Origin: a virus
Reading direction: 5' to 3' (one strand)
Virus record (IMG/VR): IMGVR_UViG_3300025668_000745
Span: 1-64,000 of that record
DNA: 64,000 nt
In this document: positions 1-64,000 of the stretch, in pieces
How positions within the stretch are numbered: the stretch's first letter is position 1
How the letters are laid out: each line of letters begins with the position of its first letter
Translations under genes and position numbers: made by a program
The notes under the pieces: model-generated
The model's input: only the letters and a program-made list of their open reading frames with translations
Told to the model about the DNA's origin: nothing
The model's database searches: none

Positions 1-5
1 TTATG

Positions 6-26
6 AATATCTACGTCGTAGATATT
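6..26. repeat. Perfect 10-bp inverted repeat
   Basis: AATATCTACG and its exact reverse complement CGTAGATATT flank a single T at position 16. It can form a DNA cruciform or serve as a symmetric protein-binding site; a one-base loop is too tight for an RNA hairpin without opening the inner pairs. A second imperfect dyad (TTAGTTT...AAACTAA) follows directly. Confidence 0.7.
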
Positions 27-92
27 AGTTTTCGCTAACGCTCAAACTAAACACTTCGTTTGTTGATAGAAGTAATTAATAAGATACAAATG

Positions 93-114
93 CATTATTA
101 CGAATGTAATAATG
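93..114. repeat. Perfect 9-bp hairpin with GAAT loop
   Basis: CATTATTAC, a four-base loop GAAT and GTAATAATG form a perfect stem-loop on either strand. No T-run follows it on the plus strand, so it is not a classic intrinsic terminator in that direction. It may be an RNA processing or stability element. Confidence 0.65.
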
Positions 115-141
115 TTTAAGTTTCATGTAGATTGTTTAGTC

Positions 142-174
142 AGACGGAACCTGTTACGGCCCCGTCGTCTTTTT
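142..174 (+). terminator. Possible intrinsic terminator
   Basis: AGACG (142-146) pairs with CGTCT (166-170), and the pairing runs straight into a T-run (170-174). An alternative stem is GACGG (143-147) with CCGTC (162-166). A transcript entering from the left of the window on the plus strand could end here. The stem is short and the loop long, so this is a weak call. Confidence 0.35.
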
Positions 175-491
175 GGATAACTTCATGTGAGTCCGTCCAG
201 CCGAGACATTGGAAGTAGGTAATTGTTTATACACAAAGTACAATGGGCTCTGACCTTTCCCAACCTACGTCGACATCGCTGTTTCCAGCTACCTCTTGCT
301 TCGTTCCTATTGCTAAAGAGTTTTTATGTACTGTGTTTGTGTTTTTCGACTGCCAACAAAACAATCTATATCAACCAGTGAGCCCAATTTGTTTGGTGGC
401 TTCCTACCTCTGGGTAGTCGATCAATATGTTACGTGTGCTTCTATACGAGAGCTTTTTCCACAGCGGTATTATTAAACTGGCCCGCTAACC

Positions 492-941
492 TTATGTGTT
501 GGAATGTTTTGCCTGGATGTGTTGTTCTAACAATGCCTGTTTAAGTTTGTCTGACCCGCCTACTCTAACATTAATGATACCGTTATAGTATTCATCAGTT
601 TCAAGTACACGCCTATCAAATTGTTCTCTTGCCTCTATGTAGGACATTTCGCCCCTACCTTTACATAGGTATAATATTTCTCTTGTAAACTTGTCTTCGC
701 CTAATGCTGCTACGTCTGCGTTTAGTCTGTCTGAACTACCATAATAAGTTTTCCAGTCTGACTCTTTATAGCCTCGTCTTTTATTTTTTCTGCCTTTAAG
801 TGGTGGCTTAGTGGTTTTAAATTTTGCAAGTTTCTTGCCTATGTACTTTTGGCCTGTGGTAGTATTAGTAATAAGATAAACAAATCCTTCGTATTGATCT
901 TCAATACATTTAATTTCTTTACCTTGATAAGTCCAGCTCAT
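492..941 (-). CDS. GIY-YIG family endonuclease (Seg-like)
   Basis: A 149-residue protein. VYLITN near residues 22-27 followed by QKYIGKK near 31-37 is the pair of strands that defines the GIY-YIG nuclease fold. The DWKTYYGSS segment and the AREQF glutamate in the second half fit the later conserved positions, where the glutamate binds the metal ion. Family members nick or cut DNA. In T4-like phages free-standing copies (seg genes) act as homing endonucleases, while others are simple repair or host-DNA nucleases. It is the last gene of the minus-strand run gp47-gp46-small protein and has its own late-promoter-like octamer 18 bases upstream, overlapping the preceding stop codon. No DNA-binding tail beyond the nuclease domain is obvious, which argues slightly against a full homing enzyme. 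Confidence 0.75.
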   Translation of the reverse strand: MSWTYQGKEIKCIEDQYEGFVYLITNTTTGQKYIGKKLAKFKTTKPPLKGRKNKRRGYKESDWKTYYGSSDRLNADVAALGEDKFTREILYLCKGRGEMSYIEAREQFDRRVLETDEYYNGIINVRVGGSDKLKQALLEQHIQAKHSNT

Positions 942-958
942 ATGGTACTTACCGTTAG

Positions 959-1171
959 CTATTTATTATCGTTGCCTTTTCTGGTAATACGTGTAGTTGT
1001 ATGTTTTTCATGTATTTGATCCATGCGTTCTTTTGCAAGACTACGAATTTCTCTAAGCCATTTTCGTGAGTCTCGATGTGTTCGCACAGAATTTTTTCTT
1101 TCAAACTTTTCGTTTTCTTTAAAATATTCTAAGTATGCTTTTACTAACTTATCGTGTATGCTGTCTTCCAT
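959..1171 (-). CDS. Small basic/acidic helical phage protein
   Basis: A 70-residue, highly charged protein (many K, R and E) predicted by eye to be almost wholly helical, with no cysteine motif or membrane segment. It starts two bases after the gp46 gene and is surely co-transcribed with it. From memory, marine T4-like phages often carry a small lysine/arginine-rich protein of about this size next to gene 46. I cannot assign a role; nucleic-acid binding is a guess from charge alone. Confidence 0.6.
   Translation of the reverse strand: MEDSIHDKLVKAYLEYFKENEKFERKNSVRTHRDSRKWLREIRSLAKERMDQIHEKHTTTRITRKGNDNK
960..967 (-). promoter_or_regulatory. Candidate T4-type late promoter for the GIY-YIG gene
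   Basis: The minus strand reads AATAAATA (consensus TATAAATA, 7 of 8) about 18 bases upstream of the endonuclease ATG. This is the same spacing seen before the tail genes. It overlaps the stop codon of the gene upstream. Confidence 0.45.
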
Positions 1172-1172
1172 A

Positions 1173-2945
1173 TTAGCTCAATACTTCGATGTCATTTTCG
1201 TAGCTTGTAAATCCGTTTTCTTTGATGACTTTCATTACAAAATTAACTCTTCCAATTAATTCATCTTTGTGCGAGATAAGATATATATTTTTATCACGCT
1301 CTCTACCAATCTTTTTAAGAACACTTAGCGAGTTTTCAACTCCAGCAGTATCCATGCCACTATCAATAAGTTCGTCAATAAACAACAAATTAATATTTTG
1401 ATATAAACTCTCCCAAACATCGCGGAATGCAAAGCTCATGCCAAGTATAAGTCTGTTACGTTCTCCACGTGATAGATTATCAAAGTCTAAGTCTTGACCA
1501 AGTTGTGTAATTTCAACACTAAGATCATTTTGGAATAATACTTGATGCGGCAATCCTAACTTGTCAAGATAGTATGTAAGTCTATTGTTTAGATATGCTA
1601 AGTTTTGCTCAATAATTTTTTTACGAATAAAACTATCTTTATTTGTTAACAATTTTAATAGGAACTCTTGATGCTCTTTATAATTTGTTAATTCATTAAC
1701 AGAGGTCCAATCAATATCCTGTAGTGCAGTATTAGTCAACTCGTCCACTTGAGTTTGATAAGGGTCAACATCATTTTCTTTTGTTGACAATGCTTGTTTT
1801 AAACTATCAACATTCTGTCTATGGTCATATGCTTCTTTAGCAGTTTCGTAAAAAGTAGTAGGTTTGCCGTTGATGTCACCAATTTCTTTAAGAGCGTCAA
1901 CAACACCTTGTCGTTTAGTGTCAATCTCAGTTGCATATGATATTGCATCTTCAAGTTCTTTTACTTTCTTCGATTCAATCTCTGCTTTTTTGTCTGCATG
2001 AAGCTCTTGTCCGCAAGTATAACAAGTTGCATCTTCAAGATTTGCGATGTCTTTTTGTGCTTTTTCTACACTCTTAGTTGCACGTAATAGTGCTGGCTCC
2101 AATGTGCTTAATTCTTTTTTAAGAGCCAAAATAGAATTGTTATGTTCGTTCCAGTTAGATAATTTTTCATGACTATCTAATTCAGAATCGATATCTAAAT
2201 GTTCTAATTCTTCTATAGATTTAGACAATCTTTCAGTGTCTAATGTCTGTTTTGCACGCCATGCACGTTGGTTCTTCTTCAAACTTTCGATTGTAACTTC
2301 AATTTTTTCATTAGCTGTTTGAATAGCTTCAATTTTTAAAGTTTCTGATGTAATTGCTTCTTTTGTTGTTTTTACTTGTTCTTTTAAGTTTTCGGCCTTC
2401 TCAGAAAGTATAGTAATGCCTAACAGTTGTTCAATGATTGCACGTTGATCGTTCTGCCGCATACTTAAAAACGGTTCAGTGTATGTGTTTAGAGCAACAA
2501 TATGTTTAAACATATCGTGACTCATGTTCAGTAGAACATTAATTGATTCTTGTGTTTTGCGACTGTCGCCTTGTGACTCGTCGACCATCTCTTGTTCTTG
2601 ATCATTGATATAAAACTTGAGTACGTTAGGCGATCTACCACGTTCGATTCGATAATCAACGCCATCTTTTTCAAAATGTAGTGTAACTAACATGCCTTTT
2701 GAGTTAGTTTTGTTAATCAAGTTATTGCGTTTGATGTTTGTAAGTGCTGTACCATACAACGCATACGATAGTGCATTGATGATAGTAGTTTTACCAGTAC
2801 CGTTACGTGATCCTGTGTCGTCACCACCTTGATCTAAGTTCTCACCAAGCACAAGTGTTAGTTGTTCTTTGTTAAAATCTACAGCCTGGGTTTGATTGCC
2901 CACACTCATAAAGTTTTTTACGGTTAAGTCTTTAATTCTTATCAT
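1173..2945 (-). CDS. gp46: Recombination endonuclease subunit gp46 (Rad50/SbcC-like ATPase)
   Basis: A 590-residue SMC-type ATPase. The Walker A loop is at residues 45-53 (GSRNGTGKT). Two long helical coiled-coil arms follow, joined at a zinc hook (C308-Y-T-C311). The C-terminal half carries an ABC signature (LSRGER) and Walker B (LLFIDEL). Length is close to T4 gp46 (560). With gp47 it forms the Mre11/Rad50-type complex that degrades host DNA and processes ends for recombination-dependent replication. Its ATG overlaps the end of gp47 by four bases (ATGA), implying translational coupling and equimolar synthesis. All key ATPase motifs look intact. Confidence 0.95.
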   Translation of the reverse strand: MIRIKDLTVKNFMSVGNQTQAVDFNKEQLTLVLGENLDQGGDDTGSRNGTGKTTIINALSYALYGTALTNIKRNNLINKTNSKGMLVTLHFEKDGVDYRIERGRSPNVLKFYINDQEQEMVDESQGDSRKTQESINVLLNMSHDMFKHIVALNTYTEPFLSMRQNDQRAIIEQLLGITILSEKAENLKEQVKTTKEAITSETLKIEAIQTANEKIEVTIESLKKNQRAWRAKQTLDTERLSKSIEELEHLDIDSELDSHEKLSNWNEHNNSILALKKELSTLEPALLRATKSVEKAQKDIANLEDATCYTCGQELHADKKAEIESKKVKELEDAISYATEIDTKRQGVVDALKEIGDINGKPTTFYETAKEAYDHRQNVDSLKQALSTKENDVDPYQTQVDELTNTALQDIDWTSVNELTNYKEHQEFLLKLLTNKDSFIRKKIIEQNLAYLNNRLTYYLDKLGLPHQVLFQNDLSVEITQLGQDLDFDNLSRGERNRLILGMSFAFRDVWESLYQNINLLFIDELIDSGMDTAGVENSLSVLKKIGRERDKNIYLISHKDELIGRVNFVMKVIKENGFTSYENDIEVLS

Positions 2946-3952
2946 AATTCGTTATAAATGTCCAGTAGCATTTTCTTATTAAAGTTTTCAGAGTCAATTG
3001 CAGTAATTTCTTTAGACACAATCTCGTCAACACTTTCAAATGATGTTATATCTAAGTCTGTATTAATTTCTTCGATTGTTTTTTGTGATATAAGAGATAT
3101 TTCTCGACAATTATGTTGATTAATATAAGTTTCTTTAATGAAACTGGCTTCTTCGTAACTAATTGGTAAGTCAAGAGTTACTCGTATATACATATTTGAC
3201 TTAATAATATTTTTTGTATCATCAATTAACTGTGATAACTTAACTGTGCGATACTTTGGACAGTCAGGCCAGTTAACGTATACTGGCTCAGCATCATTCT
3301 CTTTATCAAGTATCATCATACCACGATCATCATCCCATGCATCTGCGTAGTTATGCGGAAAGGCATTTCCAAGATAGTGTATTTTACCTTGCTTTTGTCT
3401 TTTATGGAAGTGTCCTGAGAATACATACTCTTGATTTTTAAAATGTTCACTTTTAAGTTCACCATGATCGGGCATTTGTACCATTGCGTTCATATAAAAC
3501 GAAGGAAGTTCAAAGTGTCCAAACATGTACTTAGATTTAATCTTCTCAATCTTCTTCCATTCGTCGCCTACTAACCACGGGACTAATGTTACATCGTCGA
3601 TAGTTGTAATTTCGTCAATAAATGTTATACCTGGAATAAACTTACTGAATGCTGTACTATTAACATCACGCTTATCTTTATAATATAAGTCGTGATTACC
3701 ATCGAAAAAGAAGAACTGCTCAAATGCTTGTCCAAGTTTTTCGAGGCATCTTATAGTTGCATCCATTGTAGTAAGATTAAGACTATTTCTATTATGATGC
3801 CAGTCACCACAGAAGATACCAGTCTCGCAATTATTAGCCTTAGCTTGCTCAATAAACCAATCAATAAAGTTTTCACCATCTTGATTATGTTGTTTAGAGT
3901 TGCCTTTTAGACCAAAATGGATGTCAGTGAATACTGCTGCCTTTTTAAACAA
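2942..3952 (-). CDS. gp47: Recombination endonuclease subunit gp47 (Mre11/SbcD-like nuclease)
   Basis: A 336-residue metallophosphoesterase. The ordered motifs are FTDIHFG (residues 8-14), GDWHH, GNHD, GHFE and GHFHKRQ, which supply the two-metal site of Mre11-type nucleases. It partners gp46, encoded directly downstream with a 4-base overlap. The start is TTG at 3950-3952. AGGA lies seven bases upstream, and this start places the first phosphoesterase motif at the usual distance from the N-terminus; no in-frame ATG fits. A sigma70-type promoter lies about 25-50 bases upstream. T4 gp47 is 339 residues, so the protein is full length. Confidence 0.94.
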   Translation of the reverse strand: MFKKAAVFTDIHFGLKGNSKQHNQDGENFIDWFIEQAKANNCETGIFCGDWHHNRNSLNLTTMDATIRCLEKLGQAFEQFFFFDGNHDLYYKDKRDVNSTAFSKFIPGITFIDEITTIDDVTLVPWLVGDEWKKIEKIKSKYMFGHFELPSFYMNAMVQMPDHGELKSEHFKNQEYVFSGHFHKRQKQGKIHYLGNAFPHNYADAWDDDRGMMILDKENDAEPVYVNWPDCPKYRTVKLSQLIDDTKNIIKSNMYIRVTLDLPISYEEASFIKETYINQHNCREISLISQKTIEEINTDLDITSFESVDEIVSKEITAIDSENFNKKMLLDIYNEL

Positions 3953-3975
3953 AATTAGATCCTCGCTTTTTTATT

Positions 3976-4004
3976 AGCATAACACAAAAAGTTATTAATG
4001 TCAA
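3976..4004 (-). promoter_or_regulatory. Sigma70-type promoter for the gp47-gp46 operon
   Basis: On the minus strand a perfect TTGACA (-35, 3999-4004) is separated by 17 bases from TATGCT (-10, 3976-3981). A ribosome site and the TTG start of gp47 follow. This fits early or middle expression by unmodified host polymerase. Confidence 0.7.
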
Positions 4005-4013
4005 TAGAAATGG

Positions 4014-4832
4014 TTACTTTCCGGCTTCTCTTTTAAGAGCAGCTTCCCATTCTCCAGCATGTAGTCTTGTATGCGAAGGATTTAAGTCGTTCATTTCGAG
4101 AATATCGTCTCTAATGTTCTGCGCTCGTTTTTCAATGTTAATAATTCGTACAAATGAGTTTGTAACGGCGGCTGTATAATACGCAAATGGATTGTTGGAC
4201 TTTGATTCATCAAACTGTAGACCAATTTGTGCCAATTGTAAGATTGCCTGTCCTCGCATTTCGTCGTTGTATGTATATCCACGTACATTTCCTCTTGTTG
4301 CGTACCTATCACATAACTTCATCCACATCATAGCAAGTTTATTAGTTGCTTTTCCGCCTGTTAACGTAAAGCAACCGTTTTCCATGCCTCCTGCCCAGTG
4401 ACTTTTACCAACACATACTAATTCTCCATCAGATGTAAATTTATAATGCTGAAATGGAGGAAAATTAAGTTTAACTCTGGTATCTGCAACTGTCTTTGGG
4501 TTCTTTTTGCGCCCAGGCTCTTCAGGAATATGGTCAAAAGTGTAAATTCTAAAAATTATCTCTTCTTTTGTAACTTTTTTATAGTCATGTTCACATTCTG
4601 CCATCTTTACTTTTCGACCAGCTGCTTTAGCATCGTCGTATGCTTGGACACTAAGGCGTTTTGCTTTGTTACGTTTAGCTTCTGCAATAGTCCTGATATT
4701 AATTTTTTCAATAGTTGGTAGGATAATATCAAATTGATGATAATCCTTATCAACAAAGCTACAAAATGTAGATTTTGATTTATGTATCTCTTTAAGGATA
4801 TCTTTGTTGTTTAAATAATTTACTCTTTTCAT
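4014..4832 (-). CDS. gp55: Late transcription sigma factor, gp55-like
   Basis: A 272-residue protein resembling the gp55-type sigma factors of marine T4-like phages. The best indicator is the helical stretch near residues 168-240, with NDEMRGQAILQLAQIGLQFD, then NPFAYYTAAVTNSFVRIIN, which matches sigma region 2 (core binding and -10 recognition). The N-terminal 160 residues are an extension absent from T4 gp55 (185 residues). gp55 directs RNA polymerase to the octamer TATAAATA, and close matches to that octamer occur before the tail genes in this window. A near-consensus sigma70 promoter lies upstream, and a perfect TATAAATA on the same strand lies further upstream, so the gene may be both early and self-activated. 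AGGAA precedes the ATG. Confidence 0.82.
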   Translation of the reverse strand: MKRVNYLNNKDILKEIHKSKSTFCSFVDKDYHQFDIILPTIEKINIRTIAEAKRNKAKRLSVQAYDDAKAAGRKVKMAECEHDYKKVTKEEIIFRIYTFDHIPEEPGRKKNPKTVADTRVKLNFPPFQHYKFTSDGELVCVGKSHWAGGMENGCFTLTGGKATNKLAMMWMKLCDRYATRGNVRGYTYNDEMRGQAILQLAQIGLQFDESKSNNPFAYYTAAVTNSFVRIINIEKRAQNIRDDILEMNDLNPSHTRLHAGEWEAALKREAGK

Positions 4833-4862
4833 ATAATTTCCTATAGTTTAAGTATTTCTTAT

Positions 4863-4891
4863 ATTATACACGTAAATTTACTAAAAGTCAA
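4863..4891 (-). promoter_or_regulatory. Near-consensus sigma70 promoter for gp55
   Basis: The minus strand reads TTGACT (4886-4891), a 17-base spacer, then a perfect TATAAT (4863-4868), with the gp55 start 30 bases further on. It would let host polymerase make the late sigma factor before late transcription starts. Confidence 0.8.
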
Positions 4892-4923
4892 GTATATTCA
4901 TTAAAAAAATTAAATGCGTAGTT

Positions 4924-4931
4924 TATTTATA
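4924..4931 (-). promoter_or_regulatory. Perfect T4 late promoter octamer facing gp55
   Basis: The minus strand reads TATAAATA, an exact match to the T4 late promoter. It lies about 90 bases upstream of the gp55 start and two bases from an oppositely directed late octamer. It would allow gp55 to activate its own gene late in infection. Confidence 0.55.
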
Positions 4932-4933
4932 GT

Positions 4934-4941
4934 GATAAATA
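4934..4941 (+). promoter_or_regulatory. Late promoter at the head of the baseplate module
   Basis: GATAAATA (7 of 8 to TATAAATA) is followed by CACTATAGGAG and the ATG at 4959. The octamer, a short A/T leader and AGGAG recur almost unchanged before gp6 (12473), which supports a real promoter rather than a chance match. Confidence 0.7.
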
Positions 4942-4958
4942 CACTATAGGAGTAATCT

Positions 4959-5852
4959 ATGTCAGGATTTTTTAACGCAGCAAATAGAGTTGCAAATCAA
5001 TTTCAAAGTTTGCAACAGAGTATAGGATCTGAGTTTGTAAATATTGTAGAAAACAGCAAATTTGGAAATGTATTACAAGGTGCAAGGTCACTACAAGGAA
5101 TTGCACAAGGTGTTGCAGATTTTGCAAACGGACTTGCAGATCCATCAAAATTGCTTTCGCAGTTTAGATCGAGAAATATATTTCCCGGAGCAGAACCTGA
5201 ACAAAGTTCACGAGTTAGTGCAGAAATTGCTGGCGGAGTAGAAAGAGATTGGAGAGTACGTCTAAGTATTCCTGGATCGATGAAAGGTAGTAAAATGTTT
5301 ACTCCGTTAAGTCGAACTGCTGGTTTTGTATTTCCATATACTCCTACAATTTATGTACAACACAGTGCAGATTATAATAGTTTACAGCCTGTACACACAA
5401 ATTATCCGTTTCCTGTTTATGAAAATAGCAGAACTGATCAATTTACAGTGAGTGGAGACTTTTTAGTTGAAACATCTTTTGAAGCAGAATACTGGGTAGC
5501 AGCAGTCCACTTCTTAAGAACGATAACAAAAATGGATTATGGTGGAACAGGCGCACCGCCACCAATTTGTAGACTAAACGGATACGGAGATTTTGTTTTT
5601 AACAACGTTCCTGTTGTTATAACAAACTTTCAAATAGATTTACCTGCAGAAGTTGACTACATATCTACGAGTTTAGAAAGTCAAGGCGTTAGTACAAATA
5701 GCGCAAATGGTAAAGCTATAAGTTGGGTACCGTCACAAAGTTTGATCAGTGTTACATTACAGCCGATTTATAGTAGACGAAAGGTTGAAAAGTTCAATCT
5801 TAATAGTTTTATGAATGGATCATATATTAAAGATGGGGATGGATTTATCTAA
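4959..5852 (+). CDS. Baseplate tail-tube junction protein (gp48/gp54-like)
   Basis: A 297-residue virion protein and the first gene of the late module. The N-terminal 80 residues are small, Gln/Ala-rich and helical. The remainder is beta-rich, with aromatic segments (AGFVFPYTPTIYVQH, EAEYWVAAVHFLRTITKMDY) like those of tail-tube-fold proteins that cap the hub and start tube polymerisation. Position directly before gp53 and the hub genes supports a gp48 or gp54 role; T4 gp54 is 320 and gp48 364 residues. I cannot tell which of the two it replaces, and only one such gene is present in this window. Its TAA overlaps the next ATG by one base. An AGGAG ribosome site precedes its start. Confidence 0.65.
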   Translation: MSGFFNAANRVANQFQSLQQSIGSEFVNIVENSKFGNVLQGARSLQGIAQGVADFANGLADPSKLLSQFRSRNIFPGAEPEQSSRVSAEIAGGVERDWRVRLSIPGSMKGSKMFTPLSRTAGFVFPYTPTIYVQHSADYNSLQPVHTNYPFPVYENSRTDQFTVSGDFLVETSFEAEYWVAAVHFLRTITKMDYGGTGAPPPICRLNGYGDFVFNNVPVVITNFQIDLPAEVDYISTSLESQGVSTNSANGKAISWVPSQSLISVTLQPIYSRRKVEKFNLNSFMNGSYIKDGDGFI

Positions 5853-6148
5853 TGTCAAGTGTTACAAGCCCTTATTATAAAACAAAAAAAGCAAACGGAA
5901 ATTATTTAGATTTACTTACTATTAGGCCTGTCCCTGCAGACCCAGATGATATACAATACACTATTGAACCTCAATATAACTTTAGACCAGATCTGTTAGC
6001 ATTTGACCTATACGGTAGTTCAAAATTATGGTGGATTTTTGCACAGCGTAATTTAGATATTATCTACGATCCTATATTTGATTTTAAAGTTTCAACTACA
6101 ATTTATCTACCTAAGAATAGTAGATTAAAAGCAGTATTAGGTCTATAA
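5852..6148 (+). CDS. gp53: Baseplate wedge protein gp53-like
   Basis: A 98-residue protein. The segment YNFRPDLLAFDLYGSSKLWW (residues 43-62), then IFAQRN and a closing run of strands (STTIYLPKNSRL), is characteristic of the compact LysM-like domain of gp53 family proteins. These clamp the outer wedge to the hub. T4 gp53 is 196 residues, but short single-domain forms like this are usual in marine myoviruses. It lies one base after the upstream gene and one base before the next, in the expected baseplate order. Confidence 0.78.
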   Translation: MSSVTSPYYKTKKANGNYLDLLTIRPVPADPDDIQYTIEPQYNFRPDLLAFDLYGSSKLWWIFAQRNLDIIYDPIFDFKVSTTIYLPKNSRLKAVLGL

Positions 6149-6149
6149 T

Positions 6150-8855
6150 ATGTCAACAGAATACGAAAACGCAGCATTTGGAACAAGTCGAAGGAACCTT
6201 GCTAATAAAGTAAACAATACTGTTAGATCGGGAATTGGTAGTTTAGATGCAGCAGCAGCTTCTGCACAATCAGCAACAGCTCGTATTGCAACAGTAGGGT
6301 TTGGACCCGGCCAAGTTGATCCTGCCTTAGCAAGAGCTCAAGCTGCAATTGAAGGAGTAACAAATCCGGATACATGGGTTGAAGGTATAGGATGGGGTAC
6401 AACTCCTGCTAATACTAATATCTCTGTAGGAGAACAAGTATCAAATGCAGCTACTATTGTGCCATCGGCAACTCCACAATCTGAATCACCTACTCAGTTT
6501 AACTATTCAACATCGACACCTATACAACCTAATGCTTTAGAAGAATTTGCATCCTTTAATAATATTTTTACATTAGGTGTACTTACCGCAGAAGAAACAA
6601 ATTTTCCAAATAGAACATATAGACAAAATGGACCATCTATTACAATATTAAGGTCCGGCGGCGGATTAGGTAATAGTAAAGTAACAACAGCATTTGAAAC
6701 CCAGGGCAAGGTAGAATATTTTATTGATAACCTTGATATTGATAGTATAATTTCTCCAGGGAACCGTGTAGGCACAACTAATGCAACTACAATAAATTTT
6801 CAAGTTACTGAACCTTATAGTATGGGATTGTTTATGCAATCCTTAATGGAAGGCGCACTAAACGCCGGCTTTGCAAATTATATACAAGCACCGTATGTTT
6901 TACAAATAGACTTTGTTGGTTGGGACGATAACGGTAATGCAAAAGTTATAGAAAATACTACAAGGTATTTTCCATTAAGATTTATAGATATTAAATTTAA
7001 TGTTACTGCTGGCGGATGCGTCTACGATGTAACAGCAATTCCTTATAACGAAGTAGCACTAAGTGATACAGTACAGCGTATAAAGACAGACATTGCTCCG
7101 ACTGGCGCTACACTACAAGAAATATTTCAAACCGGACAAAACAGTTTAACAAATATTATTAATAGAAGATATAGAGAACAAGCCAGTGCTGGCGAAATAA
7201 GTACACCAGATGAAATAGCAATTATTTTTCCAAATCCTAATTTAGATTTATCAGCAGCAATAACTTCAGATACGCCGCAATCGGCTACAGTTACTTTGGA
7301 AGAAGCAGCAAGAAGTTTAGGTCAAGTTGGATTAGCAGGTGCTGCAAATATAGATAGAATAGAAGAATTACAAGCTAATACTGTTGGTTCAATTGGTAGA
7401 GATAATATAACTGATAGGATAGTAGGTTTATCAAGCAGAAGGCCAAACGTAATCGGTGGCGCAACGATTGTACAAAGCATATTAGAAAAAGGTATTTCAC
7501 CAATGGCTATTGATGCATTTGTACTTGACGAAAACACAGGAAATTATTCAAGAGGAAAAATTAGTATTTCGTCAGACTTAAGAACATTTAGTTTTGGCCA
7601 AGGAATGAAAATACAAAATATTATTGAAAGTATTATACTTACCAGTAGTTATGCAAGAAGTATTGCGGATTACACAGTAGACTTTGTTGGCATGGTTGAT
7701 TGGTTTAGAATAGAAACAGATGTGTATATTAATGAAGATTTAAACAATGAATCTCAAAATGGTAGACCTGGTCTTGTTTATATTTTTAAAGTTGTACCGT
7801 ACAAAGTACATAGTAGTATTTTTAGTAGAGGTAGTACTGGCGGCGCAAATTATGCCAATTTATCTAAAAACGTTGCAAAAGAATACAATTATATCTATAC
7901 AGGAAAAAATAAAGATATATTAGATTTTGATATTCAAATGAATTTTGCATTTTTTACAGGGCTACAAGAAGATAGAGGACAAGGATCTGCTGATATTGTA
8001 AATAATGGATCTGATTCTGGGTTGCAAAGCGACCCTACAATTTACGGTCAATCTGAAGGTACTGGAGATTTTCAACCTGATGGACAGACTCCGATAGAAT
8101 CAGTAACCGACGTCTCAGGAGATTTAACTCCGGGTACAGAGATAGATGATCAAAAAATTAGAATAGCAAGACAATTTCATGATGCTATTATTAATAGTGA
8201 TGTAGACTTAGTTCAATTAAAATTAGATATTATGGGAGATCCTTATTATATATCAGATAGCGGTTTAGGAAACTATAATAGTCCTAATGTTGGAGTTCTA
8301 AATATTAACGGTGACGGCGCTATGGCATATCAGAATAGCGAAGTTGATATACTGATTAACTTTAAAACTCCTATTGATTATAAAGACGATGATAGCGGTA
8401 CTATGTTATTTCCTGAACAAACTACTAAACTAACACCATTTAGTGGATTATATAGAGTTATTTTTGTTAGAAATGCTTGGCAAAATAATAAATTTGTGCA
8501 AACACTAACATTAATACGCAGACCAAATCAAGAAGTAGAAGGTACAGTTACAGATCAAAGAATGTTTACAGACGCCAGATCGCCAATTGGACAAGTAGAT
8601 GCATCATTGCCAGCAAACCAACTCCAACAAGAAGCTGACAGAGTTTTAGCTGGGCTAAGTACATCAGTAGGTGACGTAGTTTCGGGATTAGCTTCCGGAC
8701 AAGCTGGAGCACTTGCTGCTGCAAGACAATTACAAGCAGATGCTACACGAATTAGTGGGTTAATTAGTGATTCAACAGGCCAAGCACAAGCGGCAATTAA
8801 TGACGTTAGAAATAGTGTCAATTCAGCATTATCAAATGTAATAGGACCGAGGTAA
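6150..8855 (+). CDS. Large baseplate hub-associated virion protein (gp27-like by position)
   Basis: A 901-residue structural protein. The N-terminal 130 residues are low-complexity, rich in Ala, Ser, Thr and Gln. A beta-rich core from about residue 140 contains MGLFMQSLMEGALNAGF and PYVLQIDFVGWDD, then YFPLRFIDIKF and GCVYDVTAIPYNE, the alternating pattern of tail-tube/hub folds. A second core segment (about 500-610) has DYTVDFVGMVDWFRIETDV and GLVYIFKVVPYKVH. The last 70 residues are Ala/Gln-rich and probably coiled-coil. It sits directly before the gp5 homologue, where T4 gp27 would be expected to assemble with gp5. I did not recognise a family outside phage virion proteins, so the hub assignment is from position and fold pattern only. 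It is more than twice the length of T4 gp27 (391). Confidence 0.55.
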   Translation: MSTEYENAAFGTSRRNLANKVNNTVRSGIGSLDAAAASAQSATARIATVGFGPGQVDPALARAQAAIEGVTNPDTWVEGIGWGTTPANTNISVGEQVSNAATIVPSATPQSESPTQFNYSTSTPIQPNALEEFASFNNIFTLGVLTAEETNFPNRTYRQNGPSITILRSGGGLGNSKVTTAFETQGKVEYFIDNLDIDSIISPGNRVGTTNATTINFQVTEPYSMGLFMQSLMEGALNAGFANYIQAPYVLQIDFVGWDDNGNAKVIENTTRYFPLRFIDIKFNVTAGGCVYDVTAIPYNEVALSDTVQRIKTDIAPTGATLQEIFQTGQNSLTNIINRRYREQASAGEISTPDEIAIIFPNPNLDLSAAITSDTPQSATVTLEEAARSLGQVGLAGAANIDRIEELQANTVGSIGRDNITDRIVGLSSRRPNVIGGATIVQSILEKGISPMAIDAFVLDENTGNYSRGKISISSDLRTFSFGQGMKIQNIIESIILTSSYARSIADYTVDFVGMVDWFRIETDVYINEDLNNESQNGRPGLVYIFKVVPYKVHSSIFSRGSTGGANYANLSKNVAKEYNYIYTGKNKDILDFDIQMNFAFFTGLQEDRGQGSADIVNNGSDSGLQSDPTIYGQSEGTGDFQPDGQTPIESVTDVSGDLTPGTEIDDQKIRIARQFHDAIINSDVDLVQLKLDIMGDPYYISDSGLGNYNSPNVGVLNINGDGAMAYQNSEVDILINFKTPIDYKDDDSGTMLFPEQTTKLTPFSGLYRVIFVRNAWQNNKFVQTLTLIRRPNQEVEGTVTDQRMFTDARSPIGQVDASLPANQLQQEADRVLAGLSTSVGDVVSGLASGQAGALAAARQLQADATRISGLISDSTGQAQAAINDVRNSVNSALSNVIGPR

Positions 8856-8864
8856 AAAATTTAA

Positions 8865-11231
8865 ATGGCAACACATACAAGAACACTTAATGATGGCAAA
8901 GTACGCAATCCTGGACCGTTTTTGGCAAAAGTTATAAGTCATCTTGATCCTTCATACATGGGAAATTTGCAAGTACAATTGCTTAAAATTGCTTCAAGTG
9001 GAAATACATATGAAGCATACGGTGAAAGTTTAACTGTTAGATACTTGTCTCCATTTTACGGAGTTACTCCACTAAGTGCGTCTTTACCAAATGATAATTA
9101 TCCGTCAACGCAACAGTCGTATGGCTGGTGGGCAGTGCCTCCAGATGTAGGACAACGAGTATTATGTTTCTTTGTAGAAGGAGATAAATCTCGAGGTTAT
9201 TGGGCAGGATGTGTGCAAGATGAACACATGAATATGATGGTGCCGGGCGGCACGCCAGCCTCTGCATTTAATGCTACTGGAGATAAAGTACCAGTAGGAG
9301 AATATAATAAGAAAATTAATAGACCAGCACAAACAGATGCAACTCGATATTCAAAGGCTGTGAATACATACGCATTAGGATCTTTAATACAGCAAGGTTT
9401 AGACTTGGATGAAATTAGAGGACTAACGAGCTCCAGCGCAAGACGAGAAGTGCCCAGTATGGTATTTGGCGTTAGTACTCCGGGACCGATAGATAAAAAC
9501 GGACCACGTGGTAGAATAGGCACCAGTGACGTTAAAGCCCTTAAACACACCAGCAGATTAGGTGGTAGTAGTTTTGTAATGGATGACGGAGATCCTTCAT
9601 TAATAAGAAAAACACCAGCAGGTGGAGCTAATCAAGGGCCGTCAGAGTATGTAAATGTTGAAGGTGGTGAAACAGGAGGAGATCCATCTTTACCGCATAA
9701 CGAACTTATGAGATTTAAAACACGCACCGGTCATCAGATATTAATGCATAATACTGAAGACTTAATATACATCGGTAATGCTCGAGGAACTACTTGGATA
9801 GAAATGACCAGTAATGGTAAGATAGATATCTATGCTCAAGATAGTATAAGTGTACATTCTAATCAAGACTTAAATTTTACAGCGGATCGAGATATAAATT
9901 TTACAGCCGGTCAAAATGTAAATTGGGTTGTTGGTAAAGAATGGAAGCAAGATGTTGGAAGTAATATTAATGTTACTTCGGGAGATTATATATCACAAAA
10001 TGCTGCCGAAGCTATTACAAACAATGCAGGAAGTTTTATTAATAATTATGCAGGAGATAGTATTACTTGTACAGCCCAAGGAAAAATTGCAATATTAGCA
10101 GCAGATAATTTAAATTTAGGATCTACAGCAGAAATTGGCATTGAATCATGCGGCGATTTAAAATTAAGTACAGACGGTAATTTCCATAATAAAGCTCTTG
10201 GCAATATGAATACACAAGCTGATTTAGAAATAAATTCGTTATCTGGATTAGCAACAAAAATAACAAGTGGTCAAGTTATGGGAATAAAAAGCACAGGAGC
10301 AAATGTGCTTTTAACTGGTAGTAGCGACATACATTTAAATGGTCCTGTAGCACCATCAGCAACAGCAGCAGTTCTGCCATCGATTGCAGATCCTACAGAT
10401 CCAGTTGCTCCATTACGTGCTGCACAAACAGCAAGAGTTCCGCAGCATGAACCTTGGCCACAACACGAAAATACTGATCCAAGTTTGTTTACACCTGATA
10501 AAACAAGAGCAGGACTTGAGCAATCTACAGCATATCCGCCAGAAGTTTATGATACATTTAATAAAAACGTAGGACGAACCCCCGGACAGCAGAACGTTTC
10601 AAGAGGAACTAATCCAGATCCAGGATCTAATTATGATGCAACACAAAATGTTCCACAAGGTGAAAGCAACAACAGAACATCAACAAGTGGTAACGCATCT
10701 CAACCGTTAACTTCTGCTCCAGCAGGAGTAATAACAGGATTAACAAACGCTCAAACTGTTGCGTATCTTAATGCTATTGGACAACGAGAAAGTAATCTTG
10801 CATACGATGCTGTAAACACTTTAGGGTTTAGCGGAAAATATCAATTTGGTAAATTAGCATTATATGACGAAGGTTATTTAAAAAGTTACAGCGGAACAAA
10901 TAAACAAGCAATTCAAAATGCATCTAATTGGACAGGCACAGACGGAATGACCAGTCAACAAGCCTGGCTTGATTCGGTTAGTGTTCAAGAAGCAGCAATG
11001 ATATCATATACAAATAAAAATCTTAGAGCTCTTAAAAGAAACGGCGGATTAAGCGACAGCGATAGTGTTGCTCAAATTATGGGTATGCTGGCAGGCTCAC
11101 ACTTATTAGGTGCCGGCGGGATGAATAGATGGCGTCGAGGTGAAGGCGGCAGAGATGCATACGGAACAACCGGCGATGAGTATTTTGCATTAGGCGCTAA
11201 TGCAGCAGGAGGAGCAACAAGTAATGCTTAG
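8865..11231 (+). CDS. gp5: Baseplate hub spike protein gp5-like with C-terminal lytic-transglycosylase-like domain
   Basis: A 788-residue protein with three parts. (1) Residues about 15-130 form the gp5/VgrG-type OB fold: FLAKVISHLDPSYMGNLQV, then QRVLCFFVEGDKSRGYWAG. (2) Residues about 310-490 are short beta-strand repeats (DLNFTADRDINFTAGQNVNW) like the needle-forming beta-helix of VgrG/gp5. (3) After a Pro/Asn/Gln-rich linker, residues about 625-788 look like a lysozyme-superfamily domain, with a candidate catalytic Glu at 642 (IGQRESN) and a GFSGKYQFGKLAL segment typical of transglycosylases. T4 gp5 (575 residues) carries its lysozyme in the middle; here it is at the C-terminus. Its job is to puncture the outer membrane and open peptidoglycan. 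A second putative wall hydrolase lies ten bases downstream. Confidence 0.85.
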   Translation: MATHTRTLNDGKVRNPGPFLAKVISHLDPSYMGNLQVQLLKIASSGNTYEAYGESLTVRYLSPFYGVTPLSASLPNDNYPSTQQSYGWWAVPPDVGQRVLCFFVEGDKSRGYWAGCVQDEHMNMMVPGGTPASAFNATGDKVPVGEYNKKINRPAQTDATRYSKAVNTYALGSLIQQGLDLDEIRGLTSSSARREVPSMVFGVSTPGPIDKNGPRGRIGTSDVKALKHTSRLGGSSFVMDDGDPSLIRKTPAGGANQGPSEYVNVEGGETGGDPSLPHNELMRFKTRTGHQILMHNTEDLIYIGNARGTTWIEMTSNGKIDIYAQDSISVHSNQDLNFTADRDINFTAGQNVNWVVGKEWKQDVGSNINVTSGDYISQNAAEAITNNAGSFINNYAGDSITCTAQGKIAILAADNLNLGSTAEIGIESCGDLKLSTDGNFHNKALGNMNTQADLEINSLSGLATKITSGQVMGIKSTGANVLLTGSSDIHLNGPVAPSATAAVLPSIADPTDPVAPLRAAQTARVPQHEPWPQHENTDPSLFTPDKTRAGLEQSTAYPPEVYDTFNKNVGRTPGQQNVSRGTNPDPGSNYDATQNVPQGESNNRTSTSGNASQPLTSAPAGVITGLTNAQTVAYLNAIGQRESNLAYDAVNTLGFSGKYQFGKLALYDEGYLKSYSGTNKQAIQNASNWTGTDGMTSQQAWLDSVSVQEAAMISYTNKNLRALKRNGGLSDSDSVAQIMGMLAGSHLLGAGGMNRWRRGEGGRDAYGTTGDEYFALGANAAGGATSNA

Positions 11232-11240
11232 GAGAAAAAT

Positions 11241-12014
11241 ATGTGTCAAGTAGTTATACCGAGTACTCCGGTAGTTAATCCTAACATAGTAATCACAGAA
11301 CAAGATACTGCTGGCTTCGCACAATCTTTAAGAGCAAGCAGAAATACTGGTGAAGGTTGGGGCGACCTTGCAGGCAACGGTGATTTTTCTACAGGGTATT
11401 ATGGTGCTTCCGGCGGCGCTGGCGCACAAGGTAATTACGCTCAATCAATACCTCCTGCAGAAACTGTGCCTGAAGGAGAAGGGTTTGACGCTATTAACAG
11501 TGTCTTAGAACAAAACTTAAATCAAAATTGGCAAGAAATAGGAACTCCAGGAAATCCTAATATTCTTGGGTGTTACGAAGTTGCTGGTCAAAGCTATAGC
11601 GGAGACGGAACTCCGTGGTGTGCAGGGTATGTGAGTTATGTTTTAAATACAGCAGGGATTGAATGTTTACGAACTCTAAGTAGCCAAGGTTATAAACAAT
11701 ATGGTTCAGAAATTGATTGGAGGACATTTGAAAATGTTCGCACTAATGACATAGTAATTTTAACAAGAAATTCTGACCCGCGCTTCGGACATGTTGGATT
11801 TTTTAGAGGTTACAATCCGTCAACAAGGCGTGTACAGATGTTAGGCGGAAATCAAAGCAATACTGTAAAGTTAAGTAATTTTTTAGTAAGGGGCGATAAA
11901 ATGACATTAACATCAATAAAAAGAAATTGGACTGTTCCGGAGAAATATAATTTTCCAGTTATTGGAACAGATTTAGCTTCAGGTAACCTTGATAGTTATG
12001 CAAGTACGAGGTAA
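11241..12014 (+). CDS. Putative peptidoglycan hydrolase of the NlpC/P60-CHAP (TIGR02594-like) type
   Basis: A 257-residue protein. After a Gly/Ala-rich N-terminal 85 residues, the C-terminal part has GTPWCAGYVSYVLNTAGIE around C127 and FGHVGFFRGY around H184. This is the Cys...His arrangement of papain-like amidase/endopeptidases, and WCAxxVxxxL matches the TIGR02594-type family. The enzyme would cut peptide cross-links and so complement glycan-strand cleavage by the gp5 C-terminal domain directly upstream. Its position between gp5 and gp25 points to a virion-associated rather than a lysis role. A good ribosome site (AGGAGAAAA) precedes the ATG. No signal peptide is visible, consistent with incorporation into the tail. 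Confidence 0.75.
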   Translation: MCQVVIPSTPVVNPNIVITEQDTAGFAQSLRASRNTGEGWGDLAGNGDFSTGYYGASGGAGAQGNYAQSIPPAETVPEGEGFDAINSVLEQNLNQNWQEIGTPGNPNILGCYEVAGQSYSGDGTPWCAGYVSYVLNTAGIECLRTLSSQGYKQYGSEIDWRTFENVRTNDIVILTRNSDPRFGHVGFFRGYNPSTRRVQMLGGNQSNTVKLSNFLVRGDKMTLTSIKRNWTVPEKYNFPVIGTDLASGNLDSYASTR

Positions 12015-12017
12015 AAA

Positions 12018-12452
12018 ATGGAACAAGATTTATATAAAAATATTAAAGTTGTAGGGTACGAAGATAAAACATCTCAAATATCAAAGAGGTATAGAGGTAT
12101 TAGTACAGTTAACAACAAAAATGAAAGTAAGGTATTATACGATGTTTCTATTATCAAACAAGATATAATAAATCACTTTCATATACGACAAGGCGAAAAG
12201 TTAGAAAATCCTACATTTGGAACTATAATTTGGGACGTTATATTTGAGCCGTTAACTGACGATCTTAGAGAAGCAGTATTAGAAAATGTAACAGATATTA
12301 TTAACTCAGACCCACGTGTTCAAGTTGATAGTGTTTTTGTAGAACAGCAAGAAAGTGGTATTTCGATAGAATGTACACTACGATATTTGTCGTACAATAT
12401 ATCTGAAAAAATGCGTTTAGATTTTGATCAAGCAAATGGACTCATTAGTTAA
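12018..12452 (+). CDS. gp25: Baseplate wedge protein gp25
   Basis: A 144-residue protein of the gp25/GpW family. The conserved stretch DIINHFHIRQGEKLENPTFG, then TIIWDVIFEPLTDDLREAV, followed by DPRVQVDSV, is the family hallmark (KxxIxxxxxTxxGexxxxPxFG type). In contractile tails gp25 is the central wedge element that contacts sheath and gp6 and helps nucleate sheath polymerisation. T4 gp25 is 132 residues. It precedes gp6, its usual partner. Confidence 0.92.
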   Translation: MEQDLYKNIKVVGYEDKTSQISKRYRGISTVNNKNESKVLYDVSIIKQDIINHFHIRQGEKLENPTFGTIIWDVIFEPLTDDLREAVLENVTDIINSDPRVQVDSVFVEQQESGISIECTLRYLSYNISEKMRLDFDQANGLIS

Positions 12453-12472
12453 GTGCGTATATATTTCAAGCA

Positions 12473-12480
12473 AATAAATA
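12473..12480 (+). promoter_or_regulatory. Late promoter before gp6
   Basis: AATAAATA (7 of 8 to TATAAATA), followed by CATTGTAGGAG and the gp6 ATG at 12498. Spacing and downstream bases closely copy the promoter at 4934. Confidence 0.65.
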
Positions 12481-12497
12481 CATTGTAGGAGAAACGA

Positions 12498-15400
12498 ATG
12501 TCAGTAACTGATAGGCAAAATAAGTTAATTGTTGCAGAAGATTGGAAAAGAATTTATCAATCGTATAGGAATGCGGACTTTCAAAGTTACGACTTTGATA
12601 GTTTAAGACGCACAATGATCAATTATCTAAGGGAAAATTATCCCGAGGATTTTAACGATTATATTGAAAGTTCAGAGTACCTTGCACTTATTGATTTGAT
12701 TGCATATCTTGGACAAAATTTAAGTTTCCGTATAGATTTAAATGCAAGAGAAAACTTTCTCGAAACAGCAGAGCGTAGAGAAAGTATCTTACGTTTAGCA
12801 AGACTTATTAATTACAATCCAAAAAGAAATTCAGCAGGTAACGGATTTCTAAAAATACAAAGTATACAAACAAGTGAAGATATTATTGATAGTAATAATA
12901 TTAATCTTAACAATCAAAATATTGTTTGGAATGATAGTGCCAATTTAGATTGGTATGAACAGTTTATTAAAATTTTAAATAGTTCTTTAACAACAAGTAA
13001 CAAGTTTGGCAATCCAATTGCATCAGATACAGTTAGTGGGATTAATTCGGAACAATATAGAGTTGCAGGTGTATCGTCAGATGTACCAGTTTTTAGTTTT
13101 TCTAAAGCCATTAACGGATCAAATTTACCTTTTGAAATTACAAGTTGTCAAATACAAAATGGAAAGATTACAGAAGAAGCACCTTATCCTGGCAATAGTT
13201 TAAGTTTTGTTTATAAAGATGACGGCAAAGGCGCAGCAAGTTCTAATAACGGATTCTTCTTACATTTTAGACAGGGTACGTTACAAAACGGAAACTTTAA
13301 TATTAGTAACCCAAGTTCTAACCAAGTTGTAAATATAGAATCTACAAATATAAACGACTCAGATGTGTGGCTTTATAAATTAGATGACTCGGGTAATGAA
13401 ATTGAACTATGGAACAAAGTAGATAGTTTAACAGGAAATAACATTATATACAACACACTTACATCTGGATCTAAAAATATTTATAATGTATTAACTAAAG
13501 CACAAGATAAAATTAACGTTATATTTTCAGATGGAATATTTGGTAAATTACCTAAAGGTAATTTTAAAATTTATTATAGAACAAGTGCAAATTCAAGTTA
13601 TCAAATTGTTCCAAACGAAATTAGAAATATTTCAATTAAAGTTCCTTATATAAATGCTAACGGAAACTTGCATAATTTAACAATTACAGGAAGTTTAGAA
13701 TATACTGTTACTAACGCATCAACTACAGAAACAAATGAAAGTATTAAGCGTAATGCACCTGCAACATATTATACACAAAATAGGCTTATAACAGCTGAGG
13801 ACTATAACATTGGTCCTTTAAGTACCAGTCAAGATATTATTAAAGTAAAGAGTGTTAATAGGAATGCAAGCGGCATAAGCAGATATTTTGATCTTAAAGA
13901 TAGTACAGGAAAGTATTCTAACACTAACGTATTTGCTGATGATGCTATTATATACAAGCAGGAAATAGTAGAAAAGACTGCATTTAATTTTGAAACAAAA
14001 ACAGATATCGAAAATGTATTAATTAATACAATACAACCTATTATAAAAGAAAATAATACAAGAAATTATTACTTTGAAAAATACAACGAAATTCTTCTTA
14101 CAGAAAATAACGTAGTATGGACACAAACTACAACAGATACAAATAGAGATACAGGGTACTTTAAAGATTTAAGTGACAATGTGTATAATCTTGGTAGCTT
14201 TACAAGTGGCAATTTACAGTATGTAGAACCAAGTGCATTAGTTAAATTTTCTGCTCCTACTGGTTATCATTTTATGACAACAGATAATAATAAACTTATG
14301 CTCGGAGATGCAGATCATCCTGGAGCAGTTTCTTATATATGGACAAAAATCATTAATGTTGTAAATGACGGAACAGCAAATTCAACTGGAATTTTAGACA
14401 ACGGCGATAGTCCTGTAGTTATTACTGATAAAATCCCATCAGGCGCAATACTTACTGCTATAAGACAAAAATATACAAAAGAGTTTGGTACAGATATTTT
14501 AAGTAAAGCAATTGATTTAATTTTTGCACTTAAAACTTTTGGATTACGTTATGATGCAATATTGCGTCAATGGAAAATAATACTAAATGAAGATTTAGAT
14601 ATTATAAATCCTTTTAGTTTAGGTAAGTCTGGTGACACAACAAAGACAAATCAAGATAGTAGTTGGATAGTATTGCTTGAAACAAATGGCATTAGTTACA
14701 CAATTACTAATAGAAAATTAGAATACGTTGCTGAAAGTAAAGATCAAGTTAGATTTTTGTTTGAAAAAGATAACACAGTATTTGATACAAAAACAGGACA
14801 GTATGTTTCCGATACAGTTAAAATTTTAAGTATAAACAAGCAGCCTAATAGTCTTATACCTTTTACAAAAGATTACACTTGGCAAATTATTGATGTGTTT
14901 AATAATGTCGAAGGATATGTCGATAGTAGAAAAGTTAAAGTAGACTTTTTTGATAGTGATTTTGATAATACCGTTGACGATCCTGATATTTTTAATACAT
15001 TAGTTGATCAAACAGCAAGTAACCTTAATAGGTTTGTATTTCAAAAGCAATATATTACTTCAGAAAACTTAGAAGATTTTAAGTACGTATCACAAGCTGA
15101 CGAAGGTATTATTATTGTTAATAATGAAGGACAAATTGGACCATTAACTAATGCATACCCTGATGGACAAATATTCTATCTTGTAGAATCTGATTTATTT
15201 AAAAAATATACAGAATCGGCATCTTCGCTATCGATTGTTAGTAATTACAAAGCATTTGTTGGCAGAGACGGATTAAAAGTACAATATACTCATAGTGCTG
15301 ATCAAACAACAAGAATTGATCCAAGTGTGAGTAATATAATTGATACATATGTTTTAACTAAATCTTATGATATAGATTTTAGAAAGTACCTTTCTGGTGC

Positions 15401-15968
15401 AACAACAGTAAAACCTAATCCGCCAAGTAGTGATGAATTATTTTTAAATTATGCTGAAAAAATTAATGCAATTAAAAGCATAAGTGACGAAGTTATTATG
15501 CAGCCGGCAAAGTATAAGGTTTTATTTGGTAATAAGTCTAATACTAATTTACAAGCAACTATAAAAGTTGTAAAAAATCCTGCAATTACTATAAATGATA
15601 ATTTGATAAAGAGTCAAATAATTGATTATATGAATGTTTATTTTGCATTAGACAATTGGGATTTTGGTGATACATTTTATTTCCAAGAAATGGCGACTTA
15701 TATTATGAACAAAATGTCGCCTATAATTGTTAGTATGTTAATTGTACCAAACGACCCGGCACTATCGTTCGGCGGCCTTTTTGAAATAACAAGTGAAGAT
15801 AATGAAATTTTAATAAGCGGAGCAACAGTTGAAAATATTGATATTATATCAAGTAATACAGAATCGCAATTAAGAAGTTTAGGATCACAAGTAATATCTT
15901 ATTCTGAAGCAGGATCCACAAGCGGGTCTTTAGCAGTTAATAATAGTAATAGAGGAAGTAGTTACTAA
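12498..15968 (+). CDS. gp6: Baseplate wedge protein gp6
   Basis: A 1156-residue homologue of T4 gp6 (660 residues). The N-terminal 120 residues are strongly conserved in type: SLRRTMINYLRENYPEDFND, then YIESSEYLALIDLIAYLGQN, then LNARENFLETAERRESILRL, the gp6/gpJ wedge-ring domain. The C-terminal 180 residues (YMNVYFALDNWDFGDTFYFQ) again look like the gp6 dimerisation part. The extra 500 or so central residues are beta-rich insertions that probably project from the baseplate. gp6 forms the continuous inner ring joining the wedges. The stop overlaps the gp7 ATG by one base, so wedge proteins gp6 and gp7 are translated in tandem. Confidence 0.92.
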   Translation: MSVTDRQNKLIVAEDWKRIYQSYRNADFQSYDFDSLRRTMINYLRENYPEDFNDYIESSEYLALIDLIAYLGQNLSFRIDLNARENFLETAERRESILRLARLINYNPKRNSAGNGFLKIQSIQTSEDIIDSNNINLNNQNIVWNDSANLDWYEQFIKILNSSLTTSNKFGNPIASDTVSGINSEQYRVAGVSSDVPVFSFSKAINGSNLPFEITSCQIQNGKITEEAPYPGNSLSFVYKDDGKGAASSNNGFFLHFRQGTLQNGNFNISNPSSNQVVNIESTNINDSDVWLYKLDDSGNEIELWNKVDSLTGNNIIYNTLTSGSKNIYNVLTKAQDKINVIFSDGIFGKLPKGNFKIYYRTSANSSYQIVPNEIRNISIKVPYINANGNLHNLTITGSLEYTVTNASTTETNESIKRNAPATYYTQNRLITAEDYNIGPLSTSQDIIKVKSVNRNASGISRYFDLKDSTGKYSNTNVFADDAIIYKQEIVEKTAFNFETKTDIENVLINTIQPIIKENNTRNYYFEKYNEILLTENNVVWTQTTTDTNRDTGYFKDLSDNVYNLGSFTSGNLQYVEPSALVKFSAPTGYHFMTTDNNKLMLGDADHPGAVSYIWTKIINVVNDGTANSTGILDNGDSPVVITDKIPSGAILTAIRQKYTKEFGTDILSKAIDLIFALKTFGLRYDAILRQWKIILNEDLDIINPFSLGKSGDTTKTNQDSSWIVLLETNGISYTITNRKLEYVAESKDQVRFLFEKDNTVFDTKTGQYVSDTVKILSINKQPNSLIPFTKDYTWQIIDVFNNVEGYVDSRKVKVDFFDSDFDNTVDDPDIFNTLVDQTASNLNRFVFQKQYITSENLEDFKYVSQADEGIIIVNNEGQIGPLTNAYPDGQIFYLVESDLFKKYTESASSLSIVSNYKAFVGRDGLKVQYTHSADQTTRIDPSVSNIIDTYVLTKSYDIDFRKYLSGATTVKPNPPSSDELFLNYAEKINAIKSISDEVIMQPAKYKVLFGNKSNTNLQATIKVVKNPAITINDNLIKSQIIDYMNVYFALDNWDFGDTFYFQEMATYIMNKMSPIIVSMLIVPNDPALSFGGLFEITSEDNEILISGATVENIDIISSNTESQLRSLGSQVISYSEAGSTSGSLAVNNSNRGSSY

Positions 15969-18900
15969 TGGCTTATAATGATAACCAAAATGAAAATGAG
16001 TTGCCTACAGGAAACGTTAAAAAAACGTCAAGCCAGTTTCTTCCAAGATATTTTAGAAGTGATTTTAACAAAAAGTTTTTACAATCTACAGTAGATCAAT
16101 TTATTAGTAATGGTAACATTGAAAAAATAAACGATTATGTAGGTAAGCGCAGCGCTCGAAGTGTAATAGAACAAGATACGTTTCTTCCTGATGTTTCAAA
16201 AGAACGTGAAGATTATCAACTTGAACCTGCCTTAGTTAATTTTGACGAAGTTAACAATGTTACCTTTTTCAAAGATTATAACGATTTTCTAAACCAGTTA
16301 AAAATATTTGGCGCTGACACTACTAACCACAATAGATTGAACCAGCAAGAATTTTATAGTTGGGATCCAAAGATTGACTTTGATAAATTTACTAACTTCC
16401 GTGAATACTATTGGTTACCAAATGGTCCTTCGGCTATTACAGTAGTTGGTCAAGAAGAAATTATTGAAAGTACGTATACTGTAAAATTAGGTGACGACCT
16501 TGATAATACACCTTATATATTTGATCCAAACGGATTAACAAGAAACCCTACACTAACTTTGTACAAAGGAAGAACTTATAGATTTGAAGTAGACTGTAAA
16601 GATGCTCCGTTATTCTTTAGAACGTCAAACATTAATGATGACGATTATAATTTTGGTATGGCTGTTAATAATGGTGCTGAAGAAGGCATTATTGAAATTA
16701 ATTTATTAGACACTGCACCTGATACATTATATTATATAAACGGAAATGATCAAAATCAGTCCGGCATAATAAATGTTTTGAAAGCAGAGGACGCATCTTC
16801 TTTAGATGTTGAGTTAGAAATTTTAGGTAAAAAGAATTTTAAACTTTCAAACAACGTTGAAATATCAAACGGAATGAAACTAAACTTTGCTGGAAAAACA
16901 AATCCATCAAAGTACGAAGAGGGTAATTGGTATGTTGAAGGTGTTGGTAACAGCATAGTTCTTGTCTCAGATAAAGATTTAGAAATACCAGCAAAATATT
17001 CAGATGCGACTCAAGTTGAATTTGATAATGTACCGTTTGATAGCATACCTTTTTCTGATCAAGCAACCTTTGCTGGAACTAAAGATTATATTGTTATAAA
17101 CAGATCTTCACCAGAAAAATCGCAATGGAGTAGATATAATAGATGGTATCATAAAGATATAATAGAAACAAGTGCAAAAGTTACTAATACTACAGCAGAA
17201 CTTAATCAAGACAATAGAGCATTTAAGCCTATCATTGAATTTAATTCAGGCTTAAAACTATATAATTATGGTACTCGAAATATTACTAATGTAGATCTTA
17301 TTGATACATTTACAAATGATGTTTTTAGTATTATTGAAGGTCAACAAGGTTATAACATTGACGGTGTTAACTTAGTTGATGGCATGAAAATTATTTTTAA
17401 TGCCGATACAGATACCAGAGTACTTGGAAAAATTTATCAAGTTAAATTTATTAAATTTAAAAATAATAATCAATTAACATTAGTTGAACTCGAAAGTCCA
17501 CAGCCAGTATTAAATGACACAGTATTAGTTCAGCAAGGAACTAATAATTCAGGTACAGTTTATTGGTTTAATGGATCTAAATGGATTAAAGCTCAAGAAA
17601 AGACAGCAGTAAACCAGTGTCCGTTATTTGATCTATTTGACGAAGACGGTAATAGTTTTGCTGACGAAACTGTTTATAATGCAACTTCATTCAAAGGAAA
17701 CAAAATCTTTAGTTATAGTGAAGGCACTGGAACTAACGATGATGATTTAGGATTTCCTCTATCGTATAGAACTATTGAAAATACAGGTGACTTATTATTT
17801 AATTTTAATTTTATTAAAGAAACATACAATTATACAACGTCTAATTTGTTGTTAACTGAGAAAATTTCTTCAAACTCTTATGTAAGAGTGTATGATAGAA
17901 TAGGAAATTATACAACTGAAAATGCTTGGAAAAAGTCTAAAGTTACAAATACACAGCGTATTGTATTACAATATTTTGCTAATATTGACAATCAAAATAA
18001 TTTTGAAATCAATTGTTTTGATACAATTCCATTAGATGTAACTGCACAAGTGTATGTTAACAATGACTTAAAATTTGAAAATACTGACTATAACTTAGTT
18101 AATGAAAATAATAAACTGTATGTAAGATTTTTACAAAATCAATTAGATAAATCGATAACTATTAAAGTTTCTTCTAAACAGGATAAAAATTCTAACGGAA
18201 CTTATGAAATTCCTATAAACTTAGAAAGAAATCCTAAAAACGAAGAACTACCAGAATTTACATTTGGTGAAGTAGCAGATCACGTATTATCAATTGTTGA
18301 AGAGCATCCAAAGTTTTCAGGAATATTTCCAGGAACAGGCAATTTAAGAGATTTACCTGATAATTGTTTATATGGTAAAAAGGTAGTTAGGCACAGTAGT
18401 CCATTTATGTTATCTGGATATCATATCTTAAATAAAGATGCAAACATTATAAAATCTTTAAGATATGCAAAAAGAGAATATTCTAAATTTAAAAGATTAC
18501 TTTTGCAAACAGCAATGACTTTAGGATATGAAGGTAGTGCTGGCAACCATCTTAATATAATATTAGGCGAAATTACTAAAAATAAAACTAACACAATGCC
18601 TTTCTATTTTAGTGATATGATTGCATATAAAGGATTTGTTACTGTTGAACATCTTGTAAAGGATAGTAGAATATTAAATTATCCAATGAATCAACAATTT
18701 AGTTTAACTAACTTAACTGACAAATCTGTATTAGTTTATAAAAATAATATATTACTTACATATGGTAAAGATTACACATTTAATCAAGACTTTGTAAAAT
18801 TAACTGAAGTGTCACGTAATGACACTATCAAGATACAAGAATATGAAACTACCAATGGTAGTTTTGTACCACCTACTCCTACTAAATTAGGTCTTTATCC

Positions 18901-21900
18901 GGCAACCGAACCTTTAATATTTGTAGACAATACTTATCAAACTCCTACAAAGATGATACAGGGGCACGACGGCAGCCTTATAAGGGCATATGATGATTTT
19001 AGAGATGACATAATACTTGAATTTGAAACAAGAATATACAATAATTTAAAAGTTTCGTATAATACAAGATTTTTTGATTATGATAAATTATATGTTAGTG
19101 CAGAAAGAAAAGACGGTCTTAGTTTAGAGTCACTAAACACATCGTTGTCAATTGATTTTGGTCAATGGTTAACATTTACTGGCGGAGTTGATTACCAAAA
19201 GAATTCTTATCTAAATTTAGATAATGCATTTACATATAACTATAACAATTTTGCATTATTCAATAATGACCCAGCTCCTGGGTTCTGGCGTGGAGTGTTT
19301 AATTATGTTTATGATACTGATAGGCCGCACACACATCCTTGGGAAATGTTAGGATTTAGTGTTAAACCTAACTGGTGGGAAGAACAGTATGGTCCGGCAC
19401 CGTATACTGACGGTAATATGGTTCTATGGAGCGATATTGCACAAGGTAAAATTAAAAAACCAGGCGTACCTGTAACTACTATTAAAACAAAAATAAGACC
19501 TTGGCTATTAACACATATTCCTGTTACTGAATTTGGAACTCTCAAAACACCATTAGAAGCAGGCTTAATAAAACAATACAGTAATGCTTTGGCAACAGGA
19601 GATTTTAGATTTGGCGATATGTCTCCTGTCGAAAATGCTTGGCGTAAAAGTAGTGAGTACCCGTTTGCATTACTTGCAGCAACAATTGTAAATTATCCGC
19701 ACTTAGTGTTTGCAACAGGATTTGACAAGTCCAGACAAGTAGTATCTTCACAGGATCAAATAGTTTATAATCCTACAAATAATCAGATTACAATGCAAGA
19801 TATTGTATTTCCAAACATTGCAACAGATACATCAAAGTCGAACACTATAGGGTTAATAAATTACATACAAAATTATTTAACAAGTAAAAGTCAAATTCCA
19901 ATAAGTGTTTATCAAAATGAATTAACAAATATAGATATACGTATTTGTAGTAAGTTAGGCGGATTTACAAATAAAGATAATTTTAAATTAATACTTGATA
20001 GTAGAACACCATTAAATGAAGGTAATGTGTTTGTTCCTTCAGAAAATTATGACATATTTTTAAATACAAGTTCTCCTATAGATCAAGTAATTTATAGCGG
20101 TGTTATAATTGAAAAACTTGAGAATGGTTATTCAGTAAAAGGCTATGACAAAGAAAAAAGTTTATTTTATATTAATGAGCATTTAGAATCAGCTAACGAT
20201 TCTACTTTTGTTACCGGCGGCGTGTCTGATACATATAGTGATTGGCGAGCAACTACTTGGGGCAAAGGACAAATAGTTTTATACAATGGCAATTATTATA
20301 GAGCATTAGATAATATTGAATTAGGTGAGTTTAATCCAGACGAATGGCAAAAATTATTAAGTCTTCCTGTAGTTGGAGGAGTTAGGGCTACTGTAAGAAA
20401 GCGTTTTACAAATAATGTAGTTACTGTGCCCTATGGAACAGTATACGAGACTGTACAAGACGTAGTTGATTTTCTATTAAGTTACGAAAAATATTTACAG
20501 ACTTCTGGGTTTGAATTTAATACCTTTAACAAAGAATTAGAATTAGTTGCTAATTGGTTAACAAGTGCAAAAGAATTTATGTTTTGGACAACACAAAACT
20601 GGGAATTAGGAAGTGTAATTACTTTATCGCCGTCGGCGGACAGATTGGTTTATAATAATAAAAATGCTGTTATAGATAATATATTTGATCCGTTTTACGG
20701 AAATGAAATATTTAAAGCAGACGGTACAAAATTAGACAGAAGCACACTTTCTACATACAGACAAAATAGTGAATTTGTCATTGAAACAAAAACTAATGAC
20801 GGATTGTATTTCTGTAAATTGTATCCAATACAAAAAGAACATGTATTAGTATTAGACAATCGAACAAAATTTAAAGATTATATTTACGATCCAGCAATGG
20901 GCTATAGACAAGATAGAGTTAAAATATTAGGTTATAGAACAAGTGACTGGAATGGCGGTTTTGATATACCTGGTTTTGTTTACGATAATATTAAAGTTAC
21001 ATCTTGGGAAAGTTACAAAGATTATAAAATTGGCGACACAATTAAATTTAAAGAGTACTATTATGTTGCAGATAAAAATATAACAGGTACAGAAACGTTT
21101 GACGCAAGTGTTTGGGTACAATTATCCGAAGCACCAACACCTAAACTAAAACCTAATTGGGATTATCGATCAGCACAATTTGCAGACTTTTATGATCTGG
21201 ATACTGATAATTTTGATACTGAACAACAAAAGTTAGCACAGCATTTGATAGGCTATCAGCCAAGAAAGTATCTTGAAAATATTATTAATGATGAAGTTTC
21301 TCAGTATAAATTTTATCAAGGTATGATAAGAGAAAAGGGTACTAAGAATAGTTTAACAAAATTATTTGATAGTTTAGGAAAATCTGATAAAGATAGTCTA
21401 AAGTTTTACGAAGAATGGGCAGTACGTACAGGTCAATACGGAGCAGTTGATAATTTTAGAGAAGTAGAATACTTAATTGACGAGCAAAAATATATTTTAC
21501 AACCACAACCTGTAAAATTAACTAATTTAATTAGTGCGTCAGACACATCTTTAGTATACAAAATACCAGAAGCTGATGTTTATACTAAACCGTTAGACTA
21601 TAATCATAGCAATTCTTTTGTTAGTAAAACTGATTACTCACAATTTTTAAAAGATGCAGGTTATGTTGCTGAGGAAGATGTCGCTTTTGTAATAAAAGAA
21701 ATAGACGAAATTTTAAATTTAGATTTTTCACAAGTAACAAGATCATCATATATTTGGGTATCTAATAATAATGGTGACTGGGACATACTAAAGCCAACGA
21801 AAACAGAACTTGTAATAGAAAGTATTACAAGTGAAGCTCGAGAAATAACTTTTGATACTAATATACAAGTTACTGATATAAAAGTAAATGATTATATTGG

Positions 21901-24900
21901 CGTTTATGGTATTGTAGAAGATGCAGGTCTTATTAATGACGATAAAATAGGAAGATGTTTTAAAGTTAAGAAAATACAAGGAAGTGCAATTACAGTAGAT
22001 AGTATTGCGCAGGCTCCTGAATCAATTACTACAGGAAGTGCATTTATATACAAATTTGTGTCATATAGAACAAAAGATATAGAAACATTTAACAATAATC
22101 TTAATTCAAATTATCTAACAACTAATGATAAAGTTTGGATCGACAGTGTTGACAACAGTAAGTGGAATGTAGTTTCTAATACTAATCCGTACTATCAACA
22201 TCAAGAAATAACTACTGAGCTTACATTTAAAGATGCTTGGGTAGCAGATACTCGATATAAGAGAAATGACATTGTGTTGTTTAGCGGAGATCGTTATGTT
22301 GCTATTAACGAAGTTACCAGTGCAGTTGATCCAAGTGCGGATACAACAAACTGGCAATTAACAGAGTTTGTTGCAGACGGATTTGGTAGTAAAGTAGTAA
22401 GTGGTAAAAAGAATCAAAATGTATTTGTACTTGCGCAAGATTCGTACAACGGATTAGGCACTATTTTCTATTATCAAAGAAACAGCGAAACTTTAAATTT
22501 AGCATATATGAATAAGTTTGAGTCATTAGAAGAATATGCTACTAACTTTAAATATGATAACATTGCAGTCAGCGACGACGAAGAAATCGTTGTTGTGTCG
22601 TCAAGCCAAGCATCAAATGTAAAAACAAATTATAAAGGTCTGTTTAATGATGCTGCACCTGGCGGAACTTATGTAGAAGGCGATATTGTAGAATATCAAG
22701 ATACATTGTGGAAGTTTAATGCAGATTATATAGACGATGCAAGTACATTGTTTACTGAAGTTCAAGATGTAGTACCAGTCAACAACATACCTGTAGAAAG
22801 TTTAGGATCTACAAGTTACGGAACTTATAACGAACAGGGTGTAATTTTTGTTTATAAAAAATCCGGACCAAGATCATACGCTTTAGTTAATAGTACAATT
22901 AGTAGACGTCCGCAACTTTCTGAATTTTTTGGTAAAGAAGTAGTTATAACACAAAAAGACGGAACATACGAATTATTTGTAAGTGCTCCAGGTACAAATA
23001 CAAATAGAATATACTTTTTAAAATATGACGGCGAAAACAATATTTTAAGTTATAATGAAGACAGAAGATACAAAGGTCAATTTGACGAAAATAAAAGTTA
23101 TAGAAAAGGTGACATTGTTCAATTACTTGTAGAAGGCCAGTCAGCACAACAAGGGCAGCAACTATTTGTAGCAAACAATACATTACCTGCACAGACATTT
23201 TCATCTGATAATTGGAAATTACAAGACCCAGATATAAACTACTTAGAGTATGTTCCTAATACGTTATTTCCTGTTTTAAATGACGATAGTACTGTTCTAT
23301 CTGATGAAGAAAAAGAAAACTTCGGAGATTCATTTGCTGTATCAAGTAACGGAGAAGTATTAGCAGTAGGTATATCAAATTATGCAAAATACGATAACGA
23401 AGCAACTTATTTAACTGGTGACATTGTAAGTAATAATGGAAAAACTTACGAAGCAGTTTCGTCTGTGCCTCCTGTAGTTGAACGAATAATATATTTAGAT
23501 AGTGATGGAATTAGCACAAAAGTTGATATTGCTCCAGGAAGTATTCTTACTCAAGCAAATACTAACGCAACTGGCGTTGTAAAAAACTTAGTTGTTGATA
23601 GTAATAGAATTTTGCTTACTGAAGTTTCTGGAGTATTTGATACTCAATCCGGTAATGAAGTTACAGTTACAACAACAGACAGTTCTCAATTAGAAGATAC
23701 CCCATCTGGTAGATTTATCGGAGAGGTTGTAAATGTTCCTAATGCAGACACTACAAATACAAGTGCTTGGAGAGAAATTGCCGCAGAAAAAGTTGCAATT
23801 TACAGAAAAAATAATACAAGATTTGCATTAGCACAAGTAATTAATGGCACAGTTGAAAATCAAGGCTTTGGCTCAAAGATTGAAATATCAGATGACGGAA
23901 ATACTTTATTGATAGGTGCACCGTTAGCTGATGTAAACAATTACGACGATAGCGGAAAGATTTATGTTTACAAATGGCAGTTACAAAACTGGACATTAAC
24001 ACAGACAATTGAAGCACCGCAAGATTTAAGAAATCAAAAGTTTGGTGATAAGTTTTCGTTTAATGAAGACACTCTTTTTGTAATAACAGAAGGTACTTAT
24101 AAGTTTGATAACGAAGTTACAGACATAACACTTGATGGTAACTTTACAAGATTTGGAGAAAAAAGCAATAACTCAACTAATCTACATGTTTATGATAATT
24201 TACAAGGCGGCTTACTTTATGCTGGTAAAATTATTTTAGATAAAGTTACTAACTTTGTTGATTATAGTGTATATGCAAAAAATAATCATGTTTATATTGG
24301 ACTTCCGTATGCAGGACCTGTTAATGATTATGGTAAAGTATTTGATATCCGACGCCAGGTAAACACAACAAGCTGGAAAGTAGATAAACAACAAACAGAT
24401 ATTATAGATACTACAAAATTAAAAACAGTATTTGCATACAATAAAGATACTAAAAAACTAATAAGTGATATAGATTATATTGATGTATTGCAAGGCAAAA
24501 TTGCTGCTCCGTTAGAACAGGAAATTAACTTTAAAACACATTATGATCCTGCAATTTATGATATAGGAAATGATAGCGTTGTTGTAGATAGCAATCAAAG
24601 TTGGGCTGAAAGATACATAGGAACAGTTTGGTGGAACTTATCAACAAGTAAATTTTATAATCCTTATCAAGGCGATGTATTATATAAAACAAATTATTGG
24701 AACAAAATATTTCCAGGTTATAACGTAGAAGTATGTGAATGGGTCGAAAGTAATTATATACCGAGTCAGTGGGATAGTTTATCCGGAACATCTGAAGGAT
24801 TTGCGCAAGGTATAACAGGTGATACAAAATACGGTGATGATGTTTATGCTACTGGAAGAAAATATGATCCAGAGGCACAAGCATTTACAACAAAATATTA

Positions 24901-27900
24901 TTATTGGGTTGCTCAGAAGAAAACATTACCTAACAATAATTCATATAGAAAACTAACAGCGCAAGAAATTGCGTTAATGATCGAAGATCCTGCAGGACAA
25001 GGATATCGCTTTGTAGCATTATTAGACAATGACGAATTTGCAATGTTTAATCTTAAAGGACTAATTAGTGGTAAAACTACAGCACTTAATTTTAGTTACT
25101 ATGTAAAAGACAATATTAATACAAATATTCATACACAGTATAAAATATTTACAGACGGGCTTGCAACAAGTGTGCCATCAAACGACTTACAAGAAAAATG
25201 GTTTGATAGTTTAATTGGGTATGACAAGTTTTTTAGAGATGTGCCTAACAAAGATCTATCAGAAAAGCAAAAATACGGAACATTAAACACACCTCGACAG
25301 TCGATGTTTAAGAATAAATTTGAAGCTCGTAAACAATTTTTTGAAAGAGTAAATTATGAATTAAACAAACGGATAATATTAGATGATTACGATTTATCTA
25401 ATTTACTGTTAAGCGATATCGAGCCTGACTTTAAAGAAAATAAGTATGATGTAGCTATTGATAATAATTTGCAATTAGAAACTATTAGTTTAGATAATAA
25501 AACTACAGCTGAGATATCAATAGAATTAGTTGATGGTAAAATTAATAAAGTAAAAATTACAAATCCTGGTATTGGGTATGTAACAGCACCAAGTGTAACT
25601 ATCGGAGGTGACGGACAACAGGCTGTTTTAGAAACTGAAATTACAGATGGTAAAGTAACTAATGTTATAATCAAAAACAAAGGCAAAAACTATAATACTA
25701 TTAGTGCAGTAGTTAGACCGTATACAGTTTTAATTCGAGCAGATAATACAGTAGAAAACAAATGGTCGTTGTATAGTTATGATTATGTTGAATTTACGTG
25801 GAAAAGAATAACAGGACAGCAATATGATAATACATTATACTGGTCTTATAAAGATTGGTATGCAGCAACCGTAAGTGAATTAACATCTATTGATTACGTT
25901 GTAGAAAATAATTATGAATTAGAATTACTAAGTGATAAAATTGGTGATATTATCAAGATTCAAACTATCGGAACTGGCGGCTGGCTGTTATTAAGAAAGG
26001 TTGATAATACTAATACTGACACAAGTATTGATTATGAAACTATAGGTAGACAAAACGGCACAATAGAATTTAATAAAAGTTTATGGGACTATAATCAGCA
26101 ACAAATTGGTTTTGACTTAGAAAGTTTTGACACTCAGTTATATGATAACGAACCTGTTAGAGAATTAAGAAATATTTTAAATGCTTTGGCAAATAATATA
26201 TTTGTAGATAATTTACGTCTTGAATGGAATCAATTATTCTTAGCAGGTATTCGTTATGTATTTACAGAACAGCGATATGTAGACTGGGCGTTTAAAACAA
26301 GTTTTGTAAAAGCAGAACATAGACTTGGAGAATTTGAGCAAAAAATTACATTCCAAAATGATAATTTATCCAGCTACGAAGATTATGTACGTGAAGTAAA
26401 ACCTTATAAAACTAAAATTAGAGAATATTTAAGTACATATGAAAAGGTAACTAATACAAATACATTAGTAACAGACTTTGATCTTATGCCGTTGTTTAAT
26501 CCTATTAGTGGTAAAATTGAACCTTTAAATATTAAATTACAACAAGGACAGATATTTGTACAAGAAGGAAAAGCCGACAGCGTTAATAGGAACTGGGCAA
26601 ATAATGTAGGGTTTCAAGTTGAAGAAATCAACGTTTATGATGGCGGAAGAGGATATACTTACACACCTAAAGTTACAATAGAAAGCGTTTCGGGTACAGG
26701 CGCCGAGGCAAGAGCAATAATGCGTAACGGCGAAATTCTTAAAATTGAAGTACTAAAATCTGGCACAGGATATTTGACACAGCCACAAGTAGTTATTGAA
26801 CAACCGACTGGTGAAGATGCAATTAATCCTGTAATTGTTGCACGTATTGGAACAGGACTTCCTCGAGCATTTACAAATAAAATTAAATTTGATAGAATAT
26901 CAGCATTGTCAGATTACGATAGTATATCTGTTGTTGATGAAACATTTACAGGAGTTTCAAATTCACAAATTTATAATCTTGAAAATTCTATGGATTTAAA
27001 TAAAGCAAATGTTTTAGTAAAAATTGACGGTATTGAATTGTTATCAAGTGAATATACTTTTGGCAATACTACAGAAGTTGGTACTACAACATTAAGAGAT
27101 ACTTATGATCTTACAACTGGCAACAATTATTATAATAACTTTAATAGCTTAATAACAAGCGGTACAGATGTTGAACATGGATTTATTAACTTAACAAATA
27201 CTCCTGCACAAGATAGTGTAATAACAGTTTCATATAAGAGATCAGTTGATTCGTTAAATGTAGCAGATAGAATTAGTAATTACTATAAGCCGGCTGTTGG
27301 AATGTATGGCAATGAGTTAACTCAATTAATGGAAGGTGTTGACTACGGAGGCGTAGAAGTTACGTCATTTAACTTTGAAACAGAAAATATTGTAGGATGG
27401 GACCAAGGTGCATGGGATACAGTTGCATGGTCAACTTATACTGAAACTGGCGATGAATTTACATTTTTAAGTGACGGTATTACAACATCGTTTACACTAC
27501 CGGAAGGATCAACACTTGAACAGGATGTAGAATATAATGTTTATATTAATAGTGTGAGAATTGACGCACCTGATTTTGTAGCAGGCACAGATGAAATTCC
27601 TGGCACAGATGAAATTCCTGGTAGTCCGGCAGATGCAGAATACAACAACGGAGCAATTAGTAATGTTACTGGTGCCGGTAGTGATTTCTTCAAACGTGAA
27701 GTTACAACCAACGGCGTAAGAATTATGGGTGCTGGCACAGTAGGTGGGCAAACAGCAGTTCCAGATGCGTGGTTAGAAAAGGTAGCACGTATGTTTGAAT
27801 TGTTTTTAGATCCAACCGGCGCAGGTATTAACGAAGCATTCCAAAGAAACTTAATTAAAACATTAAGTGGTGATGCAGGAACTTGGCACGAAGGATTACC

Positions 27901-30900
27901 GACACTACAACGAGTGGCAAGAGGCGCAGGAGCAGATTATACTCCAAACTTCCTAACTGACGCAGGTGTTATTAGTTGGAACTTAACTCCATTGTTTGAT
28001 ACTCACGTTGCTAACGATATGGTTTGGTACTTGAACTCAACCGGTGACGGATACGGCGTTGGTGAGATCGACGCACAAGAAGTTATTGAACACGTATTCC
28101 ACACACTACATATGCACGGTCTAACAGACGATATAAAACTGTATTCATACATTAGTGCAGATTGGGCAACTGGTCCATTATATGCAGCAATGGAAGAAGC
28201 ATTTGACGCAGGCAAGTGGGATCCATCAGGTTACCAAGCAAATCCAGATGATTGGAAAACAGATGCAGATGCATTTGAAGTGGCAGCAAAAGAATATATG
28301 TTCTTGTTAAACTTTGCTATGTTTGATTACACTGGGCTATGGGACGGCGACAGTCTTGCTCCTGAGTGGGCAGATGATGTACGTACCCCTGCACAAATCC
28401 AAACAACACTTCCAGTAAGTTATGCGTTCTTTAATACATACATTGCTCCGGTTATTAGTAAGCCTTCATTAGCAACTATTAATAGCATATTTGGAGACGG
28501 CAATACACCAGCACAAGACGATCCAAGTTTATCAGGAGCATCAGGTTATGTTGTTGATGCGCTTGTAGGAGGAACTGACGCAGTTGCAGCTATTCCTGGT
28601 GTACCCGGAACATCGGCTACTAATGAAGATGCATTTATGCTTACGATTACAGGTAACGGTACTAATGTATTTGAATTCCCAGATGCAGCAGAATTCCAAG
28701 CATATGTGAGTGATAAGCCTGATGCAGAAATTACTTTACGAAAAGAAACATTTGACGGAGGAACACTACCGGATGAAACATCGTATGACACTTTATTAAC
28801 AGGTGGTGATTTAGCATATGCTTCAGCAACTGGTGTTGCATCAGAAGATATTGTAATTGACGGTGACGGATTTGTTACAATAGCTACAAGTGCAGGACCT
28901 GAAGAAGTTGTTCCTGGACATGTTGCAGATACTCTTGATATAAGAGTTTACAATAGGCCTGATGATGGCGGCAATGTAATTACTACAAGGACATATACAT
29001 ATACTGATACTTCTACTTTTGATATTGGGTTAAATCCGTCATCAACTGAAGGATTCATTGTAAAAATTAATAAACTTATTGTTGATAGTACAAATTATAC
29101 TCTTGACTTTGCACAACGTCAAGTTACTATTACAATGCCACTTTCGGCTAACGACGAAGTAACAATATATTCAATAAGCGGCGGCGCAAGTAATATATTA
29201 GATGTTGATAATTTTATTGCAGATGGTAGTACAAGTGAATATATTACGAATGTATTATATAGAGAAGATGCAAATGCATTAGTAACAGTAAATGGTACTG
29301 AAGTTATATTTGAAATATTTAAAACTGACAGCAGTTATGGCAGTGAAGCTAATTTAATTGGTATTAGATTTGGTGAAGCACCAGTTGCAAATGATTATAT
29401 TTATTTTGCAATAGTAGCAGGAACAACTATTCCACACTCACAAGTTAAGATACAAAACTTTACTGGCGACGGATCATCTACACAATTTTTGTTAGAACAA
29501 TTACCGTATACACTAACTACACCAGTTTACACAAATACTATTATTAATGTAGGCGATGTATTCTTAAATCAAGGATATAATAAAAAGTTTACAGTCAACA
29601 ATGCATTAAACCAATATCAACTTGATGTATGGCAAATACCTACAGGAAGTTTTGATATACAATCTGCAAAAGTGTTTGTAAATAATACATTGTTAGCTTA
29701 TGAAACTGAGTTTTTATGGGACGAGACGACTAATATATTCTCACTTGTGGCAGGTACTGCCCAAGATGGCGATGATTTAAAAATCTTTATTTTAGGTGAA
29801 GAAGAATTTAGTATAGACACTACAAATAATCTAACAACATTAGTATTAGGAAGTGCAGCAGCACTTGATACAAATATTGTAGTGTATTCATTAGGCGACG
29901 ATAGAACTCAATTATTTGAAAGATTCCATTACGATATTGCAATTGATCAAAGTGTATCAACTGAATCGGCTCAATTTAAATTATATCAAAGACTAAAGTC
30001 AGGAAAGATCAAATTAAGAAATAAAGCAGCAAGTCCTGATTTTGTTTGGGTATTTGTTAATGGCATATTACAAACACCAAATCTTGATTATGTATTATCT
30101 GAAGAAATGAACGAAGTAATATATAAAGAATCATTACAATTAAATGACAAAATAGAAGTATTAGAATTTACTACTGGAGGAATTGGCCGTAGATTTGGTT
30201 ATAGAGTATTCAAAGATGTCACAAATAAAACTATTTACAAACGTCTTACAGATGACAGAATATATAAAGTAGCAAAAGATTTTAATTTTTATGATAAAAC
30301 ACTTGAGCTTAATACAACTGCTGGTTTACCTACACCGAGTAAAGATGAGAACATTCCTGGAGTTGTGTTTATTGAAGGCGAAAGAATAGAATACTTTATT
30401 AAGTTAGGCAACACTTTACGTCAATTACGTAGAGGAACACGAGGTACTGGTGTAGGAGAATTATACACAGCTGATACACCAGTTACGGACCAGAGTTTCA
30501 TCCATACTATTCCATATAATGATAATATAGAAGTAGTGAATGAAACAGGAGATGCTACATCGTATGAATATAACTTGCCATATGTACCTAATGTAGTATC
30601 TAATACATTGAACACATCAGCGTGGAATAGAAGTACTATACCATTAACATTTGGACAGTGTAACGAAATAGAAGTATTTGTAGGAGGCAAAAGGTTGCAT
30701 AAAGAGCCATATACAGTTTATGATGTAGTTACAAATACAAATATTACTTATGAAGCAGAATTTTCTGTTAATGGGTATAACTATGGAACACAAGGTAACC
30801 CAATGGGAAGAGTTAGATTAACTAACCCTGCAGGCGACAATACAAATGTAAAAATAGTTAGAAAAATAGGCAAAACTTGGATCAAAGATGGCGAAAAACT

Positions 30901-30964
30901 TTCAGATGCAAATAATTTAATAGCAAGATTTATAAGATCTACAACACAGGGACTACCCGAATAA
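15968..30964 (+). CDS. gp7: Giant baseplate wedge protein gp7 with embedded accessory domains
   Basis: A 4998-residue protein, nearly five times T4 gp7 (1032), taking 23% of the window. The N-terminus (SQFLPRYFRSDFNKKFLQST, WDPKIDFDKFTNFREYYWLP) is the conserved start of marine gp7-type wedge proteins. Further on I see: at least five GD(I/T)-type modules with a W/Y...Y..GD.V.....Y.A...W pattern (about 1425, 1680, 2090, 2234, 2371, 2474), resembling small carbohydrate-binding modules; FG-GAP-like propeller repeats (FGSKIEISDDGNTLLIGAPL near 2633, FGDSFAVSSNGEVLAVG near 2453, FGDKFSF near 2692); two GxGYxxxPxVxI repeats (about 3190 and 3560); and an inserted, more G+C-rich domain (about 3875-4320) with a possible metal-binding histidine cluster. 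The last 500 residues are short beta repeats like fibre-attachment domains. It probably forms the outer baseplate and carries receptor-contacting modules. No internal stop or frameshift is visible. Confidence 0.85.
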   Translation: MAYNDNQNENELPTGNVKKTSSQFLPRYFRSDFNKKFLQSTVDQFISNGNIEKINDYVGKRSARSVIEQDTFLPDVSKEREDYQLEPALVNFDEVNNVTFFKDYNDFLNQLKIFGADTTNHNRLNQQEFYSWDPKIDFDKFTNFREYYWLPNGPSAITVVGQEEIIESTYTVKLGDDLDNTPYIFDPNGLTRNPTLTLYKGRTYRFEVDCKDAPLFFRTSNINDDDYNFGMAVNNGAEEGIIEINLLDTAPDTLYYINGNDQNQSGIINVLKAEDASSLDVELEILGKKNFKLSNNVEISNGMKLNFAGKTNPSKYEEGNWYVEGVGNSIVLVSDKDLEIPAKYSDATQVEFDNVPFDSIPFSDQATFAGTKDYIVINRSSPEKSQWSRYNRWYHKDIIETSAKVTNTTAELNQDNRAFKPIIEFNSGLKLYNYGTRNITNVDLIDTFTNDVFSIIEGQQGYNIDGVNLVDGMKIIFNADTDTRVLGKIYQVKFIKFKNNNQLTLVELESPQPVLNDTVLVQQGTNNSGTVYWFNGSKWIKAQEKTAVNQCPLFDLFDEDGNSFADETVYNATSFKGNKIFSYSEGTGTNDDDLGFPLSYRTIENTGDLLFNFNFIKETYNYTTSNLLLTEKISSNSYVRVYDRIGNYTTENAWKKSKVTNTQRIVLQYFANIDNQNNFEINCFDTIPLDVTAQVYVNNDLKFENTDYNLVNENNKLYVRFLQNQLDKSITIKVSSKQDKNSNGTYEIPINLERNPKNEELPEFTFGEVADHVLSIVEEHPKFSGIFPGTGNLRDLPDNCLYGKKVVRHSSPFMLSGYHILNKDANIIKSLRYAKREYSKFKRLLLQTAMTLGYEGSAGNHLNIILGEITKNKTNTMPFYFSDMIAYKGFVTVEHLVKDSRILNYPMNQQFSLTNLTDKSVLVYKNNILLTYGKDYTFNQDFVKLTEVSRNDTIKIQEYETTNGSFVPPTPTKLGLYPATEPLIFVDNTYQTPTKMIQGHDGSLIRAYDDFRDDIILEFETRIYNNLKVSYNTRFFDYDKLYVSAERKDGLSLESLNTSLSIDFGQWLTFTGGVDYQKNSYLNLDNAFTYNYNNFALFNNDPAPGFWRGVFNYVYDTDRPHTHPWEMLGFSVKPNWWEEQYGPAPYTDGNMVLWSDIAQGKIKKPGVPVTTIKTKIRPWLLTHIPVTEFGTLKTPLEAGLIKQYSNALATGDFRFGDMSPVENAWRKSSEYPFALLAATIVNYPHLVFATGFDKSRQVVSSQDQIVYNPTNNQITMQDIVFPNIATDTSKSNTIGLINYIQNYLTSKSQIPISVYQNELTNIDIRICSKLGGFTNKDNFKLILDSRTPLNEGNVFVPSENYDIFLNTSSPIDQVIYSGVIIEKLENGYSVKGYDKEKSLFYINEHLESANDSTFVTGGVSDTYSDWRATTWGKGQIVLYNGNYYRALDNIELGEFNPDEWQKLLSLPVVGGVRATVRKRFTNNVVTVPYGTVYETVQDVVDFLLSYEKYLQTSGFEFNTFNKELELVANWLTSAKEFMFWTTQNWELGSVITLSPSADRLVYNNKNAVIDNIFDPFYGNEIFKADGTKLDRSTLSTYRQNSEFVIETKTNDGLYFCKLYPIQKEHVLVLDNRTKFKDYIYDPAMGYRQDRVKILGYRTSDWNGGFDIPGFVYDNIKVTSWESYKDYKIGDTIKFKEYYYVADKNITGTETFDASVWVQLSEAPTPKLKPNWDYRSAQFADFYDLDTDNFDTEQQKLAQHLIGYQPRKYLENIINDEVSQYKFYQGMIREKGTKNSLTKLFDSLGKSDKDSLKFYEEWAVRTGQYGAVDNFREVEYLIDEQKYILQPQPVKLTNLISASDTSLVYKIPEADVYTKPLDYNHSNSFVSKTDYSQFLKDAGYVAEEDVAFVIKEIDEILNLDFSQVTRSSYIWVSNNNGDWDILKPTKTELVIESITSEAREITFDTNIQVTDIKVNDYIGVYGIVEDAGLINDDKIGRCFKVKKIQGSAITVDSIAQAPESITTGSAFIYKFVSYRTKDIETFNNNLNSNYLTTNDKVWIDSVDNSKWNVVSNTNPYYQHQEITTELTFKDAWVADTRYKRNDIVLFSGDRYVAINEVTSAVDPSADTTNWQLTEFVADGFGSKVVSGKKNQNVFVLAQDSYNGLGTIFYYQRNSETLNLAYMNKFESLEEYATNFKYDNIAVSDDEEIVVVSSSQASNVKTNYKGLFNDAAPGGTYVEGDIVEYQDTLWKFNADYIDDASTLFTEVQDVVPVNNIPVESLGSTSYGTYNEQGVIFVYKKSGPRSYALVNSTISRRPQLSEFFGKEVVITQKDGTYELFVSAPGTNTNRIYFLKYDGENNILSYNEDRRYKGQFDENKSYRKGDIVQLLVEGQSAQQGQQLFVANNTLPAQTFSSDNWKLQDPDINYLEYVPNTLFPVLNDDSTVLSDEEKENFGDSFAVSSNGEVLAVGISNYAKYDNEATYLTGDIVSNNGKTYEAVSSVPPVVERIIYLDSDGISTKVDIAPGSILTQANTNATGVVKNLVVDSNRILLTEVSGVFDTQSGNEVTVTTTDSSQLEDTPSGRFIGEVVNVPNADTTNTSAWREIAAEKVAIYRKNNTRFALAQVINGTVENQGFGSKIEISDDGNTLLIGAPLADVNNYDDSGKIYVYKWQLQNWTLTQTIEAPQDLRNQKFGDKFSFNEDTLFVITEGTYKFDNEVTDITLDGNFTRFGEKSNNSTNLHVYDNLQGGLLYAGKIILDKVTNFVDYSVYAKNNHVYIGLPYAGPVNDYGKVFDIRRQVNTTSWKVDKQQTDIIDTTKLKTVFAYNKDTKKLISDIDYIDVLQGKIAAPLEQEINFKTHYDPAIYDIGNDSVVVDSNQSWAERYIGTVWWNLSTSKFYNPYQGDVLYKTNYWNKIFPGYNVEVCEWVESNYIPSQWDSLSGTSEGFAQGITGDTKYGDDVYATGRKYDPEAQAFTTKYYYWVAQKKTLPNNNSYRKLTAQEIALMIEDPAGQGYRFVALLDNDEFAMFNLKGLISGKTTALNFSYYVKDNINTNIHTQYKIFTDGLATSVPSNDLQEKWFDSLIGYDKFFRDVPNKDLSEKQKYGTLNTPRQSMFKNKFEARKQFFERVNYELNKRIILDDYDLSNLLLSDIEPDFKENKYDVAIDNNLQLETISLDNKTTAEISIELVDGKINKVKITNPGIGYVTAPSVTIGGDGQQAVLETEITDGKVTNVIIKNKGKNYNTISAVVRPYTVLIRADNTVENKWSLYSYDYVEFTWKRITGQQYDNTLYWSYKDWYAATVSELTSIDYVVENNYELELLSDKIGDIIKIQTIGTGGWLLLRKVDNTNTDTSIDYETIGRQNGTIEFNKSLWDYNQQQIGFDLESFDTQLYDNEPVRELRNILNALANNIFVDNLRLEWNQLFLAGIRYVFTEQRYVDWAFKTSFVKAEHRLGEFEQKITFQNDNLSSYEDYVREVKPYKTKIREYLSTYEKVTNTNTLVTDFDLMPLFNPISGKIEPLNIKLQQGQIFVQEGKADSVNRNWANNVGFQVEEINVYDGGRGYTYTPKVTIESVSGTGAEARAIMRNGEILKIEVLKSGTGYLTQPQVVIEQPTGEDAINPVIVARIGTGLPRAFTNKIKFDRISALSDYDSISVVDETFTGVSNSQIYNLENSMDLNKANVLVKIDGIELLSSEYTFGNTTEVGTTTLRDTYDLTTGNNYYNNFNSLITSGTDVEHGFINLTNTPAQDSVITVSYKRSVDSLNVADRISNYYKPAVGMYGNELTQLMEGVDYGGVEVTSFNFETENIVGWDQGAWDTVAWSTYTETGDEFTFLSDGITTSFTLPEGSTLEQDVEYNVYINSVRIDAPDFVAGTDEIPGTDEIPGSPADAEYNNGAISNVTGAGSDFFKREVTTNGVRIMGAGTVGGQTAVPDAWLEKVARMFELFLDPTGAGINEAFQRNLIKTLSGDAGTWHEGLPTLQRVARGAGADYTPNFLTDAGVISWNLTPLFDTHVANDMVWYLNSTGDGYGVGEIDAQEVIEHVFHTLHMHGLTDDIKLYSYISADWATGPLYAAMEEAFDAGKWDPSGYQANPDDWKTDADAFEVAAKEYMFLLNFAMFDYTGLWDGDSLAPEWADDVRTPAQIQTTLPVSYAFFNTYIAPVISKPSLATINSIFGDGNTPAQDDPSLSGASGYVVDALVGGTDAVAAIPGVPGTSATNEDAFMLTITGNGTNVFEFPDAAEFQAYVSDKPDAEITLRKETFDGGTLPDETSYDTLLTGGDLAYASATGVASEDIVIDGDGFVTIATSAGPEEVVPGHVADTLDIRVYNRPDDGGNVITTRTYTYTDTSTFDIGLNPSSTEGFIVKINKLIVDSTNYTLDFAQRQVTITMPLSANDEVTIYSISGGASNILDVDNFIADGSTSEYITNVLYREDANALVTVNGTEVIFEIFKTDSSYGSEANLIGIRFGEAPVANDYIYFAIVAGTTIPHSQVKIQNFTGDGSSTQFLLEQLPYTLTTPVYTNTIINVGDVFLNQGYNKKFTVNNALNQYQLDVWQIPTGSFDIQSAKVFVNNTLLAYETEFLWDETTNIFSLVAGTAQDGDDLKIFILGEEEFSIDTTNNLTTLVLGSAAALDTNIVVYSLGDDRTQLFERFHYDIAIDQSVSTESAQFKLYQRLKSGKIKLRNKAASPDFVWVFVNGILQTPNLDYVLSEEMNEVIYKESLQLNDKIEVLEFTTGGIGRRFGYRVFKDVTNKTIYKRLTDDRIYKVAKDFNFYDKTLELNTTAGLPTPSKDENIPGVVFIEGERIEYFIKLGNTLRQLRRGTRGTGVGELYTADTPVTDQSFIHTIPYNDNIEVVNETGDATSYEYNLPYVPNVVSNTLNTSAWNRSTIPLTFGQCNEIEVFVGGKRLHKEPYTVYDVVTNTNITYEAEFSVNGYNYGTQGNPMGRVRLTNPAGDNTNVKIVRKIGKTWIKDGEKLSDANNLIARFIRSTTQGLPE
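27584..27619 (+). repeat. Perfect tandem repeat, 2 x 18 bp, inside gp7
   Basis: GGCACAGATGAAATTCCT occurs twice with no gap and encodes GTDEIP twice. A related GVPGTS segment occurs near 28600. The repeat marks the left flank of an inserted domain and could be a slippage product or a flexible linker. Confidence 0.9.
27590..28930 (+). other. Inserted domain within gp7 with a His-rich putative metal site
   Basis: About 445 residues (near 3875-4320) unlike the surrounding beta-repeat sequence: largely helical, Trp/Asp-rich, with the motif E4041-H-V-F-H4045-T-L-H4048-M-H. Bases 28021-28080 are 53% G+C by count, against 22% at 25081-25140 in the same gene. The flanks are Pro/Gly-rich linkers (GTDEIPGTDEIPGSP and AAIPGVPGTS). 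A metalloprotease-like or purely structural metal site is possible. The classic HExxH order is not present, so no catalytic claim is made. Confidence 0.55.
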
Positions 30965-30967
30965 ATA
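30960..30967 (+). promoter_or_regulatory. Late promoter before the gp8-like gene
   Basis: AATAAATA overlaps the gp7 stop codon and is followed by CATATAGG and the next ATG 17 bases on. Position and downstream bases match the other late promoters in the window. Confidence 0.6.
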
Positions 30968-30984
30968 CATATAGGTGAAGGACT

Positions 30985-31599
30985 ATGATGAAACAAACAG
31001 ATGAACACAGCGGCATTTACGTAAAAGGACACATCAAAATTAGTGATCCAGATTCGGGTGAAGTTTATATTGATAAACCAAATGCTATACACTATGAGAA
31101 CATGAGTATTGCACTTGCTGAAAGTATCGGCAATGCAGGTCAAGGATTTATATTTGAAATGGCATTCGGCAACGGTGGCACAAATGTAGATCCAACAGGT
31201 ATTATTACATACCTTACTCCAAACAGTACAGGAACAAATGCAAGTTTATATAAACAAACATTTTCGAAAGTTGTAGACGATAGGAGTGTTAATAATACAG
31301 ATCCTATAAGAAATAAGATCGAAACAAGACACCTTAGCGGAACTAATTACACCGATATTGTAATAAGTTGTTTATTAGATTACGGCGAGCCAGATGGTCA
31401 AGATGCATTTGACACAGCAACTAATACAGAAAGTTTATATGTATTTGATGAATTAGGACTTAAAAGTTATTCACCTACTGGCGAAGGAAGATTACTTACA
31501 CATGTTATTTTCCATCCTGTACAAAAGTCACTTAACAGACTTATACAAATTGACTATACTGTAAGAGTACAAAGTTTAACAGGGTTTAACGAGGAGTAA
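30985..31599 (+). CDS. Probable baseplate/virion structural protein (gp8-like)
   Basis: A 204-residue protein with segments GIYVKGHIKISDPDSGEVYI, NAIHYENMSIALAES, FEMAFGNGGTNVDPTGIITY and LTHVIFHPVQKSLNRLIQID. I associate these patterns with a conserved virion protein of marine T4-like phages that sits beside gp7 and before the fibres. The order suggests the wedge partner gp8 or a fibre connector. It is shorter than T4 gp8 (334 residues), so the gp8 label is tentative. Two adjacent ATG codons (30985, 30988) could start it; GGTGAAGGA supplies the ribosome site. A late promoter lies directly upstream. Confidence 0.5.
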   Translation: MMKQTDEHSGIYVKGHIKISDPDSGEVYIDKPNAIHYENMSIALAESIGNAGQGFIFEMAFGNGGTNVDPTGIITYLTPNSTGTNASLYKQTFSKVVDDRSVNNTDPIRNKIETRHLSGTNYTDIVISCLLDYGEPDGQDAFDTATNTESLYVFDELGLKSYSPTGEGRLLTHVIFHPVQKSLNRLIQIDYTVRVQSLTGFNEE

Positions 31600-31601
31600 T
31601 A

Positions 31602-33620
31602 ATGGCAATAATAATTTATCATACTGACGGTACAAGATCGTTAACCATTACTGACAATACTGTTAATAATGAAACAAGTTTAGATTTACCCGGCAGAGGG
31701 TATACTGGTTATGGCACCAAGGTTAATGAAAACTTATTACACTTATTAGAAAACTTTGCTAATACTTCTGAGCCCAGCGGTCCGGTTATAGGACAACTTT
31801 GGTACGACACAGGCGCAGCAGGCGGCTTAAAAGTGTTTAACGGTTCGTCATTTTTAGATGCTGGCGGATTAAAGTCTGGAGCAATTAGACCTGCTGATGC
31901 TAAAAGTGCTCCTGGAGATTTATGGGTTGATACAACTAATGCACAATTATATTTGTGGAACGGAACTAAATGGATATTAATTGGTCCTGAATATTCCGAT
32001 GGATTAATTACTGGAGCAAAGCCAGATACAATTACTGATATTAGTAATTTAGAAAAAACAGTTTTATTTTTATATGTAGCTGGACAACCGCTTGCTGTAT
32101 TATCAACTGAAGATTTTACTCCAAAAACAGCGTTATCTGGTTATACTCAAATAAAATCAGGATTAAATATTTCATCTAACGTAGTAATGAACGGAATTGC
32201 TGAAAAGGCAAATAGTTTATTAGTTGACGGAACAAGTGTTGCTGGTAATCAGTTTTTAAGAAAAGATACTGCTAATATAACAAACGAATCACTAACAGTT
32301 CGAAATAACCAAGGTATTTCTGTAGGACTTGATAGTTCTATGAGATTAGAAGTTGGCGGAGTTACAGGTACAATCAAACACCCTTCGGCTAATAGTAATA
32401 TTAACCTTTCAGTTACTACATCACAAGGTTTGGCAAAAAATGTTTTAAGAGTTAGCGGAAGCGAAAAAGTTGGTATTAATAGAAACCCTGATGTTGCATT
32501 ACATGTAGCGGGTAACATACAGACTAATTTAGGTAATGCTGGTGAAAACGGCGATTTAATTATTGCTGGAGATGCTAACATAGGAGAAAACTTAGATGTT
32601 TCTGGAACATCGTTATTTGACGGTCTTGCTACATTTGGTACAGCAACAGCTACTAACTCTTTTTCAACTAACACATTATTACCAATATCAGAAGATTCAA
32701 ATATTGGTGCAGCAAATAATAGATGGAATACAGTATATGCACAAACAGTAAGAGCTGATACTATTGAAGGACAGTTTTCTGGTTCGGCAAGTACAGCAGG
32801 TAGATGGTCAAGTCCTATATCATTACAGTTTGGTGGCGGCAATAGTGACATTACAAGCTCCCCTATTGAAATTGATGGATCTGATAATGTTGTAATTAGT
32901 GCAAGTGTTTCAAGTAGTTTTATTGTAAACAAAAGTACAGTTAGTGATGCGGCTGTAGACGATTTATTATTAATACAGCGAGGCGGTCAATTATTTAAAT
33001 TAGCATATAGATCGATACAAGATGCATTACCTACTATTCCGGTCGGCACTATTATGCCGTATGGTGGCCCGACAGCACCTGTTGGATACCATTTATGTGA
33101 CGGAAGTCAAAAAATTATATCAGAATTTGAAGATTTATACGAAGTTATAGGTTATAATTATGGATCTATTAATAGTGTTTCAGCAGGTAGTTTTAAACTA
33201 CCCGACCTTAGAGGTAGAGTACCGTTAGGAGTTGATAACATGGGCGGATCAAGCGCAAATAGAACACTTGACACTTCAGCAGACACACTTGGATTATCAA
33301 ACGACGGTAAATCAAGTGAATTACTAATTCAACAAAGAAATTTACCTGAACACCAGCATACTTTTGAATCTTTTCCTGAAGGTAGCAATGTTGCAGTAGA
33401 TACATTTTATGCACTAAACGATAGTGTATCTGATACTACTGCTGTAGGTGTTAGTAATGACTTAGGCGTACAAAAAGACCCAGGAGGTACTACGTCTGCT
33501 ATAGATAGAACAGGTAAAATTTATAGACAAAATATTAACGAACCAGTAAATGAAGCAGTCAATATTATGCCTCCGTATCAAACATTTAATTATATTATCT
33601 ATCACGGAGTGCTATCATGA
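31602..33620 (+). CDS. Tail fibre protein with C-terminal tail-collar domain
   Basis: A 672-residue protein. Residues about 25-70 (GRGYTGYGTKVNENLLHLLE, then NFANTS and GQLWYDT) form an N-terminal module shared with the next two genes. It is followed by PGDLWVDT...LYLWNGTKW, a short repeat probably forming an attachment knob. The middle is Ser/Thr/Asn-rich beta repeat. The C-terminal 200 residues hold a phage tail-collar domain (VGTIMPYGG, GYHLCDGS, FKLPDLRGRVPLG) and a downstream HxH (EHQHTF), which in long-tail-fibre tips often coordinates metal. It is a likely receptor-binding or fibre-tip protein. Its end overlaps the next start by four bases (ATGA). Confidence 0.8.
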   Translation: MAIIIYHTDGTRSLTITDNTVNNETSLDLPGRGYTGYGTKVNENLLHLLENFANTSEPSGPVIGQLWYDTGAAGGLKVFNGSSFLDAGGLKSGAIRPADAKSAPGDLWVDTTNAQLYLWNGTKWILIGPEYSDGLITGAKPDTITDISNLEKTVLFLYVAGQPLAVLSTEDFTPKTALSGYTQIKSGLNISSNVVMNGIAEKANSLLVDGTSVAGNQFLRKDTANITNESLTVRNNQGISVGLDSSMRLEVGGVTGTIKHPSANSNINLSVTTSQGLAKNVLRVSGSEKVGINRNPDVALHVAGNIQTNLGNAGENGDLIIAGDANIGENLDVSGTSLFDGLATFGTATATNSFSTNTLLPISEDSNIGAANNRWNTVYAQTVRADTIEGQFSGSASTAGRWSSPISLQFGGGNSDITSSPIEIDGSDNVVISASVSSSFIVNKSTVSDAAVDDLLLIQRGGQLFKLAYRSIQDALPTIPVGTIMPYGGPTAPVGYHLCDGSQKIISEFEDLYEVIGYNYGSINSVSAGSFKLPDLRGRVPLGVDNMGGSSANRTLDTSADTLGLSNDGKSSELLIQQRNLPEHQHTFESFPEGSNVAVDTFYALNDSVSDTTAVGVSNDLGVQKDPGGTTSAIDRTGKIYRQNINEPVNEAVNIMPPYQTFNYIIYHGVLS

Positions 33621-35338
33621 GCTATATTATTAACACTACAAACGGTTCTATTTTAACTACATTGGTAGACGGTACACGGGACATATCTACTACAAGTATA
33701 AGTTTAATAGGAAAAAATTATACAGGTTTTGGAGAAAGCATAAATGAAAATTTTGTTAATATACTCGAAAACTTTGCTAACACATCGGCACCGAGTGCTC
33801 CATTAGCTGGACAACTTTGGTGGGACACAAGTGAATCTCGATTAAAAGTTTACGACGGAACAACAAAAAGTTGGAGAACAAGTGGTGGACCTATATTATC
33901 TTCAGAAGAACCAATTATGGTTGCTGGCGATTTATGGATAGATACTTTCAATAGACAAATTTATTTTAAAGACTCTGCTGGATTAGATCCAGTATTAGTT
34001 GGACCAAGTTATAAAAACAGCCAAGGCAAAACTGGATTATTTTCAGAAGATATAATCAACGATGCTGGCTTAGAAAAAACAGTAAGTTCGTTATATGTAG
34101 CTGGATTAAAAATTGCAATTGTTTCAAAAGAAACAATTACTCCAAATGGTGTAATTGTAGGACTTACTGGAGATATTAAACCTGGTATAAATTATTTAAA
34201 TGTAACTGGAGAAACTAATCCTAAACTAATCGGTACAGCAACAAATGCAGAAAGTATAGGCGGCGTTAATATAAGTAATTTATTAAGAGGCGACTCTAAT
34301 GACCAAACAGTTGGTACTTTGCGTATAAAAAATGATGGAGGGTTATCGATAGGTAATGCTCAACCATATCATCAAATACTTATAAATGGTACACGAGATA
34401 CAATTTTTAAAAATAGTAGTAGTGGTTCAAAGATATCATTTGAACTACGTAATGCACAAGCACAAAGTGAAACAGCTATTGATATTAACCCTTCAGCAAG
34501 ACAGATTAAATTTTATCCTGTTACAGGAGATGCAGATGTAAATGTAAATGGTGATCTTACAGTAGAAGGCGATCTTACAGTTAACGGTTCAACTACAACA
34601 GTAAACTCAACAGAGCTATCAGTAGACGACAAAAATATCGAGTTAGCAGCTACCGATAGTCCGTCAGATGCTATAGCAGCAGGCGGCGGTATTATACTTA
34701 AAGGTAGTTCAGACCATAGCATTATTTGGAACTTAGATATTCCAAACGGTGATTACTGGACAGTTAACGATCATTTAAATCTTACAACAGGAAAGGCATT
34801 TAAAATTAACAATACAAGTATTTTAGATGCAGTTAGATTACATAACTCTGTTACAGAGAGTAATTTACAAACACTGGGAGATTTAAATAATCTTCAAATT
34901 AATAACGGTCCGTTTATGAGCGGAAACAATATTAGTACAACAGCGTCACTTACATTTGACGTAGACGGTATTGTTACGTTTACAAATAATACAGCTGATA
35001 TTAATATTAGAGGTATAGCAAACCCTGCGGCTAATAATGACGTTGCAAACAAAGCATATGTTGATCTTAAAACACGAGATACAAAGGTATCATTATCCTT
35101 TGATGCAACAAACTATAACGTAGGGCCTTACGCAAAATACGATCAATCAATTACACAAACTTGGTTACAACAGATTGCACCAGCATCTGACAGAAACGCA
35201 ACAACTACAGCGGCACTTCATTGCATCTTTTACTTACCTGGCGGTATAGAAAGAGAAGTAAGAAGATATGTAGTATCAATCATTAACAATGCAAAAACGT
35301 GGGATTTTCAAGGTGTTGAAAATATATCACAGCCATAA
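33617..35338 (+). CDS. Tail fibre-like protein, paralogue of its neighbours
   Basis: A 573-residue protein whose N-terminal 130 residues copy the module of the previous gene (GKNYTGFGESINENFVNILE, NFANTS, GQLWWDT, GDLWIDT). A middle segment reads VNGDLTVEGDLTVNGSTTTV, then ELSVDDKNIELA, a beta-strand motif common in trimeric fibre shafts before an intramolecular chaperone or tip. ANPAANNDVANKAYVDLKTR near residue 470 is another common shaft motif. There is no collar domain; the C-terminal 90 residues are of unknown fold. It is probably a second fibre or the proximal part of the same fibre. Confidence 0.7.
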   Translation: MSYIINTTNGSILTTLVDGTRDISTTSISLIGKNYTGFGESINENFVNILENFANTSAPSAPLAGQLWWDTSESRLKVYDGTTKSWRTSGGPILSSEEPIMVAGDLWIDTFNRQIYFKDSAGLDPVLVGPSYKNSQGKTGLFSEDIINDAGLEKTVSSLYVAGLKIAIVSKETITPNGVIVGLTGDIKPGINYLNVTGETNPKLIGTATNAESIGGVNISNLLRGDSNDQTVGTLRIKNDGGLSIGNAQPYHQILINGTRDTIFKNSSSGSKISFELRNAQAQSETAIDINPSARQIKFYPVTGDADVNVNGDLTVEGDLTVNGSTTTVNSTELSVDDKNIELAATDSPSDAIAAGGGIILKGSSDHSIIWNLDIPNGDYWTVNDHLNLTTGKAFKINNTSILDAVRLHNSVTESNLQTLGDLNNLQINNGPFMSGNNISTTASLTFDVDGIVTFTNNTADINIRGIANPAANNDVANKAYVDLKTRDTKVSLSFDATNYNVGPYAKYDQSITQTWLQQIAPASDRNATTTAALHCIFYLPGGIEREVRRYVVSIINNAKTWDFQGVENISQP

Positions 35339-35358
35339 ATATTATATTGGCATAAATA
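35334..35358 (+). promoter_or_regulatory. Two late-promoter-like octamers before the third fibre gene
   Basis: CATAAATA occurs at 35334-35341 (overlapping the previous stop) and again at 35351-35358. Both match TATAAATA at 7 of 8 positions. A GGGG-type ribosome site and the ATG at 35380 follow the second copy. Confidence 0.5.
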
Positions 35359-35379
35359 CGTTATACATAGGGGTCAACA

Positions 35380-36933
35380 ATGGCATATAGCATACAAAAA
35401 ACAAGTGGTCAAACGTTATCTACAATTGCTGACGGCACAGTAGATAATACAACTGACTTAAAACTAATAGGTAAAAACTTTGCAGGGTACGGCGAAATAC
35501 AAAACGAAAACTTTGTATTTTTATTAGAAAACTTTGCAAGTGCGCAACAACCACCACGTCCGATAGCAGGGCAAGTTTGGTTTGATAGCGGAGAGAATAA
35601 ACTTAAATTTTACGACGGAAGTGCGTGGAAAACTACTGGTGGAACCACAAGTACTACTTCACAACCTGTAAATTTATCAGAAGGTGATCTTTGGTTTGAT
35701 AACGTAAATCAAAAATTATACATTTATAACGGCGCTGACTTTTCATTCATTGGACCCCAGGATGCAGGTGACGGCTTAACACAAATGCAAAGTAGAGAAA
35801 TAATTGCTACAGATAATACATCTAAGGCAGTTGTTGTTGCTACTATAGAAGATGAAGAAATTGCAATTTTTAGTAATTCTAATTTTACTATTAAAGATAC
35901 AGGAACACAATTTGCTGATTTTGCAGGATTTGTTGACAATAACAGAACAATCAAAAAAGGTATTACATTAAAAGGTAATGACGAAAATGGTGTTAACACT
36001 GAAACATTCTTTTACGGCACAGCTACTAATGCAACTAAGTTAGGTGGATTTAGTGCAGCTAATTATGTAAGATCAGATCAAGCAAACTTTTCCGGCACAG
36101 TAGTTAACTTTGATGATAACGGTATTAATATTGGTAATGATCAAGATATGTCTATTGTTATAGATGGTAGCGGCGGCAATGAAGGTCATCTAAAAATGAA
36201 CCAACAGTTGTTAAAGTTTAGTACTTATAACGGTGCATCATATGATGAAGTATTTAAAATTAACGGCTCGCAAATATTGCCAGGCGGCACACCAGTAAAC
36301 CAAGTTAGTGCAAGATCAATCGGCGATGCAACAAATCAGTTTAACGAAGTTCATGCACAATCATTTAAAGGTACATCGGATAGAACAAACGAAATGCGTG
36401 TAGGTCTACCTGCAAATAATGAATATATTACAGCAAGCTATACATATGCTGGAGCAGCGGATGCTAATACAGTTGTAGCAAGAGACGACAACGGTAATAT
36501 TGCTGCTAATGAACTTTACGGCGTATCGAGTCGTGCAAAGTATGCTGACTTAGCAGAAATATATAAATCAGAAAACAACGATATTCCTAATGGAACAATT
36601 GTTGGTATTACAGGCGGCGCCGGCGATACAGAAATAGGTCCGGCATTTATAAACGGTGCAAACGCAACTGCTATCGGTGTAATTAGTACAGCGCCAGCAT
36701 ATTTAATGAATGCCGATGCTTCCGGACAAGCAGTTGGATTAATAGGTAGAGTTCCAACACTTGTAAAAGGTCCAGCAAAAATGGGAGCTCCGGTGTATGT
36801 AAGTAATGATCCAGGTATAGGTACAACAGAACCAGACCCGGATGGGCCATTATGTCTTGTAGGATACATATTAGAAGAAGACGCCGGCGTTAGTGAAGCC
36901 GCACGATTAGTTGAATGTTTTATTAAGTGCTAA
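35380..36933 (+). CDS. Tail fibre-like protein with C-terminal 'YADLAEIY' domain
   Basis: A 517-residue third paralogue. The N-terminal module recurs (GKNFAGYGEIQNENFVFLLE, NFAS, GQVWFDS, GDLWFDN). The C-terminal 130 residues start with SRAKYADLAEIYKSENNDIP and continue as a compact domain with repeated Gly-rich turns (GTIVGITGG, AIGVISTAPAYLMN, VGLIGRVPTLVKGPAKMGAP). I know this type of C-terminus from many marine phage fibres, where it resembles peptidase-G2-like/IMC chaperone domains that may self-cleave. No cleavage residues can be assigned by eye. It has its own late-type promoter. Confidence 0.7.
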   Translation: MAYSIQKTSGQTLSTIADGTVDNTTDLKLIGKNFAGYGEIQNENFVFLLENFASAQQPPRPIAGQVWFDSGENKLKFYDGSAWKTTGGTTSTTSQPVNLSEGDLWFDNVNQKLYIYNGADFSFIGPQDAGDGLTQMQSREIIATDNTSKAVVVATIEDEEIAIFSNSNFTIKDTGTQFADFAGFVDNNRTIKKGITLKGNDENGVNTETFFYGTATNATKLGGFSAANYVRSDQANFSGTVVNFDDNGINIGNDQDMSIVIDGSGGNEGHLKMNQQLLKFSTYNGASYDEVFKINGSQILPGGTPVNQVSARSIGDATNQFNEVHAQSFKGTSDRTNEMRVGLPANNEYITASYTYAGAADANTVVARDDNGNIAANELYGVSSRAKYADLAEIYKSENNDIPNGTIVGITGGAGDTEIGPAFINGANATAIGVISTAPAYLMNADASGQAVGLIGRVPTLVKGPAKMGAPVYVSNDPGIGTTEPDPDGPLCLVGYILEEDAGVSEAARLVECFIKC

Positions 36934-36937
36934 ATAG
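36930..36937 (+). promoter_or_regulatory. Weak late-promoter-like octamer
   Basis: CTAAATAG overlaps the stop of the third fibre gene and lies 22 bases before the next ATG, the usual location. It matches TATAAATA at only 6 of 8 positions. Confidence 0.25.
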
Positions 36938-36958
36938 TACGTATAACGAGGAAAAGCA

Positions 36959-38011
36959 ATGGCAGTAAATGTTGGAGATTTAATCACTGATACGGATTAT
37001 AATAATATGCGTACAACAGTAGAATCAGTTTTAGGAGCACCGGTAGGGACACATGGAAGTCCAACTACTAACTTAGGTTATGGTCAACCTTTAGAAAGTT
37101 CAACAGTAGCCAACGGTGCAACTGTTACTGCTGATGATTTAAATAAACTTTATCTTGATATATATGCATGTAAATTACACCAAGTAGGTGGCACAGGGTT
37201 TACAGTACAAGAAGTTTCTGTTGGTAACATTATTGGTGCAGACGCAAGTGGCACTTCGGTATCAAATCTTAATCTAACACAACAGGGCGTTAATGATTTT
37301 ATAAGCGAGTCTGATCAAGTTTTTACTGATCGTGAAGATAAAGATACAGGATATATGCAAGCATTAGCAGCTAATACACGATCACGTACTACAGCTTGGG
37401 GATATGGCGGGTTAACAACAATAACACATATTTTTAGTGTAAGTTTTGGCGGACAAACAAAGTCAGCTGACTCGGGCAATACTCAAGTACTTACAGCAGC
37501 CGATCATTATCGAGCATTTTTTAATACTGGCGGAGAAATTCGCTGGTACGGTAGTCGTTCAGGCGGCGCCGCTCATACTAAAAACACTGACTGGACAAAT
37601 ATGTTTGCTGACTTAGGAACAGTGAAAATAGATCGTGATAGTGTTACAGTTACTGGTAATACTACAAATACAACAGTATTATCAAAAGGCGGATTTGAAT
37701 TATCTACAACATATCAAGATATAATAGTTCGAACTGGTGCTAATTATTCTGTTAACAATTTAACATTATCAGCCAAAGTTGATAGTAATACTAATCCGAC
37801 AGTAGTTACACTGCGCTTACAATTAACTGATACAGATGATGACTACGGTGGCGCAACTTTTGACGACGGCTATGTAGAACCAGCAGTTGATCCAAGTGTT
37901 GACGGTACATTATCAAGTAATACTCAAATATATCTTGCTCAAGATAGTAATAATATTATTGAAATAACAGCGCCAACAGTTAATATGAATGTATCTGGAA
38001 CTGATCTTTAA
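36959..38011 (+). CDS. Probable virion appendage protein
   Basis: A 350-residue protein, Thr/Asn/Asp-rich and beta-rich, without a membrane segment or enzyme motif. The N-terminus (VGDLITDTDYNNMRTTVESV) and a central region with a GGEIRWYGSRSGG turn suggest a short fibre or decoration protein. It is the last gene of the late structural run: a sigma70 promoter starts the accessory operon eight bases after its stop codon. I do not recognise a specific family. GAGGAAAAG is the ribosome site. Confidence 0.5.
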   Translation: MAVNVGDLITDTDYNNMRTTVESVLGAPVGTHGSPTTNLGYGQPLESSTVANGATVTADDLNKLYLDIYACKLHQVGGTGFTVQEVSVGNIIGADASGTSVSNLNLTQQGVNDFISESDQVFTDREDKDTGYMQALAANTRSRTTAWGYGGLTTITHIFSVSFGGQTKSADSGNTQVLTAADHYRAFFNTGGEIRWYGSRSGGAAHTKNTDWTNMFADLGTVKIDRDSVTVTGNTTNTTVLSKGGFELSTTYQDIIVRTGANYSVNNLTLSAKVDSNTNPTVVTLRLQLTDTDDDYGGATFDDGYVEPAVDPSVDGTLSSNTQIYLAQDSNNIIEITAPTVNMNVSGTDL

Positions 38012-38018
38012 ATTTTAA

Positions 38019-38047
38019 TTGACAAACTGTATTTAAGACTGTATACT
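38019..38047 (+). promoter_or_regulatory. Near-consensus sigma70 promoter of the radical-SAM/glycosyltransferase operon
   Basis: A perfect TTGACA (38019-38024), a 17-base spacer and TATACT (38042-38047) are followed by TATGGAG and the ATG at 38067. No late octamer is present. The following twenty or so genes are closely packed or overlapping, so this promoter could drive the whole run to 60473 with host polymerase, separately from the late structural module. Confidence 0.82.
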
Positions 38048-38066
38048 AACAGTATGGAGTATACGT

Positions 38067-38420
38067 ATGGATAAAAAACTTGAAGCAGCATTAGACTTTA
38101 CTAATTATTCGCTTACATTAGAAAAACAAAAACTTATAGCAAAAAACCACTTCAAAAAATCTATTATTTTGAATTACGAAGGCGGTATGTTTACAGTATC
38201 GATGGAGTTATTGTCTTATTGTAAATTAATGGAAAAAGATAGCAACTACGAACAATACATTATTATTGACGATAATGATATCCCAATTGAAATAACAAAC
38301 TTAGAAGAATTTTATACACAGGCTCGTAGGTTGTATTACAAACACTGTAAACAATATCTAAATGAGTATAAACGTTTAATTGGCAAAAGAGACGTAAAGG
38401 GTATTGTATTTGATGAGTAG
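38067..38420 (+). CDS. Small protein of unknown function, first gene of the accessory operon
   Basis: A 117-residue soluble protein: a helical N-terminus (LEAALDFTNYSLTLEKQKLI), a central strand pair, an acidic segment (YIIIDDNDIPIEI) and a helical, basic C-terminus. No cysteine motif or membrane segment. The IxIDDNxxPxEI segment resembles one I have seen in small proteins of marine phages, but I cannot attach a function. Its stop overlaps the start of the first glycosyltransferase by eight bases (ATGAGTAG). Confidence 0.6.
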   Translation: MDKKLEAALDFTNYSLTLEKQKLIAKNHFKKSIILNYEGGMFTVSMELLSYCKLMEKDSNYEQYIIIDDNDIPIEITNLEEFYTQARRLYYKHCKQYLNEYKRLIGKRDVKGIVFDE

Positions 38421-39231
38421 CGGAGTATTGTTATTTGCAAGTAATAATAAATCAGTTGATTATGTAAAGCAAGCTATTTTCCTTGCTAAACGCATACGCA
38501 AGTATATGGACTTGCCCACTTCGATTGTTACGACTGACAAAGACTATAACATCGAACCCAGTGTGTTTGATAAGATCGTTTATGTTGATGATACAAAAAA
38601 GATTAATAATCGAATATATAATGATGCAGCTAAATCTATTACATTAAATTTTAAAAATAATTTACGTCCGTTGGCGTACGATCTTTCACCGTATGATAAT
38701 ACTTTTTTAATGGATACTGATTATATAGTTTCCAGTAATTATTTAAAAGGTTTTTTGCAACAGTATGAGGATTTTTTAATTTTTAAAGATAGCATTAATA
38801 TAGGATATGAAGATAATGCTGATACGTTTAAGTACATAGGTAAAAATAGTATTGACTTTTATTGGGCTACAGTAGTTTATTTTACTAAATCAAATAAGAA
38901 TAAAGTATTTTTTGACTTATTAAAACATATACAAGAAAATTATTATAATTATGCAGTAAATTATAACTTACAAAATACAATGTATAGGAACGATCATGCA
39001 TTTAGTATTGCAATTCATATAATGAATAATTTTGGACAGTCTAATCTTTTCAAAACTTTTCCAACTCCTATAATTTATACTTTAGACAAAGAAGAATTAT
39101 TAGAAATTAACGATACAGAATTAACATTATTATCTCGAAACTCAGATAAAATTAATACTGTATTACATAAAACAAAAGACATAGATGTTCATGTAATGAA
39201 TAAGTTTAGTTTAGAAAAGTTAATATCATGA
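38413..39231 (+). CDS. GT-A-type glycosyltransferase (GT8-like), paralogue 1
   Basis: A 272-residue protein from the ATG at 38413. The N-terminus (GVLLFASNNKSVDYVKQAIF) and LSPYDNTFLMDTDYIV, with D101-T-D103 as the DxD metal/nucleotide-sugar motif, define a GT-A glycosyltransferase resembling phage GT8-type enzymes. An upstream TTG at 38404 would extend it by three residues, but the ATG fits the 8-base overlap style of this operon and begins just before the first strand. It is about as long as, and clearly homologous to, the next gene. Donor and acceptor sugars are unknown. Confidence 0.75.
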   Translation: MSSGVLLFASNNKSVDYVKQAIFLAKRIRKYMDLPTSIVTTDKDYNIEPSVFDKIVYVDDTKKINNRIYNDAAKSITLNFKNNLRPLAYDLSPYDNTFLMDTDYIVSSNYLKGFLQQYEDFLIFKDSINIGYEDNADTFKYIGKNSIDFYWATVVYFTKSNKNKVFFDLLKHIQENYYNYAVNYNLQNTMYRNDHAFSIAIHIMNNFGQSNLFKTFPTPIIYTLDKEELLEINDTELTLLSRNSDKINTVLHKTKDIDVHVMNKFSLEKLIS

Positions 39232-40082
39232 GTAAGGGTTTTCTGTTATTTGCTCAAAATAACTCAACAACAGATTATGTGCGACAAGCATATGCATTAG
39301 CATGTAGTATAAAAGCTACACAAAAAACTCACTCTAATGTTTGTTTAATTACTGATAAAAATGTTAGTGACAATTATTCAAAAGTTTTTGATCAAGTTAT
39401 AGTAATACAGTCTGACGATGCATTAAACAGTGAATGGAAGATTGAAAATAGATATAAAATTTATGATCTTAGTCCGTATGAAGAAACTATTGTGTTAGAT
39501 ACTGATATGTTAGTATTATCAGATTTGTTAGACTACTGGCAAGACTTTTCAACACACGATATTTGCTTTACTACTGATGTAAGAACATTTAGAAATAAAC
39601 CTATAACAACTGGACTATGGTATTATAGAAAAGCATTTGTAAGATTTGAGCTACCTAATACATATGTTGCACTACATTATTTTAAAAAGACAACTCTAAC
39701 AAAGATGTTTGCAAAATATTTAGAAATTATTAATAAAAATTGGGAAGTAATATATGGTACATTTACAGGTGGCAATGCTTTTCAAAAATGGGCAAGTATT
39801 GATGTTAGTGCTGCATTAGCAATTCGAGTTTTAGATATTGAAAAGGAAGTTACTCCAAAGAATTCTGTAATTAATTTTACTCATATGAAAGTATACCATC
39901 AAGAGTTTGATAATTTGCAAAATAATTGGCAAGATTATATTACTGCTTATATGACAGACGAATTAGAACTTTTTATTGGCAACTATAAACAAGGTGGAGT
40001 TTTTCATTATATTGAAGATTCGTTCTTAAGCGATAAAATTATAAAAAAATATGAAAAGTATTTGAATTATGCAGAATTATAA
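39228..40082 (+). CDS. GT-A-type glycosyltransferase (GT8-like), paralogue 2
   Basis: A 284-residue paralogue of the upstream gene: GFLLFAQNNSTTDYVRQAYA at the start and LSPYEETIVLDTDMLVLSDL with D91-T-D93. The downstream GGNAFQKWASIDVSAALAIR and the late His (NFTHMKVYHQ) fit the acceptor and metal-binding region of such enzymes. ATGA overlap with the previous stop implies coupling. Two sequential enzymes of one family suggest they add successive sugars or work on different acceptors. Confidence 0.78.
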   Translation: MSKGFLLFAQNNSTTDYVRQAYALACSIKATQKTHSNVCLITDKNVSDNYSKVFDQVIVIQSDDALNSEWKIENRYKIYDLSPYEETIVLDTDMLVLSDLLDYWQDFSTHDICFTTDVRTFRNKPITTGLWYYRKAFVRFELPNTYVALHYFKKTTLTKMFAKYLEIINKNWEVIYGTFTGGNAFQKWASIDVSAALAIRVLDIEKEVTPKNSVINFTHMKVYHQEFDNLQNNWQDYITAYMTDELELFIGNYKQGGVFHYIEDSFLSDKIIKKYEKYLNYAEL

Positions 40083-40644
40083 AAAGAGAATTTCCTATCT
40101 AAATAAAATTAATAATAAAGTACCTATCTGGTATTGCGAATATGATAGCAAGTCTAACGATATTATATGTTTTACAACAATTGATAATAAAACATCTACA
40201 CGAATTGAAGTTTCACATGACACTGCAATGAAGTTTAATAGTGGAGAAAAACATTTATATCAATATTTTGTCAATGTTGACAGTAATGCTGTTGAAATTA
40301 AACAACAGTTTTTAAAGCCTAAAACAACAAACTTTTTTGAAGTAATACAACAAACAGATATATGTGATATTATAATACAAAAGGACTACAAAAACAACAA
40401 GTGGAAATTTAGTTGTAATAATGTTGAGAACAACATTGACGGATCATTACATTTCAGCATTACTCAGAAAGACAACCCAAATTTGCTATATAGAAGTATA
40501 ACCATTTCTGTAAATGAGATAACTGATAATACTGTAGAAGTTGACTTTACAGAACACGATAAAAACACTAAAGACTATAGTGTGTTCACAGTTAAAAAGT
40601 TTCAATCGTATACATTAGAGGAAAAACATGCATCAAACACTTAA
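40069..40644 (+). CDS. Hypothetical beta-rich protein in the accessory operon
   Basis: A 191-residue protein overlapping the previous gene by 14 bases and the next by 17. Alternating hydrophobic and charged strands without enzyme motifs suggest an all-beta fold. It contains four cysteines, none in a CxxC pair. I do not recognise it. Location between glycosyltransferases hints at glycan binding or a partner role, an inference from context only. Confidence 0.55.
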   Translation: MQNYKKRISYLNKINNKVPIWYCEYDSKSNDIICFTTIDNKTSTRIEVSHDTAMKFNSGEKHLYQYFVNVDSNAVEIKQQFLKPKTTNFFEVIQQTDICDIIIQKDYKNNKWKFSCNNVENNIDGSLHFSITQKDNPNLLYRSITISVNEITDNTVEVDFTEHDKNTKDYSVFTVKKFQSYTLEEKHASNT

Positions 40645-42244
40645 AGTAAAAGATTTAGATATAATATATCTATCTTACGATGAACCAAACGCAGAAAAAA
40701 ATTATGAAGACTTACTTACAAAAGTGCCTTGGGCAAAGCGTGTACACGGAGTAGAAGGCAGCGATGCCGCACACAAAGCATGTGCTAAACTTAGTAATAC
40801 AGATCGATTTATTACTATAGACGGTGACAACATAATTAATCCTAAGTTTCTGCAAGAAGAAATATATTTCTATGATGGTGCAGATATCGACAAGGCTGTT
40901 ATTAGTTGGACTGCTAAAAATTCAATTAACAATTTAATGTATGGTAATGGCGGCATTAAGTGTTGGCCAAAATCTCATGTTTTAAATATGCAAACACATG
41001 AAAATGCTGAACCAGATAATGTCAAAGCACAAGTCGATTTCTGCTGGGACATGGAGTACATACAACAAGATACTTGTTATTCGATGATAATGAATAATTA
41101 TACTCCTCATCAAGCGTGGCGTGCTGGGTTTCGTGAAGGGGTTAAGATGGCACTCAACGAAGGAACACAACTATCTAAAGACGGATTGTTATCTCAACAT
41201 TGGAAAAATCTAAATAGACTCTATATTTGGACAATGGTCGGCTGCGATACTATAAACGGCGACTGGGGAATACTTGGGGCAAGAGCAGGTTTGTATATGG
41301 CTATGTGTACAGATTGGGATTTTATACAAGTAAGAGATTTTGAACATTTAAACGACTTATGGAAACAGTCCTTTGAATCGATTGAAAACGTTGAAGATGA
41401 AATTGTTGAATACGGTATCAAACTCATTAATGCACTTGATCTTCCAATTGCTGAAAATCCGTTATCAGCTCAACAGAGTAAATTCTTCAAAACAGTGTAT
41501 CGAAACCCTCCAAGATTAATATCGCCTAAAGTTGTCAAAGCATCTCCAGTAGCAAAAACAGAATACGATATTGTAATGATAACATATAACGAAGAATATA
41601 TGAATCAAAACTACAAGAGATTATTAGAAAGATTTCCTTATGCAAAGCGTATACACGGAGTAGATGGAATTCATAATGCACATATAAAAGCAGCAGAGCT
41701 ATGCACAACTGATATGATTTGGATAGTTGACGGTGATGCTGTTATTGACGACGATTTTAATTTTAACTATGCAGTTCCTAAATGGGATTTAGACACAGTG
41801 CATGTATGCAATAGTAAAAATCCTATTAATGATTTAATTTACGGTTATGGTGCTATTAAACTATTTCCGAGAGAACTTACTCTTAATATGGATAAGTCTA
41901 AGCCGGATATGACTACAAGTATAAGTAATAAATTTAAAAAAGTATACGAAATAAGTAATATTACTGAATTTAATACAAGTCCGCTAAACACTTGGAAAAG
42001 TGCATTTAGAGAATGTTGTAAACTTTCAAGCAAAGTAATAGACAGACAAAAAGACGACGAAACAAACGAACGATTAAATATTTGGTGTACAGTTGGCAAC
42101 GACAGACAATACGGAGAATATGCAATCGATGGTGCCAACGAAGGCAGAAAATACGGAGAATACTATCGTGATTCACTGCAAGATCTGCGTAGAATAAATG
42201 ATTTTATGTGGTTAGAGGAGAGATTTAATGAGCATTACAAATAA
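40628..42244 (+). CDS. Tandem-domain glycosyltransferase
   Basis: A 538-residue protein made of two homologous GT-A-like halves. Half 1 (about 9-300): DIIYLSYDEPNAEKNYEDLL, AKRVHGVEGSDAAH, and D65-G-D67 in FITIDGDNII. Half 2 (about 312-538): DIVMITYNEEYMNQNYKRLL, AKRIHGVDGIHNAH, and D368-G-D370 in IWIVDGDAVI. The N/PIN(D/N)L(M/I)YGxG(G/A)IK segment also appears in both, and both end with a W(R/K)(A/S)(G/A)FRE helix. Both metal-binding motifs are intact, so it may be bifunctional, adding two sugars or alternating linkages. A clear AGAGGA ribosome site precedes the ATG. Confidence 0.8.
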   Translation: MHQTLKVKDLDIIYLSYDEPNAEKNYEDLLTKVPWAKRVHGVEGSDAAHKACAKLSNTDRFITIDGDNIINPKFLQEEIYFYDGADIDKAVISWTAKNSINNLMYGNGGIKCWPKSHVLNMQTHENAEPDNVKAQVDFCWDMEYIQQDTCYSMIMNNYTPHQAWRAGFREGVKMALNEGTQLSKDGLLSQHWKNLNRLYIWTMVGCDTINGDWGILGARAGLYMAMCTDWDFIQVRDFEHLNDLWKQSFESIENVEDEIVEYGIKLINALDLPIAENPLSAQQSKFFKTVYRNPPRLISPKVVKASPVAKTEYDIVMITYNEEYMNQNYKRLLERFPYAKRIHGVDGIHNAHIKAAELCTTDMIWIVDGDAVIDDDFNFNYAVPKWDLDTVHVCNSKNPINDLIYGYGAIKLFPRELTLNMDKSKPDMTTSISNKFKKVYEISNITEFNTSPLNTWKSAFRECCKLSSKVIDRQKDDETNERLNIWCTVGNDRQYGEYAIDGANEGRKYGEYYRDSLQDLRRINDFMWLEERFNEHYK

Positions 42245-43127
42245 AGAATTTTTACATGGATTACAAGAATATAGTGAATTTAAGACAGAAGGTTCGGTTG
42301 CACGAAATGTAAAATCTTTCTTAGATATCCTATATGCAGAGGATCAAAAGTCTGCTTTTGTTAATCATTTCTTACCAAAAGATCTTGCAAATATTTACGG
42401 ATCTGATAATTTTGAGCAAGACCTTATTGTATATCTTTTAAATAATTATGAAGGCAACGATACTCGTTATTTTAGATTTATTAAGGACTTTATCAAAAAA
42501 GATAAAGACATGAATATACTCTCAGATGCATTAAGTAGAAGCCAAATCAAGAGTAAGATATGGTTAGTAAATGAGCTTGAAAAAATATCTAATCATTATG
42601 GCAATGTTGTACTATTAGCTGGTTGGTACGGACAGTTAGTTGAGTTGTTTGGAGATAGTGTAGACAAGATTACATTTAAAAAATTTAGAAACGTTGAAAT
42701 TGATATAGATGCATGTAATGAAAGTGACTATAATTTTAACTTACGTCGAATAGATGATTACAAAGTAAAATCTATACACGGCGATATTAATAATCTTAAT
42801 CTGCACGGAAGCGGATATCAGTGGGACGTAGAAAATTTTAAAACTGAAGAAAAATATAATGAGCAATTTTACCCAGACCTAATTATAAACACAAGTGCTG
42901 AACATATGACAACTGAATGGTTTAATCAAATTAGATTTAACCCTTGGAAAGATCATAAACCTATTGTTGCTATACAAAGTAATAATTATTTTGACTTAGA
43001 AGAACACGTAAATTGCGTACATAGTATTAATCATATGAAAAAACTATTTCCTATGAGTAAAATATTATATGAAGGTGAATTACAACTTAAAGGTTATAAG
43101 AGAGTTATGTTGATCGGTGAAGCATAA
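42228..43127 (+). CDS. SAM-dependent methyltransferase-like protein
   Basis: A 299-residue protein. An N-terminal helical part (1-105) is followed by a Rossmann-like core: SKIWLVNELEKISNHYGNVV, then LLAGWYGQLVELF (129-141) in the position of the SAM-binding glycine loop, a D/N-rich segment, and DLIINTSAEHMTTEWFNQI (near 220) where class I methyltransferases have motif IV. The glycine loop is less classic than usual (AGWYGQ). Related phage proteins are annotated as methyltransferases. The substrate is unknown; methylation of a sugar made by the neighbouring glycosyltransferases is plausible. Strong AGGAG ribosome site; 17-base overlap with the previous gene and 1-base overlap with the next. 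Confidence 0.62.
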   Translation: MSITNKEFLHGLQEYSEFKTEGSVARNVKSFLDILYAEDQKSAFVNHFLPKDLANIYGSDNFEQDLIVYLLNNYEGNDTRYFRFIKDFIKKDKDMNILSDALSRSQIKSKIWLVNELEKISNHYGNVVLLAGWYGQLVELFGDSVDKITFKKFRNVEIDIDACNESDYNFNLRRIDDYKVKSIHGDINNLNLHGSGYQWDVENFKTEEKYNEQFYPDLIINTSAEHMTTEWFNQIRFNPWKDHKPIVAIQSNNYFDLEEHVNCVHSINHMKKLFPMSKILYEGELQLKGYKRVMLIGEA

Positions 43128-43801
43128 TGAAACGAATACTATGTATCGGCGACAGTCATACTGCTGGACATAATAGACGCACTAACGTATCTGGCCCTGA
43201 CGATATTGTAACTCCTAAGAATTGGTCAGCCTATTTACAAAAAACATTTCGTAATTCAGAAGTTTGGAATTTATCATTATCAGGTTCAAACAACTTTTTC
43301 TCTGGTATAATACTTGATAGTTTTTTAGAAACTTATACTCCTGATGTAGTAATTTATCAGATATCTGATCATAGAAGATTTATAAAAATAAAACGTACAA
43401 CTAAATTAAATTTATTAGAAAGTACAAATTGTGTTGCTCCTAATTATTATGCATTACAAAGACGACCTTTCCCCTTTGGAATGATGGTTAGTCCACAGAG
43501 CTTTTCATCTGCATCACGTAAAGAGATAATTCGGCTGTATACAGCGTTATCTGATGACGACATTGTATATTTAAATAGTATTGCAGTAGAAAGGAATCTT
43601 CTAAAATTACAGAATATTCCACATTACGCATTTTATTGGCGCAAAGAAGATGCTGTTATTACAGGCTACGACAGTGTAGATGATATATTAGGATCACAAT
43701 TTCATAGTTTTGTTGAAGACAACGGATGTCACTTAAATACTACAGGACACGGACTTGTTTACAATAACATTATTCATACAAAGGTAGTAAACTTACTATG
43801 A
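43127..43801 (+). CDS. SGNH-family hydrolase-like protein 1
   Basis: A 224-residue protein. ILCIGDSHTAGH places the nucleophile Ser10 in block I (GDS). NLSLSGSNN supplies the block II Gly, and the C-terminal D198-NGC-H202 supplies an Asp/His pair, though spaced DxxxH rather than the usual DxxH. SGNH enzymes are esterases or acetyl-transfer partners, often removing or adding O-acetyl groups on glycans. There is no signal peptide, so it acts in the cytoplasm or is released on lysis. It lies between the methyltransferase-like gene and the first radical-SAM gene, one of four SGNH genes in 5 kb. Confidence 0.72.
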   Translation: MKRILCIGDSHTAGHNRRTNVSGPDDIVTPKNWSAYLQKTFRNSEVWNLSLSGSNNFFSGIILDSFLETYTPDVVIYQISDHRRFIKIKRTTKLNLLESTNCVAPNYYALQRRPFPFGMMVSPQSFSSASRKEIIRLYTALSDDDIVYLNSIAVERNLLKLQNIPHYAFYWRKEDAVITGYDSVDDILGSQFHSFVEDNGCHLNTTGHGLVYNNIIHTKVVNLL

Positions 43802-44025
43802 TAGATTTAAAAGATCTCCCTGTTAGGGAATTACAAAAAGAAAGTGCAAGAGCTCTAAGTACAATACAAGCAACTAACAATAATATTTGGCAGTTTAATA
43901 AAAAAGCTCATCACAATAGTCATAATTGGTATTGTGCTGTAATAGACTGGTATATTGATCAATATGGAGATTTGCCCAGTAAAGCAGGCCCTGGTAAAGA
44001 TGTAAAATTGGTGTTAGATGTATGA
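43798..44025 (+). CDS. Small His/Trp-rich protein of unknown function
   Basis: A 75-residue protein with ATGA overlaps on both sides, so it is firmly inside the operon and probably real. The N-terminal half is a charged helix; the middle (KKAHHNSHNWYCAVIDWYID) is rich in His, Trp and Tyr; the C-terminus has DLPSKAGPGKD. No leader-cleavage signature is evident. Small size beside radical-SAM genes raises the idea of a modified peptide, but it has only one Cys and no repeated core, so I leave it unassigned. Confidence 0.6.
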   Translation: MIDLKDLPVRELQKESARALSTIQATNNNIWQFNKKAHHNSHNWYCAVIDWYIDQYGDLPSKAGPGKDVKLVLDV

Positions 44026-44654
44026 GAAAAAATGTATTCTGTTTTGGATGCAGCTTTACTAACGGTATCCATTTTGCCCAAAAAGACTGGAGAGCTTCAT
44101 ATCCGTATCAGCTATCTCTACTCATGCCGGACGTAGATGTTTATAATCTTGGGGTATCTGGTGGAAATAATATACTGAATGATATGATAATAAAAAAAGC
44201 ACTTGAGGAGTATTCCGTAGATTTTTCTATTGTACAGTTTACATTTCCAAATAGATTTTATATTTCGTTATCTGATAGTTCTGAAAAAATAGGTATTAGG
44301 TACGGGGTTAAGCAGCTAAGTGATAATTATTACTTGTTATCCAAAGAGTACATAGCAGAATATTTTAATATTTTTACGCCAAGCTACTTGAAAAGCAATG
44401 TTCAAAGGATTAAGCAACTGTATAAATTACTACCAAAAAGACAAATAGCTCATATAAATGAAACAGCTTATTTGTCAACATTATATAGATTAAAAGACTT
44501 GCATCATTATACTTGGTCTTGGAACGAAGACACGTTAGGCACTAATGTAGTACCTAATAGCCTAAAATTAGAAAAATTTGATGACGGTACTGGACATTTG
44601 ACTCAAAAAGGTAATCGGGTACTTGCAGGCTATTTAAAAGGTGAAATAGCATAA
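44022..44654 (+). CDS. SGNH-family hydrolase-like protein 2
   Basis: A 210-residue protein. VFCFGCSFTNG has Ser11 in the block I position (GCS instead of GDS), YNLGVSGGNN gives block II, and D188-GTG-H192 near the end gives the Asp/His pair with a three-residue gap as in protein 1. GCSFT in place of GDS is a known variant in phage SGNH-like proteins. It is followed without gap by the first radical-SAM gene. Role as in the other SGNH copies is inferred only. Confidence 0.68.
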   Translation: MRKNVFCFGCSFTNGIHFAQKDWRASYPYQLSLLMPDVDVYNLGVSGGNNILNDMIIKKALEEYSVDFSIVQFTFPNRFYISLSDSSEKIGIRYGVKQLSDNYYLLSKEYIAEYFNIFTPSYLKSNVQRIKQLYKLLPKRQIAHINETAYLSTLYRLKDLHHYTWSWNEDTLGTNVVPNSLKLEKFDDGTGHLTQKGNRVLAGYLKGEIA

Positions 44655-45737
44655 ATGTATAGATACGAAGACATCAAAGAAGTACACTTAGAAATTACGC
44701 AAAAGTGTCAAGCGGCCTGTCCTATGTGCGATCGTAACATGAATGGCGGAGATGATAATCCTCATATTACAAATGCAGAACTTAGTTTAGAAGATGCAAA
44801 AAGAATGTTTAGTCCTGCTTTTATAAAGCAATTAAATGTTATGTATATGTGCGGCAACTTAGGAGATCCTATTGTTGCTAAAGATACGCTTGAAGTATTC
44901 AAATATTTCCGCGAACATAACGATAAGATATGGTTGAGCATGAATACTAATGCTGGAGCCAAGAGTGCTGAATGGTGGACAGAACTTGCAGGAGTTATTG
45001 GTCGCAAGGGAGCAGTAATTTTTAGTGTAGACGGTTTAAAGGATACAAATCATTTATATCGACAGAACGTTGTTTGGAATAATGTTGAACGTAACATGCG
45101 AGCATTTATTAATGCTGGAGGCAGAGCCCGTTGGGACTTCTTAATTTTTGCACACAATGAACATCAAGTAGATGAAGCAGAAGCACTTGCTACTCAGTGG
45201 GGATGTGAAAAGTTTATCAAGAAAAAATCAGGTAGATTTATTACAAGTGATATTAAACCTAAAACATCTCATCAAGCAATAAATCGTAAAGGGGCTGAAA
45301 CACAAAACTTAGCACAGCCTAAAGATGAAAAGAATAAAAACATAGCACTACTAAAACAAAAAGAAATTGAAAAGTCTTATGGTAGTATGAAAGAGTATTT
45401 AGATAAGTGCAGTATTACTTGTAAAGTTGCAAACCAAGGAAGTATTTTTGTAACAGCAGAAGGACTTTTAATGCCGTGTTGTTGGACTGCTGGACGTATG
45501 TACAAATGGTGGCATGCAGATCCCCGTGTAGAACAGGTATGGGATCATATAGATAATGCTGGCGGAAAACAAGGCATAAGTATTATAGACAATGACATTA
45601 AACACGTGGTTAATGGAAAATTAATAGATAGTATCACTGCAAGTTGGCAAAAAAATAGTATTGCTGACGGAAAACTTGGCGTTTGCGCTCAAAAATGCGG
45701 TAGTGAATTTGACCCGTATAAGGAGCAATTTGTATGA
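44655..45737 (+). CDS. Radical SAM protein 1 ('GDP' type with C-terminal cysteines)
   Basis: A 360-residue protein with the [4Fe-4S] motif C18-QAA-C22-PM-C25. Instead of the usual GGEP it has CGNLGDPIV, followed by LSMNTNAG and FSVDG strands. A subfamily mark is FAHNEHQVDEAEALA near residue 165, also found in radical SAM protein 9. The C-terminal domain holds TCKVA, PCCW and CAQKCG, consistent with a SPASM/twitch-like auxiliary cluster. Such enzymes use reductive cleavage of SAM to make a 5'-deoxyadenosyl radical. The gene starts directly after the SGNH 2 stop and overlaps SGNH 3 by ATGA; together with that SGNH it forms a repeated gene pair. Confidence 0.88.
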   Translation: MYRYEDIKEVHLEITQKCQAACPMCDRNMNGGDDNPHITNAELSLEDAKRMFSPAFIKQLNVMYMCGNLGDPIVAKDTLEVFKYFREHNDKIWLSMNTNAGAKSAEWWTELAGVIGRKGAVIFSVDGLKDTNHLYRQNVVWNNVERNMRAFINAGGRARWDFLIFAHNEHQVDEAEALATQWGCEKFIKKKSGRFITSDIKPKTSHQAINRKGAETQNLAQPKDEKNKNIALLKQKEIEKSYGSMKEYLDKCSITCKVANQGSIFVTAEGLLMPCCWTAGRMYKWWHADPRVEQVWDHIDNAGGKQGISIIDNDIKHVVNGKLIDSITASWQKNSIADGKLGVCAQKCGSEFDPYKEQFV

Positions 45738-46450
45738 TATACGTAGGCGGCGACAGCTATGCATATGGATCAGAATTATTAGATATATCAAATCGTTTTG
45801 GTGATATTGTATCAGATGCTATGGGAACAACAAATCAAAACGATGCAATAGGCGGCGCAAGTAATCAAAGAATTTACCGTAAATTTTTTGAAGCGTTTGA
45901 TCCTAATAAATTTTCACATGTAATTTTAGGATGGACTGGCCTAAACAGATTTGAACATTATTCTGTCTTTGATCAAGATTATGACGGTTATAGAAGAATA
46001 ACTGCACATCGATTACTTCCTTCTAACAAACATGAAGATTACATAGATGAAAAACTTAGAAAAAGAATCGCAAAATTGCGAGATGATGTAAAGGTATCTA
46101 AAGAAAATAAAGTATTATTGCAGTACATGGCTAATGTACGTACTGACAGAGTTATACATGCTGAAATTTTAAATATGATACTGCAAGTACAAAGGATGTG
46201 TAAATATACTGACACAAAATTATGCATGTTTTTTGGAGTACAGAATAATATCATAAAATTCAATGAATTAATAACAGATCATTTAATGTACAATAGTGTA
46301 GACTGGAATGATACATGGCTTTATCAACCAGATTATTCTTTACAGGAATGTATGAATGATTTAAAATTACCAATAGGCCCAGGGAAACACTTTTTAGAAG
46401 AAGGCCATCAAGTTGCTGCTGACAAAATATTGGAGCATTTTAGTGTCTGA
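45734..46450 (+). CDS. SGNH-like protein 3 (catalytic Asp apparently missing)
   Basis: A 238-residue protein. MIYVGGDSYAYG places Ser8 in block I, GGASNQR is block II, and the C-terminal PIGPGKHFLEEGH provides His219. The usual block V Asp three residues before His is replaced by Pro/Gly. It is nearly the same design as SGNH protein 4 (MIYVGGDSYTYG), its likely duplicate. A Ser-His dyad can still work in some SGNH enzymes; otherwise this is a binding protein. Confidence 0.68.
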   Translation: MIYVGGDSYAYGSELLDISNRFGDIVSDAMGTTNQNDAIGGASNQRIYRKFFEAFDPNKFSHVILGWTGLNRFEHYSVFDQDYDGYRRITAHRLLPSNKHEDYIDEKLRKRIAKLRDDVKVSKENKVLLQYMANVRTDRVIHAEILNMILQVQRMCKYTDTKLCMFFGVQNNIIKFNELITDHLMYNSVDWNDTWLYQPDYSLQECMNDLKLPIGPGKHFLEEGHQVAADKILEHFSV

Positions 46451-47078
46451 TAAATGTTTTCAACTTTCAATCTCAACGTATTGTCAAGCTAAATGTCGTA
46501 GTTGCTTACGTACCAATAGCGAAACAGGTGAGCCGGAAGATTGGCTTACGCCTACACATATGAGCGTAGAAGCAGTACAAAATTTAGTATCTGGCGATTA
46601 TTTTAAAAAGAACAAACTGGGATATTTACTTCTTTGCGGAGAATTAGGTGATCCAATGATGCATCCTAATATAGATAAAATTTTAGATATTACTCTTGCT
46701 GTTGTTCCTCGAGTAGAACTTTCGACAAACGGCGGCCTGCGTCAACCAGAATGGTATGCAAAGACAGCGCAAAAATATGGAAGTCGTATTCATATTAAAT
46801 GGGCAATAGACGGCACTGACCATGAGACAAATTGGAAATATAGAGAAGGTGTTGACTATTATCGAGCAATGGATAATATGAAAGCATGGATTGAAAACGG
46901 TGGTAACGGTGATTGGCATTATTTAATTTTTGAGTGGAACTGGAAACAAGTAAAAACAGCTAAACAAATAGCTAAAGATATAGGGATTGAAATACTATTT
47001 AAAATAAACAACAGGCCGTTTGGGTTAATTGATCCACTTCATAAACGTAAAGTAATGGAGGAATTGACCAATGGCTAA
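46443..47078 (+). CDS. Radical SAM protein 2, core only (split enzyme)
   Basis: A 211-residue protein from GTG at 46443. GGAG lies seven bases upstream, and GTGTCTGA repeats the 8-base stop/start overlap seen elsewhere; a TTG at 46413 is in frame but less likely. The cluster motif is C14-QAK-C18-RS-C21. CGELGDPMMHP and WAIDG place it in the same 'GDP' type as proteins 1 and 9. The core ends where those two continue into a cysteine domain. That missing domain is encoded by the next gene, so the two products probably associate. Confidence 0.86.
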   Translation: MSDKCFQLSISTYCQAKCRSCLRTNSETGEPEDWLTPTHMSVEAVQNLVSGDYFKKNKLGYLLLCGELGDPMMHPNIDKILDITLAVVPRVELSTNGGLRQPEWYAKTAQKYGSRIHIKWAIDGTDHETNWKYREGVDYYRAMDNMKAWIENGGNGDWHYLIFEWNWKQVKTAKQIAKDIGIEILFKINNRPFGLIDPLHKRKVMEELTNG

Positions 47079-47463
47079 ACAGCAAAAGATTATGTGTATG
47101 TTTCATGATGGCGCTCGAAGTGAATACGATATAACTGTTGACGGTAGAGTGTGGCCGTGTTGTAAATTTGTAAATGTAATAACAAAGATCGAAGCCGGAT
47201 TGCAAAAAAAAGGTGCTCTTGACGGAGACGACTATTTTTTTAAATTACAAAAAGATGACCCTAATTGGAATAGTTTAGAACATCATTCATTAGACGAAAT
47301 ATTAGATCATGATTATTTTTCTACATATGTAAACAATGAAGGATGGGAAAGTGGAAACACCAGCGTATTGTGTAAAAAACGATGTACGGCAAATATGCAC
47401 CAAGACGGAACTTATACATATGTAGCAGATACAAGTAACAAAATACATAAGAGGATAAAATAA
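47071..47463 (+). CDS. Stand-alone SPASM-like cysteine domain, partner of radical SAM protein 2
   Basis: A 130-residue protein with C9 (IMCMF), VDGRVWPCCKF and CKKRC, the same order as the C-terminal cysteine domain of radical SAM protein 9 (ECEW, YTGRVWQCCYF, CSKFCG). HHSLDEILDHDYFST also matches HRTLSNILGHDFFTT in that protein. It lacks a CxxxCxxC core. It has its own strong GGAGG ribosome site and an 8-base overlap (ATGGCTAA) with the core gene, so the split looks like a stable two-gene arrangement rather than a sequencing error. Expected role: hold the auxiliary Fe-S cluster and help bind substrate. Confidence 0.82.
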   Translation: MAKQQKIMCMFHDGARSEYDITVDGRVWPCCKFVNVITKIEAGLQKKGALDGDDYFFKLQKDDPNWNSLEHHSLDEILDHDYFSTYVNNEGWESGNTSVLCKKRCTANMHQDGTYTYVADTSNKIHKRIK

Positions 47464-47464
47464 A

Positions 47465-48214
47465 ATGATATATGTAGGCGGGGACAGTTATACATACGGA
47501 ATTGAATTAAATAATCCTCTGAAAGGTCGATATTCTTTTTTGATGCAACAAAAATTAAAAATGTCTGTAGTAAATGATTCTTGGGGCGGAGCAAGTAATG
47601 ACAGGATAGCCAGAAAATTTTTAGAGTTTATGAGCGGTCATAAAGTAAAACCTGACTTGGTGTTTATTATGTGGGCTCCTATTACAAGATCAGAGCAGTA
47701 TGCTCCTGAGGAGGATATGTGGGAGGAAAGAGACGGATTTAGACAAGTAAGATCGCCTGATATTTTTTTACCTGCCAAAGGTAAGCCGACAAAAAAACAA
47801 CTACACTGGCGCCGATCTCTTAGTCAGTTAAGTGCTACGCAAAAATGGTGGCTTAATATATTTGACCAAAAAGGAGCAATTGATAGTTATATTAGAAATA
47901 TAATGATAGTTCAAACTGTTTGTCGTGCAGGAAATATACCGTTTATTATGACTAATTGTAATTCTTCAATGACACTCAAACAACTTGATGATTTTGTAAG
48001 TCGTAATAGAAAAGTAGAAAACTACACACAACAACGAGTAAATCTCATTGATAGTAGTAACTGGTTATTTGATAAAACATGGTCTTTTGCTGAATGGGCA
48101 AAAGATAACGAATATCCAATAGGTCCACAACATCATCCGTTAGAGGAAGCACATATAAACTTTGCTAATATATTAACAGACAAAGTTAAGGAGAGATTAA
48201 ATGCCTCCGATTAA
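47465..48214 (+). CDS. SGNH-like protein 4 (catalytic Asp apparently missing)
   Basis: A 249-residue paralogue of SGNH 3: MIYVGGDSYTYG with Ser8, WGGASNDRIARKF matching GGASNQRIYRKF, and PIGPQHHPLEEAH with His224 aligned to His219 of protein 3. Again no Asp precedes the His at the usual place. It closes the second radical-SAM/SGNH pair. No signal peptide or membrane segment. Its end overlaps the next radical-SAM gene by 14 bases. Confidence 0.68.
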   Translation: MIYVGGDSYTYGIELNNPLKGRYSFLMQQKLKMSVVNDSWGGASNDRIARKFLEFMSGHKVKPDLVFIMWAPITRSEQYAPEEDMWEERDGFRQVRSPDIFLPAKGKPTKKQLHWRRSLSQLSATQKWWLNIFDQKGAIDSYIRNIMIVQTVCRAGNIPFIMTNCNSSMTLKQLDDFVSRNRKVENYTQQRVNLIDSSNWLFDKTWSFAEWAKDNEYPIGPQHHPLEEAHINFANILTDKVKERLNASD

Positions 48215-49415
48215 ATGCTTCTTTGCAAAAAATGCAATTAATTACAAGCCCAATGATAGAATAACTGCGTGTCCCAGAGGTCACGGATCTTTGGCTAAAA
48301 TTAGTGACTCGGTAAAACCAAGTGATTTTTTAAATAACGAAGGATTTAGAAATCTTAGGAAAACTTTACAAGATGGTGAATGGGATACATCGCATTGTGA
48401 TACTTGTATGGAAAGAGAACAACGAAATATCACAAGTATGCGTCAAAACATTAACTCTGAATTTAATCCTAACACTAAAATTAATGCAAACGGCAAAGTG
48501 CGTTATAGAGAATTAAAATTTATAGAGCTTAGATTCAGTAATACTTGTAACTTATGCTGTTTGCATTGTGGCCCCGATTACAGCAGTCAATGGGCATCAC
48601 TTATAAAAAATAATCCCTTACAAAAAGATGACGTTGCTCATAATATTAGAGGATGGGTTAATCCGAGTAAAAATACAAATTGGACAAGTAAGCAAGTAAG
48701 AGACTTTGTAGAAGACTTAAATAGAAACTTTCCAAATGTTGAAAGATTTGATATTGCCGGCGGCGAGCCATTGTATCAAAAACAATTTTGGCTATTTTTA
48801 GATTTAATAAAAGACCATCCTAACATAAAACGTATGACTATTAGTATTACTTCTAACTTTAATGTTGACATTAATTATAAAGATTTTGCTAAAAAACTTA
48901 ATAAATTTAAATGTGCAAATGTGCGAATAAGTTTAGATGCTGGAAAAAACTTGTACGATTATTTTAGAGGCGGCAGCTGGGAAAAAGTAGAAGACAATAT
49001 AAAACAGTTTAACAAAACCAGAAGGAATACACAATTAGAGGTTACAAATACAATCGGAGTTCATCAAATTTTAGATCTTGAGGATGTAATTGTAAGTATG
49101 TTAGAACTTCCGGTTGACAAGTTACATCATAGTATTATACAATATCCTGACTATTTAAGTCCGCACGTATTTGAATCTAATAATCAAAGAGTCATTGATG
49201 AAATTGATAGGGCTAAAGCAGCAATTAATTGTTATAAAAGTGATATAAAATACGTTAGCGCTCATAGAATGATTAAATCACTTGAAAAGGAGTATAGTAA
49301 CTCAAAGTATAAATCTACTTTACTAAAAAGTTTTCAATACTATACTAATAAAATGGATAAAATTAAAAATACAAATTTTGAATCAGTGTTTGGATATAAA
49401 ATAGATGAACTCTAA
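48201..49415 (+). CDS. Radical SAM protein 3 (divergent N-terminal twitch type)
   Basis: A 404-residue protein. The N-terminal cysteine domain has C6, TACPRG (C24) and C66-DT-C69, a reduced version of the FC...CC...CxxC pattern in the following genes. The core motif is C116-NLC-C120-LH-C123, with GGEP (IAGGEPLYQ) and SLDAG strands. The C-terminal 120 residues are helical without clustered cysteines, so any auxiliary cluster must be in the N-terminal domain. AAGGAGAG precedes the ATG. I link it to the family NCBI calls twitch domain-containing radical SAM proteins; substrates of that family are not established to my knowledge. Confidence 0.87.
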   Translation: MPPIKCFFAKNAINYKPNDRITACPRGHGSLAKISDSVKPSDFLNNEGFRNLRKTLQDGEWDTSHCDTCMEREQRNITSMRQNINSEFNPNTKINANGKVRYRELKFIELRFSNTCNLCCLHCGPDYSSQWASLIKNNPLQKDDVAHNIRGWVNPSKNTNWTSKQVRDFVEDLNRNFPNVERFDIAGGEPLYQKQFWLFLDLIKDHPNIKRMTISITSNFNVDINYKDFAKKLNKFKCANVRISLDAGKNLYDYFRGGSWEKVEDNIKQFNKTRRNTQLEVTNTIGVHQILDLEDVIVSMLELPVDKLHHSIIQYPDYLSPHVFESNNQRVIDEIDRAKAAINCYKSDIKYVSAHRMIKSLEKEYSNSKYKSTLLKSFQYYTNKMDKIKNTNFESVFGYKIDEL

Positions 49416-50499
49416 CTATTGTGTCCTTCCTTTTGTTCATAGTTGTACAAATGTAGGCGGCAGAAATAAACCTTGCTGTAGATTTTCTGACCAAAGTTAT
49501 AACGATCAAGTTAGTCCGTTAGATTATTTCAATGGAGATAAGATAAATTTACTTAGAAATAAAATGCTTAACGGAGAAATAATAAAAGGATGCGACAAGT
49601 GTCACGCAGAAGAGTCGTTAGGTAAACAAAGTTATAGGCAACGGTCAAACAATCAATATAAAGAATATATTGACAAACAACCTACTTTAAAATTTATCGA
49701 AATTGGACTAAGCAATGCCTGTAATTTTGGATGTGTAACTTGTGATGCAGCATATAGCACAACTTGGTGGCAGGATATTGATGATGTAAATGCTATAGGC
49801 GCTAATAAAGCAAAACCTAATCAAAAAGTTGTATACACAGATAGTAAGTTTAATGACTTTTCTAATATAGATAGAATAAAAATATTAGGCGGCGAACCAT
49901 TTATGGAGCCGAGAAACTTAGAGTTTTTAAAAAAATGTAATTTAAAAAATATCGAATTAGAACTTGTTACAAATGGTAGCATTTTGCCAAACAATGAGTG
50001 GCAAGAAATATTGCAACAACTAAAATATGTAAACTTAGATATAAGTTTAGACGGCCATGGTGAAATTGCCGAGTATGTGCGTTATGGAACAAACTGGAAA
50101 AAATTAGAATCTAATATTAATTGGTGGAAACAGTGGTGGAGCAATAATAACAATATCACTATAAAAAGTCATTTTGTAGTTCATGCTCTAAATGCATTTG
50201 ATTTACATAATTATTTAGAATGGCAAAAAAAGTTTAAATGGAAAACTACGTTTGATATACTACAAATGCCAGAATATTTAAATATTAAAATTCTGCCAAC
50301 AGAAATGAAGAAAGAAATTTTAGAAAAGGTAGATATTAAGAATGTTACAAACTATTTAACTAAGCATATGAACATTTTTGACAAGGACCAGTGTAGTCTG
50401 CTAACTAACTATGTTAGTGTTTTAAATAAAAAACGTAATCATGACTTACAACAAATTAACAAACTAATGGATAGACTTAATGAAGCAACCAACAGATAG
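49405..50499 (+). CDS. Radical SAM protein 4 (N-terminal twitch type)
   Basis: A 364-residue protein, the shortest of the type. The twitch domain has YCVLPFVH (C6), KPCC (C24, C25) and C63-DK-C66-HAEE; the core has C106-NFG-C110-VT-C113, LGGEPFMEP, LVTNGS and SLDGH. The order, twitch before core, is the reverse of SPASM enzymes. The gene overlaps the previous one by 11 bases and the next by 20. The core and all cluster ligands look intact. Confidence 0.88.
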   Translation: MNSNYCVLPFVHSCTNVGGRNKPCCRFSDQSYNDQVSPLDYFNGDKINLLRNKMLNGEIIKGCDKCHAEESLGKQSYRQRSNNQYKEYIDKQPTLKFIEIGLSNACNFGCVTCDAAYSTTWWQDIDDVNAIGANKAKPNQKVVYTDSKFNDFSNIDRIKILGGEPFMEPRNLEFLKKCNLKNIELELVTNGSILPNNEWQEILQQLKYVNLDISLDGHGEIAEYVRYGTNWKKLESNINWWKQWWSNNNNITIKSHFVVHALNAFDLHNYLEWQKKFKWKTTFDILQMPEYLNIKILPTEMKKEILEKVDIKNVTNYLTKHMNIFDKDQCSLLTNYVSVLNKKRNHDLQQINKLMDRLNEATNR

Positions 50500-51724
50500 T
50501 AAAACTTTTTGTATTTTACCTTGGATACATGTGAATGGTAGTGTCGGCGGAGGTTATCGACCATGCTGTAATAGTGAAAGTTATTTTGATTTTAAAGACG
50601 ACAACAACAGTATCAAACAAGCGTTTGAAAGCAACAGTATGGACGAAATCCGCCAGTTTATGCAGCAGGAAAAAGAACATCCTGCATGTGAAGTTTGCTA
50701 TTCAAGAGAGCGCAATAATGGATTAAGTTTTCGACATACATACACAGTTGATAAGTTTAAAGAATTTGTAGATCCGAATGCAGACGAAAAAATAAAATAT
50801 TTAGACTTACGTTTTGATAACACTTGTAATCTTGCTTGTAGAATGTGTGATCCAAGTAGTAGTAATCAGTTATATAGTAGTATCGAATGGTATAGGCAAG
50901 AGGATAAACCACTACCAGAACACTGGAAAGGGTTTACTAATTATAAACAAAAAGATCAAACACAGATTAGTGCAAATCGTAAAGACTATGTAATAGAATT
51001 ATTACCGGGTATAGAAGTTTTAAAAGTAACTGGCGGCGAACCTTTTATTAGCAAGGATTTTTTAGAAGTATTAGATCATGCAATTGAAAATGATTATGCA
51101 AAAAATATTAGATTGCTAATAACTACAAATGGCACTAAGTTTGTAAAGGCAGTTTTACAACGTCTTAAACATTTTAAGGGCGTTGACATGAATGTAAGTG
51201 TTGACGGAACCAGTCATGTGTATGACTATGTTAGATATCCTTTTACATGGAATAAATGGAATGATAGATTCTTAGAGTTTTTAAATTTTGCTGATGAAAA
51301 CGAAATGTATAAAAACAAATACTTTCGAATTCGAACAAGTACAGTTGTTACAATGTACAATTGGTTGAATTGTCCAGAGCTATATACACATTTGAAATCT
51401 TATACTGAACAATTTCCGTGGTTAATTAATAAAAATTATATACCACGTATAGATTTTAATTTAAATCTGCGCCCAAAAGATAGTGAAATGTCGGCCAAGT
51501 GGTTACCTAATAACATTTTAGATAAGGGTTTAGAGTTATGGCAGCACACTGATTGTAGACAATATAAAGAATTTGAAAAGTATGTAGTTAATGCAAAAAA
51601 ACTAAGTTCAGACGATAAAAATCTTTATCGAGAAAAAATTAAATACACTACTACGACATTAGACAAACAGCGGAAACAAACTTTTGCTGTATTAGATAGC
51701 GAGATTGTTAAATGGCTAAAATAG
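50480..51724 (+). CDS. Radical SAM protein 5 (N-terminal twitch type)
   Basis: A 414-residue protein. Twitch: FCILPWIH (C11), YRPCC (C29, C30), C70-EV-C73. Core: C116-NLA-C120-RM-C123, then TGGEPF, TTNGT and SVDGT. YVRYPFTWNKW after the SVDG strand is shared with radical SAM proteins 10 and 11 (YIRYPSVWS, YQRWPLKW), suggesting a similar substrate pocket. The C-terminal helical region is about 100 residues. It overlaps both neighbours, so the operon is continuous here. Confidence 0.9.
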   Translation: MKQPTDSKTFCILPWIHVNGSVGGGYRPCCNSESYFDFKDDNNSIKQAFESNSMDEIRQFMQQEKEHPACEVCYSRERNNGLSFRHTYTVDKFKEFVDPNADEKIKYLDLRFDNTCNLACRMCDPSSSNQLYSSIEWYRQEDKPLPEHWKGFTNYKQKDQTQISANRKDYVIELLPGIEVLKVTGGEPFISKDFLEVLDHAIENDYAKNIRLLITTNGTKFVKAVLQRLKHFKGVDMNVSVDGTSHVYDYVRYPFTWNKWNDRFLEFLNFADENEMYKNKYFRIRTSTVVTMYNWLNCPELYTHLKSYTEQFPWLINKNYIPRIDFNLNLRPKDSEMSAKWLPNNILDKGLELWQHTDCRQYKEFEKYVVNAKKLSSDDKNLYREKIKYTTTTLDKQRKQTFAVLDSEIVKWLK

Positions 51725-53115
51725 ATAAAAAAGAAGCAGAGCGTTTAGAAAGTTTAGTACCAAATAAAAAGTTTTGTCCTGCTCCCTTTATGCATACATA
51801 TATAAATTCAAATAATAGAGGATATAAACTTTGCTGTATGAGTCATATTGTTGGTCGTTGGGATACTGAACAAAGTCTTAAAGAACAACACGAAGAATTT
51901 TGGACTGGTGAAACTATGCAAAGTATTCGCCAAGATTTTCTTGATGGCAAAATGCCAGAATCGTGTGAGTGGTGGTGCGGTCGTTGGGAAAAAGAAGGTA
52001 TATATCATAAGAGTGATAGATTAGATTTTATAAAACGCTACGAATTAGAATTAAAAGCAGGATTTACAGAAATAAATTGGGACATAACTCATGGTACTCT
52101 TGAATTCCAGAAGCCAGTTGATATTGATTTACGACCAAGTAAAATGTGTAATTTAAAATGTCGTAGCTGTAATAGTCTTTGGTCCGATAAGATTGAACAA
52201 GAAGTACTTGCTAATCCAGAAATACAAGGATGGAGCCATTGGGACATGGTAACACAAAGCCCTAATGCTATGCGTAAAGCAAAACAGATTGATTACTCAG
52301 ATCCTAAGTTTGATGTTGTTAGTAATTTAGACTTTTCAAATGTATTTCGTTTAAAAATGAGCGGAGGGGAAACGTTAGTTGATCCAAGAGTTTATAATAT
52401 TATGAAAAAACTTGTTGATAGTGGCGAAGCAAAGAATGTACGTCTTCATCAAATTACAAACTGTACCAGCCTTCCAAGCAGAATATACGATTTACTGGCA
52501 CAGTTCAAAGAAGTTAGTTTCAATATTAGTGTAGATGGCGTAAAAGAAACAGATGAATTTTTACGTGACGGGACCAGATGGGATCGAAAACAAAAAGTAT
52601 TTGATAAAATCTTTACATTACCTAATTTAAAATGGGCTGGCATAATGCATGTCTTCCAACCTGTTAGCGCATTTCAAGTAAAGCGTAATGTAGAATGGTT
52701 TTTAGAAGGATACAGAAAATATACAAAACAACATAACGGTGTTACTTTTAATCCTATTGTTGATCCTTGGTATCTAAGTGTAAGTTGGTTAGATGAAGAT
52801 CATAAAGAGTACATAAGACAGCAAGTAAAAGAATGTATAACAGAATTTAATATGTGTAAACAAGAACAACAATGGTTTGATCTGTTACATAGTGAATTAG
52901 ATAAGACACAAACTGACGAGCGTCGAAAAAGATATGCAAATGATTATGTGCGAGCAGAGTTAGCATTGGATAAAATAAGAAATACAAGTTCTCTTACTAT
53001 AGAGCCTATGCTACAAAGATATTTTGATAGATACGATCCAAACAATGTTACACACGGTGACAAAACAGGAAGACCAGGAGCCCACTTTGATGGAAAACCA
53101 AAACCAACAGTCTAA
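51712..53115 (+). CDS. Radical SAM protein 6 (N-terminal twitch type)
   Basis: A 467-residue protein. Twitch: FCPAPFMH (C22), KLCC (C41, C42), C85-EWW-C89 (one residue longer than the usual CxxC). Core: C146-NLK-C150-RS-C153, MSGGET (Thr in place of Pro), QITNCTS and SVDGV. FLRDGTRWDRK follows. The last 40 residues form a Gly/Pro/Lys tail without clear fold, overlapping the next gene by 26 bases. Closest by pattern to protein 7 (CNLKCRMC). Confidence 0.89.
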   Translation: MAKIDKKEAERLESLVPNKKFCPAPFMHTYINSNNRGYKLCCMSHIVGRWDTEQSLKEQHEEFWTGETMQSIRQDFLDGKMPESCEWWCGRWEKEGIYHKSDRLDFIKRYELELKAGFTEINWDITHGTLEFQKPVDIDLRPSKMCNLKCRSCNSLWSDKIEQEVLANPEIQGWSHWDMVTQSPNAMRKAKQIDYSDPKFDVVSNLDFSNVFRLKMSGGETLVDPRVYNIMKKLVDSGEAKNVRLHQITNCTSLPSRIYDLLAQFKEVSFNISVDGVKETDEFLRDGTRWDRKQKVFDKIFTLPNLKWAGIMHVFQPVSAFQVKRNVEWFLEGYRKYTKQHNGVTFNPIVDPWYLSVSWLDEDHKEYIRQQVKECITEFNMCKQEQQWFDLLHSELDKTQTDERRKRYANDYVRAELALDKIRNTSSLTIEPMLQRYFDRYDPNNVTHGDKTGRPGAHFDGKPKPTV

Positions 53116-54349
53116 AAAGGTATTTTGTACAGCACCTTTTTTTAATTTATATTATAAGGGTAATAAGGATTATAATAAAATAATGCCTTGTTGTGAAGGT
53201 CGTTTGGGATCTTTAGGTAACTTTAGTCATTATGAAGAATATAGTAAAAGTAAATGGTTACGAAATATAAGAAAGAAAATGCTTAACAACGAACCTGCAG
53301 AAATATGTACTCGATGCGTATCTGTTGAAGAAGCTGGCGGGTTCAATGCAAGAGAACATTATAGAAATTTACTTGAAAAAATAGAATTTAGGACAAAGGA
53401 AAAAGTAGAGTTTAATTTTAAAAACGGGAACCAACACGGCCATCCGATGGCATTAGATTACAGAGGTAGTAATCTTTGTAATTTAAAATGCAGAATGTGT
53501 CATCAAGGAAGTAGTTCGGAAATTGCTAAAGAAATTAATAAAAATCAAGATCTGTATCGTCCAATGGGATACGGTAACGGAGTAAGTCATTTATATATTA
53601 ATAACAAACTGCCTAACGAGTTTATAGACGAGCTTAAATTAGACAACGTGTATAGATTTAAAATCTTAGGCGGCGAACCGTTAATGCAAGAAGATGTGTA
53701 CATAGGATTAGAAAAAATGGCACAGTTGCCACACAGGAAGGAAGTTGATATAAGTTTTACAACTAATGCAACTAACTTTCCAAAAAGATTCTATGACTTA
53801 ATTGGAAAATTTAGACGTATATTGATGCGAGTAAGTCTTGACGGTGTTGATGATGTATTTGAATATTGTAGATCAAACGGCAACTGGGACAAAATTATGA
53901 AAAATATAACTTCGTTGTCTGAGCGGGGGTATACACAAAATGAATTAGCTCTCGGTTTTAGTTTTGTTATACAATTTTATAATGTTTTTAGGATTTATGA
54001 TATAATGGAATGGTGTGCTAAATGGGAAGATGAACATCCTATAGAAACTTCGATATGGTCAATGCATACATTTTTTAGTCCAATTGAACAAAATCATTTA
54101 TCAACAGCAATGTGTACTACAGAAGATAGAGAATTTCTTAGACAAGAGCTTGACAGATTCCTTAAAGATTATGGACGTAGGTCCTGGTTTGATCGTGTAG
54201 AAAACATTATATTCAATTTTGATGAAAATAGAAATTTTGATAAAGAAAAAGCCAAAGAAACACTAATTGTATACAGTAAAAATTTAGATAAAATTAGAAA
54301 AACCAATTTACCAGATTTACATGAAAGATATAGCAAATATTATGAATGA
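53090..54349 (+). CDS. Radical SAM protein 7 (N-terminal twitch type)
   Basis: A 419-residue protein from the ATG at 53090, chosen because GGAG lies nine bases upstream and the twitch motif follows closely. An upstream in-frame alternative start at 53024 would only add sequence read from inside the previous gene. Twitch: FCTAPFF (C13), MPCC (C34, C35), C73-TR-C76. Core: C130-NLK-C134-RM-C137, LGGEPLMQ, TTNAT and SLDGV. The C-terminal region contains YNVFRIYDIMEW, in place of the VHALN/VTAYN strand of the others. Confidence 0.89.
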   Translation: MENQNQQSKKVFCTAPFFNLYYKGNKDYNKIMPCCEGRLGSLGNFSHYEEYSKSKWLRNIRKKMLNNEPAEICTRCVSVEEAGGFNAREHYRNLLEKIEFRTKEKVEFNFKNGNQHGHPMALDYRGSNLCNLKCRMCHQGSSSEIAKEINKNQDLYRPMGYGNGVSHLYINNKLPNEFIDELKLDNVYRFKILGGEPLMQEDVYIGLEKMAQLPHRKEVDISFTTNATNFPKRFYDLIGKFRRILMRVSLDGVDDVFEYCRSNGNWDKIMKNITSLSERGYTQNELALGFSFVIQFYNVFRIYDIMEWCAKWEDEHPIETSIWSMHTFFSPIEQNHLSTAMCTTEDREFLRQELDRFLKDYGRRSWFDRVENIIFNFDENRNFDKEKAKETLIVYSKNLDKIRKTNLPDLHERYSKYYE

Positions 54350-55532
54350 AACATACAATAGTATTAACCCCAGTAAAACAAATGAATTTATCATAACATG
54401 GGACACTGGCAAACGATGTAATTTTGACTGCGGCTATTGCGGCGATGACAGACATGACTTAGTGAGCAAGTTTCCAGACTTCGACGAGCTTGTTAAAGGT
54501 GTTGACTTTATTAAGAAATATTTAACAGTAATGATGCCGCATAGGAATAATCAAGTTGCTACACTTAGTTTAACAGGCGGAGAACCTACAGTTAATCCTA
54601 ATTTTTTACGATTAGCAACATATCTAAACGATCAATTTAAAGACTTTGAATACGAAGTTAAAACTATCTTAACTACAAACGGCAGTTTCCCTCAAAAAAA
54701 TATTCAACATTTGGTAGATAATTTTAGAGGAATCACTCTTAGTTATCATTGTGATAGTAAAGAAAAACTTAAAGAAAAAGTAAGAGAAAATATCCTTATT
54801 TTACATAAGAGTATGAAAAGTTTTAAAGTAAATCTTATGATGCATCCGTATGATAATTATTGGCAAGAATGTTTAGATTTAATCGATGTAATGGACGAGC
54901 ATAAAGTTAAGTATGTTCCAAGAGTAATTAATGGTTTAAAATATAGTCCAGAGCAAAGTGAATTTCTTACAAATTATTGGCAAAGGAAAAATAAAACTAA
55001 AACTGAAATAAAAGTAGAAAAAGTTGAATCAAAGCCACAAGAAGTTAAAAAAGAAAATGTCATACATCGAAAAATGAAAAAAGATGTTGAAAAAACATTT
55101 AACGAATTACGAAAAGATGAAACTAAAACTAATGTTATTCACGGCAGGCATTGTTGTAGTAAACACGAATTATCCTGCGGGTCAATGTGTGGATCTACGC
55201 AAAATCTTACATATGTTACCGATACAAGATTTCCAGAATGGTACTGCGGTGTAAATTGGTTCTTTTTACATCTCGAAAGTCAAACAGATCAAATATTTCA
55301 TCATCAAACCTGTCAAGCACAATACGGCAAAGGTAGGGGAGCAGTTGGTAAAATAAGTGAGTGGACAACTTTTACTGACAAAGTTGAAACTATGATAAAC
55401 ACAGGTAAAATGGAAACTATTCAATGTCCAAATAAAAAGTGTGGTTGCGGATTGTGTGCTACAAAGAGTATAGATAAAAATATGTTTAACAACTTAATGT
55501 CTAATCATATTAAGGGCGTAACATATGTCTGA
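54342..55532 (+). CDS. Radical SAM protein 8 (CxxxCxYC type with Cys-rich C-terminus)
   Basis: A 396-residue protein from ATG 54342, which gives the 8-base overlap ATGAATGA; an ATG at 54321 would add seven residues. Core: C26-NFD-C30-GY-C33, LTGGEPTVNP and TTNGS. No N-terminal twitch. A Lys/Glu linker (about residues 228-270) leads to a dense cysteine region: HCCSKHELSCGSMCGS, YCGVNW, CQAQYG and CPNKKCGCGLCA. That is ten or more cysteines, enough for one or two extra clusters. The split between core and cysteine domain by a charged linker is unusual among its neighbours. Confidence 0.87.
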   Translation: MNETYNSINPSKTNEFIITWDTGKRCNFDCGYCGDDRHDLVSKFPDFDELVKGVDFIKKYLTVMMPHRNNQVATLSLTGGEPTVNPNFLRLATYLNDQFKDFEYEVKTILTTNGSFPQKNIQHLVDNFRGITLSYHCDSKEKLKEKVRENILILHKSMKSFKVNLMMHPYDNYWQECLDLIDVMDEHKVKYVPRVINGLKYSPEQSEFLTNYWQRKNKTKTEIKVEKVESKPQEVKKENVIHRKMKKDVEKTFNELRKDETKTNVIHGRHCCSKHELSCGSMCGSTQNLTYVTDTRFPEWYCGVNWFFLHLESQTDQIFHHQTCQAQYGKGRGAVGKISEWTTFTDKVETMINTGKMETIQCPNKKCGCGLCATKSIDKNMFNNLMSNHIKGVTYV

Positions 55533-56751
55533 TAACAGTCTTGGTATTCATATCGAAATATCTTCTAACTGTAACAGCAGATGTTTAGACTGTGGACGAT
55601 TTGTCAAAGGTACAGACACTATTAATCCGTATGTTGATATTGGAAGTAAAGGCAATATCAGTATTTCGGCTATAGAAAATATTTTTGATAAATCTATATC
55701 AGAAACTGCACGATACGTAAATTTTACTGGAACTTATGGTGACTTTACCTTACATCCCAATGCATTAGATATAATGAAATGTATTTCTAATAAAATACAC
55801 CCGCACATAAAAAATAGAAATAAAAATGAGTTAACAGATAAAATAAGATTACTTGCTGAAACAAATGGCGGAGCAAGAGACGACGAATGGTGGCACAAGT
55901 TTGGTGACTACATCTTAAAATATTTTGATAAAGGTAGTTTAGTTATATTTGCATTAGACGGCACCGACAACGACACGCACCAAATGTACCGTCGAGGTGT
56001 TGACTTTGATACAGTGTTACGACATGCAAAAATTTTAATTGATAAAGGTATACGAACACGTTGGAGCTTTATAAGTTTTGCGCACAATGAACATCAACTC
56101 GACGAAGCAAAGCAAATGGCTAACGAAATAGGATTTACACAATTTCGAATTAGAAGATCAAGGCTACGCCATAATCCAAAAACAATTACAAATGTAAAAC
56201 AAAAAAAGAAAAACATAAGTGATAAACAAATATCAAAGTCTCAGATGTATACAGACTTAGTAAAAGAAAAAGAACATAGTGTTGTAAATGATGTTCCTAA
56301 GCCGTGGTATAAAAAGAAGATTGACGATTATGTAAATGAAACTTCTATTGAGTGCGAATGGAAAAAGAAACAACAAATTAGTATAGACTATACAGGAAGA
56401 GTTTGGCAATGTTGTTACTTTAGTAATTTTTATCATTATAACTTAAATCTGCCAGACTACGAACATGTGTCAAATAATGCATATGATTACAATTATAATA
56501 ACCAAAACTACGAACGGTTAAGTGTCTACGAGGATAGATACAATGACAAATGGAATAATATAAATCATAGAACACTTAGTAATATTTTAGGACACGATTT
56601 CTTCACAACAGATTTGCCTGATAGTTTTAATAACACTACAGAGCATAAACATAATCCAAGAATTGTACGATGTAGCAAATTTTGTGGAGAAAAGTCAAGA
56701 ACTTTAGATAAGAAGCTAACATCTATTAATAAAGAAAAAGAGGAACAATAA
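55525..56751 (+). CDS. Radical SAM protein 9 ('GDP' type, fused C-terminal cysteine domain)
   Basis: A 408-residue protein with C16-NSR-C20-LD-C23 and, instead of GGEP, FTGTYGDFTLHP. ALDGTDND and FAHNEHQLDEAKQMA mark it as a relative of proteins 1 and 2. The C-terminal half has ECEW, YTGRVWQCCYF and CSKFCG, which are the motifs encoded separately by 47071-47463. It is therefore the fused form of the split pair. It begins at ATGTCTGA, an 8-base overlap with the upstream gene. A Lys-rich loop near residues 215-245 lies between core and cysteine domain. Confidence 0.88.
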   Translation: MSDNSLGIHIEISSNCNSRCLDCGRFVKGTDTINPYVDIGSKGNISISAIENIFDKSISETARYVNFTGTYGDFTLHPNALDIMKCISNKIHPHIKNRNKNELTDKIRLLAETNGGARDDEWWHKFGDYILKYFDKGSLVIFALDGTDNDTHQMYRRGVDFDTVLRHAKILIDKGIRTRWSFISFAHNEHQLDEAKQMANEIGFTQFRIRRSRLRHNPKTITNVKQKKKNISDKQISKSQMYTDLVKEKEHSVVNDVPKPWYKKKIDDYVNETSIECEWKKKQQISIDYTGRVWQCCYFSNFYHYNLNLPDYEHVSNNAYDYNYNNQNYERLSVYEDRYNDKWNNINHRTLSNILGHDFFTTDLPDSFNNTTEHKHNPRIVRCSKFCGEKSRTLDKKLTSINKEKEEQ

Positions 56752-58158
56752 ATGACTTACAAATCGCCGTCAGACACATTTTGCTTACTGCCTTGGGTAC
56801 ATTTAAGTACAAGACCGGACGGCAGTATGCGAGTATGTTGCACAGCTAATGCAAGTAGTGTTGGCGCAACCAATGACAAAGAGCACGGCGGCCAAGTTGG
56901 CATCCTTAAAACTGAAGACGGTAAGCCTAATAATTTAAATGTTAGTGATTTTGAATCAGCATGGAACAGCACATACATGAAAAATGTGCGTAAGCAGATG
57001 CTTAATGGTGAAAAGCCACCCAGTTGTATAAAATGCTTTAAAGAAGAAGCGGCTGGTCACAATTCAAAGCGTATGTGGGAAACACATTATTGGAGCCAGA
57101 GAGTTGATGTTGATAAAATTATTGCTGACACAAAAGAAGACGGATCAGTTCCACCTCAACTTGCGTACATTGATTTACGCTTTGGTACTAAGTGTCAGTT
57201 AGCATGTGTTATGTGTAGCCCACATGATAGTTCAGGTTGGATTAAAGATTATAAAGCAATTTTTCCTGCTGTAGAAAACGCCAGTCTTAAAGAAACAATG
57301 CAATGGCAAGACAAAGGAAGTTATAATGGTAGTAGTTATAACTGGCATAAACAAAATCCTACTTTCTGGAAACAGTTTTATGAACAAATGCCAAGTATGC
57401 AGCAGATCTATTTTGCAGGCGGCGAAAGTCTTATTATTGAAGAACACTATGAAATACTTGAACACGCAATTAAAATGGGATATGCTAAAGATTTAGAGCT
57501 ACGCTATAATTCAAACGGTGTTGAATGGCGTGAGGATTTATTTGATTTATGGAAAGAATTTAAACTTGTACGATTCCATTATTCAGTAGACAGTATACAC
57601 GAAATGAATGACTATATACGTTATCCAAGTGTATGGAGTAGAACAAGTGAAGTCTTTCATATATTAGATAACGAAACAAGTAATAACGTAGAAGTTACAG
57701 TTGCATGTGCAGTGCAAGCTCTTAATATATATTATTTGCCCGACTTTATAAAATGGAAACTTAACGAAGGATTTAAAAAGATTAATATGTGGCCTTTTGG
57801 CGCCGGCGGTATTAACTATCACTTTGTATATCATCCACCGCATTTAAATGTAAAAGTTTTACCCAAATGGTTTAAAGAAGAATGCCGTAAGAAGTATGAA
57901 GAATTTTATCCGTGGTGGGAAGCTAATTGGGAAAAGGGTGTACCGAGCTGGCACAAAGGCAAAGTTGATTACGACAAATGGCGCAGTGCAAGTTATGGTA
58001 TTGATAGATTAGAAGGAATGTTAACGTTTATGGAAAGCGAAGACTGGAGTGTGCGACTTCCTGAAATGAAAGAATTTTTAGATTTATGTGACACACAACG
58101 CGGCATAACTTTTGCAGAAACTTTTCCTGAAATGAAGGATATATTTAAGGATGTCTAA
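56752..58158 (+). CDS. Radical SAM protein 10 (N-terminal twitch type, extended)
   Basis: A 468-residue protein. Twitch: FCLLPWVH (C11), MRVCC (C29, C30), then an insertion with KTEDGKPNNLNVSDFES, and C92-IK-C95-FKEEAAG. Core: C148-QLA-C152-VM-C155, FAGGESLI (Ser replaces Pro), YNSNG and SVDSI. The insertion and the DLRFGxxCxLAC line pair it with protein 11. It starts one base after the previous stop with GAGGAA as ribosome site. Confidence 0.9.
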   Translation: MTYKSPSDTFCLLPWVHLSTRPDGSMRVCCTANASSVGATNDKEHGGQVGILKTEDGKPNNLNVSDFESAWNSTYMKNVRKQMLNGEKPPSCIKCFKEEAAGHNSKRMWETHYWSQRVDVDKIIADTKEDGSVPPQLAYIDLRFGTKCQLACVMCSPHDSSGWIKDYKAIFPAVENASLKETMQWQDKGSYNGSSYNWHKQNPTFWKQFYEQMPSMQQIYFAGGESLIIEEHYEILEHAIKMGYAKDLELRYNSNGVEWREDLFDLWKEFKLVRFHYSVDSIHEMNDYIRYPSVWSRTSEVFHILDNETSNNVEVTVACAVQALNIYYLPDFIKWKLNEGFKKINMWPFGAGGINYHFVYHPPHLNVKVLPKWFKEECRKKYEEFYPWWEANWEKGVPSWHKGKVDYDKWRSASYGIDRLEGMLTFMESEDWSVRLPEMKEFLDLCDTQRGITFAETFPEMKDIFKDV

Positions 58159-59473
58159 CACCTTTTGTCCTATTCCCTGGATATTTCAAGCAGTACGTAA
58201 TAACGGCGATATTAGAGTATGTTGTCAAGCAAACGTAACTAAAAATCAAGGTGTTGTTAGACACGAAGACGGCAAACCGTATAATGCCGGAAGAGATGAT
58301 ATGTCAAAAGCACGTAATGCAACTCTTATGAAAGAAATACGGAAAAATATGCTTGACGGAGTATGGAGTGAAGAGTGTACTCGGTGTATGAACGAAGAAG
58401 CAAGTGGGTTAAACAGTCGAAGACAGTACGAATTAGAAAATTGGAAATTTGATTTAGACGAAGCAGCATCTATAACTGAGTTAGACGGATCTATATCTCA
58501 ACCTCCAATAAGTTATTATGATTTACGCTTTGGTAATATGTGCAACCTTGCATGTCGTATGTGTGGCCCAACTGACAGCCATACCTGGTATGAACAGTGG
58601 ATAGATTATCACGGCGGCGACGGATATGATGATACTCATGGTAGAGTTACGTTAAAGAAAAATGAAAAAGGAAGATTATATACCAACGATTATGATTGGC
58701 ACAACAGCGAAAGTTTTTGGGAACAAATAGAAAAAAATATTTCAAATATTGACCATGTATATATGGCCGGCGGCGAGCCAATGATGATTGAACGTCATTA
58801 CGAGTTTTTACAAAAGTGTATAGACAGCGGTTATGCAAAAAAAATTATTATTGAATATAATACAAATATGACAACTTTGCCTGATCGAGTATTAAAAATG
58901 TGGACATATTTTAAACAAGTAAGAGTTGGCGCAAGTATAGACGGAATGGGTGATGTTGTTGAATATCAACGTTGGCCACTAAAATGGAAAAGTGCATATC
59001 GTAATTTAAAAAAACTTGATGACTATGCGTATAACAATAAAAATATTATTGCTTGGATAGCATTTACAGTTACAGCATACAACGTATGGCATACACCAGA
59101 ATTTATGTGGTGGAAATTAAAAGAAAGCGGATTTAAAGCAATTAACAGCACTAAGAAACGTCCTATTATTACACATCATGTTGCTCACGGACCAAAAAGA
59201 GCAAACATTAAGATTTTGACACCTGAGCTTAAAATAAAATTACAAGAATATTATAACGAATGGATTGATCGTGTTAATGGCGATAACGAAATTACACCTT
59301 TACAAAAAGAAAAATTTGCTGATATATTAGCAAGTATTTTAAAATTCTCCAATAGTGCAGATATGAGTGATCAAATACCGCAGTTTATAAAATTTACTAA
59401 ATATCTCGACGATACTCGTAAGCAAGATATATTATCAATTGCGCCAGAATACAAGGATTTATTTGATGGCTGA
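58151..59473 (+). CDS. Radical SAM protein 11 (N-terminal twitch type, extended)
   Basis: A 440-residue close paralogue of protein 10. Twitch: FCPIPWIF (C6), IRVCC (C24, C25), an insertion with RHEDGKPYNAGRDDMSKARN, and C76-TR-C79-MNEEASG. Core: C131-NLA-C135-RM-C138, MAGGEPMMIERHYEFLQ (compare FAGGESLIIEEHYEILE in protein 10), EYNTN and SIDGM. The pair probably arose by local duplication. An 8-base overlap ATGTCTAA joins them. Confidence 0.91.
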   Translation: MSNTFCPIPWIFQAVRNNGDIRVCCQANVTKNQGVVRHEDGKPYNAGRDDMSKARNATLMKEIRKNMLDGVWSEECTRCMNEEASGLNSRRQYELENWKFDLDEAASITELDGSISQPPISYYDLRFGNMCNLACRMCGPTDSHTWYEQWIDYHGGDGYDDTHGRVTLKKNEKGRLYTNDYDWHNSESFWEQIEKNISNIDHVYMAGGEPMMIERHYEFLQKCIDSGYAKKIIIEYNTNMTTLPDRVLKMWTYFKQVRVGASIDGMGDVVEYQRWPLKWKSAYRNLKKLDDYAYNNKNIIAWIAFTVTAYNVWHTPEFMWWKLKESGFKAINSTKKRPIITHHVAHGPKRANIKILTPELKIKLQEYYNEWIDRVNGDNEITPLQKEKFADILASILKFSNSADMSDQIPQFIKFTKYLDDTRKQDILSIAPEYKDLFDG

Positions 59474-60473
59474 CTTTCTACCAATGATGTATCAAGATAG
59501 TCCAATAACTAAAGTACTCCAAGAATCAACAACTTTTAACTTTGCTACTACAGTATCAGATTATTGTAATTACTCGTGTCATTACTGCTGGCCTGGAGCA
59601 CATGCTGGAACAATGAAACTTCCGCCACCTACAGATATATTCAAGCATAATATTAAAAAATATTGCAAATGGGTTAAAAAACATAACCCAAAAATAGAAA
59701 ATTTTTATTTTCATTATAGCGGCGGCGAGCCTTCTATGTTCCCCCATATGTCTGATTACCTAAAGTTTGTTGCTGATGAAATACCTAATGGGTATAGCGG
59801 ATTGCAAACAAACGGATCTCGAACAATTAGATGGTGGGAGAAAAATTTACCAAATCTTCATTCATTATCGATAAGTGTACATGTTGGTAGCGCAGATCCT
59901 AATCATTTAATAGAACTTGCAAAACTTTGTGAAGAACACAAAGTAGATTACAATCTAAATGTTGCAGCCGATCTTCGAAATAAAAAGAAAGTATTAAAAT
60001 TTTTAGAATTATTTTCTAAAAATAATCTACAAACGGGATTTCATCTAATACAAGAAATACACGAAACCTGGGACGATAATGATCTACACACTAATAAAGA
60101 GTTTTATGAGGCGTGTGATAGTTTTACAGCGCATTATCAAGATCGTAATAGTAATTCAGAGTTACAACGTAAAGTAACATTTGAAACAGAAGATTCAAAG
60201 AAACCAATTAAGTTTGATGAAATGCAGAGAAGTTCAATGAGGGGAGATTGGACTGGATATGATTGTAATACACCGGCACAATTTATGATGATTAATTCAC
60301 AAGGTCATTTATATATATCTTGTGGTAATAAAATTGGACCACTAATTAAAAAAATTGATTTATTTAAATCTAAATTATCAGTTATTCCTGCACAACCTTG
60401 GGTGCGTTGTACAACTGGATATTGTAAGTGTACAGGCTTATGGCATGCCAATAAACAATTAGTAATAAAGTAG
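59466..60473 (+). CDS. Radical SAM protein 12 (CxxxCxYCWP type)
   Basis: A 335-residue protein from ATG 59466 (overlap ATGGCTGA). Core: C34-NYS-C38-HY-C41-WP, SGGEPSMFPH and QTNGS; SISVHVG replaces the SxDG strand. C-terminal cysteines are few: YDC, ISCGNK, RCTTGYCKC, resembling a short SPASM-like tail. The CNYxCxYCWP line and the SGGEP(S/T)FHP-like line link it to the next gene, despite that gene's different base composition. It is the last gene of the coupled operon; a new promoter starts at its stop codon. Confidence 0.88.
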   Translation: MADFLPMMYQDSPITKVLQESTTFNFATTVSDYCNYSCHYCWPGAHAGTMKLPPPTDIFKHNIKKYCKWVKKHNPKIENFYFHYSGGEPSMFPHMSDYLKFVADEIPNGYSGLQTNGSRTIRWWEKNLPNLHSLSISVHVGSADPNHLIELAKLCEEHKVDYNLNVAADLRNKKKVLKFLELFSKNNLQTGFHLIQEIHETWDDNDLHTNKEFYEACDSFTAHYQDRNSNSELQRKVTFETEDSKKPIKFDEMQRSSMRGDWTGYDCNTPAQFMMINSQGHLYISCGNKIGPLIKKIDLFKSKLSVIPAQPWVRCTTGYCKCTGLWHANKQLVIK

Positions 60474-60502
60474 TTGACTTTTGCAAACAAAGAATGTAAT
60501 AT
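60474..60502 (+). promoter_or_regulatory. Sigma70-type promoter giving a possibly leaderless mRNA
   Basis: TTGACT (60474-60479), a 17-base spacer and TAATAT (60497-60502). Transcription would begin about base 60509, the A of the next ATG, and no Shine-Dalgarno sequence lies in front of that ATG. The -10 matches only 4 of 6. Confidence 0.5.
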
Positions 60503-60508
60503 ATTAAT

Positions 60509-61627
60509 ATGAGCGAAGATTTAAAATGGTCAAATTATGACTTTACTAAAATACCTTTTGACGACATTGTCTCTGTGGGGCAACGTACTCTGCTGTATCG
60601 TGATATATTTACTGTATCATGGTTACTTGGACGTTTCTGCAACTACAAGTGTTCCTACTGTTGGCCCTATGCCCGAAGTGACCGTAAAGATCACAGACCT
60701 ACCGAGCTCTGCTTGCGAACAGTGGATGAAATTAAACGTCAAGCCAGAGACAACGGCTTCAATTCTTTCCACTTCTCCTTGTCAGGAGGAGAGCCTACTT
60801 TCCATCCTGGATACTTGGACATACTAAAGCACTTAGCTGACGATGTAGATAATACTAACTATACAAGTGTACACATGACATCAAACTGTAGTCGCAACAT
60901 GCGTTGGTTTGAACAGTATGTAGAAGCAGTTAAACCATTTCATAGAGCAAGCATTACAGCAAGCCTGCACACAGAACACTTAAACACAAAGGAGAAGATG
61001 CAGGACTTTGCAGATAAACTAATCCTGTGTCAAGAACACGATGTACAAGTTACAATTAATATGGTCATGGTGCCGGACTGGTTTGAACGTGATTGGGAAA
61101 ATGCACTGTTCTTTCACGAACAAGGTATCAACGTTACTCTTAAACCACAATCAGACCCTACTGCTTCTAAAGTTGTTGACGGATACAAACCGGAAGACCT
61201 AAAACGTTTACATAACGGTATGCCGCAACGTGCATATACAGAAAGCAAACGTAAGTGGGAAGGTAGACCAAAACCTGCCTTTCAAATTCCACAAGGAGCA
61301 GACGGGAAACTTGATGCAAGTGTGCCTTGGCATTTTCAAGTAGAGTTTAAAGACTCAACAGGTAAAAAATGGTTCATGGATCAAGCAGAAAGATTTAATG
61401 CATTTAATTTTAATAAGTTTGAAGGATGGCGATGTAATGCAGGGTATCAAGGAATTATTATACGTGAACCGGACGGTTCAGTAAAGCGTAGTTATAGCTG
61501 TCATGATACGCCTCTTGGTAACATAGAAACAGGATTTAAGTTATTTGACAAACCTATGCCATGTATAACTAAATCCTGTGTAAGTAGTGCAGATAGTAAA
61601 ATACCTAAGACTAAAATTATTTCTTAA
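60509..61627 (+). CDS. Radical SAM protein 13 (CxxxCxYCWP type, different base composition)
   Basis: A 372-residue protein. Core: C44-NYK-C48-SY-C51-WP, SLSGGEPTFHPGYLDILKHL, MTSNCS and SITASLH. The C-terminus has a CNAGYQGI segment, GSVKRSYSCHDT and PCITKSC, a SPASM-like set. Bases 60661-60720 are 55% G+C by count, against 22% at 59641-59700 in protein 12, and codon choice shifts to match. Later parts of the gene are less extreme. This suggests recent acquisition from a richer genome. It is not coupled to the upstream operon, has its own promoter and lacks a visible ribosome site. Its end overlaps the convergent nitroreductase gene by 11 bases. Confidence 0.9.
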   Translation: MSEDLKWSNYDFTKIPFDDIVSVGQRTLLYRDIFTVSWLLGRFCNYKCSYCWPYARSDRKDHRPTELCLRTVDEIKRQARDNGFNSFHFSLSGGEPTFHPGYLDILKHLADDVDNTNYTSVHMTSNCSRNMRWFEQYVEAVKPFHRASITASLHTEHLNTKEKMQDFADKLILCQEHDVQVTINMVMVPDWFERDWENALFFHEQGINVTLKPQSDPTASKVVDGYKPEDLKRLHNGMPQRAYTESKRKWEGRPKPAFQIPQGADGKLDASVPWHFQVEFKDSTGKKWFMDQAERFNAFNFNKFEGWRCNAGYQGIIIREPDGSVKRSYSCHDTPLGNIETGFKLFDKPMPCITKSCVSSADSKIPKTKIIS

Positions 61628-62249
61628 ATACTACCGGAATTTCTTCTTTTATACGTCTTTCAATCTTTACATTTTCTGTATGATGCTCACGTCTTTGTCT
61701 TGTGCTATCTTTAAATCCGATACCCATTAAAAGTATACTTGGATTATCAAACCCTAAAATTTCTTCAACTTCTGATTTATCGTAACATGCACAACACCCT
61801 GTTTGATAACCTAACATTGTAGCAATAACATTTAAATAGCCAGCAGCAATACCTACAGCCATTTCTCTATCACGTCTTAACATGTTGTTATCTGATTCGT
61901 CATTATTTTTAAACTTTTTGTTATATTGTGCAGACATATCATTTGCTTCAAATGCAACAAGTAAGTTTGCAAGTGTTTGTGGATTTGTACATTCTACTCT
62001 ATCTCCTGTTTCAGGATCAGCATATCCTAATCCTAATGAATTGGCATGTACTTGTTCTATAATATTTCTGTCTGTAATAAAGTGGGCTTTGTAAAACGCA
62101 AAGTTTTGTTTGCTCGGACAGTTAGTAACAGCGTGTACTAAAACATCAATATCCTCTTCTGGAATACTTTTACTAAGATCCCAATTTCGTTGTGTATGTT
62201 GGCTTTTGATTACTGATTTTTTAATCTCGTTGCGAAAGTCTAATTCCAT
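61617..62249 (-). CDS. Nitroreductase-family flavoprotein
   Basis: A 210-residue protein of nitroreductase size and layout. The N-terminal helix with QRNWD followed by IPEEDIDVLVHAVTNCPSKQ and NFAFYKAHFI matches the FMN-phosphate and dimer contact region. AAGYLNVIATMLGYQTGCCA is the second conserved helix, and ILLMGIGFKD the last strand. Such enzymes use FMN and NAD(P)H to reduce nitro groups, quinones or other substrates, or dehydrogenate substrates. It might supply electrons or act on a product of the neighbouring radical-SAM and oxygenase genes, which is inference. It runs against the upstream operon and has a late-type promoter (62271-62278). Confidence 0.72.
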   Translation of the reverse strand: MELDFRNEIKKSVIKSQHTQRNWDLSKSIPEEDIDVLVHAVTNCPSKQNFAFYKAHFITDRNIIEQVHANSLGLGYADPETGDRVECTNPQTLANLLVAFEANDMSAQYNKKFKNNDESDNNMLRRDREMAVGIAAGYLNVIATMLGYQTGCCACYDKSEVEEILGFDNPSILLMGIGFKDSTRQRREHHTENVKIERRIKEEIPVVFKK

Positions 62250-62270
62250 AATGAATACTCCTTGTACTAT

Positions 62271-62278
62271 TATTTATT
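62271..62278 (-). promoter_or_regulatory. Late promoter for the nitroreductase gene
   Basis: The minus strand reads GAATAAATA (AATAAATA, 7 of 8 to consensus), then ATAGTACAAGGAG and the ATG at 62249. Layout is the same as at the tail genes, so this gene is probably expressed late. Confidence 0.6.
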
Positions 62279-62333
62279 CAAATATGTATTATAACTAAAC
62301 CGATATGCATAATTACTTATAAAGGAAGCAAAA

Positions 62334-63086
62334 ATGGATTCAAAAACACATGATAAGGACGGTAATCCTTTAAACTTGATGCCTAAGGCAAACAGATTGC
62401 ATCAAGCAAGTTATTACGATACATGGTTAACTACTCCTGAAAGATATGAACCAACTCCTGAAGATATAAAATGCGAACTGCAACTTCAAGCCTTGGGTAA
62501 TTTTGAGCAGTTGTGTTTCAACTTTAATTACGAAAAGTTTACAAAAGAACTCGAAAATTTTGAGTTTGTGCCTTACTTGCGTAGAGAAGGTATCACCAAT
62601 GACCGAGACGGATTAATGTTAGTTGGATTAGAGGGCGATAAGTCAAACGATAGTTTAAGTAGACCCGAAGCTATTGCTCGTGCTGGCAGACACTTAGAAG
62701 AAACAGATTTTACATTTCCTACTGATGCATATATTGGACTAACTTCTCTACACGAAGTCTTAGATTATTGGGGTGGATTAGGACGCACAATGATTGTTAA
62801 AAGTAACAAGGGAGGCTGGTTCCCACCACATCGAGATGCTCCACAACTTACAAGAGATTGTTTTAGAGTTATTGTATTTCTTGGCCCTGCAACAGATTTT
62901 GATGCATATGAATGGTACTTGGGAGACGAAAGAAGAATAATTATTCCTAATACTGCATACTATGTAGACACACGTAAAGTACACAGAACACATGCTTGGG
63001 CAGACGATAGTTATCACTTAGTATTAAATGTTCCAAAAACTTGGCCTAATGTACTTAAACTTATGAGCAAATTAAGACACTATTGA
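62334..63086 (+). CDS. 2-oxoglutarate/Fe(II) oxygenase-like protein (aspartyl-hydroxylase type)
   Basis: A 250-residue protein. GGWFPPHRDAPQ contains H166-x-D168 and KVHRTHAW offers H217 or H220 as the third iron ligand. The HRD...H triad within a double-stranded beta helix, and the GxxPPHxD-type context, resemble the aspartyl/asparaginyl beta-hydroxylase branch. A basic residue that could bind 2-oxoglutarate is present (R178 in DCFRVIVFL), though its role is a guess. The first 80 residues are an extension with no known motif. AAAGGAAG is the ribosome site; no clear late octamer precedes it. The substrate is unknown. Confidence 0.7.
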   Translation: MDSKTHDKDGNPLNLMPKANRLHQASYYDTWLTTPERYEPTPEDIKCELQLQALGNFEQLCFNFNYEKFTKELENFEFVPYLRREGITNDRDGLMLVGLEGDKSNDSLSRPEAIARAGRHLEETDFTFPTDAYIGLTSLHEVLDYWGGLGRTMIVKSNKGGWFPPHRDAPQLTRDCFRVIVFLGPATDFDAYEWYLGDERRIIIPNTAYYVDTRKVHRTHAWADDSYHLVLNVPKTWPNVLKLMSKLRHY

Positions 63087-63087
63087 T

Positions 63088-63795
63088 ATGCGTTCTGAAA
63101 GCCAAATCAACTTATTAAAATCACATCATTCAGATCCGTTTTCATTATCTAATTTCCTTACATCGCAAGAGGTTGAGGATCTATTAGATTACTATTTTAA
63201 TAATCAAGACAATGTTATTAAAAAAACAACAGGACCGAGTGTACTAAAAATAAAAGATAACTTATTAGATAATATAATAAGCAGACTAAAATTACAAATA
63301 GGTGACTTTGATATAAGGTATGCACATTTCTTTGATGTAACCGGTCCGCATGTAATTCACAATGATGACGAATTTGATTATCCAGAATCGTATAAAGCAT
63401 TTACAATACCGCTTAAAATATATGGTAATAGTGATGATGTAAAATTAGTTATATATGATCAATATTACTACGGAGGCCCTGCTAAATTTTTTAATAATCA
63501 AGACACAAGTACTTGGAATGTGCATTATAATCCACCGCTTACTGATTATACTAATGTTGAAAATACAAATAACAGTGGTATATCAAAAACTGAAAAGGAA
63601 GAATATCTTACACACTTGGAAGATAAATGGTTGGAAGGGTTAAGCATCAAAAGTATGTTAGATTGGAAAATACAAAATGTTTTATGTTTTGACAGTTTAC
63701 AATTACATTCGTCTACAGATTTTAATGCTAAAGGCATTGAACGAAAAATAGGATTAAGTATATTTACAGTTTTATCTGATCAAGCAAAAGACTAA
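63088..63795 (+). CDS. 2-oxoglutarate/Fe(II) oxygenase-like protein
   Basis: A 235-residue protein. H91-N-D93 (VIHNDDEF) and H207 (LQLHSSTDF), followed by R219 (ERKIGLSIFTVL), form the expected HxD...H...R arrangement of Fe(II)/2-oxoglutarate dioxygenases; R219 would bind the 2-oxoglutarate carboxylate. Residues 120-190 are an acidic, Tyr/Asn-rich insertion between the metal ligands. It begins one base after the previous oxygenase, so the two are probably co-expressed. Its last 32 bases overlap a convergent gene. Confidence 0.68.
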   Translation: MRSESQINLLKSHHSDPFSLSNFLTSQEVEDLLDYYFNNQDNVIKKTTGPSVLKIKDNLLDNIISRLKLQIGDFDIRYAHFFDVTGPHVIHNDDEFDYPESYKAFTIPLKIYGNSDDVKLVIYDQYYYGGPAKFFNNQDTSTWNVHYNPPLTDYTNVENTNNSGISKTEKEEYLTHLEDKWLEGLSIKSMLDWKIQNVLCFDSLQLHSSTDFNAKGIERKIGLSIFTVLSDQAKD

Positions 63796-64000
63796 CATCT
63801 AATTTTTTATTTTTGTAGTCGTTTTCTTTTATTAAGAATTTTTCTATATCGTTTGATGTATAAGATCCTGTTCCTATAAGACTCCTTAAACTTTTAAGCC
63901 AAATACATACATTATTCTTACATGCTTCTGCATGTTCGCCTTTAGAATTTAATACTATTTGTATTGCTTCGTCGACATATTTTCTAAATTCAATAGGTAA
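63764..64000 (-). CDS. C-terminal part of an unidentified minus-strand gene (cut by window edge)
   Basis: The minus strand is open from the window edge to TAA at 63764-63766, giving 78 residues rich in Lys, Asn and Leu. It includes PIEFRKYVDEAIQIVLNSKG, then CIWLKSLRSLIGTGSYTSND and a C-terminal LLLDQIKL. The composition is that of a real helical protein of this phage, and the part beyond 63795 has no competing gene. I do not recognise the family. Its end overlaps the oxygenase gene by 32 bases. Confidence 0.6.
   Translation of the reverse strand, partial: LPIEFRKYVDEAIQIVLNSKGEHAEACKNNVCIWLKSLRSLIGTGSYTSNDIEKFLIKENDYKNKKLDVSLLLDQIKL

Follow-up and report, generated by a model that had tools for sequence, protein, structure and literature searches.

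What might a phage make with more than 22 kb of closely packed genes in which a few glycosyltransferase-like proteins are joined by a long array of radical-SAM enzymes? The question is raised by IMG/VR record IMGVR_UViG_3300025668_000745, of which positions 1 to 64,000 (hereafter the window) were analyzed. Our tentative answer is a phage island, opened by a sigma70 promoter, that could encode a pathway for tailoring a glycan or glycoconjugate, acquired from Bdellovibrionota-like bacteria.

Layout, promoter and gene content

Downstream of the promoter, 24 same-strand ORFs are packed into positions 38067-60473 (Table 1; genes are named by their first position). Their 23 junctions comprise 20 overlaps, two abutting pairs and one 1-base gap, which bears out the closely packed run of over 22 kb described in the initial annotation. 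The accompanying statement that most junctions overlap by 1, 4 or 8 bases was wrong: 11 of the 23 do so, the remaining overlaps being 11-29 bases long. At 38413, 46443, 53090 and 59466, ATG or GTG starts were preferred over mechanically called TTG starts. The run also extends further, to 61627, through a radical-SAM gene that begins 35 bases after 60473, and the next ORF (61617-62249) lies on the opposite strand. No terminator-like site was found on the + strand from 36500 to 64000, and no tRNAs were found.

Taken alone, the promoter is not above chance, given that the window holds eight sites scoring at least 11/12 where first-order simulations give 3-8; promoter-like sites overall number 63, against 67.6 expected from shuffles. 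The site at 38019 gains its credibility from conservation ahead of the run's first gene: all 12 non-redundant viral regions upstream of 38067 homologs (one of them, L161, from the same population as the window) carry a promoter of at least 10/12, and 10 carry one of at least 11/12, while mononucleotide shuffles reached these scores in 121 and 7 of 2000 cases. Where 40628 instead heads the run behind an opposing gene, a promoter of at least 10/12 precedes it in 18 of 31 loci, against 89 of 1000 under the null. A further 11/12 site lies inside the run, at 49114. The near-consensus promoter noted earlier thus stands, and sequence conservation supports a host-type sigma70 promoter at the island start, from which the whole run may be read as a single transcript, possibly early in infection.

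Table 1. Positions of the promoter and genes of the island within the window.
Feature	Position	Strand	Basis
Fiber-like protein preceding the island	36959..38011	+	Homolog beside same GT8 genes on Bdellovibrionota chromosome
Sigma70-type promoter, TTGACA-17-TATACT	38019..38047	+	11/12 consensus match, 19 bases upstream of ATG at 38067
117-aa protein, function unassigned, first gene of run	38067..38420	+	
GT8-like glycosyltransferase	38413..39231	+	hhalign 99.9% to 39228 family
GT8 (glycogenin-like) glycosyltransferase	39228..40082	+	Profile match to glycogenin, E 4.5e-7
191-aa protein, function unassigned	40069..40644	+	
GT2-like protein, 538 aa, lineage core	40628..42244	+	PF00535 E 7.1e-5
SAM-methyltransferase-fold protein, helical N-terminal half, lineage core	42228..43127	+	AF2 pLDDT 83
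SGNH/GDSL-like protein	43127..43801	+	PF13472 E 6.4e-4, below cut-off
75-aa helical protein, nearly invariant, phage-specific	43798..44025	+	AF2 pLDDT 90
SGNH-like protein	44022..44654	+	By eye, GxS block; no Pfam match
Radical SAM/SPASM-type, lineage core	44655..45737	+	PF04055 E 4.7e-6, CxxxCxxC
SGNH-like protein	45734..46450	+	By eye; PF19547 E 0.0064
Radical SAM core separated from its SPASM part	46443..47078	+	PF04055 E 5.9e-8
SPASM part of split gene	47071..47463	+	PF13186 E 0.009
SGNH/GDSL-like protein	47465..48214	+	PF13472 E 3e-4, below cut-off
N-terminal-twitch radical SAM	48201..49415	+	NF033640 225.8 bits
N-terminal-twitch radical SAM	49405..50499	+	NF033640 255.9 bits
N-terminal-twitch radical SAM	50480..51724	+	NF033640 257.8 bits
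N-terminal-twitch radical SAM	51712..53115	+	NF033640 234.4 bits
N-terminal-twitch radical SAM	53090..54349	+	NF033640 245.9 bits
Radical SAM, MoaA-like core	54321..55532	+	PF04055 E 1.4e-9
Radical SAM/SPASM-like	55525..56751	+	PF04055 E 5.5e-10
N-terminal-twitch radical SAM, most conserved enzyme of island	56752..58158	+	NF033640 418 bits
N-terminal-twitch radical SAM	58151..59473	+	NF033640 373.2 bits
Radical SAM	59466..60473	+	PF04055 E 2.2e-11
Radical SAM past end of initial annotation, common to Bdellovibrionota clusters	60509..61627	+	PF04055 E 9.9e-16

The kinds of genes are those initially described, but the dominance of radical-SAM enzymes, which make up 13 of 25 ORFs and most of the island length, had been undersold. 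The CxxxCxxC motif is intact in all 13 (the whole 84.6-kb record holds 15 such genes). Eleven exceed the PF04055 cut-off of 29.5, with 44655 (27.3) and 51712 (22.8) below it, and seven of the ORFs scanned exceed the curated cut-off of 170 bits for N_Twi_rSAM (NF033640) with 226-418 bits; 44655, 54321 and 55525, also scanned, stay under that cut-off. A PHROGs search gave no function past "radical SAM."

Assignments among the other genes are of uneven depth. Membership of GT8 rests on a profile match to a GT8 member for 39228, and extends to 38413, which has no direct PDB profile match, only through 39228. The 40628 product, which also has no match in a PDB profile search, scores 23.2 bits against a PF00535 gathering cut-off of 23.3 and is therefore named only GT2-like; by eye, it consists of two similar halves. 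The products of 43127 (20.7 bits) and 47465 (21.8) fall below the SGNH hydrolase gathering cut-off of 32.9 and are called SGNH-like. For 42228 a PDB profile search returned no match, and the best Foldseek match of its predicted structure is PsoF (E 4e-8). The gene at 36959 probably encodes a fiber, a label given because it is located after the tail-fiber ORFs; it has no PDB profile match of note and no match among cultured phages.

Recurrence in viruses and counterparts in Bdellovibrionota

The island is a lineage trait, since all 36 related viral records hold between 4 and 21 radical-SAM genes. The initial annotation had proposed looking for the same gene order elsewhere, and this proved fruitful among viral and cellular genomes alike. 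In the 80 best viral loci, where 56752 is 84-99% identical, a core of glycosyltransferase (40628, 74/80), methyltransferase-fold protein (42228, 59/80), 75-aa protein (73/80 in a six-frame search) and SPASM radical SAM (44655, 78/80) recurs in fixed order. Around it, variable genes of other phage loci include UDP-sugar dehydrogenase, cytidylyltransferase, nucleotidyltransferase, FkbM methyltransferase, carbamoyltransferase and sulfotransferase families, as well as Trp-halogenase, AMP-binding enzyme and thioesterase families that would suit a small-molecule pathway equally. The nearest relatives of the backbone proteins are in jumbo phages, at 26-50% identity (26-35% for the giant and baseplate proteins), and the baseplate query also matches eight Synechococcus and four Prochlorococcus records.

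On Bdellovibrionota chromosomes, the core radical-SAM proteins have clustered orthologs of about 60% identity, and these clusters carry relatives of 56752, 44655, 60509, 58151, 54321, 40628 and 42228. One chromosome (G203:C21) holds homologs of 36959, 38067, both GT8 genes and 40628 in phage order; this block adjoins housekeeping-like genes, with no further recognized phage gene in 42.9 kb. GT2 genes account for 12 of 70 neighbor proteins of the Bdellovibrionota counterparts, whereas near other N_Twi genes the figure is 3 of 101 (Fisher p 0.0018); the comparison used unequal windows (8 kb vs 5 kb) and 101 of the 126 control proteins listed. Carbamoyltransferase and ketoacyl synthase genes near the other N_Twi genes would again suit a small-molecule pathway equally.

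In the tree of 56752, the phage sequences form a clade inside a Bdellovibrionota grade, and a single Bdellovibrionota clade is rejected (AU p 0.0024). A first calculation with 116 rows gave long-branch warnings and the tree was rebuilt with 47 rows, omitting L028_18623, L095 and L096, the phage rows being four chosen sequences plus 14 drawn at random from the remainder. Phage and Bdellovibrionota sequences lie apart in the 60509 tree, which cannot be rooted and therefore gives no direction of transfer. We found no description of the Bdellovibrionota radical-SAM/glycosyltransferase clusters in the literature searched; this counterpart and the invariant 75-aa protein are what is new beyond the initial annotation.

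The 75-aa protein has 26 invariant columns across 41 sequences and matches only phage or phage-like contigs. It is absent from all 16 Bdellovibrionota genomes that have the orthologous enzymes (control positive), and was not found across 290 Bdellovibrionota genomes in a search run without a positive control. PDB profile searches matched it only in fragments, to designed repeat proteins and to antibody light chains, and the predicted fold has no structural match at E <=0.001. A likeness to death domains was rejected, the VIA-align Z of at most 4.4 indicating no more than a common arrangement.

Candidate products of the island

Glycan remodeling, as initially suggested, is retained as the best single reading, given that the operon opens with two GT8-like, a GT2-like, a methyltransferase-fold and SGNH-like proteins and that the cellular counterparts lie among GT2 genes. 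The suggestion of an O-antigen or capsule synthesis locus does not survive: a Pfam scan of 40 ORFs of this fragmentary record detected no nucleotide-sugar synthase, flippase or polymerase, which also counts against the glycan reading itself, as does the fact that the closest solved PDB matches of the N_Twi profile are the peptide maturase SkfB and viperin. In the proposed pathway, the GT8-like and GT2-like transferases would assemble a sugar chain or lengthen an existing one. Each SPASM or twitch radical-SAM enzyme would then introduce one oxidation, dehydration, epimerization or C-C/C-S change into the sugar units, and the methyltransferase-fold and SGNH proteins would make methyl and acyl changes. 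The modified glycan might then be shown on the infected cell surface or on the phage's own fibers. The 75-aa protein, encoded between the methyltransferase-fold and first SPASM genes, may be a partner that lacks catalytic activity, for example an adaptor or docking factor.

An unlikely alternative keeps this chemistry and makes the phage fiber the acceptor, with 36959 and the two GT8 proteins as a cognate set that modifies the virion rather than the host surface. The 36959 family (hhalign 99.6% to L259:14388-15311) lies immediately before the 38067 homolog in 20 of 20 loci having an upstream ORF, and the cellular block described above keeps the same association. Bdellovibrio is reported to recognize prey via phage-fiber-like MAT family proteins (PMC10769870), to which 36959 might be related. 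However, a variable island beside the fibers would be usual for the host recognition region of any T4-like phage, as described for pelagimyophages (PMC7029224), and the GT8 pair occurs in only one of the 16 Bdellovibrionota genomes with a 56752 ortholog.

That the island instead yields a diffusible natural-product-like molecule, or a viperin-like nucleotide antimetabolite, against the host or rival phages appears quite improbable. Viperin is matched by 49405 (E 8.8e-14) as well as by the N_Twi profile, oxygenases, an FMN reductase and a nitroreductase are encoded nearby, and halogenase and AMP-binding families occur in relatives; the viperin score is, however, 51 bits against a family cut-off of 180, and the glycosyltransferase, SGNH and methyltransferase core points another way.

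Still less probable is a RiPP-like role, in which the 75-aa protein would be the precursor of a small peptide matured by the radical-SAM set. SPASM and twitch domains are common among peptide maturases, SkfB is the best PDB match, and a small protein is indeed encoded near the first radical-SAM gene. This protein is, however, conserved along its full length and predicted to form a folded helical domain, features unlike those of a precursor; it stays constant while the radical-SAM set changes, and it is missing from the cells that have the orthologous enzymes. Nor was a PqqD/RRE domain seen in Pfam scans of 40 record ORFs and of the variable families (25 of 32 listed). General metabolic aid to the infected cell with no dedicated product, along the lines of the low-oxygen role suggested for Campylobacter phages CP220 and CPt10 (PMC2853527), is very improbable, as the fixed core order in phages and the matching chromosomal cluster suggest one pathway.

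Relation to other radical-SAM-rich phages

Phages rich in radical-SAM genes have already been published. CP220 and CPt10 are T4-like, with 11 and 12 radical-SAM proteins in partly exchangeable modules that were termed highly unusual; they are cultured Campylobacter phages whose modules include an amidinotransferase (PMC2853527), and neither came up in tblastn searches with 56752, 40628, 44655 or the 75-aa protein. TARA_ERS488813_N000010, a 183-kb marine T4-like genome with 12 radical-SAM genes, is possibly of the same lineage as our virus, judging by its description (PMC5332604). That study interpreted the genes as serving Fe-S metabolism, together with an A-type carrier; the idea that such a carrier (PF01521) goes along with the array was rejected here, since one of 26 related records has it. 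Aeromonas phage 332-Vera (PQ474292), likewise compared by description, belongs to the Chimallinviridae and carries eight radical-SAM genes inside its structural gene cluster (PMC12390700).

The idea of glycan remodeling is itself not new, being in print for the "host recognition clusters" of pelagimyophages, which are described as hypervariable, placed behind a giant protein and tail fibers, and containing GT8-rich glycosyltransferases and radical-SAM cassettes, with O-chain change against co-infection as the proposed role (PMC7029224). Those are named SAR11 phages, and for our 44655 the match there is no better than 24%, in Pelagibacter phage Mosig. The Bdellovibrionota clusters differ from the phage island in lacking the 75-aa protein and, in all but one of the 16 genomes, the GT8 pair.

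Phages with many radical-SAM genes have been termed unusual since 2010 with no explanation given, and the fixed four-gene core, its near-invariant small partner protein and the matching cluster on chromosomes of predatory bacteria now provide a testable handle. If glycan tailoring is correct, uncharacterized SPASM and twitch enzymes would join sugar chemistry, and surface recognition by phage and predator would be tied to one gene pool. More speculatively, and we consider this unlikely, a large uncultured lineage that infects Bdellovibrionota, or descends from phages of this group, may have taken over both a shared fiber and the radical-SAM glycan pathway of the predator, the phage-specific 75-aa protein redirecting the pathway; predator and phage would then compete with the same class of fiber and modified-glycan chemistry.

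Gene run and promoter

The window covers the opening 64,000 bases of an 84,643-base virus record, and its island comprises 24 same-strand ORFs (named here by window start position); of their 23 junctions 20 overlap, two abut and one has a 1-base gap, the overlap measuring 1, 4 or 8 bases at 11 of the 23. One extra radical-SAM gene extends the run, and the ORF after it lies on the opposite strand.

Features of the record and their positions
Feature	Start	End	Remark
4998-aa ORF	15968	30964	
TTGACA-17-TATACT	38019		11/12 match
Gene run	38067	60473	
Run with extra radical-SAM gene		61627	
75-aa protein	43798	44025	+ strand
Radical-SAM/SPASM gene	46443	47463	two ORFs (core and SPASM part), 8-base overlap
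Second dense stretch	63764	75774	record positions; L003:764-12774

The promoter sequence taken singly proves nothing, since the window holds eight sites of at least 11/12 against 3-8 in eight simulations. Upstream of homologues of 38067, the first gene of the run, at least 10/12 was found in 12 of 12 non-redundant regions (one, L161, being the window's own population) and at least 11/12 in 10 of 12, while mononucleotide shuffles reached 10 in 121/2000 and 11 in 7/2000. Where 40628 stands first behind an opposing gene, a promoter-like site of at least 10/12 precedes it in 18 of 31 non-redundant loci (shuffles: 89/1000), 17 of these 18 at the same distance. Given this conservation upstream of both genes, the sequence comparison indicates that the run very probably starts with a real host-type promoter.

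CxxxCxxC is present in 13 ORFs, 11 of which pass the Pfam Radical_SAM cut-off, and seven ORFs pass the curated cut-off of N_Twi_rSAM (NF033640, radical SAM with N-terminal twitch domain; 170 bits); PF04055 has 15 matches across the whole record. The accompanying genes include 39228, similar to glycogenin (GT8, E 4.5e-7), its relative 38404, the GT2-like 40628, with a Pfam score just under cut-off, 42228 with a methyltransferase fold, and four SGNH-like ORFs (two from sub-threshold Pfam matches, two by eye). The core/SPASM split recurs in L005, a separate contig with 99% identity. Past the window end follow TauD and Asp/Arg hydroxylase oxygenases, an FMN-reductase-like protein, a methyltransferase and another radical-SAM family; the second dense stretch also holds peroxiredoxin-, GNAT- and desaturase-like ORFs (by eye) and two further radical-SAM genes, and several of its ORFs have relatives in Bdellovibrionota clusters. 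Over its first 1000 residues the 4998-aa ORF matches a PA5oct-like jumbo phage virion protein at ~29%, and the ORF may correspond to the VrlC-type protein of PMC7029224.

Distribution among viruses

Radical-SAM-rich phages are an already known kind, because earlier reports describe 11 and 12 radical-SAM proteins in Campylobacter phages (PMC2853527), 12 such genes in a marine T4-like genome (PMC5332604), cassettes in pelagimyophages (PMC7029224) and eight genes in 332-Vera (PMC12390700). No earlier description of the 75-aa protein, of the conserved promoter or of a counterpart in Bdellovibrionota was found in the literature searched, which leaves out most subscription papers.

The radical-SAM island is a trait of the phage lineage. 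We confirmed 297 relatives of the radical-SAM protein 56752 in viral contigs, the best 80 of the 297 being 84-99% identical, and radical-SAM matches numbered 4-21 per record in 36 of 36 records searched. Among the best 80 loci, best matches were present for 40628 in 74, 42228 in 59 and the radical-SAM protein 44655 in 78, and a six-frame search found the 75-aa protein in 73. In three of the other seven (L005, L027, L029) the contig carries it beyond the fetched flank, two (L030, L057) have less than 1.1 kb upstream of the match, and L039 and L040 are without it. Conversely, the 75-aa protein is a called ORF in 67 of 79 loci fetched with it; where at least 1.5 kb lies downstream (49 of these 67), a radical-SAM gene is present in 49/49 and 44655 in 48/49. 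Cultured phage records gave no match to the 75-aa protein or 40628.

Vibrio phage K566 (255 kb) has three annotated radical-SAM genes (161548-165950), the best protein being 20.8% identical to 56752. Of the 80 viral loci, 47 encode a PP-loop ATPase-like protein (recognised by eye from an SGGADS motif) and 31 encode a short SDR-like protein; both have relatives in Bdellovibrionota loci and neither is in the window's island. Six phage-like contigs (L085, L086, L091, L094, L095, L096) have been placed in MAGs whose labels are Neisseriaceae, Planctomycetota, Rickettsiales, Gammaproteobacteria, Chloroflexi and Acidimicrobiaceae; these placements are probably binning errors, of a sort that could mislead host assignment.

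A cellular counterpart in Bdellovibrionota

An N_Twi alignment scan of 84,980 genomes returned mostly Bdellovibrionota contigs. Relatives of 56752 (557-687 bits) occur at ten loci (L087-L090, L092, L093, L097, L107, L113, L142), nine named Bdellovibrionota and L088 only 'bacterium'; 44655 relatives cluster with them at all ten, often with relatives of 60509, 58151, 54321 (all radical-SAM), 42228 and 40628. A 56752 match of E 1e-100 or better was found in 15 of 290 Bdellovibrionota genomes, and N_Twi genes (E 1e-50 or better) in 55 of 191 against 2 of 299 Pseudomonadota, one of which, G329, carries the 75-aa phage gene on the contig holding five of its six N_Twi matches. None of the 16 Bdellovibrionota genomes in which 56752 has an orthologue yielded the 75-aa protein, in a search whose positive control recovered it from the window's record and from 4 of 5 MAG genomes carrying phage-like contigs.

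The Bdellovibrionota contig C21 of genome G203 (139,884 bases) carries housekeeping-like genes (by eye: RsmI, RNase HII, L19, TrmD, RimM, PheS, PheT), followed by relatives of 56752, 40628 and 60509 and then a homologue of 36959, the fibre-like ORF before the island (hhalign 99.6%, E 4.3e-24), which a plain sequence search with 36959 missed. After it, in phage order, come 38067, two GT8 genes, a 163-aa ORF and 40628, and after these four further radical-SAM-related ORFs. A careful 56752 tree, with the 58151 paralogue group as its root and a long outgroup branch that calls for caution, places the phage sequences within a Bdellovibrionota grade; the grouping of all Bdellovibrionota sequences in one clade is rejected (AU p 0.0024), and L086 (a MAG contig of 5.8 kb) and G203 are the rows nearest to the phage clade. 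The G203 block is either the donor form or was captured from phage.

Proposed function

Modification of a peptide, a small-molecule pathway and a fibre-targeted variant are possible alternatives. We prefer glycan tailoring, in which transferases and radical chemistry would act together, because the core includes GT8, GT2-like, methyltransferase and SGNH genes, because GT2 proteins are enriched near the cellular clusters (12/70 against 3/101 in the comparison set), and because the variable genes of the relatives include sugar-activating or sugar-modifying families.

Follow-up and report, generated by a model that had tools for sequence, protein, structure and literature searches.

In a marine virus genome of the IMG/VR collection, thirteen intact radical-SAM (rSAM) genes, r1–r13, lie between positions 44,655 and 61,627 of the window—the whole stretch of 64,000 nucleotides analysed here—directly behind a set of glycosyltransferase and methyltransferase genes. 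The genes and their architectures, conservation, synteny and purifying selection, as well as the presence of glycosyltransferases nearby in both phages and chromosomes, are direct observations. Since chromosomes of Bdellovibrionota bear the same core set, the island might best be seen as a mobile kit for an unusual decorated surface sugar, and the glycosyltransferase linkage in both phages and bacteria narrows the guess at its product to a glycan or glycoconjugate. Our tentatively preferred reading, at not quite even confidence, is a biosynthetic cassette of modular build that makes an unusual glycan or glycoconjugate of the surface and whose core would have been exchanged with Bdellovibrionota.

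Judged by its T4-type baseplate wedge protein gp6 (encoded at 12498–15968), the source of the island is a large marine bacterial virus of the T4-like type. This protein matches jumbo and other T4-like phages with 90–97% coverage and 33–35% identity and is nearest to the jumbo T4-like phages, unlike pelagimyophages. Searches of isolated phages with the proteins r1, r11 and r13 gave remote matches only, and a DNA query gave none. The island begins before 44,655, as glycosyltransferase and methyltransferase genes are already found at 38404–43127, and it extends past the window: the contig of 84.6 kb bears 15 rSAM genes in total, two of them beyond the window (Table 1).

Table 1. Features of the island and its surroundings, with positions counted from the first letter of the window.
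Feature	Position	Strand	Basis or remark
c5, fibre-like protein, 350 aa	36959–38011	+	related phages have 1–2 copies immediately before c7-GT8-GT8
c7, small conserved frame protein	38067–38420	+	35 of about 100 loci; homologue in chromosomal locus L198
GT8-like glycosyltransferase, first	38404–39231	+	conserved pair; homologues in L198
GT8-like glycosyltransferase, second	39228–40082	+	conserved pair; homologues in L198
GTd, duplicated GT2-like (GT-A) glycosyltransferase, two DGD motifs	40628–42244	+	PF00535 7e-5; alignment
MT, class I SAM-dependent methyltransferase fold	42228–43127	+	AlphaFold model, pLDDT 84
SGNH/GDSL-like hydrolase	43127–43801	+	PF13472 under cut-off
sm74, about 74–75 aa, phage-specific	43798–44025	+	conserved over whole length (alignment); 61/72 R1 loci
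SGNH-like protein	44022–44654	+	homologue of 43127–43801, same cluster
r1 (R1), 'GDP'-type rSAM with C-terminal cysteines	44655–45737	+	most widespread member
SGNH-like protein	45734–46450	+	clusters with 47465–48214
r2, rSAM core subunit of split enzyme, 221 aa	46413–47078	+	C-terminal cysteines absent
r2b, separate subunit with auxiliary-cluster cysteines (C, CC, CxxxC)	47071–47463	+	ATG overlaps r2 stop by 8 bp
SGNH/GDSL-like protein	47465–48214	+	PF13472 3e-4
r3, N-terminal twitch rSAM	48201–49415	+	NF033640 9.6e-67
r4, N-terminal twitch rSAM	49405–50499	+	NF033640 6.6e-76
r5, N-terminal twitch rSAM	50480–51724	+	NF033640 1.8e-76
r6, N-terminal twitch rSAM	51712–53115	+	NF033640 2.3e-69
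r7, N-terminal twitch rSAM	53024–54349	+	NF033640 7.5e-73
r8, CxxxCxYC rSAM	54321–55532	+	many C-terminal cysteines
r9, 'GDP'-type rSAM	55525–56751	+	
r10 (R10), N-terminal twitch rSAM	56752–58158	+	NF033640 4e-125
r11 (R11), N-terminal twitch rSAM	58151–59473	+	NF033640 1.6e-111
r12, CxxxCxYC rSAM	59439–60473	+	
r13 (R13), CxxxCxYC rSAM	60509–61627	+	
Nitroreductase-family flavoprotein	61617–62249	-	PF00881 2.5e-8
Probable Asp/Asn beta-hydroxylase-like 2OG oxygenase	62334–63086	+	similar to Mosig Asp_Arg_Hydrox protein, 51 bits
Extra rSAM, N-twitch	64289	-	same contig, beyond window
Extra rSAM, closest to B12-binding rSAM families	67600	+	same contig, beyond window

The first-pass annotation of the window had described thirteen intact rSAM cores of three architectures, twelve of them in one coupled operon, and this description holds. 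Every ORF is open and carries one CxxxCxxC motif; among shuffled proteins, a mean of 0.07 of 13 bear the motif, with a maximum of 2 in 2,000 shuffles. Pfam Radical_SAM (PF04055) matches all thirteen at E values from 1e-17 to 1e-5, 12 of them above the curated cut-off, and r6, which falls under it, clears the N_Twi_rSAM model (NF033640) with 234 versus 170 bits. The N-terminal twitch group (r3–r7, r10 and r11) passes this cut-off as a whole with 226–418 bits; r1, r2, r8, r9, r12 and r13 fail it. NF033640, the twitch domain-containing radical SAM protein, is a subfamily without an assigned reaction. Its four N-terminal auxiliary-cluster cysteines—C11, C29, C92 and C95 in r10 numbering—are invariant in 15 aligned sequences including all seven of the island, although a single profile over all N-twitch sequences was too divergent for scanning. 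The 'GDP' type comprises r1, r2 and r9, and the CxxxCxYC type r8, r12 and r13. By BLAST, similarity among the thirteen is almost confined to the own architecture group, at 22–33% identity.

The operon r1–r12 is tightly overlapping: at its junctions, counting the two interspersed SGNH-like genes and the partner of r2, neighbouring genes overlap by up to 92 bp and are never more than 1 bp apart. The r12–r13 gap of 35 bp is the largest and is filled by the promoter-like TTGACT-17-TAATAT. Such matches occur in the region at chance level, and hence no promoter before r13 is claimed. Against a 90–100% identical relative, 12 of the 13 rSAMs show a dN/dS of 0.0–0.21—purifying selection that rules out gene decay—and r12 appears fast-evolving (1.1 against locus L003). 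The low mutual identity rules out amplification for dosage. As had been proposed, the rSAMs are thus anciently diverged rather than amplified copies, and together with the purifying selection this suggests that each provides a step or tailoring activity of its own, which is the part of the earlier multistep-product claim that stands; density as a novelty does not.

The cores do not fall into one characterised family, and no inactivating frameshifts were found. None of the characterised rSAM equivalogs searched (MoaA, viperin, mycofactocin, PqqE, NirJ, BlsE and others) reached its cut-off, the best scores being a fraction of it—for example 51 versus 180 for viperin and 44 versus 284 for MoaA. 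This bears on a nucleic-acid modification, be it DNA hypermodification or tRNA modification, for the evasion of host defence. Although rSAM enzymes are known from pathways of this kind and profiles of the QueE/MoaA type show weak similarity, all similarities fall far short of the family cut-offs, the island pairs the rSAMs with glycosyltransferases and SGNH-like proteins, and the same core is found in bacterial chromosomes outside any phage context, making this a highly improbable reading.

The predicted model of R10 (pLDDT only 72) has SkfB, SuiB, PqqE, viperin and BlsE as nearest solved rSAM structures, all at low similarity. This mixture of peptide maturases with viperin and BlsE means that the structures do not favour sugars. 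A RiPP-like product would involve twitch/SPASM-type rSAMs modifying a ribosomal precursor—sm74 or an unlinked peptide—which the glycosyltransferases would glycosylate, as in mycofactocin. SkfB, the nearest solved relative of R10 within the limits of that model, is a RiPP maturase, many weak NCBIfam similarities point to peptide maturases as well, and sm74 is a small, conserved companion of R1. However, sm74 is conserved over its full extent and lacks a variable core, it found no match in 15 Bdellovibrionota genomes bearing R1/R10/R13 (a search run without a positive control), the operon with its largest gap of 35 bp has no space for another precursor gene, and general Pfam scans matched no PqqD-like RiPP recognition element. 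As the only small gene, conserved throughout and phage-only, sm74 is not favoured as a precursor, and a RiPP-like product appears unlikely.

For the surface glycan, the main evidence is the gene order. A fixed frame—GT8-GT8-GT2-like (GTd)-MT-sm74-R1-(variable rSAMs)-R10-R11-R13—recurs in about 80 loci and looks new. R1 lies downstream of GTd/MT within 4.5 kb in 72 of 72 loci, these being the ones with enough upstream sequence to judge. Related viruses retain this frame and exchange the remaining rSAMs, which form 98 families at 50% identity over about 100 loci; 28 related IMG/VR contigs carry 3–20 rSAMs each. In relatives, 16 ORFs fuse MT with GTd, and the MT model resembles small-molecule methyltransferases in Foldseek (E 1e-6 to 1e-7). 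The R1-GTd/MT link, the fusions and the rSAM turnover around fixed anchors support the glycan reading, as do the bacterial GT2 enrichment and the pelagimyophage islands described below. Three loci from bacterial MAGs (L101, 'Neisseriaceae'; L106, 'Rickettsiales'; L108, 'Gammaproteobacteria') fall inside viral clades and carry sm74; hence they were rejected as bacterial and handled as misbinned phage contigs.

In a surface-glycan pathway, the two GT8-like enzymes and the duplicated GT2-like enzyme would build or attach the glycan. The methyltransferase together with R1, R10, R11 and R13 might then provide a conserved tailoring by oxidation, epimerisation, C–C or C–S bond formation or similar, and the changing rSAMs, SGNH-like proteins and oxygenases could yield a variant specific to each virus. 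During infection, the product might change the host envelope, for instance to exclude superinfecting phages, or be placed on the fibres of the phage itself. We infer the glycan as substrate, the order of these steps and the biological role from the gene content. Counting against the glycan, the phage island yielded no sugar-nucleotide pathway, polymerase, flippase or export gene. The glycosyltransferase assignments are weak at the sequence level: the GT8-like pair has no Pfam match and is called by a DxD motif and the pelagimyophage literature, and GTd, which reaches PF00535 at 7e-5 (its chromosomal homologue at 7e-7), matched none of the PDB sequences.

The neighbourhood search suggested with the first-pass annotation places an R1/R10/R13 core in chromosomes of predatory Bdellovibrionota, a result that looks new. 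R10 is present in 15 of 291 genomes, with orthologues 52–63% identical to the phage protein; R13 lies within 10 kb of it in all 15; 12 have R1 and 12 have GTd and/or MT within that distance. Glycos_transf_2 is the commonest family by a wide margin among the other neighbours, with 15 of 81, next to single matches to Polysacc_synt_2, DegT aminotransferase and Asn_synthase. At least nine GT2 genes in six genomes compare with 1.3 predicted from genome-wide counts, an about 7-fold enrichment (Poisson 8e-6; genome-level 0.001). Counting against the glycan, nine of the 15 loci have no GT2 within 10 kb among the matches listed. The core would have been exchanged between phages and Bdellovibrionota.

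The same chromosomes bear on a further possibility, namely that the glycosyltransferase/rSAM set modifies a surface fibre protein—the phage protein c5 or, in Bdellovibrionota, proteins of the pilin type. In many phage loci c5 immediately precedes c7-GT8-GT8, an order repeated in one Bdellovibrionales chromosome next to pheS-pheT, which makes c5 a weak candidate acceptor protein. The R10-R13-R1 cluster of genome G309 (L211) adjoins Tad/Flp pilus genes (RcpC, prepilin peptidase); the genomes G032 and G035 have a single Tad gene each, located no more than 10 kb from R10. Yet c5 occurs in only 1 of 15 bacterial loci and may in phages be a mere tail-cluster gene, and the Tad proximity (3 of 15 loci, two from close relatives) could be chance, so that modification of a fibre protein seems rather improbable. 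More doubtful still is the fullest version: a mobile radical-enzyme glycoprotein system of jumbo T4-like marine phages and Bdellovibrionota, including a two-subunit rSAM with its auxiliary cluster on a small protein of its own, that decorates proteinaceous surface fibres, be they tail fibres or pili, with radical-altered glycans.

Downstream, the 2OG oxygenase-like protein of 62334–63086, which has no Pfam match, opens an accessory oxidation module running past the window: two TauD, an aminotransferase-like protein, FMN reductases, a redoxin and a desaturase. This module is common to the isolated Pelagibacter phage Mosig EXVC030M, whose desaturase is 75% identical and which has relatives of the TauD, 2OG oxygenase, aminotransferase, redoxin and FMN reductase proteins, and it is partly found in a Bdellovibrionota locus (L104/L200). 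Together with the nitroreductase and with BlsE and viperin among the structural neighbours of R10, it would suit a free product that stays off the surface: a small-molecule metabolite or a cofactor, such as a modified sugar, nucleoside or amino acid that serves as a signal, an antibiotic or a siderophore-like compound. However, the analysis turned up no thioester assembly line, transporter or resistance gene. Glycosyltransferases, rather than the oxidation module, form the closest and most general association, and the module is missing from most bacterial loci; a free metabolite is hence an unlikely product. The adjoining chemistry (2OG oxygenases, desaturase, redoxin) is compatible with several product kinds.

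The density of rSAM genes had been taken as without known precedent, which does not hold: dense phage cassettes have been known since 2010, with a boost to host metabolism as the sole hypothesis. Campylobacter T4-like phages CP220/CPt10 encode 11–12 rSAM proteins, five in one exchangeable module of ~10 kb (Timms et al. 2010, PMC2853527), and in CP21 the rSAM genes likewise lie near tail-fibre genes. These phages differ in their lower rSAM density and in a CP21 protein only 25% similar to R13; R1 and R11 queries gave no match in CP220/CPt10/CP21, and no GT8-GTd-MT-R1 frame was seen there. The T4-like ocean virus TARA_ERS488813_N000010 has 12 rSAM genes (Nishimura et al. 2017, PMC5332604) and probably has the same kind of island. 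Its genome also bears an Fe-S A-type carrier gene, whereas no such carrier (PF01521), which could support the enzymes, was found in 20 of the contigs analysed here; the section consulted does not describe synteny, a split enzyme or a bacterial counterpart. The hypervariable host-recognition cluster of pelagimyophages, located by tail-fibre genes, combines LPS-type GT8 glycosyltransferases with rSAM cassettes and has been suggested to alter the O-chain of the host (Zaragoza-Solas et al. 2020, PMC7029224), at an rSAM load far below that of the window phage. Hence, what looks new is not density by itself, but the frame, the Bdellovibrionota core and the split rSAM type. The GT/MT-R1-R10-R13 frame of viruses and bacterial chromosomes offers a minimal set of 5–6 genes for expression and assay and suggests surface glycans as the place to seek the product; marine viruses would bear such uncharacterised radical enzymes at some of the highest densities known and exchange them with predatory bacteria.

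The 'GDP' trio had been expected to carry C-terminal cysteines throughout, which fails for r2, whose cysteines are encoded by the separate ORF r2b. The split recurs unchanged in a relative of 96–97% identity and in two further lineages, one of them represented by an isolate, which rules out a frameshift or sequencing error, and r2 appears to belong to a recurrent split rSAM type. The layout is found in L045/L055–L058 and in phage Mosig, where subunits of 211 and 112 aa also overlap by 8 bp; Mosig otherwise differs from the window phage by three annotated MoaA-like genes and the lack of R10/R11/R13. Two further points speak against such an error: frame B closes within 0–5 codons before r2b, and in the window the ATG of r2b follows a GGAGG-like site.

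Thirteen ORFs of the window each carry one CxxxCxxC motif and match the Radical_SAM profile, and no internal stop occurs in any of them; shuffled versions of the same thirteen proteins contain the motif in a mean of 0.07 of 13. BLAST among the thirteen yields three groups (22-33% identity within groups), whereby all seven of the twitch enzymes score above the cut-off of NF033640 and retain the four auxiliary-cluster cysteines. The intact cores and the three architectures described by the first-pass annotation hence stand. From r1 to r12, neighbouring genes overlap by up to 92 bp or are separated by no more than 1 bp, and 35 bp precede r13. The viral record is 84,643 bases long, of which the window takes in bases 1-64,000; two further radical-SAM (rSAM) genes lie in the remainder. 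The closest counterparts of gp6, a baseplate protein, are those of the jumbo T4-like phages Salicola SCTP-2, Agrobacterium Atu_ph07, and Salmonella Munch (33-35% identity). A larger genome of which this record is only a part is therefore probable, and it may contain more rSAM genes than are counted here.

Positions and composition of the rSAM genes, their surroundings, and other features (window coordinates unless a locus is named)
Feature	Position	Description
ORF	492-941	resembles GIY-YIG homing endonuclease (read by eye)
Single ORF	15968-30964	4,998 aa, VrlC-like position, upstream of tail-fibre genes
c5	36959-38011	fibre-like protein
c7	38067-38420	small conserved protein
GT8 pair	38404-40082	predicted glycosyltransferases
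GTd	40628-42244	duplicated GT2-like glycosyltransferase, predicted
MT	42228-43127	predicted methyltransferase
sm74	43798-44025	small conserved protein
rSAM genes r1-r13	44,655-61,627	N-terminal twitch: r3, r4, r5, r6, r7, r10, r11; 'GDP' type: r1, r2, r9; CxxxCxYC: r8, r12, r13
r12	59439-60473	rSAM gene
Accessory module	past 61.6 kb	nitroreductase, 2OG oxygenases, TauD, aminotransferase-like protein, FMN reductases, redoxin, desaturase
Accessory chemistry module	L001 3007-12611, L002 602-1774 (record 65-76 kb)	aminotransferase-like, two FMN reductases, B12-type rSAM, redoxin, two TauD, several probable 2OG oxygenases, methyltransferase, GNAT-like protein, fatty-acid desaturase

Compared with a 90-100% identical contig (loci L021/L003), 12 of the 13 rSAM genes show dN/dS values of 0.0-0.21. 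For r12, dN/dS against L003 is about 1.1 (40 replacement and 8 silent changes) between strongly constrained neighbours; its cluster and GGEP motifs are both intact, and adaptive evolution is possible. Judged from these substitution patterns, the set is one of maintained genes, as the earlier argument against copies for dosage had it.

The product of r2 (221 aa) stops at the SAM-cluster domain. The ORF that follows encodes the auxiliary-cluster cysteines, and its ATG and the r2 stop share an 8-base overlap (ATGGCTAA). The same split is seen in an isolate, Pelagibacter phage Mosig (211 + 112 aa, 8-bp overlap), and in a third lineage (L045, L055-L058; ATGTATAA/ATGTTTAA). Reading in the second frame is blocked 0-5 codons before the ATG, which makes a programmed frameshift unlikely. 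The simple reading is two translationally coupled subunits, which we infer to form one enzyme.

Scanning IMG/VR gave 234 matching stretches for r1, of which the best 80 were used, and 17 for r11; 28 records among these matches bear 3-20 rSAM cores apiece. About 100 loci resolve into 98 rSAM families at 50% identity, and from the window's set only R1, R10, R11, and R13 (families numbered after the genes) are common—the remaining rSAMs are swapped between loci. Constant is the order [c5]-c7-GT8-GT8-(beta-type protein)-GTd-MT-sm74-R1, followed by variable genes, R10, and often R11, R8, and R13. GTd/MT lie at most 4.5 kb upstream of R1 in every one of the 72 testable loci; 61 of these loci also have sm74, and 16 ORFs encode a fused GTd-MT. 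The MT model adopts a class I methyltransferase fold (pLDDT 84; Foldseek E about 1e-6 to 1e-7). Phage-type islands also occur on contigs of MAGs assigned to Neisseriaceae, Rickettsiales, and Gammaproteobacteria (L101, L106, L108); these cluster with viral sequences and are probably misbinned phage.

When an R10/R11 profile is run against prokaryotes, with each species represented by one genome, R10 relatives (52-63% identity) are mainly found in Bdellovibrionota, where 15 of 291 sampled genomes exceed 50% identity. Near the bacterial R10 lie R13 (15/15), R1 (12/15), and GTd and/or MT (12/15). Several of these loci are chromosomal, as they sit on 0.3-1.6 Mb contigs amid housekeeping genes. One marine Bdellovibrionales genome carries R10-GTd-R13-c5-c7-GT8-GT8-GTd-rSAM-rSAM-rSAM after pheS-pheT, with the c5-to-GTd order of the phages; assembly chimerism is unlikely to lie behind this locus. 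The tree of R10 places the viral sequences as a clade within a Bdellovibrionota grade, with this same genome among their nearest bacterial rows; as the root is weakly supported, transfer from bacteria to phage is only suggested. Glycos_transf_2 matches make up 15 of 81 other neighbours of bacterial R10. With 232 such genes in 51.2 Mb genome-wide, 1.3 are expected in the R10 windows, which hold at least nine, in six genomes (P 8e-6 by gene, 0.001 by genome). R10-bearing Bdellovibrionota are rich in rSAMs (18-56 Radical_SAM matches per genome; G029-G036, G042, G081-G309), and NF033640 finds 8-28 twitch rSAMs in each Bdellovibrionota genome tested; this richness of predatory genomes is apparently undescribed. 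HTTM/vitamin-K-carboxylase-like membrane proteins flank the bacterial rSAM clusters at L104/L105 (read by eye).

The density of rSAM genes, initially taken as novel, is on record: 11 rSAM proteins are encoded by Campylobacter phage CP220 and 12 by CPt10, with an exchangeable cluster accounting for five (PMC2853527). A 2017 study noted 12 rSAM genes in a T4-like ocean virus (PMC5332604), and pelagimyophage islands gain rSAM cassettes (PMC7029224). What appears to be new is the architecture, together with the bacterial link; the conserved frame, the Bdellovibrionota counterpart, and the split enzyme are in no paper found in an incompletely covered literature, and their novelty is thus unproven.

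The co-localisation is most economically read as a pathway for a glycan or glycoconjugate of a surface, which may be the host envelope or the virion. Hereby, the predicted glycosyltransferases would build the glycan or glycoconjugate, and the methyltransferase and rSAMs would tailor it; interchangeable late rSAM steps might generate antigenic variety, a role proposed for glycosyltransferase genes in pelagimyophage host-recognition islands (PMC7029224). Modification of a fibre protein is only a lead, to which c5 points, as do Tad/Flp pilus genes that neighbour R10 in three of the 15 genomes (L211, L206, L208); in G032 and G035, the genome's single Tad gene lies within 10 kb of R10. Structure comparison of R10 (model pLDDT 72) returns SkfB, viperin, BlsE, and PqqE among its neighbours and does not discriminate between substrates. 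Much of the accessory module past 61.6 kb, a possible part of the putative glycan pathway, is common to phage Mosig, and some of it to one Bdellovibrionota locus.
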